This document shows positions 1 through 64,000 of a stretch of 64,000 nucleotides of DNA, one piece after another (position 1 is the stretch's first letter; each line of letters starts with the position of its first letter). The translations under genes were made by a program, and so were the position numbers. This DNA comes from Omphalotus guepiniiformis (lineage: Eukaryota; Basidiomycota; Agaricomycetes; Agaricales; Omphalotaceae), in NCBI GenBank assembly GCA_028554645.1, contig JAQOOI010000021.1, forward strand, positions 2,046,001 to 2,110,000, given 5' to 3'. The notes under the pieces are model-generated. The model had not been told where the DNA came from and ran no database searches. It worked only from the letters and a program-made list of their open reading frames with translations.

Positions 1-869
1 CTTAGGCTTGGGCTTCGGTTTGGGCTTCACTGCGCGAACGGGTGGACCAGTCTTGAGTGTTTTGGAAGGAGTGGACGCGCGAGGCTTCTTAAAAGAGAAG
101 AGATCCATGTCGTCGTCGTCTTCTAGCAGCTCGAGCGCTCGCTTTTTCGAAGTCAGAACAGGCTAGAATATGAAAGGATATAAGAAAGAAATTTGAAGGG
201 AATAGGAAGAAGAAAACGAACCTCAGGCTTGACTTGGACGGACTCGTCGTCAGACTCGAGGACCTCATCCTCTGAGTTGCTAAGAACGGTATCGTCGTCG
301 CCACAATCGTCGCCGAGGATGGTATCGAAGTCGTGAAACTAGGAAATTATATTGAATAAGATTAAAAAGATTACGGTGGAATAAGGACTTACAGGCTCGA
401 GACTATGTTTCTCCTGTCGATTGTCCTTCGAGATATACCAACCAGTCTTGTGAAGAGATGGGAGTCGAGATTCGAGGGGGTTGCAAAGTCGCACTAAAGC
501 TAGCCACACCGGGCGCACATGCGGACAGAAATCCTCGATGTCGAAGTCGACGTGCTCAAAGAGAGTATCCTAGAAGAGAAAATGTAAGAATGAAAGATTA
601 AAACTATAAGAAATACAACATACCATGAAGGGAGTGGCACTTTCCACGGCCTTGGTCATTTCTGAGACCTTGGGGGGATTCTTTCGTGGTTTATCAAAGT
701 AACGACGATAGACGTCGACAATACATGCGATGACTTCATTGGCTTGTTCGTGAGGGTTGATCTGCGCGGTCTTTCGACCGGCTCGAGTTTTCTTGGCCAC
801 TGCCGAAATTTGAGAAGAAGAGGCTGCTTTGCCCTTCCCTTTGGAAGCTTTGCCGGTAGTTCGCGCCAT
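1..869 (-). CDS. Accessory gene X1 of Gypsy family A, copy A1 (partial, runs off the window)
   Basis: The gene starts at the ATG at 869 and runs leftward off the window. It is the same gene as the complete copy at 11678-13595, where the annotation is given. The exons visible here encode the basic N-terminal part (MARTTGKASKGKGKAA start), the conserved middle part, the acidic stretch and the start of the proline/lysine-rich linker. The cysteine cluster lies beyond the window edge. I found no difference from the A2 copy in the stretches I compared, so the gene is probably intact. It is antisense to its element, as in all Gypsy families of this window. Confidence 0.75.
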
Positions 870-1274
870 TAGAAGAAAAGAAAAGAACAAGTATGTATAG
901 AGAAAAACAGAAGGCTAGAGCCACTCTGAGTGAAAAATAGAGAGAAAGGAAGAATGGGCGTGAAAAAGTTGAAGTCCGTTTACTTATGGAACGACTCACC
1001 TGACCACGTTCCCACGGCGCACGGACCAGTGAAAGGCTGAGAGATGCGTGAAAAGAAAGAATAGAGAAGCAAGAAACTGAATAAGAAATGTGAAAGAGGA
1101 AAAGAGACGGAAAGTCACTTGCCTGAAAAGAACCTACGGCAATTGCCGAAGGCAAACAACTGGCCGAGAGTATTTTGGTCGGAGTTTGAAGTTTGATGAT
1201 CGGCATAGACCGGCAAAAAGCAATGAACAGTGTACCACTGCTTCGGCGAACTCTGAGATGTGTGTGAATAAGTA

Positions 1275-1358
1275 TTATATAATCAACAGGCTGTCTGCGA
1301 AGCTTTAGAATGTATCTTTGGGTGTATGACTGACCGATCACCAGACCGGGGACGGTCT
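1275..1358 (-). promoter_or_regulatory. Putative X1 promoter of A1: hairpin (1343-1358) and TATA box (1275-1281)
   Basis: Read on the minus strand, a perfect hairpin with 6-bp arms AGACCG/CGGTCT and loop TCCC is followed about 60 bp downstream by TATATAA. It is identical to 11189-11272. The ATG of X1 is about 400 bp further down, so a spliced 5' leader is likely. Confidence 0.5.
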
Positions 1359-1360
1359 AG

Positions 1361-1377
1361 ATTTGGTTTGGGGGAGA
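1361..1377 (+). other. Polypurine tract of A1
   Basis: A purine-rich run ending in GGGGGAGA directly precedes the TG that opens the 3' LTR. This is the usual plus-strand primer position in LTR retrotransposons. The same tract, inverted, abuts the 3' LTR of A2. Confidence 0.75.
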
Positions 1378-2870
1378 TGTTGCGCTGAAAACGCATACAC
1401 ACCTGAAATACCTGAAATTAAACGATTTCTACTGTGAATATGATGGGAATAAAGGGCTAGACTATGTCCCATAGTGCTAGCTAAAACATAGAACACGAAT
1501 AGTTAAAGGCTCGAAGTGAAAGGACTACGATGTACGAGTATGCATCAAGACCTTATGGCTGATATGCCTCTAGACCTTCGGCGAAGTAACTACCTGCTGC
1601 GAGACTGTACAGTATGGTCAGACCCACCCTGCCTGGCAAAGAGCCCTTCGTCTGGAAGTCGCTATTCAAGTATCTGTGTAATCCACGGGACTTAGGAAGG
1701 AAGAAACTACACACACACAGGCGTAATAGCCTCATGAGCCTCGATAATGTCGAAAGGACAAAGCTAGAGGTATCGCCGAGCCATCAAAATGGTTTGTTCG
1801 AACTTAGCCGACCTCCTAGAACCTGCAGATTGATGATATACTGGAGATAACGCTTTATGATCGGAAATATATGATCGACGATTCCGTTCCGAGATACTAG
1901 ATGGTCAAAGCTATGAAAATGATCAGTCTCGATGACTGTATAATAACTTATTAGTAAAGTAATGACAGAATTGACCTTCGAGCGCTGGATATTGGTATAT
2001 CTACGAGGTGCTATGGGGTCTAGATGTCGAAATAGGAGAAAATACGGAAGCCCGACGGGATAAATGACTAGAAACTGCCCTCGGCGCCCCTATAAGTACA
2101 CTGTAAAACAGTTACGAAGATGAATAATAACGAAATGCATAGGAGTAGTTCGTTTAGAATGGCTCGAGCGCATGATAAGAAGGGTCTAGATGTACCAAAA
2201 ACATCACTAAAACATAATACTTACACATATATACCCAAGAACTGCACATAATTACCCTCTAGACGTGCCTACTTACCCAACTCAGTCATATTGTTTCTGT
2301 TTATATCCATTTTATACTCGATGTTATCCCTCTGTTCCTTTTAATTACTCCACTCAGTTTTCTATCTATTTATGAAATACTTACAAGCAGTAGAGTACAT
2401 ATACTGTCATGTATAGGGTCGAGCGCCCCAGGTTACGACTGCCCGCCAAATTGGAGAACTTTACGTATCTTCTAGAGCGTTAAATCGCAGAAGGCCTCTT
2501 GATTGTGAACGTCAGGCCCCGGTTCTTCGAGCTGGTAGAGGCGGACTATTAGGAATTGCAGTGCTTTAATAGAGTGCTAAATATCTGAACATCTGTTGTG
2601 TTTGAACTGTCTGTCTGTCTGTCTGTCTGTCTGTGTCTGTCTGTCTGTGTCTGTCTGTCTGTGTCTGTCTGTTTGCTGTTTCTGGTACTCGTCGAAGGGT
2701 CTAGACGGTGATCTTACAGTTCAGTTAGTCTTTCCAACAGTCTAGCTCGACTTTAGTCAGTTTTCTGCGTGCGGAATCTTTGCCAATGCCAGACTACACT
2801 CGCTTTTACAAGGCAACCTTTGAGTTTAGACGAGTTCCTACGTCTTAGAGTGCTCATTACGCTGCTATTA
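1378..2870 (+). repeat. 3' LTR of Gypsy A1 (1493 bp)
   Basis: It starts TGTTGCGCTG and ends GCTGCTATTA, so it closes with TA rather than the usual CA. It is near-identical to the two LTRs of A2 (9661-11169 and 43249-44741). It contains a CTGT microsatellite at 2607-2671 and eleven CTAGA sites by direct count, the family A signature. CGCG is absent. A 78-codon open frame inside it (1614-1850) looks like chance. Confidence 0.9.
2607..2671. repeat. CTGT/CTGTGT microsatellite in the A LTR
   Basis: Tandem CTGT units broken by CTGTGT. The corresponding tract is longer in the A2 3' LTR (9858-9941) and similar in the A2 5' LTR (43447-43513). It is the main length difference between the three LTRs. 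Confidence 0.9.
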
Positions 2871-3431
2871 CCGCGTAAGGTAGGGATGAAGTATAGTACG
2901 CGGTAACAGGGTATCCTATATCGGGTTATAATCTTGCCGCTTTTAGAAAGTATCGCGGTAGTTCGCTAACGCTGTGTCTCCTTACGTGTTCTACTTCCGC
3001 GTCGTCGGAAGTACTTCGTGTTACATTGTACGTCTAGACCCTTCTGTGGCTCAACAGTGGTCATTAGATATGACTAGTGCACGGAGCTACTGCTACCTGG
3101 TTTCTAAGTCTGGCCTTCTGAGTAGTGCCGCGGTACCTCGTTACCTACGCGTTGGTTTATACAGTATTGGGGCCATCAAGTTATACACGTCGGACCTTAG
3201 AACAAGTGCCGCGACGCTTTACTTGAGTGCATACTTAGGTAATACCTACACTGAGAAGACCCATTTAGTGCCGTTCTACAGTCTTGTACACCTTTGTACA
3301 CATATACTAGTGGTTGAATGTGCGTAATACACCGCGGAACTTAGGACTATACAGTGTACTTAGTAGGTTTGTACTGGAGTGATCAATCCCGCGAGGCCGA
3401 AAATGGTAGTGGTATTCCCGCGGTCGTATCA
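2871..3431 (-). repeat. 3' LTR of Gypsy B, first 561 bp; the rest lies beyond A1
   Basis: It matches 51079-51639, the outer part of the B 5' LTR, with no difference in the stretches I compared. On the minus strand it opens with TGATACGACC next to the polypurine tract. The A1 insertion cuts it at CCGCG. I count ten CGCG tetramers in 561 bp, where about two are expected by chance. A 117-codon open frame (2974-3327), also present in the other LTR, has no recognisable product. Confidence 0.88.
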
Positions 3432-3444
3432 TCTCCCCCTGACT
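3432..3444 (-). other. Polypurine tract of B
   Basis: On the minus strand AGTCAGGGGGAGA abuts the TG of the 3' LTR. It shares the terminal GGGGGAGA with family A. Confidence 0.7.
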
Positions 3445-3451
3445 AAAATAT

Positions 3452-3819
3452 CGACTGTCCCAGTCGCTGGGGTCCTACTCAGGGTCTATCCCGGAAAGGC
3501 GCATCAACCTCCCTTTTCTGGATATCACAAACTTCTTTCTGACTCATGTAGCGCTCTCCCTCCTTCTTGTCACATCACATGCCATCACGTTACCTTATTG
3601 GTAAATCGCCGCGTCTCTTCATTCCTCATCGTCCGGTTACGTTAGTTCCCGGACATACCGGTTATTCAGTTAATGGATTGCCATCGCTTCTTTGTCAAAG
3701 CTGTATGTCGTACCCTGAATAAGTGTGTAATACATCAAACTTTTGCTCTCGCGTCTTCTAGGAATGGAACTCGATACTGGCACCATTCTGAGGACCCCAT
3801 CGCCGCGAGGTGTATATAA
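3452..3819 (+). promoter_or_regulatory. Putative X1 promoter of B: hairpin (3452-3466) and TATA box (3813-3819)
   Basis: A perfect 6-bp hairpin CGACTG-TCC-CAGTCG lies next to the polypurine tract. TATATAA follows at 3813, 64 bp before the ATG at 3877. The stretch between the two holds no gene I can support and is rich in CGCG. Confidence 0.5.
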
Positions 3820-3876
3820 CCTTCAGCGCCCGGGTGTCGAACTTCAACTTTTTGCTCCCTCTTTCATCACTGGTTT

Positions 3877-6154
3877 ATGCCTATCAAGGCTGAACCCCTT
3901 GACTATAACTCTTTAATAGTAAGTGACGCGGTACTTTTTGCGTGTCTTCTTTGCTTAGCTCCGTTTGATAGGCTTTTTCTCCTACTGCTTCTGAGGCCGC
4001 CTTTATTATGCCTTCTTCTCAACCCTCGACTTCACGCGTACACAAACGAAGACGACGCGACGCTTTGCCTCGACCCTCTTCTACTTTGCCTTCCGTCCCG
4101 GACAGCTCACAGCGGTCTATATCCGCCGCGGAGCTTATCTTGCTTGAACAGATCCATACCGGGCAACTTTCCGTTCAACCTTCCGCGGTACTTCCCATTC
4201 CTTCGAACATTCCCGAGGCTTTAGCACCCGTACGCCGTCGTCGAGAGCGCCGTGATAAGGCTTTGTCTGTTCTCAAGAAACGTCGTGCTCGTCATCCTAG
4301 TCAATCTGCTCTGGTTAGTTCCGCGTTCGTTTTATCTGTTGTATTTAACTAACTTGCGGTAGCTTACTCCCGTTACCGCTGAGGATCAGGCAAAATTCGC
4401 CGATGACTTTTTGGCGTTCCGTGACGAGACCTATTCGCTCCCTCCCGCGACTCCTGTGCCTACTGCCGTTGCAACTCGTCCGCGGCCTCCTCGTACTTTG
4501 TCTGACTTGGAGCGCCAACCCTGGCCCACACGTCTAGTAAGTACTCCTTTGTTCCTTGTCTACTAACTCTTCTTCTCATTCTTATCCTTAGTTTGACGAC
4601 GAGGCGGTCGAGTCTTCCAACGAGGGCTCTCCTCCTGCTGCCAAGCGTCGCCGTGGCCCTTTGCGCAAACGAGTAGAGAGTGATTCTGAGGCTTCCGCGG
4701 AGCCTGATAACTCCGTTGGTATTGTGGCTGCTGTATTCTCAGTGACGCGAGACTTGCCTCCCACAGCGCCAACTCCTCGCTTCGTGAGTAATTCCTGTTA
4801 TTCCAACTAGTTTTACTCACTCTACTTCCCAGTCTTTTTCTCGTTCTCCCCCTCCTGTGGACTTATCGCAAGGGTTCACTGTTACTGCCGCGGAACCTTC
4901 GGTTCCTACGAACCTTATTCCTGTCACTCCTACACGGTCCCCACTGGTGGAATCTGGTCCCGCGCCTCTCACTCCTTCTGGTGTCCCAGCCGCATTTTCT
5001 CCTCTGACTAGTACCGTACCCGTTCCTCCTGCTGTACCTGTGCTACCTTCAACTTCCGCGGTTCCTTCTTCTGTGGCAGGACCCTCGACTTTCGTGGAGC
5101 CTCCTGCTACTACTCAGGTTGGAACCAAGGTGAGTTCCTTCCCTGTTTAAGCTGCTTCGTTGCTTATTTCTTTTTCAGGGCAAAAGAAAAGCTTCGCGGA
5201 AGTCTAAACTAGCGACAAAAACTACCGCGTCAACTATTCAAGAGGCCGACCGCTTTCGTACTCCCTCTCCTCGCCCAGGCGACCTCGAAACTAGACGTCG
5301 GTTCCTTCGTGAAGTCGAGGGTTACCCCCAATATTGGTACGAGAAAGTTTTCCCCGCCGCGGAGCACTTTGGTGCCTTTATTCCTCACAACCTTCATCCC
5401 ATCGAGAAGGGGGACAAAGCCACCGCGGTGCCTACTACCGTTGGTGGCTCTTACGAAGGAGGGGTCCGCTGGTATACGGCTAACAACATCCCCGCAAATG
5501 GTTTCATTAACTATGACCTACCGGGTATGGTACCTCCGCTGATGACAAGTCACATTCGCCTTCGCCAGATTGTGGCTTCTTCCGTGAACCTGGTAAGTTC
5601 TTCGATACTTTTTCTTCTTACTTCTCTGATTACTTCTTAGCCCTCCATTCGCTGTGGGTCGTGCATTATTCACGGCAAGCCTTGCGTCTTCGTCAAGGCT
5701 GGGGAGTCATGTAACGAGTGTCTTAGCAAGAAGGACTCCGCGTGCACCTTTCGTTATGGGATTCGCAAGATCGCGTTGGAGGATGAAGCTTTTCACAACC
5801 GCGGACTCTTTTCTGCGCGCCGTATGTCTTCTCCCTTACTACTTTCCCTTTTCTCTGATCTTTCCTTTAGATGCTATGTCTCTGCAACTTGAAGCGTCAA
5901 TGCTTACTGACCGCTTGAATGAACAAGTTGCCGCGATGCACGGTATTCAGAAAATGGCTCAAGCCAAGATCGACGAACTCGCGGATGTTTTAGTACAGGG
6001 TTACTATAACTTCGGTCGCGACTATTTGACGCAGGTCCGCCTTAGTGGTGACCTTGCTCAAATGATTGTGGATGAGAAGATCCTGCCCGCCATCGAGGCT
6101 GGGCAGCTCAAATCAATCAACGCGGCATCCGAACATCAGGCATATCAGAAATAG
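3877..6154 (+). CDS. Accessory gene X1 of Gypsy B: Zn2Cys6-like protein, antisense to the element
   Basis: This is an intron-containing gene opposite to gag-pol. I read eight exons. The first (MPIKAEPLDYNSLI, with a SUMO-like IKAE) splices through gtaagt to a frame open at 3992; the last ends with TAG at 6154. The start at 3877 fits the TATA box 64 bp upstream; the ATG at 4008 is the alternative. The protein has basic RRRR and KKRR runs, a proline/serine-rich linker, a conserved block around YPQYWYEKVFPAAEHFG, then a cysteine cluster at about 5650-5750 spaced C-x2-C-x6-C-x8-C-x2-C-x7-C. This is close to the fungal Zn(II)2Cys6 pattern. A probable coiled coil (MSLQLEASMLTDRLNEQV) closes it. I infer a sequence-specific DNA-binding protein. 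Family membership needs a profile search. Confidence 0.65.
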
Positions 6155-6457
6155 TGGTCCCTGCCTTCTCTGTTCATTTTCTTGCTCTGGTTCCGCGGAA
6201 GTAAAAGCTCTTAGTCTCGTAGTGTTTGTAGTATCGCGGAGCTTGTTTTTTTTTTTCTTTATTTTATTACTTGGAAATGTTATTAGCTTTGTCTCGAGTG
6301 ATTTTAAACTGTGTGACATTTTCCTTGTTCTATAAAATCGAAAATATTCAATCAAGAAATTCTACGCGGCACTTTTCCCAAATTCACGCGATTCTACGCG
6401 GTACTAAACTGTACGCGGTGCTTTCTATTCCTACGACCCTTCCCCATCTTTGAAATC
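6155..6457. other. Spacer between X1 and X2 of B
   Basis: 3' flank of X1 and upstream region of X2. It holds repeated ACGCGG/CGCGGTAC motifs but no gene I can support. Confidence 0.5.
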
Positions 6458-6607
6458 ACAACTGTCCCCAGTTGTTCAGAACACTCGCGACGCTTGGTAA
6501 AGTACCATATGTTCCACCGCGTCAACTTTGAAGGACGGTGCGCGGAACTAGAATTCTACGCGGACAAGTTTCCTTCTGGTCCAGACTGCCCTGGCCAGTT
6601 ATAAAAG
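6458..6607 (+). promoter_or_regulatory. Putative X2 promoter of B: hairpin (6458-6475) and TATA box (6600-6607)
   Basis: A perfect 7-bp hairpin ACAACTG-TCCC-CAGTTGT is followed by TATAAAAG at 6600. The ATG lies 46 bp from the TATA box. It has the same hairpin-then-TATA order as the other accessory genes. Confidence 0.55.
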
Positions 6608-6645
6608 GACCTCCAAACACTAAGTTCTTCCTATCTTAATCACTT

Positions 6646-8085
6646 ATGTCTACTGATACTTCTTCTGTTGACGTCCAGTTTCTCGTGGAAGAGGTAGCAC
6701 CTCTTTACAAGTCGTTTAGCGAGCGTCGAGTCAAACGTGGTGCCGACGATGCTAATCGCGTCGCGATGTCGTGTGCACAAAAACTCGCAAGTTTTCTAAT
6801 GTTCTGCCTTCTGTTCCTGCGCCTTACTTCACTCTTTTTAGCTCGAGCTCTGGAAAGCTCACCCTGATGCCGCGTTGGCTAACGCTGACATTCGTACTTT
6901 CACTCTGTTCTTCTTTGAACATCTGCCGCGGGACCCAGTTACCGCGAAGTATACACCAACTCATCATTTACTTGGTCCGTACCGCGGTAAATGTGTTCAG
7001 TTTGGTAAACCCAAGGAGGTTCCCAAAGTCGCCGCGGCTGCTCCTGTTCCAACTGCTGTAACCCCAGTGCCCGTCAAAGGCAAAGGTCGCGTTCGTACTA
7101 GCCGCCGCGTAAGTAATCAGTTCTTTTTCTTGAATAACCACTGGTACTAAAACTTTTTCCTAGATTCGCAAGCGTATTGCATCCCAAGCTCGTATTGATA
7201 GTAGTGACGAGGAGGTTGACGACGACGCGGCGGGTAGCGATATTGCTATGGGTGACGATGAATCCCCCTCTATTGCAGATTCCACTACTAATACCACGGT
7301 AGGTCGCCACCCTACCCCGAGCCAGCTTGCTCTGTTGCTAAAACTATGTACCTCGCTTCAGACTCTCGACCTCGCAGCAGTTGAAGAAGTTACCCGCGTT
7401 GCCCCCTTTACTCCAAAGGTTGAGCCTAGCGTCGCGGCAGTTAAAAGGGTACGACCACCATTCCTTCTCCCAATGTTATTCTGACTTAACGCTCCTTTCA
7501 TAGCCTCACGCGTCGACTAATCACCCCGTAAGATATCTCCACTTTTCTGAGATACCACGCATGCTTATTACTTCACGGCAATACCTTAAGGCAGTTGCCG
7601 CGGTGGATAAGAGTACCATCAATCCTCCTGCCAAGAAAGCTAAGATGGAGGTGGTTAGTGTCGCGGCAGCTCCTCCTACTTGGGCGCACAACTTCTCTAT
7701 GCTCGATCCACCTCTGGCACCCCCTAGTACGTGTCACGTTTTCATACTGCCGCTAGCGACTTTTCAACTAACCTATCTTTTGGTAGACCCTGTCTCCACT
7801 TTCTCTAACTCGGTTGTGCAGTCACTCGTTGATCGTGCCAATCTCACGGTGCTCGAACCCGTTAGTGGGCCTACTGATCGTAGCCTCACCATGCTGGAGT
7901 TCGAGACTCGCTCTAAACTTATCGCGGTCAACCATCAGATCAGTCTCCAGCTCCAAATGCGGGATTTGCTGATGAAGAGCTACCAGAGCATCGCGTCGCA
8001 GCAGAAGGAGCTGGTTAATAAAACTAACGTTCCCCTTATCGATATGACTGGCGACGAAGATATGCCCTCCGTGACTGATACTTGA
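6646..8085 (+). CDS. Accessory gene X2 of Gypsy B: acidic protein with probable coiled coil, antisense
   Basis: The gene starts MSTDTSSVDVQFLVEEVAPL, 46 bp after a TATA box. Likely introns begin at about 6787 (a GC-AG intron), 7110, 7449, 7530 and 7730. Parts in order: an N-terminal globular segment (LELWKAHPDA to FGKPKEVPKV), a basic linker, an acidic stretch (DSSDEEVDDDAAGSD), then a C-terminal segment with heptad-like spacing (SKLIAVNHQISLQLQM) ending in acidic residues. It has no cysteine cluster. The order of parts resembles A2 X2 at 22732-24057, although direct identity is low. It is convergent with the integrase frame, 221 bp apart. Function unknown; I infer a partner of X1. Confidence 0.6.
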
Positions 8086-8306
8086 ACTGCTTCTGGAACT
8101 TTTCTTGTGCTTCCGCGACACTTTTTAATCTTCTTGTCGTGAATAGAGGTACCGCGTAACTTTCCGTTTCCCTTCCGCACTTGTATTCAACTATCGCGTA
8201 AACTTATTTATTTCCAATTTGTCGCGTATATTTCAACATAACACGTACAGATCATACACTCGTTTTTTATAATAAAACTGCCATGTGGCCCTATCTTTTG
8301 AGTGAT

Positions 8307-9660
8307 TTACTGAAAGATCTTCGGCTTCGATATCCAGTGCTTCGCGTCGTATACTGAAACGTCCGCGTGAATTTCACCATCTAGGTCTGCTTGATCGTGT
8401 TCTACGGATAAATCTTCTTCTTCTTCTTCTAGACCTTGTTCAATTCTCAACAAGCCATCTTCTGACAAACCAATCAACTCACTTAGGTTCTCAGGGAGTT
8501 CAATGTGCGACCTTGGCCAATATGGAATTACGCGGAAGGCTCCGATTTTATTCTGGAACACCGCACCATTTAGGTCTGCCACAATGTAACTGCCACCTGT
8601 GGTACGCCTGAGTACTACCATAGGTCCTAAATAGCGCGGCTTCGTTTTAGAGTTCAAAGATTTTTCAATCTGAGTATTCCTGACTAATACCAAACTACCT
8701 GGCTTAAACGCGTAGTCTTTAATAACATACTTATACTCTTTTTCGAACTTCAACAACCGTGACCTTTTCTCGCGTGTTATGCGTTCCCGCAATTCAACTA
8801 CGTGCTTCGCGTGCTTAGCCAATGCTTTCGCCCGTAGTCCAATTAGTTCCGCGTCACTTATGAAATGATCAGGATATTCTACAAGCCATGTTGCCTCAAC
8901 GATATCAAAAGGTAGCGAGGGGTGCGCACCAGTTACTGCGAAGAATGGGGAGCACCCAAATCGCTTTCTTATGGTACACCTATCAGCCCACATTACTAAG
9001 TAGAAATAGTAAAACCATTTTGAATCGTCACCTCCCGCGGCCTTTATGAGACTGTGTCGCACATCATAATGCGCGTGTTCCACGATACCGTTGGCTTGGG
9101 AGTTATAAGGTGATATGCGAATACCGCGCACGCCATATTTCTTCTCTAACCATTCCAACGCCTTTAGAAAAGGTCCGCCATTATCTGTTACTATCTCTAT
9201 AAGACAGCCCCAGCGGCATATAATTTCTTCCCACAACCACTGCCCAATCGCTCTTGCGGACTCTGCTTTCAATGGTCTTCCTTCCATCCAGCCGGTTAAC
9301 GCGCACCTACCATGTACAATCAGCTTGTAGCCATTCGACGCCGGCATATACATGGTGTCAGCGTGAATTTTCTGAAAGATTGACGGTGTCTTCGTCTCGG
9401 TAGGAGGAATCCTGATCTTTGTCTTTTGTCTTACTTGGCACGTATGACAGGTCTTCACATACTCATAGATGTCTTTCTCCATTTCAGGCCACCAAAAGCG
9501 TTCCATAAGTAAGGATTTAGTAGCGAAGAAGCCGCGGTGCCCCAGACTATCATGACAAGCATGGATCATGGCGACGCGACGCGACTTCTCAACTACCAGC
9601 TTATGTTTTGCCTCAATTCCACGTCGATAGAGTTTTCCGTCTTGTATAAAGAAGTTCCGC
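8307..9660 (-). CDS. Integrase part of B pol (cut off upstream by A2)
   Basis: This is the Ty3/Gypsy integrase. Visible are the zinc-binding HHCC module (HACHDSLGHRG, then CHTCQ), the catalytic core (DTMYMP, then IVTDNGG, then the Glu in GIVEHAHYD) and a C-terminal domain (KPGSLVLVRNTQIEK). The C-terminal tail is acidic. The frame is open through 9660, where the A2 LTR begins, and continues at 44746 in the RNase H/integrase linker once A2 is removed. It ends in TAA at 8307, convergent with X2. Confidence 0.85.
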
Positions 9661-9896
9661 TAATAGCAGCGTAATGAGCACTCTAAGACGTAGGAACTCG
9701 TCTAAACTCAAAGGTTGCCTTGTAAAAGCGAGTGTAGTCTGGCGTTGGCAAAGATTCCGCACGCAGAAAACTGACTAAAGTCGAGCTAGACTGTTGGAAA
9801 GACTAACTGAACTGTAAGATCACCGTCTAGACCCTTCGACGAGTACCAGAAACAGTAAACAGACAGACACAGACAGACAGACACAGACAGACAGAC

Positions 9897-9939
<43 letters not shown>

Positions 9940-11169
9940 GTTCAAACACAACAGATGTTCAGATATTTAGCACTCTATTAAAGCACTGCAATTCCTAATA
10001 GTCCGCCTCTACCAGCTCGAAGAACCGGGGCCTGACGTTCACAATCAAGAGGCCTTCTGCGATTTAACGCTCTAGAAGATACGTAAAGTTCTCCAATTTG
10101 GCGGGCAGTCGTAACCTGGGGCGCTCGACCCTATACATGACAGTATATGTACTCTACTGCTTGTAAGTATTTCATAAATAGATAGAAAACTGAGTGGAGT
10201 AATTAAAAGGAACAGAGGGATAACATCGAGTATAAAATGGATATAAACAGAAACAATATGACTGAGTTGGGTAAGTAGGCACGTCTAGAGGGTAATTATG
10301 TGCAGTTCTTGGGTATATATGTGTAAGTATTATGTTTTAGTGATGTTTTTGGTACATCTAGACCCTTCTTATCATGCGCTCGAGCCATTCTAAACGAACT
10401 ACTCCTATGCATTTCGTTATTATTCATCTTCGTAACTGTTTTACAGTGTACTTATAGGGGCGCCGAGGGCAGTTTCTAGTCATTTATCCCGTCGGGCTTC
10501 CGTATTTTCTCCTATTTCGACATCTAGACCCCATAGCACCTCGTAGATATACCAATATCCAGCGCTCGAAGGTCAATTCTGTCATTACTTTACTAATAAG
10601 TTATTATACAGTCATCGAGACTGATCATTTTCATAGCTTTGACCATCTAGTATCTCGGAACGGAATCGTCGATCATATATTTCCGATCATAAAGCGTTAT
10701 CTCCAGTATATCATCAATCTGCAGGTTCTAGGAGGTCGGCTAAGTTCGAACAAACCATTTTGATGGCTCGGCGATACCTCTAGCTTTGTCCTTTCGACAT
10801 TATCGAGGCTCATGAGGCTATTACGCCTGTGTGTGTGTAGTTTCTTCCTTCCTAAGTCCCGTGGATTACACAGATACTTGAATAGCGACTTCCAGACGAA
10901 GGGCTCTTTGCCAGGCAGGGTGGGTCTGACCATACTGTACAGTCTCGCAGCAGGTAGTTACTTCGCCGAAGGTCTAGAGGCATATCAGCCATAAGGTCTT
11001 GATGCATACTCGTACATCGTAGTCCTTTCACTTCGAGCCTTTAACTATTCGTGTTCTATGTTTTAGCTAGCACTATGGGACATAGTCTAGCCCTTTATTC
11101 CCATCATATTCACAGTAGAAATCGTTTAATTTCAGGTATTTCAGGTGTGTATGCGTTTTCAGCGCAACA
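9661..11169 (-). repeat. 3' LTR of Gypsy A2 (1509 bp)
   Basis: It is an inverted copy of 1378-2870 and parallel to 43249-44741. Its CAGA microsatellite is longer (9858-9941), which accounts for the 16-bp length difference. One substitution beside the tract (cagtaaac against cagcaaac in the others) is visible. It abuts CCGC of element B on the left and the polypurine tract on the right. Confidence 0.92.
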
Positions 11170-11186
11170 TCTCCCCCAAACCAAAT
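11170..11186 (-). other. Polypurine tract of A2
   Basis: TTTGGTTTGGGGGAGA on the minus strand, directly before the TG of the 3' LTR. A near copy lies at 22484-22500 inside the element. Confidence 0.75.
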
Positions 11187-11188
11187 CT

Positions 11189-11272
11189 AGACCGTCCCCG
11201 GTCTGGTGATCGGTCAGTCATACACCCAAAGATACATTCTAAAGCTTCGCAGACAGCCTGTTGATTATATAA
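11189..11272 (+). promoter_or_regulatory. Putative X1 promoter of A2: hairpin (11189-11204) and TATA box (11266-11272)
   Basis: Perfect hairpin AGACCG-TCCC-CGGTCT, then TATATAA. The ATG follows about 400 bp later. A gtgagt...cactcag intron can be drawn in the leader (about 11547-11620), which would explain the distance. Confidence 0.5.
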
Positions 11273-11677
11273 TACTTATTCACACACATCTCAGAGTTCG
11301 CCGAAGCAGTGGTACACTGTTCATTGCTTTTTGCCGGTCTATGCCGATCATCAAACTTCAAACTCCGACCAAAATACTCTCGGCCAGTTGTTTGCCTTCG
11401 GCAATTGCCGTAGGTTCTTTTCAGGCAAGTGACTTTCCGTCTCTTTTCCTCTTTCACATTTCTTATTCAGTTTCTTGCTTCTCTATTCTTTCTTTTCACG
11501 CATCTCTCAGCCTTTCACTGGTCCGTGCGCCGTGGGAACGTGGTCAGGTGAGTCGTTCCATAAGTAAACGGACTTCAACTTTTTCACGCCCATTCTTCCT
11601 TTCTCTCTATTTTTCACTCAGAGTGGCTCTAGCCTTCTGTTTTTCTCTATACATACTTGTTCTTTTCTTTTCTTCTA

Positions 11678-13595
11678 ATGGCGCGAACTACCGGCAAAGC
11701 TTCCAAAGGGAAGGGCAAAGCAGCCTCTTCTTCTCAAATTTCGGCAGTGGCCAAGAAAACTCGAGCCGGTCGAAAGACCGCGCAGATCAACCCTCACGAA
11801 CAAGCCAATGAAGTCATCGCATGTATTGTCGACGTCTATCGTCGTTACTTTGATAAACCACGAAAGAATCCCCCCAAGGTCTCAGAAATGACCAAGGCCG
11901 TGGAAAGTGCCACTCCCTTCATGGTATGTTGTATTTCTTATAGTTTTAATCTTTCATTCTTACATTTTCTCTTCTAGGATACTCTCTTTGAGCACGTCGA
12001 CTTCGACATCGAGGATTTCTGTCCGCATGTGCGCCCGGTGTGGCTAGCTTTAGTGCGACTTTGCAACCCCCTCGAATCTCGACTCCCATCTCTTCACAAG
12101 ACTGGTTGGTATATCTCGAAGGACAATCGACAGGAGAAACATAGTCTCGAGCCTGTAAGTCCTTATTCCACCGTAATCTTTTTAATCTTATTCAATATAA
12201 TTTCCTAGTTTCACGACTTCGATACCATCCTCGGCGACGATTGTGGCGACGACGATACCGTTCTTAGCAACTCAGAGGATGAGGTCCTCGAGTCTGACGA
12301 CGAGTCCGTCCAAGTCAAGCCTGAGGTTCGTTTTCTTCTTCCTATTCCCTTCAAATTTCTTTCTTATATCCTTTCATATTCTAGCCTGTTCTGACTTCGA
12401 AAAAGCGAGCGCTCGAGCTGCTAGAAGACGACGACGACATGGATCTCTTCTCTTTTAAGAAGCCTCGCGCGTCCACTCCTTCCAAAACACTCAAGACTGG
12501 TCCACCCGTTCGCGCAGTGAAGCCCAAACCGAAGCCCAAGCCTAAGGCAAAGGCCCCGACTCCCAAAGAGCCATCTCCTGTTGCTAGCGAAAGGTCGCCG
12601 ACCCCTGCTCCTGCTTCATCAGCGAGGGCTGGTCCTTCTCATCAGGTCTCCGAGGCCGGCCTCTTCACACATCCTGCTAGCGACACGGTCTTCAACCTTG
12701 CCGACTTGCTCCATGCAACTCGAACCATCGACGCAGTAAGTCTCTTTCTTAATTTTATTACTCTTTCATTTATCTTTTATAGCTCACTGGCAGCTTGCCA
12801 TGTACGCGATGTACCGCAGCTCACGCAGCAGAGAAGTGTGTCCCGCCCGAAATACAGAGCACCTCCTACAAATGCGCCGTCTGCTTCAAAAGCAGGCAAC
12901 CTTGTTCATGGACCCTGACGCCGGCTCGTGCCCTCGAGATGCGAAATACGATCTACGGGTTGGCTCGTCAAGGTTCTCATAGTAAGTTTAATCATTTATT
13001 TCTTTTTATTTAACATCTTTTCTCATTTCCTCCTTATTCAGACCTCGGCGCAGAAGTTATTGGTCTCGTCGAGAAGATCTCTGTATACGACCAACTTCGC
13101 CGCAGCGTCTTGGACCTCGCCGACAACGCCAACAAGCTTCGCGAGTCCATCGAGCGGGACCAGGAGCACCTTCGTGGTTCAGTCACCGATCCTACCCTTC
13201 TTTTCAACATTCTTCATCGTAACGACCCTTCATTCAAGGACGAAATCAAAGATTTGAAGATGATAGGCGCGGGCTTGGGCTGGGACATGTCGGTTTTGGA
13301 TCGAGACTCGAGCTTGGTGAAAACGGAGACTGGTTTTCAGATCCAACCGAGTTCGTCGCGCCTTCCCCTCGACTTCTCTAAATCCGACACTCGCAGCACC
13401 ATCGAGCGCATGGTAACCTCGGCTCTCGTGCCTCTTCGCTCTTCGGCAAATGCTTCATCTTCCCGGGTACCTGCGTCGGCTGGTTCTTCCTTTCCATCCT
13501 CCCTCCCTACCATTACGACACTCAACACCGCCCGTTCCCCGGTGGAGGAGGAAAGCGTTGGTCGGATCCTGGCAGAGGATAGTCCGGAGAGGTGA
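11678..13595 (+). CDS. Accessory gene X1 of Gypsy A2: Zn2Cys6-like protein, antisense
   Basis: I read six exons, with introns starting near 11923, 12152, 12326, 12736 and 12980. The N-terminus is basic (MARTTGKASKGKGKAA). Next come a conserved segment around HVRPVWLALVRLCNP, an acidic stretch (NSEDEVLESDDESVQV) and a proline/lysine-rich linker (VKPKPKPKPKAKAPTP). A cysteine cluster at about 12796-12907 has the spacing C-x2-C-x8-C-x11-C-x2-C-x6-C (CTRC... and CAVCFKSRQPC). A probable coiled coil (YDQLRRSVLDLADNANKLRE) follows. The layout equals X1 of B and fits a nuclear DNA-binding protein of the fungal zinc-cluster type, though the first triplet is wider than usual. The stop is TGA at 13593. 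Function is inferred. Confidence 0.65.
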
Positions 13596-13942
13596 CTCGG
13601 GATCTTCGTCGAGGCGTAGCCTACAGTCTTCGGACTTTAAATAATATTTTCATTACATCGCAGCAGGGAGTCTCTTTATAGAGCTCCAAAATCATTATAT
13701 CTAGCAAGGGTTCTCTTCATAGAGGCCCAAATATCTTTGTTTTTCATTTCTTGTACCATGTACATAGAAATCTCGTGGCCTTAGTGCCAAATAAAAGCTT
13801 TCATGTTCTTTCTTTATGTGTGAATCCATTGTTAAGTTCAAATTTAATTTAATATCTTTAAGATTGCCTTCGTCGAGGCTGTAAGTATGGACTCGACTTA
13901 GAGAAATCCCAGCTCGAAGGTAATAAGTAGTAACTAGACCCC
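13596..13942 (+). other. 3' flank of X1 in A2 with polyadenylation-type signal (13789-13796)
   Basis: Non-coding, AT-rich, with AAATAAAA about 200 bp after the stop codon. It ends in CTAGACCCC, where element C was inserted (duplication ACCCC at 13938-13942). The sequence resumes at 22315. Confidence 0.5.
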
Positions 13943-14481
13943 TGTTACAGCTATGCGCCGGAACTCCGGGTCAGACCTCCGGTTTCTAGAACTTCTTTGA
14001 TTTCTTCTTCCTGACATCTATTCAATCTTTCCATATGGTTCACTTTACAAATTCACGGTTTCCTATTCGCTCTTATTATTCTTTTTTACTCCGGACATCC
14101 GAACGTCTCCGACGTTCCATGTCCTTATTGTTCTTTTGTTTCACTCTTTCTCACACTATTGTTTATTTACTCCGAGTATCTCCGGTAGAATACTCATATA
14201 AATACTTCACGTTTGTACTGTACATACTTTAGTTTTAAATCAAATTAGTCTCTGGACTACTATCTTGAATTTCTTGTCTAAACTCTCATCTCTCCTCGGA
14301 CTTCCAATCCGGGTGCAGCACGGGGGGCAGTATCGAAATAATACTGCCTACCGGGTGAAGTCTTGTTGCCGGAGCAATTCGGAGCTCCTGGTTATCTTGT
14401 CTTGTTCCTTTCGACTCCTTCTCTCGGACCTCCTCGGAGGTCCTCGCTCTCTTACCGTCTCTAGTCCGCACGGACTTAACA
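13943..14481 (+). repeat. 5' LTR of Gypsy C (539 bp)
   Basis: It starts TGTTACAGCT and ends GGACTTAACA. I count eight CCGG and no CGCG. It contains a TATA-like ATATAAATA and a perfect 8-bp inverted repeat GGCAGTAT...ATACTGCC. No tRNA-like primer site is evident just inside it, so self-priming is possible. Confidence 0.93.
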
Positions 14482-14515
14482 GTATTTAAAACTCTTCTCT
14501 GTGCTGCCATTAATC

Positions 14516-16138
14516 ATGTCACAACATCCTATGAACCCCTTACTTGAGGCTTCACAGTCTCATGCACCATTTTACCAAGGTCGTGATCCCAATGCTCTTC
14601 GTGAGCGGCGGAGATCCGGTCTATACTCAGTTCGCGCAAGTGAATTCGTCTCACCAAGCCGAGGCTCACGCCTTTCTCAACAACCTCCGGTCCTATCGAC
14701 CCTATTCTCACCAGGACACCTGCCTGGTTTCCGAAATCCTCCGGTAACTCCGACTCGTCGAACTTCCACAATGCCGGGAGTATTACCGATACATGAAGAC
14801 GTTTCAGATACTGCTCCTGAAGAGCAGAATGACGAAGACGATGACATTATCGCAGCGGCGACGGAAGGAGAGGCTGGAGATCAGCCAGAAGGAATAGAAG
14901 GTAATGGTGGAGATCCTGGAGAAGGCGATGAAGGTAATGGTGGTGGTGGACCAGGCCATGGAGGTCCAGGTGGACCTGGCGGGCCTGGAGGACCAGGTGG
15001 AAATGGTGGCGGTGGACCGGGTGGTCCTGGAGGTCCTGGGGAACCTTCCGGGGGTACCGGTGGCACCGGTGATGAAGATTTTAGGCGGATGATGCAGGAG
15101 TTTCTTACCACTAGCATGGCTGGTTTTACTAACATGGCTAGGGCATTTAATACACAGGCATCCGCAGCTCCGGAGAGCAAATCGCGCTTGAAGGAGCCAG
15201 ACGTTTTTGACGGCTCGGACCCGCGGAAGCTCCGAAACTTCATCATTTCCTTGGCCCTTCACCACTCAGATCGGCCTCAATATTTCTCTTCTGACGATCG
15301 TAAGATCACTTTTGCGCTCTCTTATTTGTCTGGATCAGCTCTGGAATATTTCCAGCCAGAGCTTCTGAACCCGGATCCGGACGATCCTCCGGCATGGATG
15401 GTCAATTATCAGGCCTTCATGCAGGAGCTGATGGAAAATTTCGGAGAGTATGATATGGAAGCGGAGGCTGAGCAACGCCTCAGTGGGCTCAAAATGAGGG
15501 ATACGGATCGGATCCGTAACTACAATGTGAAATTCGGAGCCTACGCAGCAATGGTTCTTTGGGATCAAGCTGCTCTACGTTGGGCCTATTATCAAGGTTT
15601 GCCTTCTCGTATTAATGACGAACTCATGCGGATCGAGTATCCGAAAACTTATCAGGGGACCCGGAAGGAAGCCACAAAAATCGACGCTCGCCACTGGGCT
15701 CGCTCTGCTGAAAAGCAGCGAGAACAGCGAATGTCCGGTGGAGGCTCCGGTAACTCCGGAAGTGGATCCTCTACTTCACAATCCGGTTCGCAGAAGAAGA
15801 AGAGTGGCAGTTTCAACAAGCCCTCCTCTTCTTCTAACAACCGCTCGAACTCCGGAAACTCTGGTTCTGGTTCTGGTTCTGGCTCCGGTTCTAACTCCGG
15901 CAAGACAAATTCCTCTTCGACCACGCCAAAGCCATACGCAGATAGGCTAGGAAAGGATGGGAAGTTGACGCAGGCGGAGAAGGACAGGCGCCGGAAGTTG
16001 AAGTTATGTTTCTTCTGTGGAGGTAATCATACTATGGATAATTGTGATAAGCGGAAGAAGTTGAACGAGGCTCGTGGACGAGCTTCGGAGGTAACTTCGG
16101 AGGACTCCAAACCGACTCCAAAGGAGTCGGAAAAATAG
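14516..16138 (+). CDS. gag: Gag of Gypsy C
   Basis: Capsid/nucleocapsid polyprotein of about 540 residues, starting at the ATG at 14516 ([10 protein letters not shown]). Parts in order: an acidic stretch, a long Gly/Pro-rich low-complexity run (about residues 140-195), a retrotransposon gag core ([34 protein letters not shown]), a Ser/Gly-rich linker and a zinc knuckle [13 protein letters not shown]. The knuckle spacing is C-x2-C-x3-H-x4-C, one residue shorter than usual. It ends with TAG at 16136; pol continues in the -1 frame. Confidence 0.9.
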
Positions 16139-16167
16139 TCCGCAGCCCAGATGCCTCGACACGAAAT

Positions 16168-17466
16168 TTGGGTTGCGTTGGCCACGATCGTGTCATCTCC
16201 GAGGTTACTCTCAACGCGTCCGCTCTTTTACACCACTCTGATTCGCTTGTATTACCACTTTGTATCGATCGGAGCTCCTCGGGCCTCAAGGGCCTCGTTA
16301 GGGAGCCCGAAAATGAGTCTACTTCATTTTTGAAATTTTCTACATTACTTGATTCTGGTTCTTCTCATAGTTTCCTCGATTCAAAATTTGTTCATGATTA
16401 TTTTCTTCCGGTAACTCCGGTTCCTCCGGTGCGACTACGCCTTCTTGATGGTTCAACCGCTTCTTCATTAATTGAAGAGCTAGTTACTTTACCAGTTCAA
16501 TTTCCTTCCGGGGAGACCTTGTCTCTTGACTTTTTTGTCACTTCTTTGGATTCGTCTTGTAAAGCTGTTTTAGGATACAACTTTCTCACCCGCTACAACC
16601 CGTTGGTTGACTGGGTCACAGGAGTTATTTCATTCCGAAACACTGACCAAACAGTTCCATCTCCCATTCCGCAGGCTGCATCTTCAACTCCGGTTGAGGT
16701 CGCGTCCATCGACGCATCTCCGACACCTACCTCTCGTCCTCGTCCTCGGAAGGCGAACTTTCCCTTTGAACCCATCTACTCATATCCAACCGTCACGCAA
16801 ATGGGAGCAAGAATTTCAGACCCGTCGGATCCGGATATTGCTTTTATTGGTGCTGCAGCATTCATACGGGCTTGCAAGGAAGCTGGACAAGATCCCATTG
16901 TGATCTACGGACGTCCGGTTACCTCCGTTACTGGTAACGCAGCATCTATCCATCCACCTGTTGATCTCTCCGGAATTCCGGAAGAGTATCACGATTTTGC
17001 TGACGTTTTTGATGAAGGTCTTTCAGAAGTCTTACCACCGTACCGCCCTTACGACCTTAAAATCAACTTAGAGGACGGTGCTGAACCTCCTCTCGGACGT
17101 GTTTACCCACTGTCCGCGAAGGAACTAGAGGCCCTTAGGGCTTTCTTGGACAAGCATCTCGCCAACGGATTCATTACGACCTCTTCATCTAACCACGGAG
17201 CGCCGGTATTGTTTGTTCCTAAAAAGAATGGCTCACTCCGTCTCTGTATAGATTTTCGTGGCTTGAACAAGATTACCCGCAAGGACCGGTATCCTTTACC
17301 ATTAATTTCCGACCTCCTCGACGCTCCTAAAAAGGGAAAATCTATACCAAGCTTGATCTTCGACATGCTTACCACTTGGTCCGGATCGCCGAGGGAGACG
17401 AATGGAAAACTGCTTTCCGCACCAGATACGGCTCTTACGAATGGAAGGTCATTCCTGAGGGACTAA
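16168..17466 (+). CDS. pol: Pol of Gypsy C, part 1: protease and N-terminal RT
   Basis: The frame is -1 relative to gag and open from before the gag stop, so a -1 shift at the GGAAAAATAG region is the likely mode of expression; there is no good ATG. It encodes an aspartic protease ([16 protein letters not shown], Asp-Ser-Gly) and the beginning of the reverse transcriptase ([20 protein letters not shown]). True RT homology stops near 17340 at PKKGK; the remainder of this frame is out of frame. The next part overlaps in the -1 frame. Confidence 0.85.
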
Positions 17467-19979
17467 CCAATGCTCCGGCGGCTTTTCAACGGTTTGTAAA
17501 TGAAATATTTGCTGACTTACTAGACGTCTACGTTATTGTCTACCTTGACGACGTTCTAATCTATTCGGACAACCGAGCAGACCATCGAAAACATGTCCGC
17601 GAGGTTCTCCGACGCCTCCGGAAGCACGGCTTATTCTGCAATCCCAACAAATGTGTCTTCGACTCCGAAACTGTTGAATACCTCGGTTACATTCTGTCAC
17701 CGGACGGTCTTCGGATGTCCGAGGAGAAGGTTAAGGCCATCGTCGATTGGCCCCTTCCTCGACCCGGACACATCAAAGACATTCAGTCCTTCCTTGGTTT
17801 CTGTAATTTCTATCGCCGTTTCATCTTCAACTATTCTGGTATCGTGGTTCCACTAACTCGTCTTACTCGCAAAGGTATTCCTTGGAAATGGTCCGAGGAG
17901 TGTCAACATTCTTTTGATTCACTTAAATCTGCTTTTCTTTCCGCTCCTGTTCTAACTCACTGGGAACCTGACCGACAGATAATCCTGGAAACGGACGCCT
18001 CGGACTACGCCATAGCGGCAATTCTTTCACTTCGTATGGACGATGGAGAAATCCATCCAGTCGCATTTCTTTCTCGGACCCTTCATGCCGCCGAGCTCAA
18101 CTACGACACCCACGACAAGGAGCTCCTCGCCATCTTTGAATCTTTCCAACACTGGCGGCATTACTTGGAGGGCTCCGCAACGCCGGTCGACGTGGTCACA
18201 GATCATAAGAACTTGGAGTACTTCAGTACTACCAAGGTCTTGACACGCCAACAGGTTAGATGGAGTGAATACTTGTCTCACTTTAATATGGTAATCCGGT
18301 TCCGACCGGGACGCCTCGGAGCAAAACCTGATGCTCTGACTCGACGTTGGGACGTCTACCCAAAAGAGGGAGATAGCACTTACGCTACGGTCAATCCACA
18401 GAATCTGAAACCGATTTTCACCCAAGAACAACTATCGACTTCACTTCGAGCAACCTTCCTAGAAGGTCCAGTCCTTCGCGCTAGTATCATTATGGACCTC
18501 GACAAACTACACCAGTCGATCCGAGAATCTCTAGCTTCGGACTCGGAGTCCAAGGCAGGTATGTCACTTGCCAATGATGATGCTAACAAACGTTGGACTT
18601 TAGACAACTCCGGACAACTCCGGCTCGACGGTCGCATTTATGTTCCAGATTCGGGTGACTTACGGCTTCAGGTACTTCGATATTTCCATGACCATCCACT
18701 CTCGGGACACTTTGGGCAGAACCGGACACTCGAGGTCATCCGAAGACAGTATACCTGGCCTCGGATCCGGGAGTTCGTCCGGTCCTACGTGCAATCCTGC
18801 ACTGTTTGCGGTCGCAACAAGAGCCGTAGACACCGTCCTTATGGTCTTCTTCAACCTCTCCCAGTTCCGGAACGTCCTTGGGATTCCATATCCATGGACT
18901 TCATTGAACAACTTCCGGACTCTCATGGCTTTACAGCCATTCTAGTCGTGGTAGACAGGGCATCTAAGCAAGCCATTTTTATTCCTACTTTTGACACCAT
19001 AACCTCTGAACAGCTAGCCCAACTTTTCGTCCTTCACGTATTTTCCAAACACGGTGTTCCTCGGCACGTCACCTCCGACCGGGGCTCTGAATTTGTCTCG
19101 CAGTTTTTTAGGGCTTTAGGTAAAGCATTGCAGATGGAGCTCCATTTCACCTCCGGTTATCATCCGGAGGCTGATGGACAAACTGAACGAGCTAACCAAA
19201 CTCTGGAACAGTACATCCGAATTTATTGCTCTTACCAACAGGATGACTGGGATGAACTCTTGGCCATTGCAGAGTTTGCCTACAATAACGCTCCGAACAG
19301 CTCCACTGGTATTTCACCCTTCTTTGCCAACAAAGGTTATCACCCAAACCTTTCAATACATCCGGAATACGACCTCGCATCCGACCGGGCTCGACAGTTT
19401 GTGGTCAACCTTGATGAGCTCCATGCTTTTCTACGCGATGAGATTACTCTCGCTCAGACTCGTTACAAGGAACAAGCTGACCGGCGGAGGTCCTCGGCTC
19501 CGGAATTGCCCATTGGCTCAGAAGTATATCTTAACGCTAAGCACATTCGTTCTACTCGTCCTACAGCTAAATTTTCCGAGAAATATTTAGGTCCATTCAA
19601 AATACTAGCTCGACCTAGTAACCTTGCTTATACACTACAGCTTCCGGACTACCTCCGGTCCGTACATCCAGTATTCCATGTCTCTCAACTCGAACCAGCA
19701 CCTCCCAACACCATTCCTAACCGTTCACAACCTCCGCCTCCGCCGGTTGAGGTCAACGGTGAAGTTGAATACGAGATTGCTCAGATACTGGATTCCAAGC
19801 TGGACCGGAGACGCCGAAAGTGTCCGCTATTGTACTATGTGCAATGGCTTGGTTATGAAGGGACGGATGAAGAATTTTCATGGGTCTTAGCTGATGAACT
19901 CACAGCTGAAGACTACATCCAGGAGTTCCATGTCCGATATCCGGACAAACCTGGACCTCTGTCGAAGTTGACAATCTGA
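17376..19979 (+). CDS. pol: Pol of Gypsy C, part 2: RT, RNase H, integrase, chromodomain
   Basis: Continuation of pol in the -1 frame; RT homology in this frame begins near 17338 ([16 protein letters not shown]). It shows the RT active site YLDDVLIYS, RNase H ([28 protein letters not shown]), integrase with zinc module (CTVCGRNKS), catalytic Asp in SMDFIEQLP and TSDRGSEF and Glu in [10 protein letters not shown], then a chromodomain near the end ([18 protein letters not shown]). The chromodomain places C among chromoviruses and would direct integration to modified chromatin. It ends at 19979, convergent with gene X. Confidence 0.92.
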
Positions 19980-20185
19980 TCGGACGTCCTCGGACGTTGA
20001 CGGTCTTGGTGTTTCTTTCTTTCTCTCTATCCCTTTTGCTCTCTCTCTTTCTATCACGCTTATCTCGTTATAAAAAACAGACATTTCTTTATACAAAACA
20101 AAACAAAAGCTATCAAGAAAAACAAAACAAAAGACATATTATATACAAGTTCTTTTTTCTTTTCTATCTACAACTCCTTCTCTAT

Positions 20186-21506
20186 TCATGTCCTACTCGG
20201 ACCTCCTCGCTCTTCCCGTCGTCTTTCAATTTCTTTTCGCCTTTCAGCGAACATCTTTCGCTCCTCCGCGGTATAGCGAGTATTCGTTTCCTCTTCTTCT
20301 CTGATCCTCTCTGCCGGTACTTCTCGGAGCCCCGTACAGATCTCGTCCACCTGCTCAAAAAACTCAGTCAACTGAGCGGCCTCTCCGCCCAGTACTCCTT
20401 GCACCATCCTACTGTTCATGACACTAGGCAACGTCGGCTCTCGCACCTCCGGACGGGCATCCGATCGCTCTGCTTGGTCGCGCTCCCAAGCAAAGTGTAA
20501 TTCCCGGCCCATTTCGGCGAGCCGGATCGAGGCGTTGATTATCGCCTGGTTCATGATATAGGACCCCTGAACAGGAGTCGCGGCACCCATTGCCATTCCC
20601 AAGGCAAGGGCCCAGTCGCGGGTCCGTTCCGCCAAGAATACACCCCAACTAGAGACCTCTTCTCTAGTTGAGTAGACGGCGGCGTCAACGTCATCGATCC
20701 GCCGGTTCACCAAGTCCAAGTCGGAGAGCTCCGCGGAGTCCCGAGGCTCTCCTGCTCGTCCCTCGACCTTCTTCTCTAACCTAGCTAACCGGGATAGTAT
20801 TTCTTCATTTTGCTGCATGAGCAGCTCGAGGGAAGCCGGAGATAGGGAAGTGGTGGTGGTGCTCGGAGCGCCGACTCGCTCCGAAAACGAGCATCTTGAT
20901 TTTTGCTTCCTGCATTCGTCGCAGGAAGTAGATTTTGTGTTCCGAGGTCGCCCGGAACATTGATAGTGTCGTGCCCGACACTGCAGGCATGCGGGTCGGG
21001 AGCTCGGACCTCCGGTCTCTTCTTCTTCTTCTCCATCTGAAATTACAATAGACTAAAATTTTGTTATAAATCTAGTCCAATACTCATGTTTGTTCACGTA
21101 CCGCTGATACCACATTTTTTCTCTTTCTCTTAGGAGACCCACCGGCCTCCGGTTCCTCTTGCGCTTTCCTCTTTCCGTCCCTCTTCTCCTTCCTTCTCCT
21201 TGCTTCCTCGGCCTTCTCAATAGCCCTCCTGGCTTTCCTCTCCTCCTCCGCCTCACTCTCCTCCTCGGCCCTCCGTTTCTCCTCATCCAAAATTCTCTGT
21301 GCCTCCTCAACTTCTCTCCTCCTTCGTTCTCGCTCCTCCGCCCTCCACTTCTCTTGCGCCTCCTGACGCCACTCCTGAATCCTCCGGACTTCCTCTGTCC
21401 ACTCATTCTTTGCCTTGTCATATTCGGCCCACTCCCTATCCTCCTCCTGTTCAACTAAAAAGGACATTGAGTATCGGACATCCGCGGACAGAAAAAACTT
21501 ACCCAT
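20186..21506 (-). CDS. Accessory gene X of Gypsy C: Zn2Cys6-type protein, antisense
   Basis: Antisense to gag-pol. The ATG at 21506 (GCCATGG context) lies one base before a gtaagt intron. Exon 2 encodes a charged helical stretch of about 120 residues rich in Glu, Arg and Lys (coiled coil) with a basic KRKRK run. A second intron (donor GTGAAC, acceptor CAG) puts exon 3 in the frame of a cysteine cluster at about 20888-20987: CLQCRARHYQC, 11 residues, CDECRKQKSRC. This fits the Zn(II)2Cys6 consensus C-x2-C-x6-C-x11-C-x2-C-x6-C. A predicted coiled coil (LLMQQNEEILSRLARLEKKV) and a helical domain follow. Known members of this fold bind CGG triplets; C is dense in CCGG. That link is my inference. 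Confidence 0.75.
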
Positions 21507-21619
21507 GGCAATCGCCAATTTTATTCTATCAAACTCCTCCGCATTCTCCGGTGTCTTCCTTCGAGGCAATGCAGGCTTTATGCGGGGTTGGGGGGAACTT
21601 AGAGGTTTGCAGGCTAGGC

Positions 21620-21765
21620 TTTTATACCAATCCATTGTTTGGCAGGATTTGGTCGATGTTGAAAATTCGGACACATCTCACTCCGAGGGGCAGGGTCGGA
21701 CTTGAGACTTCGGACCTGGGACTTGGGACTTGGGACTTAGGGTTCTTGAGGGCAAGAACCCTAAG
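21620..21765 (-). promoter_or_regulatory. Putative gene X promoter in C: 13-bp hairpin (21736-21765) and TATA box (21620-21626)
   Basis: The arms CTTAGGGTTCTTG and CAAGAACCCTAAG are perfectly complementary. Read on the minus strand the loop is CCCT. TATAAAA follows about 110 bp downstream, 115 bp before the ATG. GGGACTT is repeated in tandem beside the hairpin. The polypurine stretch AAGAGGGAGATAC (21763-21775) overlaps its outer edge and abuts the 3' LTR. Confidence 0.6.
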
Positions 21766-21775
21766 AGGGAGATAC

Positions 21776-22314
21776 TGTTACAGCTATGCGCCGGAACTCC
21801 GGGTCAGACCTCCGGTTTCTAGAACTTCTTTGATTTCTTCTTCCTGACATCTATTCAATCTTTCCATATGGTTCACTTTACAAATTCACGGTTTCCTATT
21901 CGCTCTTATTATTCTTTTTTACTCCGGACATCCGAACGTCTCCGACGTTCCATGTCCTTATTGTTCTTTTGTTTCACTCTTTCTCACACTATTGTTTATT
22001 TACTCCGAGTATCTCCGGTAGAATACTCATATAAATACTTCACGTTTGTACTGTACATACTTTAGTTTTAAATCAAATTAGTCTCTGGACTACTATCTTG
22101 AATTTCTTGTCTAAACTCTCATCTCTCCTCGGACTTCCAATCCGGGTGCAGCACGGGGGGCAGTATCGAAATAATACTGCCTACCGGGTGAAGTCTTGTT
22201 GCCGGAGCAATTCGGAGCTCCTGGTTATCTTGTCTTGTTCCTTTCGACTCCTTCTCTCGGACCTCCTCGGAGGTCCTCGCTCTCTTACCGTCTCTAGTCC
22301 GCACGGACTTAACA
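21776..22314 (+). repeat. 3' LTR of Gypsy C (539 bp)
   Basis: Same length as the 5' LTR, with the same TG...CA ends and no difference in the stretches I compared. It is followed by the duplication ACCCC (22315-22319) and the resumed sequence of A2. Confidence 0.93.
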
Positions 22315-22483
22315 ACCCCTTTATTCATAAGTCTCGTGCCCTTACTTATCACTTCTGTGCCTCAGGCACTTATTTGTTCGTTTCAACCAATCTTAGATGT
22401 TGATTTATTGAAATCTAAAACACTTAAGTTTCGTTTTTATGAAATCTTTAGAAATTTCAAAATTCTATGTCCTAGATGGACTC

Positions 22484-22500
22484 CTCTCCCCCAAACCAAA
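22484..22500 (-). other. Internal polypurine-tract-like copy in A2
   Basis: TTTGGTTTGGGGGAGAG on the minus strand nearly repeats the tract at 11170-11186 but is not next to an LTR. It lies between X1 and X2 and could act as a central plus-strand primer, or be a relic of duplication of an X-gene unit. The flanking 22320-22483 holds no gene. Confidence 0.55.
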
Positions 22501-22507
22501 AGAAGTT

Positions 22508-22628
22508 CAGCGTCCCCGCTGCATATCTCGGCTAGTCCTTAGTTAAGTCCAGGGTGCCTTAATCAGTCGGGCATGTTACTTCGTCGAAGGGACCAGGAGT
22601 TCCGCTTTCAGTCAGAAAAGTATAAAGG
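22508..22628 (+). promoter_or_regulatory. Putative X2 promoter of A2: hairpin (22508-22521) and TATA box (22621-22628)
   Basis: Perfect 5-bp hairpin CAGCG-TCCC-CGCTG, then TATAAAGG about 100 bp on and the ATG 104 bp after that. It follows the internal polypurine-like tract exactly as the X1 hairpin follows the terminal one. Confidence 0.55.
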
Positions 22629-22731
22629 AGGGTCGCCGAAGGTGGGTCCAAGTTATCAGTACACTTTAAGACCTTCAACCTGCATTCTCGACCTTACTTT
22701 CGTCTTCTTCTCGTTCATATTTCATCGTCAC

Positions 22732-24057
22732 ATGGCTCGAGGATCCAACAAGACCTGGCCCGAGAGGGATCAATGGTTAAAGGAGACTCAAGAGGCCATT
22801 ACTGCCGCTCAAGCCGTTCAAGCCTTCCCCAAAGCCAGTCCCAAGCTTCTAGGACCAGTCGTGACGGCTCTAGCCGATCATATGGTTTGTTTATTATATT
22901 CTTCAGGCTTCGTCGAGCTCATATTTCTTCATAGTCAAAGCCTTTGAATGCCAAAGTGGTGGCCAAGGATGATATCGCCTTTGATACCTTCCAGAAAGGA
23001 CTCAACACTGTGATAGCTATTACAGAGATTGATGGGGTAAATCGTCCCTACCATCTAAATGGGCTCGAGGAGTTCTTTGCCAAGCTCGAGGTGCTTCGAC
23101 AGCCCACTCGCAAGCGCAAGGTAACTCTCCTCTTTCCTCATTAATCTTTACAAGCTTCATTCTATACTCTTCACAGAACGTTAAATCTCCTCTTATCATC
23201 GAAGACGATGATGATGATGATGAGATCGAGTTCGTCGGAGGTCGGATTGCTTCTACTCCAGTAAGTATCCATATTTCTTAGGTCGAGACTCCGACTTGAC
23301 CTAAGTTTAGGACTATAAAGCCGGACTCGCAGCCGCATTGGGTCTTTCTGCATCCATGCATGCCCCTTCTCAAGAATTAAGCCTTCCACCTGGCCTCAAG
23401 TTCAACAAGAAGGTCAGGGTAAGTGCGGTGTCTTCTTATCCATCATATTATAACTTCGCCGAACGTTCAGGACGTCGCGAATCGTTCTTCTACTCTTTCA
23501 TTGGCCCTCGGCGATGTACCTGGAATGGATGTACGTTCTCGTTCCTACCTCAAGGCCATGTATTACTTATCAGTTGCTCAGGATAACATTGCAGCTGCCA
23601 ATGGCAAGCGCATTCGCCTCGAGCAACCCATTTCCGATCTTCGTGAGGATATTGAGGGTAAGTAAGCATGGGTTCTCCCTGTCTCGACCCTACTGATCAT
23701 ATTGACCAGAGGATAAGACCCTACGAGAAGCCGCCATCGCTACAACTTTCCGTCATATCGCGCTCACTCCATATCTCGAACTGCCCAAGCTTAGCGTCGA
23801 AGCTTTACGCTCAGTTCTCAATTTCCTTCGTACCGAACAAGTCACTCTTCAGCATGCTGTACATTTCCATGCCAATCAATACCAGTTCGTTGTTAAACAG
23901 ATGGACAACATTCAACGAGAGCAATTTAGTCGTCTCTCAGTCGAGGACAAGCAAACCGCTGATTCTTCATCTTCGGAGACCCCTCAAGATGCTACCATGG
24001 AGGAGGCTGGGTCTAGCTCAGCTGATACCACAGCTACCAACTCTAGCAGTGCCTAAG
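22732..24057 (+). CDS. Accessory gene X2 of Gypsy A2: acidic protein, antisense
   Basis: The start is MARGSNKTWPERDQWLKETQ. About five introns are readable (first donor near 22885, others near 23121, 23262, 23419, 23660). The N-terminal part includes PLNAKVVAKDDIAFDTFQKG and PYHLNGLEEFFAKLEVL. A strongly acidic run (EDDDDDDEIEFVGG), a middle part, and a C-terminal helical segment (VTLQHAVHFHANQYQFVVKQ) with a Ser/Thr/Glu tail follow. It has no cysteine cluster. Position, strand, acidic middle and helical end match X2 of B. It is convergent with the integrase frame, 190 bp apart. Function unknown. Confidence 0.65.
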
Positions 24058-24247
24058 TAAGTTTCGTCGATCTCCGTAATCTAGTTCTTTCTAACTGAAT
24101 TGTTGTGAGAATAGGCGCTAGACCCTATATTCAGAGTCTCCAACCTACTTTACACTCCCAACTCATGATATAGTTCCTATACCCTCGTACATATAACTCT
24201 TTTGAGTTTCTTATTACTGTCATTACTTCGAGCCTTCAGAATATCGA

Positions 24248-25612
24248 TTAAGTACCACTTCGACGCAATAGAACAAACTGTTTATTGCTTCTAGTCCGCA
24301 CTCCAGTGATCTCTTCAGGTTCTGCGCTTAAATCCCTCTCAGGAGAAGGATGATCATCTTCTTCATCAGAATCATCTTCATATTCCTCATCTCGAGGCAT
24401 TCTTAAGTTCGGAATGGAGTCAAAAATGTAATCTCGACTTTGTTCGTCGTAAGTATCCTCATCTTCGTTCACCATACGTTCTAACTGTTCTGCAGTAAGG
24501 TCTATGAGGTCTAGCACGTTCGTAGGTAGGTCTATAGGCTCATATCTTGCAAAATGCGGCAGTACGCGAAAGGCAGCAATCTTTTCTTTAAGTACCGAGC
24601 CATCCATTTCAGCAATAATGTAGGCACCACCCTTAGTTCGTCTGATGACAATCATAGGTCCTCTATACCTTGGATACATCTTCCTGTCCAAGCTCTTCTC
24701 AATTTGAGTGTTTCGAACTTGTACTAGAGTTCCAGGTTTGAAATCATAGTCTTTTATTACATGTTCATAATCTTGTTCAAACTTCTTCATAGTTCTTCTT
24801 TTCTCTTCGTCGACCCTGGAAATCATGCCCATAACATGAGTTCTATGCTTTGCCAAGGCTCTAGCCCTGTAGCCGATCAATTCTTCGTAAGTAAGGACTC
24901 TATCTGGTACTTCTACCAACCAAGTTGATTCTATAAGGTCTAGAGGCAGTATTGGTTCTGCTCCAGTTACTAAGAAGTAAGGAGAACATCCAAATCCTCT
25001 TCTAGTTGTTACTCTGTCTGCCCAAAGCACATGTTTGAGAAACCAGTACCAACGTTTAAGATCACCTCCCGTTGCTTTTACTAAAGCTTGACGGATATCA
25101 AAGTGTGCTCTTTCAATCTTTCCATTGGCTTGAGAATTATAGGCTGAGATACGAATCCCTTTAATCCCATACTTCTCTTCCAGCCATTTCAACATTGCAA
25201 TCATGCTTCTAGCATTATCAGTTACCACTTCTTGAGGGCAACCCCATCTACATATTATATCTTCAAAGAACCATTCGCCTAAGGCTCGAGCTGTCTCATC
25301 TCTGATTGCTCGTCCCTCTGACCAAGAAGATAAAGCACATCGGCCATGTACAACGTTCTTACAGCCATTACTAGCCGGAGATACTTTGAATACATCCACA
25401 TGTACCTTCTGGAACAGAGAAGGGGTGTGAGTAAGGGTAGGTGGTATTTTCAATAGCGCTAGAGCTCGATCTTGACATGCCTGACACGTTTTCACGAACC
25501 AGTTGACATCTCGCTCCAGTTCTGGCCACCAGAACCTCTTTTCTATCACAGCCTTCGTAGCATACATTCCTTTGTGTCCCAAATGATCATGAGCACTATG
25601 CAGGATATACAT
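24248..25612 (-). CDS. pol: Integrase part of A2 pol
   Basis: Ty3/Gypsy integrase: zinc module (HSAHDHLGHKG; CQACQDR), core with KVHVDVFKV, EVVTDNARS and Glu in GKIERAHFD, and C-terminal domain KPGTLVQVRNTQIEKSLD. The tail is acidic (DDSDEEDDHPSPERD). The frame is open upstream of 25612 to an in-frame TGA at about 25667, which separates it from the RT frame. The B homologue has a sense codon (YRR) at that place, so the TGA may be a CGA-to-TGA mutation. Confidence 0.88.
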   Translation of the reverse strand: MYILHSAHDHLGHKGMYATKAVIEKRFWWPELERDVNWFVKTCQACQDRALALLKIPPTLTHTPSLFQKVHVDVFKVSPASNGCKNVVHGRCALSSWSEGRAIRDETARALGEWFFEDIICRWGCPQEVVTDNARSMIAMLKWLEEKYGIKGIRISAYNSQANGKIERAHFDIRQALVKATGGDLKRWYWFLKHVLWADRVTTRRGFGCSPYFLVTGAEPILPLDLIESTWLVEVPDRVLTYEELIGYRARALAKHRTHVMGMISRVDEEKRRTMKKFEQDYEHVIKDYDFKPGTLVQVRNTQIEKSLDRKMYPRYRGPMIVIRRTKGGAYIIAEMDGSVLKEKIAAFRVLPHFARYEPIDLPTNVLDLIDLTAEQLERMVNEDEDTYDEQSRDYIFDSIPNLRMPRDEEYEDDSDEEDDHPSPERDLSAEPEEITGVRTRSNKQFVLLRRSGT

Positions 25613-25666
25613 ACGGCGTCCTTTCTCAACTATTAGCTGATGTTGTCCACCAACTTCATCATTTCT

Positions 25667-28123
25667 TCAATACATACGTCCTTTCTTGTCGACGAAGTAT
25701 CGAGACGCCTTCGAAAGAAATTTCTTTCGAGCTCGAGCATCCATCTCATCCAGCATATCCGATTCAGGATGCATTAAGAACTCTTTTATTCTTGGTAGCA
25801 GTCGATCTAGCTCAATCCCTATGGTAGTTCTATGTTCTTCCATATAAGGATGATCATGTTCCCATTCTTCTGTCGATTCAGGAGCTACTAGAACCTGTGC
25901 AAACTGATCTAGAGTCTTTCCTTGTTCAAATAGTATGTGTTCTCGCCAGTAGGCGAATCTTCGTTCTTCTTCAATTAATTCTTGAATATCATCTTCGAAG
26001 TCTTCTACTGACAAGGCTAGACCCTGTAAGTATCCACCTCTAGAGTCTATTTCATGCTTAAAGTCTTCAAAGTCATAAGGGCCCTGCTCATTCTCATCTT
26101 CCTGACGAAACCGCAATGGTTCCCCATCATCTTCATCTAGATAATCTTCCTCTTCAGCAGGTAATCTCTCTGTTGGTTCACTACCCGGTGGTGGTCTAGA
26201 TAGTCCATCAGGTCCATGTATAGACCCCTTGATATGTACCAATTCAAAGTGATACTTTCTTATTTCTTCAATCCAACGATTAATAGTTGCATTTGGGCCA
26301 CTACTTGGGTTATCTAACATCCCTTTTATGTAGCTAGCATCCGTTTCTACAGTTAGATCCCTACAACCATAAGTTTGGTAGTAAGTATGGGCTAGCGCGA
26401 GCTTGAGCCCATATAACTCTCTCTTAGGCTGTGAGAACCTTGCTTCTCGTTCATTTAATGTTATAGATCCAAAGTAGTTATAAAACTTCTTCTTAGGATC
26501 TTTAGGATCTCTTTGGTATAAATAATATCCTACAGCCATCCATGATGTATCCACTGCTAGAGTAATGCCGCTAGACAACGAATAATCAATTGGTTTCAAT
26601 GCAGGAGCATTTCTAATGCCTTCTTTTAATAGCTCGACGGCTTCTAACTCTTTTTCTCCTATCTCAAAGGGAACTTGTGAACTAGTCAACCTCGTGAGGG
26701 GTCTAGCCTTCTTTGCATAGTCTTTAATGAACATCCTGAGTTGTCCTGCAGTCCCCAAGAATGATTTAACGTGTGTACGCTTCGTCCATTGAGTTGCATC
26801 CCATGACAAAATGGTCTTAGCCATCTTTTCTTCAGGTAATTCACCCTCATACGAGACTCTATGTCCCACAACATTTCCTTCTGCGCAGCAAATGAATGCT
26901 TTAGGTCCTGAGAAGGTTCCTCCAGCATGTTTCATTCGTTGAACAATTCTATTCATATTTTGCATGTGTTCCCATACAAATCTTCTAATTCCACTGTTCT
27001 CAGGAATTGTTTCGTATCCTCCACCTTCGAGCTCATATCTAGTAGACGGTCCTTTCACTGGAACATCATCTATATAGGGTCTCGTTATGTGTGGAATTTC
27101 TTCTTTCAATATATAAGTGATATCATCATGATAGATTGGTACTGAGTTAGTCCAACCCATTGGTAGTTTTACAAGTCGGTGAGGGCCAAAAGGAGTTTGA
27201 AACGTCGTCAAATCCCTCGATCCCTCATCTACGAGCCTTTCATCATAGCCTACAAATACATCTAGCAGTCCAATACAAGATCTGCCTGCAAAGCTTCTAG
27301 CTATATCAGCCGTAGCAGGAGGTATGCCTGAGTGTTGAATTGTGACCTTATTTAACGGTTCTAGACTGTGTACTAGCCGTAAACTTTTGCCATCTTTCTT
27401 CAAAACACAGAACCATCTGGATCTATAAGAGGAGCTCGAGGGTTCGTAGACCCCAGAATCAATCTTATCTTTAATTATTTTGCATACATCTCCATAGATC
27501 CCGGGCGGAATAGGTATATTCCTCTCGACCCATGGAGTATGTGGTATAACAGGAAATTTAACAGGTGGAAAGAACTCTGTCTTGAAAGTTCCCCCTTCTG
27601 AAGCTTCCCATGCAAAACCTTTCTCTTGTACCTTCATTAAGTGATGTACTAGCTTCATTTCTTCAGGCCATAAGAAGTCTTCATCATGATTCTTCTCAAT
27701 AATAGCTTTTCTTTCTTCATTATAACGTTCTCCAGGTGTGAAGTCTGGTGGATTTGGTGACAAAGTCGGCATCCCTTCTAGCGGGTCACCAGTTATGTGC
27801 CTTTCTATCCTGAACTCTTCTGGAAGCGTAGTTTTTACTGGTTTCACTTTTATTGCCACAGGTTTGTACTTACTGCCGAATACTGCAAACGGTTTTCGAA
27901 ATCTAGCCTTACTTCCACGAGGTAGGATCCTACAGTGTAAGTTTGGCATTCGCCGAACCATTTTCTCAGTTCGAGCAGCCGTATTGAATACAGTAGCTGC
28001 CTCGAGACCCTCATACGCAGGTCTCGAAGGTACTTTCTCATCCTGTACTCTAGCTTCACGCCAAGTACAATATACCTTGCAATTATCTTCGGTTATTTCC
28101 TTCTTCATGTAGCTTTTAAGCAT
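25667..28123 (-). CDS. pol: Reverse transcriptase/RNase H part of A2 pol
   Basis: RT with WFCVLKKDGKSLRLVHSLEP, the catalytic Asp segment GLLDVFVGYDE and the active site PYIDDVPV; RNase H with AVDTSWMAVGYYLYQ, PKRELYGLKLALA and VETDASYIKG. A connector and zinc-module lead-in follow. The frame is open upstream of the first ATG to about 28296, where it overlaps the protease frame in the -1 register (LEDLTGHQGEVAV), so frameshifting at the protease/RT junction is likely. The YIDD form and GWTNSVPI motif are shared with B, making A and B one lineage. Confidence 0.9.
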   Translation of the reverse strand: MLKSYMKKEITEDNCKVYCTWREARVQDEKVPSRPAYEGLEAATVFNTAARTEKMVRRMPNLHCRILPRGSKARFRKPFAVFGSKYKPVAIKVKPVKTTLPEEFRIERHITGDPLEGMPTLSPNPPDFTPGERYNEERKAIIEKNHDEDFLWPEEMKLVHHLMKVQEKGFAWEASEGGTFKTEFFPPVKFPVIPHTPWVERNIPIPPGIYGDVCKIIKDKIDSGVYEPSSSSYRSRWFCVLKKDGKSLRLVHSLEPLNKVTIQHSGIPPATADIARSFAGRSCIGLLDVFVGYDERLVDEGSRDLTTFQTPFGPHRLVKLPMGWTNSVPIYHDDITYILKEEIPHITRPYIDDVPVKGPSTRYELEGGGYETIPENSGIRRFVWEHMQNMNRIVQRMKHAGGTFSGPKAFICCAEGNVVGHRVSYEGELPEEKMAKTILSWDATQWTKRTHVKSFLGTAGQLRMFIKDYAKKARPLTRLTSSQVPFEIGEKELEAVELLKEGIRNAPALKPIDYSLSSGITLAVDTSWMAVGYYLYQRDPKDPKKKFYNYFGSITLNEREARFSQPKRELYGLKLALAHTYYQTYGCRDLTVETDASYIKGMLDNPSSGPNATINRWIEEIRKYHFELVHIKGSIHGPDGLSRPPPGSEPTERLPAEEEDYLDEDDGEPLRFRQEDENEQGPYDFEDFKHEIDSRGGYLQGLALSVEDFEDDIQELIEEERRFAYWREHILFEQGKTLDQFAQVLVAPESTEEWEHDHPYMEEHRTTIGIELDRLLPRIKEFLMHPESDMLDEMDARARKKFLSKASRYFVDKKGRMY

Positions 28124-28296
28124 AAGGGCAGCCTTGGGATCACTCTCTTCAATGCTAGCTCGAGATGCATATACATATGCCTCAGCCTTCTCATTATTAG
28201 AGAATGTCTCCTCATCAGGCAGTCTATACCCAGTTATTTCATATCTACCATCTTTTCCTAGGCCAATACTTACAGCAACCTCTCCCTGATGGCCTG

Positions 28297-29649
28297 TCAG
28301 ATCTTCGAGGATTGAAAATTTCCATCTTGTGGACTTCTTTCCTCTTCTGCAGCTTTTTGGGTAGCTGGTGTAAGTTTTTCTTCTCCTTCAGGCTTCGGTC
28401 CAATACCTCTGCCTCGTTCATATGTTCCCATTGTGCAGGTCATGCCAGAATTAGGGTCTCGAATCGTTAATTCTTGACTTCCATCCTTATTTGTCTTAAT
28501 ATTACTTTCTGTTAAAACATCGAAGGGTCTTCCCAACAGAACTTTATATGGAGCTTTATCCATCACATGAATCTGCATATAAACGACTATTTCACCAAAG
28601 GTAAACGGTACGTTCCTAGCTAGACCCCTGGTTGGGCTTAGCTGTCCACTAGCACTTTGCATATGGATAACAGTCTTTGGATCCCAGGCTAGACCTAGTC
28701 CCATTGCTATATCCGTGTCCATTGATACTATTTGAGACCCACTGTCAAGTATACACTCGACTGGCCCTTGTTTATTAATATCAGGAAAGATAACTCGCAG
28801 ACTATCACTTGGTCTGGCTACAATGATAATCTTTCCTCGTTCAGATGGCGGAACATCTTCGAGATATTGTTCTACAACATCTACATGGACTAAAGATCCT
28901 GTTTGCAAGCTGCTCGAGCCTTCGAGGACCTGTACAAAGCAGTCTCCCCATGCTAGATCATCAATATCCACTACTTGAGTGTCATATGGCAAAGAGATAG
29001 AATCCTCAGGTAGATCAGTGTCTTCTGGGTTTTCCTCGTCTCTAATCTCTTGTACAAATGCCTTTAGAGGCCTCTTATATACTCGACTATTCTTAGTCTT
29101 TCTATTCAATATTTTCTGCAAAGTAGGGGAAATAGCAATTACTTCTTCCATACTTATAGGTATTTCACTCTTTAATATCTTCGTTGCAACTTCTTCAGCA
29201 ACTCCAGGCCTGTACACGCCACTTTGTAGTTTGTATTCAGGTCCCTTAGGCAAATCAAATGTTACTTTCTTCTTCGCCGAGCCTCGAGACTCTTCTATAT
29301 CCACACTAGGTGTTCTAGCGGTCACTGGGGACGTTTCTAGACCCTCCTTTGGTGGTTGGATTCGTCTCTCAATAGGCTTTATGTTATCAAATGGTCTTTT
29401 ATTTAAGTTTTTCGTTTCCGGGACGTTATGCGCGGGCGCCTCTTTGCCTAATTCGGGCTCAGGGGTTTCCAACGACTCATCCGTCATGTTTATGGGTTTA
29501 TACAAGTGTCGATTAAAGTTCTTAGGACGCTCTAGCACCACTTCGAGGCGTCTAGACGTCTTTCCAGCATTATCTTCCTCCGGAGCTTTGCTGGGAACAG
29601 GGCTAGGTAACTTCTTTGCACCAACTAGCACCTGTTTAAGCTCCTTCAT
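28297..29649 (-). CDS. Protease part of A2 pol
   Basis: About 450 residues. The N-terminal half is charged and low in recognisable domains. The C-terminal half is a retroviral-type aspartic protease: CILDSGSQIVSMDTDIA with the Asp-Ser-Gly triad, then the flap region and VLLGRPFDVL. It starts 8 bp after the gag stop and ends in TGA at 28297, with RT following in the -1 frame. A closely similar protein is encoded at 47336-48541 in B. Confidence 0.85.
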   Translation of the reverse strand: MKELKQVLVGAKKLPSPVPSKAPEEDNAGKTSRRLEVVLERPKNFNRHLYKPINMTDESLETPEPELGKEAPAHNVPETKNLNKRPFDNIKPIERRIQPPKEGLETSPVTARTPSVDIEESRGSAKKKVTFDLPKGPEYKLQSGVYRPGVAEEVATKILKSEIPISMEEVIAISPTLQKILNRKTKNSRVYKRPLKAFVQEIRDEENPEDTDLPEDSISLPYDTQVVDIDDLAWGDCFVQVLEGSSSLQTGSLVHVDVVEQYLEDVPPSERGKIIIVARPSDSLRVIFPDINKQGPVECILDSGSQIVSMDTDIAMGLGLAWDPKTVIHMQSASGQLSPTRGLARNVPFTFGEIVVYMQIHVMDKAPYKVLLGRPFDVLTESNIKTNKDGSQELTIRDPNSGMTCTMGTYERGRGIGPKPEGEEKLTPATQKAAEEERSPQDGNFQSSKI

Positions 29650-29657
29650 CGAAAGTA

Positions 29658-30793
29658 TTAGTTTTTCGAACCTCCAGGAGTGTTTATAGACACTTGTCCA
29701 TCAGACAAGGCCTTATACTCAACTCCCATCCTTTCTAGCTGTTCAAGTACTTGTACAGCCAATGTATCAACTTCATTATTTTCCATTCCCAGGGGGCTAG
29801 CTTCGTGCAGCTGCACCTGGTATGCATTTGGCATAGATTCTACTTCATATAAGAACTGATCTGGGTGGACTTCTACATCCCATCCCTTCTCTTTTGCAAT
29901 TTTCTCAATCTTTTCTTTTCTAGTCTCTTTATCTCCTTCATTTATCCAAGGAAGTGGCGAACCATCCTTTAGTTCCCATCTATTCCTCGCATTTCGCTTC
30001 ATCCATCCCTTACTTACAAAGTGATGTTGAGCTGGACAGTCTTGTGAACCATGTCCTCTGCCTCCACACATGAAACAAGCTAGATCACGGGCAGGCATAA
30101 CTCTACTCGTGTCCAGAAGTCCTCTGTTAGGCATAGAAGACATACCAACATTCGTCGAAGACGCTAGACCCATATTTCCAGTGTTTCTACTTGACATTTG
30201 TACCATCCTTATCAAGGACTTCATCATCTCTTGATTCTGGTTCGTCATAGTGTCTAGCTTCTGGTGAATGGTCTTAATTTTCGTCTCGTTATCATCTACT
30301 GTGTACGAAATCTTTCGTTCCCACTCATTCTGTGCTTCTTCCTGCTTTATAGCAGTTAACCTGTCAGTCATAGATGGTCGGCTCGAGAGGGGTCTAGCTC
30401 CAGTGTTTATGACACCTGGTAGGCTCCAACTCGCTCCTACATCATATAATTCCTCAGGAGGAATAGCACATACAGCTTTTGCAGCTTTTACAACTTGCTC
30501 TAGAGTCCAAGGATCATCTCTTCGACGAACCCCTTCTCCAGTACCATTAGTTGATAATTTTCGAATAACTCTCTTTCTAAACTGTTCTTCTAGAGCAGCT
30601 AGATATCCTTGTACTGCCTCGAAGTTCGAGATGACAGCATGTCCACTCATTAACTTCTTTGCTTCAATCTGATACGCCCTCGAGAAGGCCAAAAGCTTCT
30701 CTAGTTGACCAGATGGCACTAGCATGTACTTTTCAATTACACTCATGAGCCTCTGCTTCGAGCCATATCCGTCCTTATCACTAGAATCCGGAT
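29658..30793 (-). CDS. gag: Gag of A2, C-terminal part (split by KDZ)
   Basis: It continues the reading frame of 42404-42927 after removal of the KDZ element and one target duplication: ...VALLDC joins YPDSSDKDGYG. It contains the rest of the gag core (SFNFEAVQGYLAALE-like helices) and a zinc knuckle CFMCGGRGHGSQDC of the standard C-x2-C-x4-H-x4-C form. It ends with TAA just before protease. The apparent start within the KDZ terminal repeat is an artefact of the insertion. Confidence 0.85.
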
Positions 30794-30801
30794 AGCAGTC
30801 A

Positions 30802-31151
30802 CACCTCAACATCACATGGTTCCCATCAAATAGGCCTGACGTGCGCCCCCGGTTATGCCAAGGCTACAGCCCTTGATCCGGGTGGCTCCTCCACCTGCCA
30901 GTAATTCCGTCAATAATTAGCTTTATTTCTAAATAAGAAAGAGTCCAGAACTCACCTAGAGGCCATCAAGTAGTGAGCTCATCGTTCTCAGGCATCACCA
31001 CGGCAAGTCCCGTGCACCGGTAAGTCCGCACAAATCCGTCCCGTGCTCCCACACGCTCGCCATCGCCATCAACGCCTCATCAGCCCTCCTCATCGTCTCC
31101 CCGCCATCATGCCTCCGCCCTCGCTTAATCCCTCCCCTCTTTCGGCCCTTT
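30802..31151 (+). repeat. Left terminal inverted repeat of the KDZ element
   Basis: About 350 bp, matching the reverse complement of 42046-42395 with no mismatch seen in most of its length; identity ends near CTTTCGGC. The outer end lies flush with the AGCAGTCA duplication. Confidence 0.92.
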
Positions 31152-31239
31152 CGCGCCCACGTGATTAGTAACGAGCTTTACGCACGCCACGCCGTTCAAT
31201 CACTTACTAATCAGCCCACAAACGTCGCCACACTGCTCG

Positions 31240-31500
31240 CTGTCTTTCGTTGCTGTCTTTCGTTGCTGTCTTTCGCCTTTGTCTTTCGCCTCTGTCGTTC
31301 GTCTCTGTCGTTCGTCTCTGTCTTTCATCGCCGTCTTTCATCGCCGTCTTTCATCGCCGTCTTTCATCGCCGTCTTTCATCGCCGTCTTTCATTGCTGTC
31401 TTTCGTCTCTGTCTTGCATCTCTGTCTTTCGTCGTCTCTGTCTTTCGTCGTCTCTGTCTCTCATCGTCTCTGTCTTTCATCGCCGTCGCCTTGTCGCTCG
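31240..31500 (+). repeat. Subterminal tandem repeat, 13-bp CTTTCATCGCCGT-like units
   Basis: Pyrimidine-rich units (CTTTCATCGCCGT, CTTTCGTTGCTGT, CTTTCGTCTCTGT) are repeated about twenty times between the left terminal repeat and the transposase gene. They may be transposase-binding or promoter sequence. Open frames across it are Ser/Leu/Arg low complexity and not credible genes. The rest of 31152-31745 holds no other feature. Confidence 0.75.
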
Positions 31501-31745
31501 AGCATTGGGTTATTGCAGCCATCGTCTCGTCTGTGGATCGTCCTCCGTGCCTCTCTCTGCTGTCACTCGTCGCTGGATTGTCGTCGTCGTGTGGTCCCTA
31601 AATTTTCCTCCATCTCTCTTTCTGTCGTCGCCTCGTTGCTGCATTGTCGCCGTCACCTGCTGCCGTCGCCGTCGTCGCTGTCGCAAGTTCACTTGAAGGC
31701 CATTCTCGTTGCCGCCGCCTTATCTGACATTGTGACGCGCCAACA

Positions 31746-34700
31746 ATGGGCAAGCATCCACGGCGCAGCGGCGTCTCACATTCGGTGAAGCTCACTGTGG
31801 GTGGCGGCCGGTTCAACTTACGGGGCTCCTCGTCTCAGATGCTGGGTCCCAAACGATTGAAGGAGAAAGAAAAATTGGACTTGGAACGATATAACACCGC
31901 AGTACAAGGTAAGCCCTACTCTAATTTAGCCCCTGTATTCTCATTCACTGATACATTCAGGTCTTGGTATGAACAGCGTCAACACTCTTGAAGATATATC
32001 TGGGTCATTGGGAACTTCATCGCAGTATGGCACGGTCGACGACGGCGATGAATACGGGCTGTTAATGGGAGATGTTGAGATGGGCGGGAGTGACAACGAG
32101 GATGCAGGAATGGAGAAGGGCGTGGATACCGACGTCGAGAGTATCATAATCGACATGCGGGATGTACTTGGGTTAAACAGGTGTGTTCCGCCAGTTCATT
32201 CTCCGTCCAGTATTCTTAGCTATTGCCCACAGATGGCATGGGGTGCGCCGATACAAGGACACAAGGACATGGAAGCGGCGAATTCGTCGCGTACATGAAC
32301 GATGGGCGCCTTTACTTGATAGCATGACCTCTGCATACATACACTGGTGTTATAGCACACGTCCTGATATAATAACTTCACATGACACAGATTTCGCCCC
32401 CCCTACCAATGGCCATGACTTCGTCCTCAACATAGCTGACATCTACACGCTATCCCGAGCCGCCGTCATTCCTCGCACCGGCGATGAAGATACGGTGGTC
32501 GCCATCGCTCATGCTGGCTTCCTTGCGACCTCACCAGACATACCCTCCTTTGCAGTATCCTTTCGAACTCTCGAGCTCTTTCGCACTATTCGATTATTCA
32601 AAGCTTCGTTCAGTGTTGAAGCCTTCGCAAAGGTACTATGCCACCAGTACTCTGTGAGTGCCAGATTCTCATCATCAGACCATCGTTATCTCAACAACTC
32701 TCACTAGATACCTTATCGCAGGGGCTATCGCACAGCCATCTCGGATACTTTCGACATCTATCTAGCAATCCACCGCCGTATGGATGATCGCGTCGCACAG
32801 GAATTGGGGCGTGACACCCCAAACTATCGTGTACTCAACAGCTGCCCTCCATGCACCTACGAGGTATGTTTCTATGTAATGACTCTGGAAAACCACTCAG
32901 ATGTATACTTTATAGCTGTGCGATGAACCGCATCTTCGCTTCTCACGCATGTGGGTTGTGGACGGGAACAATTCGCTTAAACGAATGAAAGGAGTTGCCG
33001 GGCGTCAGGTTGCCGACACTCGCGTGTTTGGAGAAAGCAGCTATTATCTATCTGCGGACTACGTCAACGCGTTCGCAAATGAGGTGAAGCATCGGTCGAC
33101 TGGCCCTGCCATTGATTCAGATGATGACGAGGATGACGAGCCATCAGGAGGTGATCCAACCGATGGGGCACCTACAGACGACCACTGCACGACGAACTGG
33201 AAAGCCGCGGCGGCCGATGACAAGAAGCGCATGTGGGCAGCATTTGATGAGTCTGGCATATTCGCGAGCGTTTGTCGCCACGGGCTCGTATTGTGGCTGG
33301 CAGACATGGTACGAAGTGGTGAACTGTGAGTGTCAGAGTGCTTTGATTGTGAGTGCGTGACTTATTCATGCATTGCACAGGGCCAAATACCCGCTCGCCA
33401 TGGTGGCTAAAGCATTGGATGTTCTTCCTGGCAACTGGCTCATGGGTTACGATATCGGCTGCTCATTCGGAACGACGATTGCCAAGAGTTCTCTAGGTCC
33501 GCAGTTCCAAGCCAAGGGGTGTCGATCTTGTGTCAACGCGTTCCATGGTTATACACATAGCGCAGATTGTCAACGTAAACACCATCCACTCAACATCGAG
33601 GGCATGGGATTGGAGGACCTGGAAACTCTGGAGCGAGTTTTTTCAATATCAAATTCACTTGCTGGCGTGACTCGCTTCATGTCTGCCTATCGTCGACGCG
33701 TCTTCATTGACGCGTTCTTTCAGCAGTGGGACGCAGACAAATATCAGAACCTGTCTACCATGCTTCACAACAACTACATTCAAGCTCTCGATATCATCAA
33801 CGATGAGGGCCGCGCATTCCAAGAGGATATGAAGACATTCAACCTCACAGAAGACATGCTCGAAAATTATTTTGCCGATGAAGCGCGACACATGGAGGCG
33901 CTAGGGACCGAAACATCACAGGATCTTCACGCAATCGCCTATGTGGAGCTGTTACAAAAACTCTCGGAATGCACGTACGTGTTGTCGTCTATGTTGAGAC
34001 CCATTATTCTTTCCAACGTCCTTCGTTCAATGCAGCGCAGCCTATGAAAATGTGACGGGGGCATTCCACCTACACATACCTGCGGACTACCAGTTTCTAG
34101 CATCCGATGCAGCATACGCTCAAGGTACTTCAGAGACGCGCAAGATTGAGACAAGAAGAAAATACCTTGCGGCACAGCTTGATAACACCCTTTTCGAAGT
34201 CATGAAGATGGAGGTTGCCATGGGTATCGAACGTCGGTGGGAGCCTACATCGCCGGAGTACAAGGAAGCCCTGAAGTACATGAGACATCGTGAATATCAG
34301 CGAGCGTTGGAGAATTTACACAAGCTGGTGGTTTTCCGCCTTTTTGAACTTCATAAAATGAATCTATCACAAACCGGTGTGCACTATTTTTTATTTCCTC
34401 CCCATTATTTATCACTAATGTCAGCAAGGAAAGGCTACAAGCTTCGTACGCATCTCTCACACGCACTTCAACGGCGTTCGAAGACTATACGAAAAGCCGT
34501 CAAATTGTACAACAAGGCCGCAGTGGCCATTGGCCGGGACACTCTCGACTGGTCAAAAGTCTCACACTACTCATTTCTCGATCAGTTCGACATTCTCCGC
34601 GATACTCGTCACGATGTAACCCAAAAGCCCTGGGCAGACCCCGTAAAGCGATCACTCATGAAAACTTATCGACGCGTTGCACGAGCCCGGGAAGAAATTG

Positions 34701-35595
34701 AACGCCTCAACGTTGAGCTTCGAAGGTAAAGGAACAACTTCTTATGCTACGATTGGCAGACGACTTGACTAAATATTTATTTAGACTACACACATCCATC
34801 GTTGACGAGGATAGGCAGTTCGACGCCGTTCTCGAACGTCTTCAGAACAGTCCAATTCATGGCCCGGTCTCTGATTATATTGAAAGGCGTCGCGCCGTCA
34901 ACGTACTACATTTGCAACGCATGCGGCAAACATATTCACTGGCCGGCTTCACTGGAGTGCCTGGACCAGGTGTCAGAAAAGTGCCAGCCTCTCCGACTTC
35001 ACCCACCTCTTCGCGGCATCAGCTTTCTTCGATCGAGATTTCAAACCTTGTCAATAACTTCAACACATCCACGCCCTCGACACTCGACATTTCTGCCTCT
35101 TTACCACGACGATCTTCGGGAGACAGACCATCAGACCACCCTTCTGAAACTGATGGAACAACTGACTCGCCAGTAATCTTAGCCGCTCCAACTCTGGCCC
35201 CCCTAGCGCAACCACCCGCTCATCCCGTATTCACTGAACCGCCGGCACCTTACATAGCAGCAACAGACTCCAGTTTCACACCACTTTCAACCGTCGTTGC
35301 CCATCTGCTCAATCCCCCTACCTCCTCCGCCTCAACACTTTCATCGCCGTCGTCATTGTCGGCTATTACCACCCACAGCACCCGGTCATGCGGTACAGAT
35401 CTTAGCCTCCAGACCCATAGCTCACCCCGGGTCCCATCACCAATTACGCGGGTCCAACAGACGCCACCTGCACCACGCACATTCTTGGCTAACGACGAAG
35501 ACAGGTCAGATACCGACGACGATGATGCGAATGATGATGAATTCACGCACGGTGCAGGTCGTATGGTTGATTTCATGACAAACTTAGCACTATAG
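31746..35595 (+). CDS. KDZ-family transposase
   Basis: Multi-exon transposase of roughly 1000 residues (about nine introns). The N-terminus is basic (MGKHPRRSGVSHSVKLTV). An acidic segment precedes an upstream helical region (HGVRRYKDTRTWKRRIRRVH). The Cys segment SCPPCTYELCDEP leads into the first catalytic Asp in VVDGNNSLKR. The second lies in LMGYDIGCSFG, followed by CVNAFHGYTHSADCQRKHHP and GLEDLETLERVFSISNSLA, all KDZ hallmarks. The C-terminal part is coiled and ends in a Ser/Pro/Thr-rich tail with an acidic stretch. Exons join in frame wherever I checked. The start at 31746 is the first ATG after the subterminal repeats. Confidence 0.9.
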
Positions 35596-35710
35596 AATAT
35601 AGGCCACATTGACTAGCATTCTCATACACTTACGTTCTTACGAAATCACAATCTACATTGATATCCTGTTGAATAGAGCAAATGGAAGTGTTGAAAACAA
35701 TACAGTTTGA

Positions 35711-36508
35711 TTACTGGCACTTAGTATGAAACTGAAGTCGCTTCATTTGATATACTTTCCGAAAGTCATCCACACCTTCGTATAGAAAATATGTGCAATC
35801 CTCCAACCACCGGCCAACGTCTCGCATTTCTTCCTGTATTGACATCACCTCAGCCCATTCAGACGGTTCTCGTGAAGAAGTAAGCTTTGACGCGGCACGC
35901 GACACTTTCTCCTCTAACTCAGCAACTGTGGAATACGGATCATGAATGTGTGCCTTTGATAGATCGTCCAAGCTCTCCGGATGCAAAGATACCTGAGCAA
36001 AAAAAGCTTGAAGATTCTGCTCAAACCAAAGAGCAGGATTCGGCATGAGCAGTGAGTCCCAATGAGCCTTCACAGCTTTGATATACTTCAACTGCTTCTG
36101 CTGTGCGTCAAGCTCCTCTTGGTGAGCCCGTCTGACAATAATGAGTCTAGCTGAGTGGTGAAATAACATTAATACATGTACGCACTTGGGATCATTTCGA
36201 TATGCTTGACGACGTTTCAAACGCTCCTCAGCGGCTTTCCTACCAATAATATATCACTGTCAATGATAGCAAGATAGCAATTGAATAAACGTACTGCTGA
36301 TTCGCAAGGATCTGCGCTTTTTGAGATGCTGCAGCGCGCCTTTGACGCCTCCGAGTATTTACATGTTCTTTGTTCCTAAATATGTGATGAGTTTGGATTG
36401 TGAATTCATTGAATATGTCGGCACTCACCGATTATAGTGAGTTTGTGAGTACAGTCGTTGTGCCTCGCGCTTTTGGGAGGCTGTTTGATATAACTTTCGT
36501 CGAGGCAT
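35711..36508 (-). CDS. Small basic helical protein of the KDZ element
   Basis: The start is MPRRKLYQTASQKREAQRLY. The first intron (gtgagt...tttag) joins NR to NKEHVNTRRRQRRAAASQKA; two further introns near 36290 and 36180 lead to RKAAEERLKRRQAYRNDPKC and RRAHQEELDAQQKQLKYIKA. The N-terminal half is strongly basic and helical, suggesting nucleic-acid binding; the C-terminal half (PESLDDLSKAHIHDPYSTVA) is acidic and helical. It lies tail to tail with the transposase gene, 115 bp apart. I do not recognise the family; similar short basic genes near KDZ transposases are plausible but I cannot verify that here. Confidence 0.65.
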
Positions 36509-36866
36509 GAATACACTTTGATGTAGTGTGAGGATATGGTGGTAAGAAGGAAACAGTACATAATGCAGACCACATCACGATGCTTTTGCAGACACAATTG
36601 GTCTGAGTTTTTCGTTGAGCACTCTGGGAGACGCTTTTGACACAGAATTACATCTGTGGAATGCCACCTATGTAACATATTCACTTGAATTTTCTCCAGG
36701 GTTTACAACAGAAGGAAAAGTTTTTAGAGAATTTTTAGAGAATTTTTATTCTAATCTCTAAGGCTGTTAAGTAGACGTGCCGGTGAATGCGGCAATTTCG
36801 CAGCCATTTCTCAATTGCTCCTCCTCAAAGATGTTAAGATGTTCGGGCACAAATTCATTGCAAGTA

Positions 36867-38639
36867 CTACTTTACAAGGCTACAGAGCTCGCTAACTTTA
36901 GGGAGAAGATCTAGACCCATTTTCCATCGTCTACGCTTTCTATCCGCATCTTCTGCCAACTGAGCCTTGGTACGCCCCGCCACATAATCTGCCAAGGTCC
37001 GAAACCCATTATCTACCCAACGAAACAGTCCGCCAGCAGAATACTGAGTGAAGGAATAACGACGTTCATGCGCGGCAATGCGGGTATTCGAATGTGTACA
37101 GACTCCCGAGAGTATCACAACCAAGATTCCCGGAGGAAATTCAATGACTTTCTTCAGCTCCCACAGTACTATATGCCCGCCTTTCTTCCAGTCGTAGCTG
37201 CCCAACGCCCAGATAAAGCATAGGCCGAACGGAAGATTGGCGAAGTCGATGTGCGGATAAGTTACAGTTTGTGGGCCGAAGTTGAATGCTGCGGCAGAGA
37301 GTACGCTATTCTCAAAGGCGGGGTAAAGCGAAGGGTCACTCTCCAGGAGCTCGCGCTGATATTGAGCATAATAATCGTAAAGTCGAGGCGCCCACGATTT
37401 GAATACCCCTAGACTAAGATCAGGATGGGCTTTGTATCACATCGGTGGAAGAAACATACCGGTCGCGAAGCCTGAGAGGCGACGAAAGGCCCAATGCCTA
37501 CACAGCTTCTGTAAGACGTGTGTGTTATGTTTATTATGAACCAGGTTCCCGGGGCTCTGTGCTCATGAGCATGTTGAATGGAATGCTTTGGGGGCGGTAC
37601 TCACAGTCTGACCCCCACCATAAGATATGCCAACATTCATTGCGGGAAATGCGCCGCGGCGATGGGTGTTCTGCTTGCTTGAAAACCGACACTGGCTGCG
37701 ATAACGCTCCAGAGCATCGCCCGCAGCTTTCACGCAGCGATCCCAGCCTGCATCGGCCGGACGATTGATCACCAAGGCTACCAGTTGGCCCTGGGAATCG
37801 ATAAAGGGGGTTGAGTGTCTGGGAGTCCAGTCAGTAGTGGTAGATGAACGTGGGGGCATGAGGGCGTACTCAGGGTCATAGCGTACCAGGTCGAATTTAA
37901 ATTTTGATTGGGGCCCAACAACTTCATGAAGCCAGTATTCCTCGCCCGTATGATCGTCGCGGTCGCGTTTTGCAATATAGGCCGAGGAGGACACGGGGGC
38001 GTCATGTTGAATTGAAAACGATGTGGGCAGGGGGGTCGACGGCGCGATGTGCTTGGATTTGGTCGATTCGCGGGCGGGGATGTCTGACGCGACTTTCGGA
38101 GGTGCGCACTGCCTTTGTCTTTTGCGATTGAGTTTACTGGCCTTCTTATTGCGATCGTTCTGCCTCCGCCTTTTTTTAGACACAGGCCCGCCGACCACTT
38201 CTACTGCACGGAGCACTGGGCTGGGAGGGGCAGAGGATGGTGGCGTCGAGAGTGGAGAGGAGTTTGCAGAGGATGGCGGCGAAGAAAGAGGTGAGGAAAA
38301 GGGGGAGGCCTGTAAATCCGGAAAGTCGAGGTAGTCGTGCAGGCCCTCCTGCTCAATCGAATGGAAAAGAGCTGAGGAGAGGTCAAAGTCACTTTGCACA
38401 ACTTCTGTGGATAATATGAGTTGGAGATTCGAGTTCTGTGAGGCGACTGAAAAGACTTCGCGTTGTGCAGCAGACCTCGTTCCCAAACAAGGTTGCAGAG
38501 CTGGATGACATCTCGTTCCTCGTATTCCCGTTGCGCGAGTATTCAAGGAACTCGAGATCACCTCGCCGCCACAGATCCTTGTCCAGCTCGAGGCCTGTGC
38601 AAACGCGTTGTCAAAATGAGAGGTGTGCTCACCGGACAT
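36867..38639 (-). CDS. TET/JBP-type 2-oxoglutarate/Fe(II) DNA dioxygenase
   Basis: TET/JBP enzymes oxidise the methyl group of methylated bases in DNA in the nucleus. With introns at 37557-37604 and 37409-37459 the model gives about 557 residues. The C-terminal catalytic core shows GNLVHNKHN, SWAPRLYDYY, the iron-binding HxD in YPHIDFANLPFG (37245-37253), the core GSYDWKKGGHIVLWELKKV, and the distal His with oxoglutarate-binding Arg region in CTHSNTRIAAHERRYSF. The N-terminal half is Ser/Pro-rich with a basic KKRRRQNDRNKKASKLNRKR stretch. The start at 38639 is the weakest part; the first 100 residues may hide an intron. It is divergent from the gene at 38844. Confidence 0.87.
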
Positions 38640-38843
38640 CTGGGTGCTTGAGGGTCGACATGGGGTTTGATGTTGAAGGGTGAAAAAACATGCGGTACAC
38701 AAAATCACGCGTAGACGCTGACACGTGACCGCCGTCACGGACTTCAAAGTTAAAGGTGCTAGTCCTCACTTACTGCCGCGTAGCTGTGGGGCGTCAACTT
38801 TGTCCTTCAGACCCTACGTCGTTACTATACAGTTACGTTCTCG
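38640..38843. promoter_or_regulatory. Divergent promoter region between TET/JBP gene and 38844 gene
   Basis: A 204-bp gap between two divergent starts, presumably a shared bidirectional promoter. I see no clear TATA box in either direction. Confidence 0.35.
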
Positions 38844-40031
38844 ATGGCCAACGCTCAACGTCGCTATGTACATATCACCACTGGAACCAACGGCGGCACG
38901 TACGGCCAAATGTAAGTACTTCTTCACCCGCTCAGCTTACTTTTCTTACATCGATATGGTGTTTCAGGCAATGGCGAAAAGGTGGCTTCAGGACTAGCCC
39001 CTTACCGATCACGATTCAGTGTATGACTCAAGCAGAGGCGACATTCATCTGGAAACACTTGAATCCCTGGGCACAGGCGCACAGACACTTGGAGGGCCCG
39101 GCGTTCGCCAACGACTTAGCGGACTCACAGGTGATGAGGAGGATCAGCAACCTCATTGATCCATTGGGGTACACATTCTGGGATGTCAAGTACGGGAACT
39201 CGTCTGGCCTATATTTCAATCGGTACGTACTTGATGAACAGTGAGCGTTGCTCACGCCGTTGACGAATATGTTTAGTGACGAAGCTCTTGAGACCATGGA
39301 CGCCTGCCCTAAGCCGTTTTATCGCCGAGCCTTTGTCTTTGCGACGATTAAAGACGCGCTTCTCGCCCACGTCCATTCCACTGAGACCCCGAGCAATGCT
39401 TTGTCTGAGTACAACCCCTACGCACGACCGGAGGCTGCACAGGCAATAAGGGATGGCAATACGACCCTCGTGAGCCCCCCAAGTCCAGAGCCATCACTTC
39501 CACCTGCACCACAGACTCCAACTCGGGCGGTAGGATCTCACACATCTCGTGCTCAAACACCTGGTCGTACCCCCCGTCGTAGCCCTGAGGTTTACACTTT
39601 GAGCCCACCTCCGTATGCCTCCGGGTCTCGGTCGCCATCGCAGCATCAACGCACCGATGAATATGTTTTTTCTATGACTTCGGGAGATGTAAACGTTTCC
39701 ATGCATATCAGTAAGCACTTTACATTTGTCAAACAGTTTGAAATTCATCGCCGGAAATCTCTTATCGATAGATTCATCCCCGAAAAAAGGGAAATCCAGA
39801 GGCGAGCATGCTCCTCACATGGTGGCGGAGTTTCTCGCTATTCGTGGAGTCCCGGCTCGAGTTGGTGCTGGCATCATGACCGTGTATGCAGACCTTGATG
39901 CCGATGAGCCTGAAGAAGAGAGACGCGCAACGTTCATTGCAAACAATCTGTATTTGTGGGAGGATGCTGAGCCTGAAGGTGTTACACAGAGAGACCTCGA
40001 GTTCCTCTGGGATCTCATCAAGTTGTTGTGA
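38844..40031 (+). CDS. Unrecognised protein of the KDZ element (338 residues)
   Basis: Four exons (38844-38911, 38968-39222, 39277-39710, 39772-40031) join in phase to 338 codons plus stop, all with GT-AG introns. The start is MANAQRRYVHITTGTNGGTY. An N-terminal domain (EATFIWKHLNPWAQAHRHLE; DPLGYTFWDVKYGNSSGLYF; ETMDACPKPFYRRAFVFATI) is followed by a proline/serine-rich linker and a C-terminal segment (HMVAEFLAIRGVPARVGAGI; EERRATFIANNLYLW). I recognise no domain. Its place between the TET/JBP and HMG genes suggests part of the element's cargo rather than host DNA. Confidence 0.75.
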
Positions 40032-40210
40032 ACCATGTGCTAACCCAGTGCCAAATAGTTTCTTTTTGATGTTGATATCACGTAGTTATCTTGGATTGCA
40101 AATTGAAGGCTGCCTGCACGGTGTTGTTTTGAACTCCGGGTCCCAAGTCCCGAAAGGCGTTGTCCGACTGGTGTCCGACTGTTGAGCGAAGGTTGTATTC
40201 ACAGACTACA

Positions 40211-41855
40211 ATGGCGCGCCACAACACCCCTCAGTTCCAGCGCATGTTAAGTGCAGCTCGAGAAAGGGGAAGTTCAGCAAGGCGCCCTTGGAGATATCGG
40301 CAAAAGCGTGCGCCGATACACCTCTCAAACGCGGACAAAGCTCGAAAGAAAGCTCAGAGACGTGAGGAAAAGGACACGTACCAGAATGCAATCATTGAGT
40401 TGCGACAGCTTATCATCGACAAGGCGACTGAACTCCACGAACAGATTGGCAAACGCAGTGTTCAACAAATTGTCGACGACGTTTACCAGACTCACCGCCT
40501 TTGCGTCAGTAGAAAATCGGCGAGTAAATTCAACGCGTTTGTGAAGATGGAGTTGGAACGAATCAATTCCGGTACGTATACATGGCTGTAATTTGATTGA
40601 GTTACACTCACACAAACTCCTAGCCTTACCAGAGGGCGAGCCTCGAAAGAAGGCAAACGAGTGTATGAAGGAGATCTCCGCGACGTGGAAGGAGATGTCA
40701 GAGGAGGAGAAGAGGGCCTGCACCGAGGCAACCATGAAGCAACTCAACGACAACCGAGAAAATCGTGAGGTCGGTACTCACAACGTCGCACTAAGCGCGT
40801 TTCATGATACACGAATCACGCTGGAGGATATCAAGGAATCGGTAAGGCGATGAACTTTATGGAAATGACTAGAGACTAACCCGATGATGTTGCAGCTCTC
40901 TCGTCGTTTGAACGCTCGTACGGGCGACGAGGCAGTCTTGCTGACTGTCCGATCTGCGAGGGACCACTTCAACAAGCCGGACGTATATGCGACTAGTGAG
41001 CGCGTGGGCGACTTCTTCACCATCGTGTTCAAGTGTCCGCTTCAAACCATTGCAACCCGTATGGAGGGATATATCATCTCCGGCGTTGAGGGAGTCGTGC
41101 AGAATCACGCCCAGGAGACACTGAAAATGAAGAGTGAGCTGCGAGAATTGATATACCAGAAACTTCGTGCGTGGTCGATTGTGTATTCTTGATTGTATTT
41201 GCTCATGAATGGAACAGAAGACGCTGTTGGGAAAGCCAAGGTGTCACGAATGTACTACAAAAACTTCAATGAGCATATCGTGTTGAAGTACGGGGTAGTC
41301 ATCAAGAACTGGCCCCTTCCAAAGCTTTGCTCACCTAGCGAAGTGTCGACGCGGACCGAACTCACGTTACTCGACAACGCTTGGAGGTCTGGCACCACAC
41401 ACTTCTACAAGATGACCGAGGGTGAGTTGGAGGAGTGGATGATGAAATATAATAGCGACACCCAGGACGGTTCCATCATCACGGCGGATACACCCAGCGA
41501 GCCCGCCCCTATGTCGACGACCGCCATACCTGCGGCTCCAACGGCGATTGTTCGGACTCAGACTCAGGTGGGGCACGAAAGTCCAACGACGGTGAGCGCA
41601 GCTCCTCCTGCGCCAGAACCTCTCGGTGCTCTCAACTTCGTCAATGCAGGCGCCATGACGGATGTCAACGGGAATGCGGTGATAGTGGTCTCAAAGAAAA
41701 GAAAGCCCCGCAAGGATAAAGGCACTCAGCGTGGCCCGCGCAAGAAGAGAGCGACTGGTGAGTGTATATTGTTTTTCAGAGTCGGTTCGCGTTCTTATAC
41801 TGAATCCCTAGGTGATGAAAACATGCCCGAAGCAGCGCCGTCAGCGTCGACGTAG
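40211..41855 (+). CDS. HMG-box-like protein of the KDZ element
   Basis: Five exons (introns start at 40572, 40842, about 41167 and about 41760) join in frame. The start is MARHNTPQFQRMLSAARERG. A region of HMG-box character is visible: NAFVKMELERINS and, after the intron, EGEPRKKANECMKEISATWK then EMSEEEKRACTEATMKQLND. The next segment (YKNFNEHIVLKYGVVIKNWP) is typical of fungal proteins of this kind. A proline/alanine linker and basic KKRKPRKDKGTQ and GPRKKRATG runs end it. HMG proteins bend DNA and are reported with KDZ transposons. Stop TAG at 41853. Confidence 0.8.
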
Positions 41856-42045
41856 AGATATCATTCTTACCTGTAGATACTTTCTACCGGGCTATGAATT
41901 TTGTTGTGCGGCAGGAATATCATTTATTATGTCCCTACTATAAGAAGGCTGAGTATTGAGGCCAAGAAATTGAGTTTACATTGAGGGACGGAGACTTAGA
42001 GCATGTAGAGACATCGGTGACTAAGCATGAGATCCGGGACAGCGG
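41856..42045. other. Non-coding stretch before the right KDZ terminal repeat
   Basis: 3' flank of the HMG-like gene. I see no gene or repeat here. Confidence 0.4.
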
Positions 42046-42395
42046 AAAGAGCCGAAAGAGGGGAGGGATTAAGCGAGGGCGGAGGCATGATGGCGGGGAG
42101 ACGATGAGGAGGGCTGATGAGGCGTTGATGGCGATGGCGAGCGTGTGGGAGCACGGGACGGATTTGTGCGGACTTACCGGTGCACGGGACTTGCCGTGGT
42201 GATGCCTGAGAACGATGAGCTCACTACTTGATGGCCTCTAGGTGAGTTCTGGACTCTTTCTTATTTAGAAATAAAGCTAATTATTGACGGAATTACTGGC
42301 AGGTGGAGGAGCCACCCGGATCAAGGGCTGTAGCCTTGGCATAACCGGGGGCGCACGTCAGGCCTATTTGATGGGAACCATGTGATGTTGAGGTG
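42046..42395 (-). repeat. Right terminal inverted repeat of the KDZ element
   Basis: Reverse complement of 30802-31151, ending ...GATGTTGAGGTG against the duplication AGCAGTCA at 42396-42403. Confidence 0.92.
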
Positions 42396-42403
42396 AGCAG
42401 TCA

Positions 42404-42927
42404 AGCAAGGCAACTCTAAATGTTTCCCAATCATCTCCTGAAGCTGCATCAAGCGTAGCTAGCTCCTTTCTCGTCTCATAAGTCATGTATTTCAAGGCTA
42501 GATGGATCTTCGCCATCTCAGATCTGATATTTAAAGTCCTAAAGATTTCCTCTAAGTCCTCGAGCCATCCTGCAAGTTTCTCAGGACAATCTCTATCAAA
42601 TATGGGTGCCTTCTTTGAGACTTTCGGTAACTGCTCGTTTTGTACTTCGGCGAGCACCTCAGCAGGTAGCTCTCGTAAGTATGCATCTACTACTTCAGTT
42701 TGTTGAGGTCGGCGCGGCCGATTTCCTCCAGGATTTCGATTCACCGCAGCCTCATCATTATTTGGTTGTCTCTGCTGCTGTGGGTTTCGCCCTTGACCAG
42801 CAGGTCCAGCAGTAGCATTATTTCCTTCATCAGGCATGTTTGTAAAATCAGAGAATTCAGGACTTGGTAGTCTTATATCTCCTATAACTTCGTTTGTTCC
42901 TCTATACCTCTCTCTAGACAGAGGCAA
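42404..42927 (-). CDS. gag: Gag of A2, N-terminal part (split by KDZ)
   Basis: Pro/Asn/Gln-rich segment (NPQQQRQPNNDEAAVNRNPG) and the start of the gag core (DRDCPEKLAGWLEDLEEIFR; MAKIHLALKYMTYETRKELA). It stops at VALLDC, where the KDZ element begins; the frame resumes at 30793. The frame stays open well upstream of 42927, yet I find no ATG between the primer site and the Met of MPDEGNNATAGP, so the start is unclear: a non-AUG start, a spliced leader or a lost ATG. Confidence 0.8.
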
Positions 42928-43227
42928 GTTGTTTCGAACAGGGATTCTACTACGACGAGGGGGTCTAGACTCGAATATTAATTCTTCTTGTCCAGCCTCA
43001 CGGGAATTTCGTGTAGTTCTAGGTTTTCCACGACGGCTAGAGTCACTAATCTTTGCAAGAGACTCGGATTCGAAGTAGAATACCTTGAAGTGTTATGCAA
43101 ATGTACAATTTCCACTTCGAGAGGCAAATCAAATCGTCAATTCAATTCGCCGAGGTCAAAAGACAGCGATATTTAGACACAGAGGTCTTTCAAGAGTAAA
43201 ACTCGATATAATTGTTTTCTGAAACTA

Positions 43228-43246
43228 CCCCTCGCGGTGGGCTCCA
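43228..43246 (-). other. Primer binding site of A2
   Basis: TGGAGCCCACCGCGAGGGG on the minus strand, two bases inside the 5' LTR. The same 19 bases lie at 50380-50398 in B. I could not match it to a particular tRNA. Confidence 0.65.
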
Positions 43247-43248
43247 GA

Positions 43249-44741
43249 TAATAGCAGCATAATGAGCACTCTAAGACGTAGGAACTCGTCTAAACTCAAA
43301 GGTTGCCTTGTAAAAGCGAGTGTAGTCTGGCGTTGGCAAAGATTCCGCACGCAGAAAACTGACTAAAGTCGAGCTAGACTGTTGGAAAGACTAACTGAAC
43401 TGTAAGATCACCGTCTAGACCCTTCGACGAGTACCAGAAACAGCAAACAGACAGACACAGACAGACAGACACAGACAGACAGACACAGACAGACAGACAG
43501 ACAGACAGACAGTTCAAACACAACAGATGTTCAGATATTTAGCACTCTATTAAAGCACTGCAATTCCTAATAGTCCGCCTCTACCAGCTCGAAGAACCGG
43601 GGCCTGACGTTCACAATCAAGAGGCCTTCTGCGATTTAACGCTCTAGAAGATACGTAAAGTTCTCCAATTTGGCGGGCAGTCGTAACCTGGGGCGCTCGA
43701 CCCTATACATGACAGTATATGTACTCTACTGCTTGTAAGTATTTCATAAATAGATAGAAAACTGAGTGGAGTAATTAAAAGGAACAGAGGGATAACATCG
43801 AGTATAAAATGGATATAAACAGAAACAATATGACTGAGTTGGGTAAGTAGGCACGTCTAGAGGGTAATTATGTGCAGTTCTTGGGTATATATGTGTAAGT
43901 ATTATGTTTTAGTGATGTTTTTGGTACATCTAGACCCTTCTTATCATGCGCTCGAGCCATTCTAAACGAACTACTCCTATGCATTTCGTTATTATTCATC
44001 TTCGTAACTGTTTTACAGTGTACTTATAGGGGCGCCGAGGGCAGTTTCTAGTCATTTATCCCGTCGGGCTTCCGTATTTTCTCCTATTTCGACATCTAGA
44101 CCCCATAGCACCTCGTAGATATACCAATATCCAGCGCTCGAAGGTCAATTCTGTCATTACTTTACTAATAAGTTATTATACAGTCATCGAGACTGATCAT
44201 TTTCATAGCTTTGACCATCTAGTATCTCGGAACGGAATCGTCGATCATATATTTCCGATCATAAAGCGTTATCTCCAGTATATCATCAATCTGCAGGTTC
44301 TAGGAGGTCGGCTAAGTTCGAACAAACCATTTTGATGGCTCGGCGATACCTCTAGCTTTGTCCTTTCGACATTATCGAGGCTCATGAGGCTATTACGCCT
44401 GTGTGTGTGTAGTTTCTTCCTTCCTAAGTCCCGTGGATTACACAGATACTTGAATAGCGACTTCCAGACGAAGGGCTCTTTGCCAGGCAGGGTGGGTCTG
44501 ACCATACTGTACAGTCTCGCAGCAGGTAGTTACTTCGCCGAAGGTCTAGAGGCATATCAGCCATAAGGTCTTGATGCATACTCGTACATCGTAGTCCTTT
44601 CACTTCGAGCCTTTAACTATTCGTGTTCTATGTTTTAGCTAGCACTATGGGACATAGTCTAGCCCTTTATTCCCATCATATTCACAGTAGAAATCGTTTA
44701 ATTTCAGGTATTTCAGGTGTGTATGCGTTTTCAGCGCAACA
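43249..44741 (-). repeat. 5' LTR of Gypsy A2 (1493 bp)
   Basis: Near-identical to 9661-11169 and to A1 1378-2870; its end has cagcataat where the others have cagcgtaat. The CAGA microsatellite lies at 43447-43513. It abuts the duplication CCGC (44742-44745) of element B. Confidence 0.93.
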
Positions 44742-44816
44742 CCGCGCTAACCTTAAAAAGTTCTTGAAGCGTTTGTTATTCTCATAGCCTACAGGCCTCT
44801 TAGAAGTGTCTGTTAG

Positions 44817-47339
44817 CTATTTGAAAACCTCCGCGACTGTTTTATCTTGGTTTATCGCTCCCTTCGATCGCTTAGACTCATCATACTCTGTTTCGTCAAT
44901 ATGCTCTGGTGGCTCCTCGAGTTCTGGTACTTCACTAGCCAAGTTCGCGGCTACAAACTGTTTTACTTCTGGTATGTCGCGGAACTCTCGTTCTTGCTTA
45001 TAAGCACGCGTCAATTCTTCCTTAAAGTCGTCTACCGACGCGGCTAAACCAGTCATATAATTACTTTTCCATTCCTCTTTCTCATCAACTAATACTTGCG
45101 CGTAACCATGCTTAGAGTCAATCTTATCTACAAACTCCTCTAATTTATAGGGTTCTTGAACTTCACCATCTTCAGGATTGTCATACTCATCGTCTCCTAC
45201 TTGCTTATCCCGCCGTGATAGTCCGTCAGGTCCGTGAACCTTGCCTGGTACGTGCTTCAGTTTAAAATGAAACATCATGATCGACTCTATCCACCTATTT
45301 ATCGCGGCGTTTGGCATTTGATCAGGATGCTCTAACATGCCTTTAATGTACTTCGCGTCAGTTTCGATTATAAGGTTGCGAATACCAAACAACCAATACT
45401 GGCACGCTCGTAACGCGCGATACAAACCAAACAACTCCCGTTTCGGCTGTGAAAACCTAGCTTCGCGATCACTTAGTGTAATCGAACCGAATCTGGAGTA
45501 GAACCTTCGTCGCGGATTCTCTGGATCCACTTGACAAATATAGAACCCAACCGCTTTCCACGACGTATCTACTGCCAATATAACAGGGTCTTCCACATCA
45601 TACTTTAGTGGTCGTAATGCCTTGCTATTCTTTACTGCCTCTTTCAACTTTGCCAACGCGTCACTTTGCTCTTGTCGCCATTCGAACGGAATATCTTTAC
45701 GCGTAAATCGGGTTAAAGGCTCCGCGATCTTTGCATAGTCTTTGACGAACATTCTTACTAGTCCCGCGGTGCCTAAGAATGGTCTTATATTCTTCTCTTC
45801 TAGGATATTCTCAGGTCCACCCCAGTTGGTAATAGTTTTCGCTCGTTCCGGGTCGATCTCTCTTCCTTCTCGTGTACACCTATGTCCGACCACGGTAATC
45901 TCGCTTGTACACAATACAGCTTTGGGGCCTGAGAAAGTCCCACCACAGTACTTCATTCTTTGAATGACTCTATTCATATTGGTGAAATGTTCCCAAATAA
46001 ACCTCCGTATCCCATCATTACCAGGAATGGTCTCGTACGTACCATCTTCACTTTGATAAGTCGTTTCAGGACCGCGTACAGGAACATCATCGATGTATGG
46101 TTGCGTAAACTCCGGGATCTCTTCTTGTAATATGTGTGTTACATCATCGTGGAAGATTGGTACTGAATTCGTCCATCCCATCGGTAGTGTTACTAACCTC
46201 AGGGCTCCAAAGGGAGTCTGGAATGTAGTTAAGTCTCGCGATGCTATTGCCAACTCTCTTTCATCATAGCCAACATATAAATCTAGAATTCCTCCACAAG
46301 CTCTACCACAGAATTTCTCCGCGAGCTCTTCAGTAGCAGGCGGTATACCAGAATGTGCTATTGTTACCGCGTTCAACGGTTCCAAACTATGTACTAGTCG
46401 AATACTCTTTCCGTCTTTCTTTAACACCGCGAACCACTTCGATCGGTAAGACGAGTTCGATGGTTCGTAAACTCCCGCGTCAATCTTTCGTCTAACTGCC
46501 GCGCATACTTCATTAAAAATACCAGGGGGAATAGGAATGTTCCTCTCAACCCAAGGTGTATGAGGTATCACGGGCATCTCTACTGAAGGAAAGAAATCTG
46601 TTCTGAATCTTCCGCGTTCACTGTCGTCCCACGCGAACCCTTTCTCTTGCTGCATCATCATATGATGCATCAACTTCCGTTCTTCTGGCCAAAGGAATTC
46701 TTCCTTATGTATCTCATCTATTATCTCTTTACGTTCCTGAGTATACCTACCAGTCGGCGTGAATTCTGGAGGATTAGGCGAAAGCTGCGGCATATCAGCC
46801 AATGGATCTCCTTTAATCTCTCTTATGATTCTAAACTTCGATGGTAAATCTCCTAGAACAGGGCGTGTTTTCAACGCGACAGGTTTGTATTTCTTCCCTG
46901 CCAAGATACTAATTGGTTCGTAACGTTCCTTCCACAGCCGCGACGCGTGCCTCCTCACTTGATCTTTCATATCAGGGGATACATCAAGCATCGCGATGCT
47001 CCTTACATCAAACAGGGGAATTTGCTGTAACTCTTCTACGCCGTCTTCTAGCTCTACTTCTTGCACCGTGAAATTTGCTTGAGAGTACGCAGCAGGATTT
47101 TGCGCTCCATACACCGAACTCAAATAGGATCTCAATACGGGTCTCTTCGTTTCTTTATCACTTTTTAGATCAATATACTTTTCCGCGGCAGATAAGTATA
47201 GATCGCGTAACTCTCGCTTCTCAAACTTTGATTTTTGCTCTTCGTTTATATCTGCAAATACTACATCACTTATGCCAATGGGAATACCTTTGTCATTTAA
47301 TTCAAAAACCACCGCGGCTTCTCCTTGATCTGGGATCAA
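44817..47339 (-). CDS. pol: Reverse transcriptase/RNase H part of B pol
   Basis: About 840 residues. RT: WFAVLKKDGKSIRLVHSLEP, GGILDLYVGYDE, GWTNSVPIFHDDV and active site PYIDDVPVRGP. RNase H: AVDTSWKAVGFYICQVD, PKRELFGLYRALR and IETDAKYIKGM. It starts in the -1 frame relative to protease, overlapping its end (frame open through SFEELIPDQGEAAVV). An in-frame TAG at 44817 follows VAEVFK; beyond it the frame stays open to the A2 junction and on into the integrase, so the TAG is probably CAG-to-TAG decay or a readthrough site. Many alanines are GCG, in CGCG contexts. Confidence 0.9.
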   Translation of the reverse strand: MIPDQGEAAVVFELNDKGIPIGISDVVFADINEEQKSKFEKRELRDLYLSAAEKYIDLKSDKETKRPVLRSYLSSVYGAQNPAAYSQANFTVQEVELEDGVEELQQIPLFDVRSIAMLDVSPDMKDQVRRHASRLWKERYEPISILAGKKYKPVALKTRPVLGDLPSKFRIIREIKGDPLADMPQLSPNPPEFTPTGRYTQERKEIIDEIHKEEFLWPEERKLMHHMMMQQEKGFAWDDSERGRFRTDFFPSVEMPVIPHTPWVERNIPIPPGIFNEVCAAVRRKIDAGVYEPSNSSYRSKWFAVLKKDGKSIRLVHSLEPLNAVTIAHSGIPPATEELAEKFCGRACGGILDLYVGYDERELAIASRDLTTFQTPFGALRLVTLPMGWTNSVPIFHDDVTHILQEEIPEFTQPYIDDVPVRGPETTYQSEDGTYETIPGNDGIRRFIWEHFTNMNRVIQRMKYCGGTFSGPKAVLCTSEITVVGHRCTREGREIDPERAKTITNWGGPENILEEKNIRPFLGTAGLVRMFVKDYAKIAEPLTRFTRKDIPFEWRQEQSDALAKLKEAVKNSKALRPLKYDVEDPVILAVDTSWKAVGFYICQVDPENPRRRFYSRFGSITLSDREARFSQPKRELFGLYRALRACQYWLFGIRNLIIETDAKYIKGMLEHPDQMPNAAINRWIESIMMFHFKLKHVPGKVHGPDGLSRRDKQVGDDEYDNPEDGEVQEPYKLEEFVDKIDSKHGYAQVLVDEKEEWKSNYMTGLAASVDDFKEELTRAYKQEREFRDIPEVKQFVAANLASEVPELEEPPEHIDETEYDESKRSKGAINQDKTVAEVFK

Positions 47340-48541
47340 TTCCTCGAAGCTGCTGAAAAACCCTGAGTCTGTTCCTTGTCTTTGCTTATAGGTACAGAAC
47401 CTTTCCCTCTCTCATAGGTAGGTACAACAGCTCGCTTCTTAGTGTTAGGGTCCTGAATAACGAGGTCCTGCGTTCCATCTGCATGATTATCCACTAAACT
47501 CTCCGTGATCGTGTCAAAAGGCCGTCCCAGTAGTAATTCATATGCGGGGTCTCGAATTACATGTACTTGTAAGTACACGGTGATTCCGCCTAGTAAGAAT
47601 GGTACATTACGCGCCAATCCCAAAGACTTCTCAACACCCTTGTTAGCCGATTGCATAAAGATTACTATGTCCGGGTCCCACGATAAACCTGCTTCGCGAG
47701 CTCTTTTCTCCGATGTAGAGATAATCTGTGAACCCGAGTCTAGTAGACTTTCGATCTTCGCGGTACCATTTACCAAAGGATACACGCATCGAAGCGACTC
47801 TGAATCTCTTGCCACGTAGATCTGAATTGGGTTATCTTTGCTTCCCAGGCTTTCCACGTACTGTTCAACTGGATCGCTAATCACAACCGCTCCTGCTGGA
47901 AGATCTCCTTCCGCCTGTTTCAGAACAAAAACTTCCGCGGTGACATTAAGGTCAGCTAACGCGACTGTATTTGCTGTTACGTGAACCTCTCCTACATTTT
48001 CCTCGCTAAAAGGTAATAGGGGGCTTTTGGCTAGGATCTCTCTCAAACCTCCCGCGGTCTCTTCAGGCTTCAATTTGACTCTTGACTTGATCGTTCCTCT
48101 GAGTGAAATTTCTGATTCCACTACTGTTTCTTCCGCGTCAGGATGTTTAGTTAACGGAATAACAGGAGACTCCGCGGCCTTCTCATTCCTTGTCTTCCAA
48201 ATTATCCCCCTCGGGTTCTCTAACCGCTCTTTCTGAGCTTTCAGTTTCTCTTGCTCAGTTGGCGAATACGACACATCAGGTACGTTCGCGTAAGGAACCT
48301 CTGGTACGCGGCTCTTCTTCACTACTGTAGGTAGCGGAGGCATCTCGACACCATCGAATCTCAAACGTTTTTCCCTCTTGACCAACTCCTTATACTTATC
48401 TTTCTCTAGGCTCGCGTCCTTCTCAGGTTCCGCGTCCTTTTCTTTCCACAACCGTCGTTCATTACCCTTGTTTTCAGTATCATTCTCAGGTGCCGCGGCC
48501 CTAACAGGATTTTTCTCTTTTGTAGGGGCCTGGCTTTCCAT
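47336..48541 (-). CDS. Protease part of B pol
   Basis: About 400 residues: a charged N-terminal region (KEKDAEPEKDASLEKDKYKE) and an aspartic protease with ESLLDSGSQIISTSEKRA (Asp-Ser-Gly) and ELLLGRPFDTI. It is homologous in order and length to 28297-29649 of A2. It starts 8 bp after the gag stop and ends in TGA at 47336, with RT in the -1 frame. Confidence 0.87.
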   Translation of the reverse strand: MESQAPTKEKNPVRAAAPENDTENKGNERRLWKEKDAEPEKDASLEKDKYKELVKREKRLRFDGVEMPPLPTVVKKSRVPEVPYANVPDVSYSPTEQEKLKAQKERLENPRGIIWKTRNEKAAESPVIPLTKHPDAEETVVESEISLRGTIKSRVKLKPEETAGGLREILAKSPLLPFSEENVGEVHVTANTVALADLNVTAEVFVLKQAEGDLPAGAVVISDPVEQYVESLGSKDNPIQIYVARDSESLRCVYPLVNGTAKIESLLDSGSQIISTSEKRAREAGLSWDPDIVIFMQSANKGVEKSLGLARNVPFLLGGITVYLQVHVIRDPAYELLLGRPFDTITESLVDNHADGTQDLVIQDPNTKKRAVVPTYERGKGSVPISKDKEQTQGFSAASRN

Positions 48542-48549
48542 CCTCGAAC

Positions 48550-50313
48550 TTACCGAAAACCCTCCTCGAACCTTCCTTTCTCATTGTTACTAACTGCCAC
48601 GTTACTTATTGAATCTCTTGCCGACCCTCGAATATAGGCCGCGCTGAGATTGGATTCTAACACCCTTTCTTGAGCACGCTTCGCCTCTTCATATTCTTGC
48701 CAAACTCTAGTGTACTGTTTATTGTACGACTCGACCTCCTCTAGTTGCATCTGTAGTACCTCAACCTGAGAAGCTTGTACTTTCTTTTCAGACAGTCTTC
48801 GGTCCACAAAGTCTTTCTGAGGAGGCCCATTTGGAGCTTTCTGTGCTACTGGCTCTCCATCTGGCATACAAGTGATCCCTTCTTTCAAAATGATCTTTCC
48901 ATCATCTACGTACTGCTTGCGTACCATACATTGCCCTGCCATATGTCCGTTTAAGCCACAGAACCAACACGTCGCGGCTCGAAAGTAGTCGGGACGGTTG
49001 TCATTCAACGCGGTTCTCCCGTAGTCCCGCGGCGCCATATAGGGTATACGTTCTGGATGCCTGGTACCGCTACTCGTTCCAGGTGCCGCGAGCTTTAATT
49101 GCTCTAGCAGTTTACCCATCATTTCTTCTTCTCTCGCGGCTCTCTGGGTAAGGTTCTTTGTTTGAATCGTGATTAGATCTTTCAATTCCGCCACCCATCC
49201 TTCCGTTTGCTCATGCTTCACTTTTTCTACTTTCTTTCCTCTATCTTCCTTCGCGGACCTTACGTTCCCAAGACTAATTACTTCCTCAACCTGAGATCTC
49301 GCGTTAAATTCTGCCTCGTCCAGAATCTCTTCTGCTGTATAGGCATCATCTCTCGGTCTAGCCTCTGCAGGTGGGTTCGCACGCTTTTGTAACTTCAAAG
49401 TCAACGTGATGGATCTCCAAAATTCATCTTCAAACATTCCGCGGAGGACTCTGACAATTTCTCTGTTAGTATACAACGCGGTCGTAGTGTAGTGCTTAAG
49501 GAACGGCCTTAGGGTATTCCTCATTCTTAATACATCTTCGAGATCTTCCATCGTTATATTCTTATACTTCTTCGCGGCTCTTTCGAATTTTGCGAAGGAG
49601 AAAGTTCCCTCATCCGATCCTCCATCATAACTCTTCAAAATCTCGTCGCGGAACTCGATAAACGTCCCTTCCTCTTTCTCGTACGTAGGCAACGCCTTCC
49701 ATTGTTCTCTTATAGTTGCGGGTAGGTAACGCAACGCGACTGATTTCTTATCCGCTTCTTCCTCTATTTTGAAATCTTGGATAATATCCTCAATCTCCCC
49801 CAGATAGTCTCTGACGTCGTCTACATCATGATCGCGACGCAAATCTGGTGCTCCACGTTCTCTTCTCCTCGGAATCTTATCCATAGCCGGCATTTTTATG
49901 ATATTTTCTTGAATTATAGGTAAAATAGGTGCAGAGTTCAGTGAAATATGTAAATCAAATAGAAGTGTGTGGACTTCGGATAGTTCCTCGTCCGAATGAG
50001 AATGTCTATCAATAGTTGGTGGGACTACTGAGTTTCGACGCGACGGTGGGTCTGGCCTAGGAAATTGAATTGAAGTACCTTCTCCGTAATCAGATAGTTC
50101 TTCGTCAAAGTTCCGCGACTGTCTAATACTCGAATCTTCCGCGTCAACTACGTTAATCGATTCTCGGGGTTGAGCAACAACTTCAGGATGTGACTTCCTG
50201 TAGTTACTAACTCTTTTGATTGCCTTTGCACGTGCTAACGACTCTCTGGTATTCTCTACCGTTGAAGGCCGTGAACTTCGCCTAGACGTTTTGTCTGATT
50301 GTTGGTTAGACAA
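48550..50313 (-). CDS. gag: Gag of Gypsy B
   Basis: 587 residues, starting MSNQQSDKTSRRSSRPSTVE 67 bp inside the primer site. A basic, disordered N-terminus is followed by the gag core (DVRDYLGEIEDIIQDFKIEE; KKSVALRYLPATIREQWKAL; IEFRDEILKSYDG) and a zinc knuckle CWFCGLNGHMAGQC of standard spacing. A coiled segment (VEVLQMQLEEVESYNKQYTR) ends it. The frame is intact. Confidence 0.92.
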   Translation of the reverse strand: MSNQQSDKTSRRSSRPSTVENTRESLARAKAIKRVSNYRKSHPEVVAQPRESINVVDAEDSSIRQSRNFDEELSDYGEGTSIQFPRPDPPSRRNSVVPPTIDRHSHSDEELSEVHTLLFDLHISLNSAPILPIIQENIIKMPAMDKIPRRRERGAPDLRRDHDVDDVRDYLGEIEDIIQDFKIEEEADKKSVALRYLPATIREQWKALPTYEKEEGTFIEFRDEILKSYDGGSDEGTFSFAKFERAAKKYKNITMEDLEDVLRMRNTLRPFLKHYTTTALYTNREIVRVLRGMFEDEFWRSITLTLKLQKRANPPAEARPRDDAYTAEEILDEAEFNARSQVEEVISLGNVRSAKEDRGKKVEKVKHEQTEGWVAELKDLITIQTKNLTQRAAREEEMMGKLLEQLKLAAPGTSSGTRHPERIPYMAPRDYGRTALNDNRPDYFRAATCWFCGLNGHMAGQCMVRKQYVDDGKIILKEGITCMPDGEPVAQKAPNGPPQKDFVDRRLSEKKVQASQVEVLQMQLEEVESYNKQYTRVWQEYEEAKRAQERVLESNLSAAYIRGSARDSISNVAVSNNEKGRFEEGFR

Positions 50314-50379
50314 CCGCGACTATAACTCTTCGGTCTCGTACGAAACCTAAAACACTTTACTTAGTTTATTAATCAGAAA

Positions 50380-50398
50380 CCCCTCGCGGTGGGCTCCA
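50380..50398 (-). other. Primer binding site of B
   Basis: Same 19 bases as in A2 (TGGAGCCCACCGCGAGGGG), two bases inside the 5' LTR end. Confidence 0.65.
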
Positions 50399-50400
50399 GA

Positions 50401-51639
50401 TGATGTGCTTGGTATGGGGTATGAATGAGAAGAAGTGCTAACTAACTCGAACGAATCTATCAAGCACTCAAAACACACACACAACACACAAAGACTTTTA
50501 AGTTCGTGGGGTTTGGGGGACTAACAAACTCTGTGAAGCGAATAAGGTTGTTGTAAGAGGAACGCGGAGACACAGTCAAAACCGACGCGGCACAGATAAC
50601 TCTATGCTACACACCACTCAAACGAACTAACGCGTAACTTTAACAAATCACCGCGACCAGTGACTACAAACGATACAACAACCAGACGATTGTTGGGAGA
50701 TGCCAGACGACTTCTCACTTAGTGGAGTTGGGTATAGGAGGATTTCAGAACTGCCAGACGACGAGTTCAACGAGTGACCAGACGATCCACTCTTATTCGC
50801 ACTACACACACAGGCTCCGCGGTACCAGACGATCCCGCTTGTAAACACTTAGGCACACTGACTTATGAACTAACGCGACGGTTAACACTTTAAAACTTCT
50901 AATCACTCAGAGGGACTTAAGCTTTTCCACACACAAATGCTATTAGCTCTATGGGGGGCTCGGGAACCTGTCCTTCCTTGCCCAGGTTCTATTTCTTATA
51001 TACAGTATCTCTATTTACATAGTACAAACAAATGTCGCGATACTTGACAGTTATGAGATATATGGTGCATATGGTGCACCGCGTAAGGTAGGGATGAAGT
51101 ATAGTACGCGGTAACAGGGTATCCTATATCGGGTTATAATCTTGCCGCTTTTAGAAAGTATCGCGGTAGTTCGCTAACGCTGTGTCTCCTTACGTGTTCT
51201 ACTTCCGCGTCGTCGGAAGTACTTCGTGTTACATTGTACGTCTAGACCCTTCTGTGGCTCAACAGTGGTCATTAGATATGACTAGTGCACGGAGCTACTG
51301 CTACCTGGTTTCTAAGTCTGGCCTTCTGAGTAGTGCCGCGGTACCTCGTTACCTACGCGTTGGTTTATACAGTATTGGGGCCATCAAGTTATACACGTCG
51401 GACCTTAGAACAAGTGCCGCGACGCTTTACTTGAGTGCATACTTAGGTAATACCTACACTGAGAAGACCCATTTAGTGCCGTTCTACAGTCTTGTACACC
51501 TTTGTACACATATACTAGTGGTTGAATGTGCGTAATACACCGCGGAACTTAGGACTATACAGTGTACTTAGTAGGTTTGTACTGGAGTGATCAATCCCGC
51601 GAGGCCGAAAATGGTAGTGGTATTCCCGCGGTCGTATCA
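50401..51639 (-). repeat. 5' LTR of Gypsy B (1239 bp)
   Basis: On the minus strand it runs TGATACGACC...GCACATCA, with regular TG/CA ends. Its outer 561 bp equal 2871-3431. It holds CCAGACGA repeats (50681-50832), a GAACCTG...CAGGTTC inverted repeat near 50980 beside a TATATA run, and many CGCG motifs. Outside it, at 51640, old unrelated DNA begins. Confidence 0.93.
50681..50832. repeat. CCAGACGA repeat cluster in the B LTR
   Basis: Five copies of CCAGACGA at irregular spacing of 20-50 bp. The old related LTR at 62327-62989 keeps only decayed versions (e.g. cagatgat, ccagacgg). This looks like a repeated protein-binding site. Confidence 0.6.
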
Positions 51640-52411
51640 CCGGCACAGAGGGAGAGCTCATTACCAGGGCTTTTCCAGCCAAACCAAAAGGCGACATCTG
51701 CACATTGATCTGGGCAGCACAACAGGAGGGGAGGCATTGTCTCTGCAGTTCTTGACATGTCATGCTAATATATGGTTGTTCTGCCTTGCCTCAAGGCTGG
51801 CATCACATTGAGCGCAAGGGGCCAGTATGTAAGGGAGGAGGTCGTGTTCTGCATAGGTGCGTGCTTCTGAATTGAAGATGGGATTTGTCTTCACGGCGAC
51901 CATGTAGCGTCTTTCATATAGGATTTCTGCTATATTTTCTCCCTCAAAAACACTCGGAAACCTTTCTGCTACACAAAATAGACACGACAGTCGAGATATG
52001 AAGACAATACAATTTATATGCATTTTTACTATCTGATCACATGTCTGTGCCAGCAACCAATGACACATCAACACATGGTTCCCTTGTCTCGTCTCTCTCT
52101 CTCTCTCTCTCCTCCCTCTCATCACGGACTTGTCTCATACATGCTTGCCTGCTATCATGGGCTGACAATGGCGAGGTCTGGCGCTCATCAGAACTGTACC
52201 GGTTTTTTTTTTTGACCTCAGATAGGGCATCAGTAGTATTCTTGTCACTGTGCATGTACTCGAAGGGCTGTGTGTACTCATATTTCAGAAGAGTTTGAGA
52301 CAGTCTGATGTGAGTATACCCCTTTTATCATAAGTGTTTTGGTATAAATGGCTCAGCTGTCTGTTCTTCCACATTTGTTTGGGTTCTTTTTTTTGAGTTC
52401 TCAATTCACCA
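51640..52411. other. Old flank of element B, no gene recognised
   Basis: Mixed sequence with a CT microsatellite (about 52084-52112) and a T run near 52202. Short open frames are present but none looks like a known protein. Confidence 0.4.
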
Positions 52412-52463
52412 TCATGCCAGTTTGTATCTTTTCCTGCTTGTAAGCCTCTGATGTTAAACACTT

Positions 52464-53258
52464 TTGCAGATCTGTCACTCTTGCCAGAACGTGCTTATAT
52501 GCAGCCGCTGTGACTGTCCTTTGAATTTCAGCAACACTATCAACATCACAACAGGACAGGAAAGGTTCACATTCAGCGACGTCTGGGTGCTAAATTGTGG
52601 CCACCTGCTTGACTTGCACTGTGTTACCCCATACCTGAGGCCCCCGCCACATATGTGAAGCTTGGTGGCAAAGCAGCCAGAATGTGAACGTTCGCAGCTG
52701 GTTGCTCGAACTTGGACATGCCCAATCCCCTCTTGCCAATACAAGTTCGACACCCACCTCGTTGATTGCCACTGGGTGTTCTGCACAGAAAGTGATAGAA
52801 TACCTGTAGTATCACCTTTGGTGTCATGGCAGTGTCGGGACGAAAAGCAAGAGCAAGGCTCAGATACGCAAGGCTCAGATACCGAAGGCTCAGATACACA
52901 AGACTCGGTTACGCAGGACTCAGTTACAGAAGACTCTGGAATGGAAGGCCTCAATGTATTGCCAGCAAGCAACCATGCTGCTGCCTCACTGTCTGAAGTG
53001 TTGCATTACAGTTTCCATCAAGTTGACGTGCCATGCTATATTGTCCTAGACCAGTCTATGGAACATACTTTTAGAGTGAAATTGCGGTGTAAGGTTCATA
53101 TCTATTTCCTCATTCCAATGTCTCATATCACATACAGCAGGTGGTTCAGAGCTCGAGGAGAGACAGGAGTGATGGAAACTAGGTCAGTTGGTTCTTGTCT
53201 CACAAGCGAGCCAGACAGACTGATGTCCTCATTGCACAGGAGCTACGCGGAGATATAA
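52464..53258 (+). pseudogene. RING-finger-like protein gene, decayed
   Basis: Cys/His-rich segment QICHSCQNVLICSRCDCPLN, then NCGHLLDLHC and, after an in-frame TGA at about 52656, TWTCPIPSCQYKFDTHLVDC. The order C-x2-C, C-x-H-x4-HC, C-x4-C resembles a RING finger, the zinc module of many ubiquitin ligases. A tandem GSDTQGSDTEGSDTQD-like run follows. The stop (TGA in a CGA-like context), an uncertain first exon and a poor 3' end mark it as degenerate. It lies just upstream of the tyrosine recombinase gene and may have been part of the same element. Confidence 0.5.
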
Positions 53259-53340
53259 ATGATAGTTGGAACAATGTAATACACAGACACAGACAATTGT
53301 ATATCATCTTCCTCTCCTCTTGCTCTATTGTTTTTGAATT

Positions 53341-55198
53341 ATGTCGTCCATCTTCACTCACCCTGCCTTTCAAGGGCTCCAACAACTCAGTACTATCTAT
53401 GGCAAGGAGAGTGTCACCTTCGCTGAAGAGGTCATTGGAGATCTTGAGGGAGAGCAGCAGACCTTGCTTGCAGGTTCTGAACCTGGGCTCAAAAATGCAG
53501 ATGTGCGAGCGTCAAACACTGAGGCTGAAGATCACGATAACGAAGAGCACAATGAGGATGAAGATAAGGGTGACGGGAGTAAGAATATGAATGCAGGTGT
53601 ACAAACTAGTGAGAAGCTGTCTGAGAAGGGCCATGACACTGATGGTGATACAAAGATGAATGGTATTAATGATTCCAAGCTTGGCTCAGTTATCAAGAGT
53701 GCTTCGAAAGGGGTAAACGAGGCAACTGCTGCTGATTACAAAAGGTATATGTCCGTGATCAATATCATTCAATGTTTCTGACAATTGATGAATGTGTAGA
53801 CTTGCGGCCAAATGTGAAGCCTTTCTCGTCAACATGAAGCTTGTTGTAGCAGGCTCATCCTTCTGTGAGACTCCCCATGAAGATGCTGCTGAAATGATTG
53901 TCACATGGATTATGGACTCGTTCGTGTTATTCTTGGCACCAGTAGCTTTCAACTGATTTTCAGCTATACAGATGTGACTCAATGAACTGCGATCGGTCCG
54001 AAAGGCCACCCGAACAAGTATGCAGTAGCTATACTCATGCTCAGAAGATGCGAGCTGCAGTCACATTCATGTTCGGTCGAGAGTATGGTCTGGTAAATGT
54101 GCCTTGGCATCGTAGCAAGGTTACTGGGACAGATGGTGGGAAATCCATCTGTGTCAATGACTGTCTCGCAGTATTAAGAAGGCGAAAGGTAAGGTTCTGT
54201 GCTTTAGTGCAGCAAGTTCAATTATTGAGTGTAGACTATCATCAGGTCCAGCAAGGTGAAGAAGCAACAAGTGCTCGTGCAATCACATCGGTTTGTAGTG
54301 GCCCTCGAAATCAAATGTGTGGTGCTAAAAGAAGATATTTGGGTTACAGGATGTTCTTCAGAAAATGTATGACTTCAACGTCGAAGATGAACAATGGAAT
54401 ATCAAGCCTCTCACACCTGGTTCACACAAGACAGCCTTAAAGGACTGGTGTGGTTCTCGGTTCCGGCGTCTCCTTCATCTCGCATACACTCTTGCATTCA
54501 CATGCCTCTTACGTGTCAACGGAACTGCTTAAAATACAAACACATGAGATTGAGCTCATGCGAGACGATCTAATTAAGGTCACGCTGCCGTTTCAGAAGA
54601 CAAATCAGTTTGGTGGTATGTTGTTAGTTTTCTGAAATGTTCATGTCTTACTCTACCTGCTTCAGACATCAAACCCTTCTACCTGTGTCGCCTACCTGAT
54701 GATATGAGGCACCTCTGCCTAGTCAGAGCTTATGCTTACTGGCTGAGCTCAAATCTGAGGTTGCGGCAAGGATACATCTTTCGTAAAATCAACAAGAACG
54801 ATATGGTCTCTGAAGCCAATGTCCCAATGGTAGGAACTCGTACTACTTGTCTATTGTATACCCATTTGAAATGCTAAAACACTCATTAGACTTCCCAGCA
54901 GTTCCTGAAAGGGTTTCGCAACAACCTCCTTGATGTCGGCATCAATGACTCTGCATATGGCACCCACTCATTTAGGCGAGGAGGGTGCCAGTGGCTGTCA
55001 GTAGACCGCCACTGGCCCTTGAGGAAGATTTGCGGATGGGGTGGGTGGAGTACGGACTTTTTCTACATGACAATTGTGAAGTATCTTATATCTTGGAACG
55101 ATGACGCCCGCTGCCTGCGAGAGGATGTTTTAAATATGGATTCTGACTCAAAGTTGTTGTGCTCAAAGTGCGGAAGATTGTGCCCATGCGGATCTTGA
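53341..55198 (+). pseudogene. Crypton-like tyrosine recombinase gene, frameshifted
   Basis: A DNA breaking-rejoining enzyme of the type found in fungal Cryptons. The start is MSSIFTHPAFQGLQQLSTIY, followed by an acidic low-complexity part. Spliced exons then encode a core-binding region and a catalytic domain with KIQTHEIELMRDDLIKVTLP, the box II H-x-x-R in YGTHSFRRGGCQWL, KICGWGGWS and the likely nucleophile Tyr in TIVKYLISWND. A single-base frame change near 54523 (between LRVN and ELLKIQ) breaks the frame. A Cys-rich tail (CSKCGRLCPCGS) ends it. It is tail to tail with the SAP-domain gene. Confidence 0.72.
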
Positions 55199-55341
55199 TT
55201 TAGGGCCCTTAGTTTGTGAGCTATATAGAACATAAATGTCATTAGATTTGATGTATTGAACTAATAGGACTATAACTATGAATGAAACAAATTAAACTAG
55301 ATTATATGTTAGAAACAAATAGACTAGAATGCCACATGTAA

Positions 55342-57188
55342 TTATACTGCAGGTGTGGTTGAGTGTCCATGCCTCACATGATAACACTTTGCAATGGCAG
55401 ACGCACTGACCAATGCTTGACCTTGGTGACTGTAATCCTCCATAAACCGACCACTTGCGTATGCGGCAGCCTTGGCCTCACTGTTCACTACCTTGTGCTT
55501 CTCCCGCATAGTTGTAATGATCTTCAAATAGCCCATTCTTTTTCCATTCTCTGAAAACTCTATCCAAAACGTCGCTGGAGAGGCAAGATAGCACTCGGCC
55601 AAAAACTAATCACTTGCTCAGCACGACAACTGCACAGACAGATATCAGACTGGACCTTCCAGTTGTTCCAACTCTTCTTCAAGTGTGTCCACTGCTCATC
55701 ACCCCCATATGCATAGATATCTCTCCAGTACTTCAGAGCAATTGTCTCACCTTTGATGGTCACGACAGAGTCACTCGCGCTCCAATCAATGTGAGCATCA
55801 TCTCACGTAGCTGCAAGCCTCGCAATATCTTCCGTGAAGAACAGATGGAGTGGGTCTGGAACATCAGAAGAGTCAAAGTACAACTCGTGACCGTTTGCAA
55901 GGCAGAGGAATTTCTGGCTCGAACAACAAGGCCCTGTTAAGGAAGGCGAAAGGCTGGGAGAGGGAGCACTAGCCACTGGTGCTGGTGCTAACAATGTCAT
56001 CGGCCCAGTTGATGGTTCACTCAATACGGCTGCTGACAATGTTGTCAGCCCAGTCATCAGTTCACTCAATGCGGGAGCTGCTGATGTTGCCAGCCCAGTC
56101 AGCGGTTCTCTCAATACCTCTCCTATGAGGGCCCCAGCTGATCTGCTGGCACTCAGCCAGGCTGTCAGTGTGTTGACCTTCACGTCGAGATTGCTTAGCT
56201 GAACCTTAATGTCGATGTCCTTCTTCTGAGTTCACAAAATCTATAGTAGCTACAATACACATGCCAAGTCAACACATCCACACACCATGGGATTGGCTGA
56301 GGCTGTAGCCTCCAATTCTGAGGTTGTGGACAGTCTCACAGGATGGAGCTTTGCGTGTCGAACAGCCTATATGCACATGTAAATAGTGTGTAGTACATTT
56401 GTATCACTGGTCCTCACCCAAGCATGTAAATCATCAATCTCTTTCTCCATTTGGTTGTCCTTCGACTGTCTGAGAAGACTACCATTCGCAGCCTTGATCG
56501 ACACATCCGGTATAAGCTCCCGATGTCGTTGAAGAGACAGCTTCTTCTTTGGCAAAGTTGCTGCTGCCGCTGCTATAGTTCCCAGCAAGTCTTGAGAGCC
56601 CTTGTGTGCCCGCCGTGTGGTGGTCTTGATGCTATCAAAAAAGAGAAAGGTCACATATGCGCATTAGCACTTATGTTTGAGAGCAAGCAAGTGAGACAAG
56701 GACAAGAACAAGTAAGAACAAGTAAGTAACTCACCTGCTCCACTGCACTGGGTCCTTGCTGTAACTCTCCAGCTGTTCCAGCAAAGTCGCCTTCTTTCTG
56801 GAGATGGGAAGCCTATAATTTCCGCAGAGTTCCCTCAGTTTGCTACACTTCATCCGCAGAGTTCCCTCAGTTCGCTACACTTCATCCGCTTGCTATAAAC
56901 CAGGAGAGTTTGACTGCATCAGAGACTGCTAACACATACACAGCCACATGCGGCAACTCACAGCTTCAGTTTTAGGATCCCGCCTTCGCCATCAGGGAAC
57001 TGGTAGTCTTCATCCTTCTCGCTTGGAGGGATCACCAGAAAACTGGCCATGTCGAGCTTCAAAGAACACAGTTGCAGCGCACCAAACTCATACAGGAGCA
57101 GAAGCAAGATTCCAAGGGCAGCAGCGAGCGCTAGAAACGGCAACGACAACAACGGCAACAATGTTGTAGCTGAGGCTAGTGACAACAA
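55342..57188 (-). pseudogene. SAP-domain protein gene beside the recombinase, decayed
   Basis: A multi-exon minus-strand gene. From the 5' end: a segment ending ASFLVIPPSEKDEDYQFPDG; a SAP-like DNA-binding motif (KCSKLRELCGNYRLPISRKK, then ATLLEQLESY); a Lys/Arg-rich stretch; an Ala/Ser/Pro-rich part; LCLANGHELYFDSSDVPDPL; then IALKYWRDIYAYGGDEQWTH and a C-terminal FLAECYLASPATFWIEFSEN. An in-frame TGA replaces a likely Trp codon at about 55806, so the gene is broken. SAP motifs bind AT-rich DNA; I infer a partner of the recombinase. The exact 5' end is uncertain. Confidence 0.55.
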
Positions 57189-57289
57189 TCAGTGAAGACT
57201 TGTTGGAGTGAGTGTGGTGAGGGAGGTGGTGCCAGCAGTGTTGAAAGGGTGAGCCAGCAGTGTGAGTCCATAATGACACGAGGCCGTTA

Positions 57290-58056
57290 CAATTGATTGA
57301 GCAAGCCTATGACCCAGGTGTTTCAGCGAGCGAGAGGAAATGAGAGAGAAAAAGAGGAATGGAGAGGGCACGGGAGGGAAGGACGAAAAGGGAAGCGAGC
57401 CACGGCGACGACAGCGATAACAGGGTGAAGCCGGCTGATCAGACAGATTTGGCAAGAGGTGGCTTATGCAAGCTGCCCACGAGACTGGAAGACAATCCGG
57501 CCCTGCGAAAAGACAGCTCGGTTAGTGTCACAGGGCTTGGCGACAGTTTCGTGGTGATCAGGTGTGACGGCTGTGTCTAAACTCAGAGAGAAGTAGATAT
57601 CAAATAAAAACAAGAGAATGTGTTGAGAAAAGTGAATGAGACATGCATGCATGCACACTGCCCCAAACTCTTTCAAAATCTTTCTTTTCTGTGCAAAAGA
57701 AAATGAATCAAAGAAAATTCTATTTTAATAAATGGGTTATTCCAGTAGTCTGTGTATAAATACTTCTCTCTGAGTTTAGACACAGCCATCACACCTGATT
57801 GCCACAAAACTATTACCAAGCCCTGTGACACTAGGTGAGCTGTCTTTTTGCAGGGCCAGATTGTCTTCTGGTCTTGAGGATAGCATGCATAAGCCACCTC
57901 TTGCCAAATCTGTCTGATCAGCTGGCTTCACTCCATTATTGCTGTTGTCGCTGTGGCTCACTTCCCTTTTCATCCTTCTCTCCTGTGCCCTCTCCATTGC
58001 TCTTTCTCTCTCATTTCTCTTGCTCGCTGAAGCACCTGGGTTGTAGGCATGTGTGA
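57290..58056. repeat. Imperfect inverted repeat, about 300-bp arms (57290-57590 / 57755-58056)
   Basis: The left arm is the reverse complement of the right arm with many transitions. The left arm keeps CpG (agcgagccacggcgacgac) where the right arm reads the TpG/CpA equivalents, so decay was one-sided. Open frames in both arms (about 73 codons, sharing KPADQTDLARGGLC and GCV ends) are counterparts of each other. It may be a foldback element or the terminal repeats of a small transposon. Confidence 0.65.
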
Positions 58057-58745
58057 CACCAAGCTTATGACTAAACACAGCAACACACAAGAACTTCAGA
58101 TAAAGTCAGACCAGAGAGACCAGTGCAAAGACAATGGTGATTTTTGGGTAGACTGACTAGATATGTACAAGTGGTGAGCTACTTTTATATCTAAGTTTGC
58201 TAGAATATAGGAGACCAGGTAGTGAATTACTTTGGATAGATAAGGAATGAGAATGAATAGGAAAATTGCACTCAATAGAGTACATGAGGATAAGTATTGA
58301 GTGAAATTGGAGAAGTGGAGTAGAAATGGTAAACAGAGTGAAGAGGGTAACAGACAGAGACAAGACAGTGAGATTCCGGCCAAAAGGTCAGCCAATGTTA
58401 CATACATCCTCCAGTGTCTGTCGAGGAAGGCACTCAAATCTTAGAATCATTGATAAATTCATCTTCGTTGATGTCAAAATCATCAGGAGAAGTAGTAGTG
58501 GAGGATTGAGCCTGAGAGCTGGCACTGGGTGTAGTGGAGATAGATAGAATAGAAGTCAAAGTGGAATCAGAATGAATAGTAGATCCCATAAGTAACTTCT
58601 GTTTTTTGAATGTAGGCAAAGTATTCAATGAAGTATTCACCAGTAGCTCGCCAGCCCAACAACATGCAGTCATGGTTTTGTTTCTCTCCCTTCTCACATC
58701 ATTTTGACCTCACTGATCAACCAAGTACTTAATGATAATTTGAGC

Positions 58746-59156
58746 TCAGTGTTTGTCATTAACAAGATCCAGAGTATCTTGTTCAGCTATATACCTACAA
58801 ATTTGAGCATCTAGTTTCCAAGGACCAAAGATGTCATTGGTGGTTGGGATAGAATCAGGTACAATGTCTTTAGCCTGAGTGGAGTCGTAATAAGGAATGA
58901 AATTAAGGTGTTTAGTAGCTGCTAGCACAGCAGTGACATCACAGTAACCAGCAGGCATAATGGAATCCTCGCCAGTATGGTTACAAAGACTGTGACGTCC
59001 ATCCTGCACACCTGCGGCAAAAATCAGAATCCTGTTGAATTGACCACAATGAATAATGGTGGACTTGTTGGTTATGGGTTTCTGGAATTGAGCTAAATGA
59101 GGGTTGATTAGCTTGATAGTGACTAACTGAGAAGTGGCAGAGGAAGAAGACGACAT
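58746..59156 (-). CDS. Unrecognised protein, possibly part of an old element
   Basis: 137 codons, starting MSSSSSATSQLVTIKLINPH. It includes LAQFQKPITNKSTIIHCGQF and DIFGPWKLDAQICRYIAEQD. I recognise no domain. A Ser/Thr/Asp-rich frame at 58434-58697 on the same strand (ends DDFDINEDEFINDSKI) could be a following exon, but I see no convincing splice pair. Its place upstream of decayed Gypsy pol sequence suggests it might be gag-like or unrelated; I cannot tell. Confidence 0.35.
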   Translation of the reverse strand: MSSSSSATSQLVTIKLINPHLAQFQKPITNKSTIIHCGQFNRILIFAAGVQDGRHSLCNHTGEDSIMPAGYCDVTAVLAATKHLNFIPYYDSTQAKDIVPDSIPTTNDIFGPWKLDAQICRYIAEQDTLDLVNDKH

Positions 59157-59399
59157 GACAAAAGAAAGTTGCAAGTGTGGGGAAGTTGGATGATAATCTT
59201 ACGCAATATGATCTTCTTTGTTTATATTCTTCCAGCCTATATTCTCTTCTATCCCTATTGCTCCACAACCTATGTTCTGCTCTCCAGAATATACCTGACC
59301 TAAATACACTTGAGGATCATCTGAAGGTGGAATACCAAGTCCTATGCCCAACTGTGAGACACCACTGACTCCTAGGGCCTCAAGATAGTCTGATAAAGG

Positions 59400-62326
59400 G
59401 GTTAGATTAGATAACTCATAATAAATGAGCCAAGTTATATCTCCTGTGGACCATTTAACTTTGAAAACAGTGTCTATTCCAGAGCCCTTATGACTGAGTA
59501 TACAATTAATTGCCCGTTTCCCAGATTCATCATTGAAATCACCAATTTGATTTTCAAGTCAACTGGGGAATAGTCGATCATTGTTAGGTACATGAGCTCA
59601 GATCAGAGATGAATGAAATACATTGTGGACTTCTCGTCATATAAGGTGATTCAGTAATTGAATGAGATAAGAATTGACCTCAAGGCCCTATAAATTTCAG
59701 TACAAATTTTCCTACTAGTCCTTTGAGAAATCTTATGTTCTTGGTTGATAAATAAATCAAATTGTCTTTCTCAAATTGAACCTCTCAGTGTTTATAATTT
59801 GAATTTCTTGTTTGCTTGATGTGGACAGCAATGACACTGTCATGTGCCTCAAGAACTGCCTGACGGATTTTTTGAGCGAAAACGTGTACACCCGGGTGTT
59901 CAGAGTCAGTCAGAGAGTTCCAAATAAAGAGATGTGGCATGCAGCCCAATGTTGCATCAAAAAGCCTTTCAGTACTGAAATCTATCAGATTGAAGTGAAT
60001 ATTGGATGTTTAAACATTGGGAACTGAACATAAAGGACTAGAGCCACCCCAGACTGCTAGTTAAGACATGAAACATACTTGTATTCACAATGCCTAAGTG
60101 TAGCAATTGCTACAGTACTGAATCTGGTGCTAAGCAACTGTGACCAATGGGTTATATAAAGAGATACTAGTTATGCCTCTCCAGATGTGTTGGAATTCCA
60201 ATGTTCCATACCAGATTGAGTTGGTCAGACCCACCACTAATAACTAGAGACTCTACCAAGTATTGTTGACTGTAATCCAAGGGGTTGATGGATTTTCACT
60301 TCAATTAAACAACTATCTAAGTCCTCTGGACTGACTAAAAGTTCCAGCTGGTCTTGCTAACTAAGTTGGCACTATAAGATTGAATGCTGAGAATATGGGC
60401 AATCTTGAAGATTGTATTACCAGAGAAATATGGTACATTGAGTACTATGTGAACCTAATGTCACTAAGATGAAATGCCCATCTGTGTAATAAAAGAAGTA
60501 GATTCAAAGTTACATCTGCACAAATGAGTTGGATACTCAATACTCATGAGGAAAGGAGTTGGATACTGAAAATGAGTATCTCTCTGAAAATGAGTATCTC
60601 TCTGAAATTCAGTAACCCTCTGAACTTGATGAAAGATAAAGGTACTCTAATTGGAGGTCTTAGACGGAACTATGGGATAGAATACTGCCCTAGGAGAAGC
60701 TGAGAGCTATCTTAAACAAGAAATATAACCTGAATACAAATCTGACCAAAAAGAGATGTATAGGGGTAAAACTTGAAATAAACAGTTACTGTACCTTACT
60801 GTGGCTGAAATAAATAATGAAGCATGGTCTAGATAAGCTCTAGAGCTTCTACACAACTCCTAATGCTGCCCTAGTAGAGGAGAATGTGCCAATTTTGGAG
60901 AAACTTATAGGGGACCAGATTTGCAATGCACTGAGGAGAATATCAACTGTCATGATACTGGTTGCTATTTACATGTTCTAGACCTTTATTTAGATACCCT
61001 GGGTACACCCTAACACCCCTAGAACATGGACAAAGCAATATATTTCTGTTTTAATACCAATCTATACCCAAAGTTCCTATATTTTGACTATCTAACTGGA
61101 AAATTATCTAGAAAACTATCTAAAAAGAATTCAATCCCTGCTCAATTGATACTTACTTACTTTTGACTCATTTACTGTTCAGATTACTCTTTTAATTTTG
61201 AGATATATGTTTGATTTTATGATTTAGTATATATATAGCTTACAGAGTATCTATTTAGATTTTCTTAAGCTAGTACTGCCCAAAGCTACAAGCCAAAGCA
61301 GGAAACCCTTCTTAGACAAAATATAGCCTGGTTCTTTAGAGTTCAGTTTGAGAAATATCCAGTTGTGAAAACTTCTGTAAAGTCCCTTATGGCAGATAAA
61401 TTGAAAGAGATACTGAATCTTTGCTGAAACTGCTGTTCTGTCTGTGCTGAATCTGCCTGCTGAAACTGTCTGTGCTGCATCTGAAACTGTTCCCTGCATT
61501 GTCTGACCATTGGATCGAGTTTAACATTGAGATTGATTGTCCTGAAACCCTCCTGAACCCTGAAAACCACCCTTGCCTTCTGTCTGAATTTTGTGTTTTG
61601 AGATACCCTCTGCTATTTTTCATCCAGATTGAGAGAAAGACATCTGTAACCTTGCAGATTCAAAGTTCAATTGTTGTGTCTAACTGTGCGAAATCTCTGA
61701 CAATGCCAGTCACACCTCACCCCATCATTTGAGTTGAGTTAGTTTGTGCTCAATTTGAGTATCTCTCTCATTTATTTCATAGTCACTACATCAAGTTTAG
61801 ACAGAAAGGTGAAGATCCCATACTTTCCAATCGAGCCAGATTAATGGCAAACTCCATTGCTGATAATTTCAATACCCAATCCTTTTGATTGAATCCTATA
61901 TATTGTCTAATCATTTGAATGATTGTTCTGTTAGCTTGTTCAGTTGATCCATCACTTTCAGGGTGGTACACACTCAACATGTTGAGCCGTATACCAATCA
62001 AGAAATTTAAATGTTTCCAGAAGGTGCTTGTGAATAATACATCACAATCAGAGATAATTCTCTTTGGTAGCCCGTGTAATTTGTAGACTTCAGCAAAAAC
62101 TAATTCGGCAACTTGTCATGCCTTATAATTAATACAGCTAGGTAATGAGTATACTATTGAGGTAAACAAATCGATCACCACGATAATTGAGCTATAAGTA
62201 CTGTCTCTATCTTTTAATTTTGGCAGAGGTCCCACAAAATTGATTTCAATTGCTCTTTAAGGGTATGAGGGAACCTTGAGTGAGTGAAGTAGCCCTCCAG
62301 GCTTCTGGTTTGTTGCTTTTTCTCGT
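59400..62326 (-). mobile_element. Decayed Gypsy element, minus strand
   Basis: AT-rich. Two ends of a pol gene can be read on the minus strand: the integrase core at 61786-62320 and a C-terminal segment near 59390-59480 (VKWSTGDITWLIYYEL, then DYLEALGVSG) typical of fungal Gypsy pol. Between them (about 59600-61700) only scattered stops and short frames are seen, possibly an inserted or fully decayed segment. Substitutions look like C-to-T/G-to-A decay. Confidence 0.6.
61786..62320 (-). pseudogene. pol: Integrase fragment of the decayed Gypsy element
   Basis: Minus-strand reading shows INFVGPLPKLKDRDSTYSSI, IVVIDLFTSIVY, LPKRIISDCDVLFTSTFWKH, SVYHPESDGSTEQANRTIIQ and KLSAMEFAINLARLES. The catalytic Asp and Glu positions (SDxD, PESDG) are visible, but stops lie in the frame (TAA, TGA), and changes such as SDRD-type to SDCD fit C-to-T decay. 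It is cut at its upstream end by the B-like LTR at 62327. Confidence 0.75.
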
Positions 62327-62989
62327 TGATGTGCTTGGTATGGAGTATGAATGAGAATAAGTGCAAGCTGACTCAAATGAATCTACCAAGCACTCAAAAC
62401 ACACACACACAACACACAAAGACTATAAGTTTGTGGGGTTTGGGAGACTAACAAACTCTGTGAAGCGAGAAAGGTTTTTGTAAAGGGAGCTCTGAGAACA
62501 GTCAAAACTGCTGCGGCACAGATAAATCTATGCTATTAAAACACACACATTAAAACACAAACTAACGCTTAACTTAACAAATCACCACAACCAGTGACTA
62601 CAAACAATACAACAATCAGATGATTGTTGAGAGATGTTGGACGACCTCTCACTTAGTAGAGTTGTTTATAGGAGAGTTTCAGAACTGCCAAGCGACAAGT
62701 TTAATGAGTAACCAGACGGTCTACTCTTATTCACGCTACACACACAAGCTCTGCGGTACCAGATGATCCTGCTTGTATACACTTAGACACACTGACTTGG
62801 AAACGGACACGACAGTTCACACTTTAATACACACAGTCTTTTAAACTTTTTACACACTCAGAGGGACTTAAGCTTTTCCACACACAAATGCTATTAGCTC
62901 TATGGGGGGGCTTGGGAACCTGTCCTTTCTTGCCCAGTTTCTATTCTTTATATACGATATTTCTATTTACATAGTACAAACAGATGTCG
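62327..62989 (-). repeat. Old, partial B-like LTR
   Basis: It matches 50401 to about 51040 of the B LTR with many CpG-to-TpG/CpA changes. The inner end (TGATGTGCTTGG) is sharp; similarity stops near ATGTCG at 62989, so the outer half is missing. This is a sign of an older wave of the B family. Confidence 0.75.
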
Positions 62990-64000
62990 TTGATGCGCCG
63001 ATTTTCGGCATCTGCATTAAAAGCCAGGTGATTAATCATTTTAGGCATTTGCAGTGAGGTATTAGAGGGTTGAAAGGTGCCCGCCTTGTCAATCAAAATG
63101 TGTTGTGATTTGAGTAATAAAGCATGTTCTATTACCTACGGTACAACATGTGTATCAAGGTTCTAGGCTAGTCAGTACAGTTGTGATGTAGAGAATTGTT
63201 CAATAGCCATCCACTGTTGAATCAGACTCACCCAATCTCGTAACGAGAACTCTGACATCACAACGTCAATTGCATCATATAACTATTAGGGGAACATCTT
63301 CCTCCGGTCAATAAAGAATAAAAACCCGGCGGAAACTAAAAATGGATGGGACGCGAAATAGAGTCGAAATAATGGATCTAGAATAGTTTTGGGGTATTTA
63401 CTCCTTAATTAATCGCCAGGAACAAAAGTTGATCGAGGAAATTTGCTTCGATTAATTGTCCGGTGAAAATTGCTTGACAAGAAACCGGTTAGGAGGTGTA
63501 AAAACTCGATCAGTAAAATTTCTCGGAATACTACTGAATTGAAGGAGTTCCTTTAACGAAACAATGTGATACTTTGAGGGGTATAATTTCTATCAGGTGA
63601 TTAATCCTATGGAACCCGGATGCCCGAGAAATGTCAAGGAAATCCGTAAAAATGAAATAAAGGGGCTGAATAGTGACTATAATAAAAATAATGGAATTAA
63701 AACGCATTTTTGAGGTTTTGCCTCATAAAATAGATCTATACAAGTAATAATGGACATACTTGACACAGATACTTACAACCTACATACACGGATATAGGTA
63801 TATATATAAAACAGGACAGTTTAGCTATAATTTCCGTTTTTATTAATTTTGGACTGGCAGTATGTATAAAAGGGCAGTAACCTGGAGAGAGAAAATCCAG
63901 GAGAGTACCATAGAGTCACAGGGTCACTGGGGATCGTCTTTATAACGTGAATCGTGCCTGTGAAGGGAAATCCTACCAAAAACATAAAGTTGCCCTGGTC
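62990..64000. other. AT-rich stretch, nothing recognised
   Basis: No long open frame, repeat or RNA gene that I can support. Many stops in all frames. Confidence 0.5.

What the first reader, a model, noticed from the sequence alone, without database searches (positions are those of the whole stretch)
3432..24057. Three Gypsy families share antisense zinc-cluster genes between pol and the 3' LTR
Seen: A (11678-13595), B (3877-6154) and C (20186-21506) each carry an intron-containing gene on the strand opposite gag-pol. Each encodes two cysteine triplets: C-x2-C-x8-C-x11-C-x2-C-x6-C in A, C-x2-C-x6-C-x8-C-x2-C-x7-C in B, C-x2-C-x6-C-x11-C-x2-C-x6-C in C. The last fits the Zn(II)2Cys6 consensus exactly. 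Known: antisense frames occur in some plant Gypsy elements; I know of no described fungal zinc-cluster version. Inferred: an element-encoded transcription factor or anti-silencing factor, kept across families as distant as a chromovirus (C) and the A/B lineage.
Basis: partly seen in the sequence, partly recalled or inferred. Interest (0 to 1): 0.9.

Follow-up and report, generated by a model that had tools for sequence, protein, structure and literature searches.

The report
Antisense zinc-cluster genes in fungal retrotransposons
Several jumping genes in this fungal genome carry, on the strand opposite to their own replication genes, spliced genes for likely DNA-binding proteins that come in deeply different versions on otherwise near-identical elements, and two or three of these elements are peppered with a family-specific short DNA word that such a protein could use to recognise its own kind.

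Summary
A1 (11678-13595), B1 (3877-6154) and C1 (21635-20186) are spliced genes antisense to gag-pol, between pol and the 3' LTR, with the Cys spacings reported. They are real genes: dN/dS 0.07-0.21 at unsaturated distances; 29 of 30 A1 and 29 of 30 C1 loci examined keep the six-Cys pattern. 'Kept across families' is weak: only the Cys domain aligns between A1, B1 and C1, and C1 has relatives outside the element, so it was probably acquired separately. A and B carry a second antisense gene; a fourth family (D) repeats the pair.

Beyond the finding: (1) A1 and B1 are allele cassettes, 51-74% identical between copies whose flanks are 91-100% identical, with one intragenic recombinant. (2) B and C are strewn with their own CpG word (B CCGCG 145 vs 21 expected; C CCGGA 90 vs 22), beyond protein and codon usage, on both strands, better conserved than other CpG words; A weaker; D none clear.

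Best reading: a self-recognising regulator, VANC-like in logic, not in homology. DNA binding is untested. Antisense genes at this place are known (plants; Boty brtn).

The parts
11678..13595 (+). A1: zinc-cluster gene antisense to element A; exons 11678-11923, 11978-12154, 12209-12325, 12385-12735, 12783-12981, 13042-13595
   Evidence: 29 of 30 fetched loci give five introns; dN/dS 0.09-0.21 in five copies
12783..12981 (+). A1 exon with the six-Cys domain
   Evidence: six Cys invariant
22732..24057 (+). A2: second antisense gene of element A, 7 exons, no domain over a Pfam cut-off; homologue in family D
   Evidence: (31%, E 3e-10)
3877..6154 (+). B1: zinc-cluster gene antisense to element B; exons 3877-3918, 3972-4313, 4363-4536, 4592-4783, 4833-5129, 5179-5592, 5641-5821, 5871-6154
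5641..5821 (+). B1 exon with the six-Cys domain, the conserved part of the gene (dN about 0.10 against 0.34-0.46 elsewhere)
6646..8085 (+). B2: second antisense gene of element B, 5-6 exons (first intron GC-AG), no domain over a Pfam cut-off
   Evidence: stretches 81-100% identical in L070 and L071
20186..21635 (-). C1: zinc-cluster gene antisense to element C; exons 21635-21503, 21454-21102, 21052-20186
   Evidence: 28 of 30 fetched loci have C pol on the other strand
13943..22314 (+). element C: chromovirus, LTRs 13943-14481 and 21776-22314 identical, TSD ACCCC, gag 14480-16138, pol 16051-19979 with chromodomain
9661..44741 (-). element A, interrupted by C and by a KDZ transposon: LTRs 43249-44741 (5') and 9661-11169 (3'), integrase 25666-24248, RT/RNase H 28387-25667, protease 29700-28297, gag from 43092
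2871..51639 (-). element B, interrupted by A: LTR parts 51078-51639 and 2871-3431 identical, gag 50319-48550, protease 48580-47336, RT/RNase H 47411-44817, integrase 9659-8307
2871..9660 (.). CCGCG words over the 3' half of B (densest in the LTR, 21 per kb); they go on in 44742-51639
   Evidence: conservation tested in the B1 body
13943..22314 (.). CCGGA and CGGAG words over element C (none of TCCGG in two short gaps beside C1)
   Evidence: conservation tested in the 3' part
22315..30801 (.). CTCGA words in element A (weaker signal; also 9661-13941 and 42396-44741)

Best explanation
Each element carries, between pol and the 3' LTR and pointing towards pol, a spliced gene for a zinc-cluster-like protein. 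SHOWN: the genes exist, are spliced alike in divergent copies, are under strong purifying selection and stay with their elements; A1 and B1 exist as deeply diverged allele classes on otherwise near-identical elements, with a recombinant seen for A1; B and C are filled with a family-specific CpG word on both strands, in coding and non-coding parts, beyond what protein and codon usage give, and A has a weaker one. INFERRED: the gene has its own promoter beside the 3' LTR; the protein is nuclear, binds the word of its own family and so marks all copies of the family in trans; bound along the element it keeps the LTR promoter open or removes silent chromatin (anti-silencing, the logic of plant VANC proteins), while the diverged remainder of the protein meets host factors in an arms race. 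The second gene (A2/B2) would be a partner subunit.
For: Genes. Selection: dN/dS 0.07-0.14 for six C1 copies and 0.09-0.21 for five A1 copies at dS 0.05-0.50; C1 against L013 0.10; B1 against L070 and L071 0.17 and 0.20 with dS near saturation, Zn exon 0.04 against L070. Words: dinucleotide shuffles; synonymous-codon shuffles with the other elements' words as controls (B 84 vs 20.2, z 14; C 76 vs 34.6 and 68 vs 29.3, z 7.8; A 63 vs 29.6, z 6.3; foreign words -2.4 to 1.2); preferential conservation in B and C; density held while sites turn over in the B1 and A1 bodies; CCGCG kept in the diverged B classes (z 18-21); genome-wide triplets of the word lie near family copies (B 52 of 99 within 2.2% of the genome; C 68 of the 100 listed of 120). 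B and C words contain CCG/CGG, the usual half-site of zinc-cluster proteins (recalled). Cassette; recombinant copy.
Against: No transcript, DNA-binding, localisation or chromatin data. The link between word and protein is by association only. Family D has both antisense genes but no clear word in the 5.3 kb read. In A the word is the top 5-mer in only 1 of 3 four-kb pieces and its sites are not conserved above other CpG words (0 of 4 comparisons). One control piece without pol (L069, second half) has CCGCG on top at z 5.8, and 47 of 99 CCGCG triplets lie away from B copies, several near contig ends. Elements without an antisense gene could not be fetched as controls. The A1 and D spacings and profiles do not fit a standard Zn2Cys6 cluster. 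Structure predictions were too poor to show the fold.
Confidence: 0.45

Rival explanations
1. The antisense genes make nuclear accessory proteins with another job (import or export of the element's RNA or cDNA, packaging, choice of insertion site); the words serve something else.
For: A review proposes such roles for antisense genes of plant elements (PMC7264820). Both A-into-B junctions seen in the window lie at a CCGC/CCGCG of B.
Against: Words are nearly symmetric between strands (B 76 plus, 69 minus, summed) and partly palindromic (32 CCGCGG), which points to double-stranded DNA, not RNA; they fill coding and non-coding parts alike.
Confidence: 0.25
2. The words are targets of a host factor (transcription factor, methylation or demethylation machinery), or a by-product of sequence-context bias, and the zinc-cluster gene is unrelated to them.
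For: Family D has the genes without a clear word. All three words have a central CpG. A pol-free control piece shows mild CCGCG enrichment.
Against: Three different words in three families of one genome, each not enriched in the coding parts of the others, speak against a genome-wide mutational bias; synonymous shuffles keep codon usage.
Confidence: 0.25
3. The antisense unit works as RNA (double-stranded RNA or copy-number control) and the reading frames are incidental.
For: Antisense retroelement RNAs with possible regulatory roles are described (PMC7264820).
Against: dN/dS 0.07-0.21; conserved introns and six Cys in diverged alleles.
Confidence: 0.03
4. Chance capture of host genes with no benefit to the element.
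For: C1 has relatives outside the element (L069).
Against: Purifying selection, intact genes in most loci examined, and repetition of the gene pair in A, B and D.
Confidence: 0.02

Closest known systems
[quoted passage not shown]
   Same: Position, orientation, presence in most copies, own promoter in Grande (reported), nuclear location in Grande (reported)
   Different: That review says no clear similarity to other proteins is described for them, apart from an SMC and a transposase-28 domain; here the proteins are multi-exon with a zinc-cluster-like domain, there are two genes in A, B and D, and A1 and B1 alleles are hypervariable
brtn of Boty-like elements in Botrytis and Sclerotinia (Zhao et al. 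2011, not read; via PMC7264820 and passages of PMC8365987)
   Same: Fungal element with an antisense gene between pol and 3' LTR
   Different: Ascomycete; no sequence held here, so homology and domain content of brtn were not compared
VANC anti-silencing proteins of Arabidopsis VANDAL transposons (PMC5735166 passages, PMC10398659 abstract)
   Same: Element-encoded protein with variable regions and a short word highly enriched in its own family
   Different: Not LTR elements; unrelated protein; VANC words lie mainly in non-coding parts, same orientation, often in tandem repeats; here both strands, coding parts included, dispersed. Anti-silencing not shown here
Fungal Zn(II)2Cys6 transcription factors (Pfam PF00172)
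   Same: C1 and B1 spacing; C1 profile match; CCG/CGG in the B and C words
   Different: A1 and D spacing differ; no or sub-cut-off profile match for A1, B1 and D; genes lie in LTR elements

Membership tests
Zn(II)2Cys6 cluster (PF00172) | six-Cys spacing C-x2-C-x6-C-x5..12-C-x2-C-x6..8-C (consensus recalled) | tested here: inconclusive
   met by C1 and B1, not by A1 or D (x8 in the first loop)
Zn(II)2Cys6 cluster (PF00172) | profile score over Pfam's cut-off | tested here: inconclusive
   C1 21.7 bits (cut-off 21; its second triplet aligns to the first half of the profile); B1 domain 12.6, below; A1 none; D none
Zn(II)2Cys6 cluster (PF00172) | two-zinc fold | tested here: inconclusive
   models of C1 exon 3 (pLDDT 46) and B1 zinc exon (51) too poor
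Zn(II)2Cys6 cluster (PF00172) | binds CGG-containing DNA | not testable with these tools
   only indirect: words in B and C contain CCG/CGG
Antisense additional gene between pol and 3' LTR (aORF-3R) | position and orientation | tested here: met
Antisense additional gene between pol and 3' LTR (aORF-3R) | present and conserved in most copies | tested here: inconclusive
   30 A1 and 30 C1 loci examined (searches list 137 and 102 exon-wise matches): full-length without stop in 24 of 30 and 23 of 30; but loci were found by the gene itself, so element copies lacking it would not have been seen
Boty brtn | sequence homology | not tested
   no brtn sequence at hand
VANC-type anti-silencing | family-specific word enriched in own element | tested here: met
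   B and C clearly, A partly; D not
VANC-type anti-silencing | words in non-coding tandem repeats in one orientation | tested here: not met
   both strands, coding included, scattered
VANC-type anti-silencing | VANC protein domains (DUF1985, DUF287) | tested here: not met
   no such Pfam match in A1, B1, C1, A2 or B2
VANC-type anti-silencing | removes silent chromatin marks | not testable with these tools
   no expression or methylation data
Chromovirus (element C) | chromodomain at the end of pol | tested here: met
   PF00385 27.0 bits, cut-off 25.1
A/B lineage as a named Gypsy clade (Ylt1, SN_1006) | reverse transcriptase and integrase phylogeny | not tested
   no reference sequences at hand

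The most novel reading that the evidence does not exclude
Fungal LTR retrotransposons run a sequence-specific self-recognition system: an antisense-encoded zinc-cluster protein reads a short CpG word that each family has built into its length, coding parts included, and in the A/B lineage the protein circulates as idiomorph-like allele classes that are swapped between otherwise near-identical elements by recombination.
Probability: 0.4. Interest if true: 0.9.

Novelty: new variant of a known kind. Interest (0 to 1): 0.77.

Why it matters
What antisense genes of LTR elements do is an open question in plants and fungi. Here the proteins have a recognisable DNA-binding-like domain and, in two or three families, a candidate target word, so the question becomes directly testable with one binding assay. 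Allele cassettes on near-identical elements would be an unusual form of maintained variation inside a transposon population. Element-wide words would show selection on synonymous sites of gag and pol for DNA recognition.

Tried and rejected
Homology of A1, B1 and C1 outside the Cys domain: none found; A2 against B2: none by BLASTP. Higher-order Markov expectation for the words hid them, because the shorter sub-words are themselves enriched; dinucleotide and synonymous shuffles were used instead. Fixed spacing between word copies: no common gap stood out apart from overlapping palindromes (by eye). ATAATG in D was set aside: 13 sites all on one strand. Structure prediction without an alignment was uninformative. 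PDB sequence search of C1: a TFIID subunit at E 0.08 and Leu3, a zinc-cluster protein, at E 0.28-0.41. B2 and the D zinc exon have no Pfam match over a cut-off. Papers: the listings of nine answered searches (two of them aimed at Boty and at VANC) showed no fungal antisense zinc-cluster gene; the library lacks most subscription papers and Zhao et al. 2011 was not read.
Full report
WHAT IS THERE. The window lies in an unnamed 42.5-Mb genome, evidently fungal (KDZ transposon, short introns, chromovirus; inference: an Agaricomycete). It is a nest. Element B (minus strand) is split by element A (minus strand, 9661-44741), and A is split by element C (plus strand, 13943-22314) and by a KDZ transposon (30802-42395). 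All look young: C LTRs identical over 540 bp, B LTR parts identical over 562 bp, A LTRs 98.8% over 1509 columns with 2 mismatches, the rest gaps. C is a chromovirus; the A and B pol frames pass Pfam cut-offs only for RNase H and the integrase zinc-binding domain, and copies of the A integrase are 56-57% identical to that of B.

THE ANTISENSE GENES. Spliced models for A1, B1 and C1 were made by hand; a splice-aware aligner recovered A1 from its own protein exactly. A and B each have a second multi-exon antisense gene, A2 and B2, between the zinc-cluster gene and integrase; neither has a domain over a Pfam cut-off. The C1 start codon is 140 bp from the 3' LTR, that of A1 509, that of B1 446.

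ARE THEY GENES? Own-genome searches gave 102, 137 and 133 exon-wise matches for C1, A1 and B1. Of 30 A1 loci fetched (window copy included), 24 give a full-length protein without stop, 6 have stops, 29 keep the Cys pattern, 29 give five introns and 29 have A2 on the same strand in the stretch (the exception is the window copy, where C intervenes). Of 30 C1 loci, 23 are full-length without stop, 29 keep the Cys pattern, 28 have C pol on the other strand and 28 the C LTR; the two-intron model was reproduced in only 3 of 30, one a fragment, the aligner placing more introns in the others, so the N-terminal part of C1 is uncertain. Twelve chosen copies gave dN/dS 0.07-0.21; eleven have dS 0.05-0.50, and the twelfth (L045) has near-saturated dS. 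pol does not overlap these genes, so the selection is on the antisense proteins.

SHARED ANCESTRY? Profile comparison aligns only the Cys domain: A1-C1 pair E 0.001, A1-B1 0.035, B1-C1 0.033. C1 has relatives at 34-47% in an array on contig C15 (L069) with all six Cys and no match to the A or B integrase or C pol queries within 9.9 kb; similar matches lie near the ends of some other contigs. So C1 was probably taken from, or given to, a family outside the element, apart from A1 and B1. In the A/B lineage the pair is older: a fourth family, D (integrase 58% to B; antisense region L075), has a zinc gene (C-x2-C-x8-C-x8-C-x2-C-x6-C) similar to A1 (25%, E 4e-5) and a gene similar to A2 (31%, E 3e-10), same order and strand.

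ALLELE CASSETTES. Against L070 and L071, B is 97-99% identical from the LTR to 3773, 91-97% in the block holding the start codon, 51-71% through the gene body, 76-85% in the gap behind it, and 91-100% over B2 and onward. Against L045, A is 99-100% identical up to 11526, 93% in the last block before the start codon, 58-74% through A1, 91-93% just behind it and 98-100% further on. In B1 the diverged classes keep the Zn exon (dN 0.10 against 0.34-0.46 elsewhere in L070 and L071); in A1 the Zn exon is not spared (dN 0.28 against 0.31-0.34). Eleven B1 matches of the 53-57% classes each lie 3.6-4.0 kb from an integrase 99-100% identical to that of B; three more (C12:547257, C48:45315, C53:120213) have none within 8 kb in the list. 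One A1 copy, L062, is a recombinant: 98-100% like L045 over the first 250 residues and 98-100% like the window type from residue 301. These look like old alleles moved between recent elements.

FAMILY WORDS. Against dinucleotide shuffles: B CCGCG 145 vs 20.9, C CCGGA 90 vs 22.3 and CGGAG 85 vs 22.7, A CTCGA 107 vs 34.6; the top word of the KDZ element reaches z 5.5 and of the right flank z 6.2. In 4-kb pieces CCGCG is top in 4 of 4 B pieces (z 12.6-18.1), a C word in 2 of 2 (z 11.5 and 10.1), CTCGA in 1 of 3 A pieces (z 10.2); the top words of fifteen control pieces reach at most z 7.6, D 4.7; one control, the second half of L069, has CCGCG on top at z 5.8. Synonymous-codon shuffles keep protein and codon usage: own words z 14.2 (B), 7.8 and 7.8 (C), 6.3 (A); foreign words between -2.4 and 1.2 (A2 and B2 were not included). 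B sites fall 76 on plus and 69 on minus and occur in all twelve parts of the element tabulated, LTR 21 per kb. Between copies, C words are kept more often than other CpG 5-mers in 6 of 6 comparisons (odds ratio 1.7-2.5) and B words in 3 of 3 (2.1-4.4, B1 body only); A in 0 of 4 significantly (sites are counted in both directions, so p-values are optimistic). In the diverged bodies density holds (B1 28, 32, 30; A1 22, 16, 16) while few sites are shared with the window copy (8-9; 2). Genome-wide, the pattern of three CCGCG in a row occurs 99 times against 34 for its reversed control, 52 within 11 kb of B copies (2.2% of the genome); three TCCGG 120 times against 37, of which 68 of the 100 listed lie within 8.5 kb of C1 loci; copies are not independent. 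The A pattern did not complete.

HOW IT MOST LIKELY WORKS. Shown: real proteins, allele cassettes, and words that look selected in B and C. Inferred: the protein reads the word and thereby acts on all copies of its family, most simply by keeping them transcribable. The CCG/CGG content of the B and C words and the conserved Zn exon of B1 agree with this; A is weaker and D shows no clear word. The link is by association and needs one binding assay.

WHAT IS KNOWN. [quoted passage not shown] PMC8365987 passages). VANC proteins and their words are the closest logic (PMC5735166 passages; PMC10398659 abstract). A survey of fungal Gypsy elements mentions additional reading frames of unknown function (PMC2864245, section 5). 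The listings of nine answered literature searches showed no fungal antisense zinc-cluster gene or such words.

Noticed in passing
9657-9660 and 44742-44745; 2866-2875: A sits in B with a 4-bp duplication CCGC at one of B's own CCGCG words, and a second partial A copy (1 to about 2870) abuts B's LTR at A|CCGCG: both A-into-B junctions seen lie at B's word.
   Followed up: partly
30802-42395: KDZ transposon (Pfam KDZ, E 2e-41), terminal inverted repeats about 355 bp at 99.4%, 8-bp duplication AGCAGTCA, inserted in the gag of element A.
   Followed up: partly
36870-37436: Minus-strand frame inside the KDZ element with sub-cut-off matches to Tet_JBP (E 0.04) and 2OG-Fe(II) oxygenase (E 0.05); fungal DNA transposons that encode TET/JBP are described (PMC12730594, start of abstract seen in the listing).
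   Followed up: partly
62327-62989: 84% like the leader of B (50401-51037): probably part of another B-lineage element near the window's right end.
   Followed up: no
L069 1-9901: Array of spliced C1-like genes on contig C15 with no match to the pol queries tried; similar matches near the ends of some other contigs, so perhaps subtelomeric.
   Followed up: partly
L062: Recombinant A1 allele with the junction near the start of the zinc cluster.
   Followed up: partly
20186-21635; 22732-24057: C1 has a stretch SIVISDGEEEEE before its zinc cluster and A2 has LIIEDDDDDD; both look like SUMO-interaction motifs (recalled, untested).
   Followed up: no
57344-58012: Inverted repeat, arms of 257 bp at 87% with 155 bp between.
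   Followed up: no
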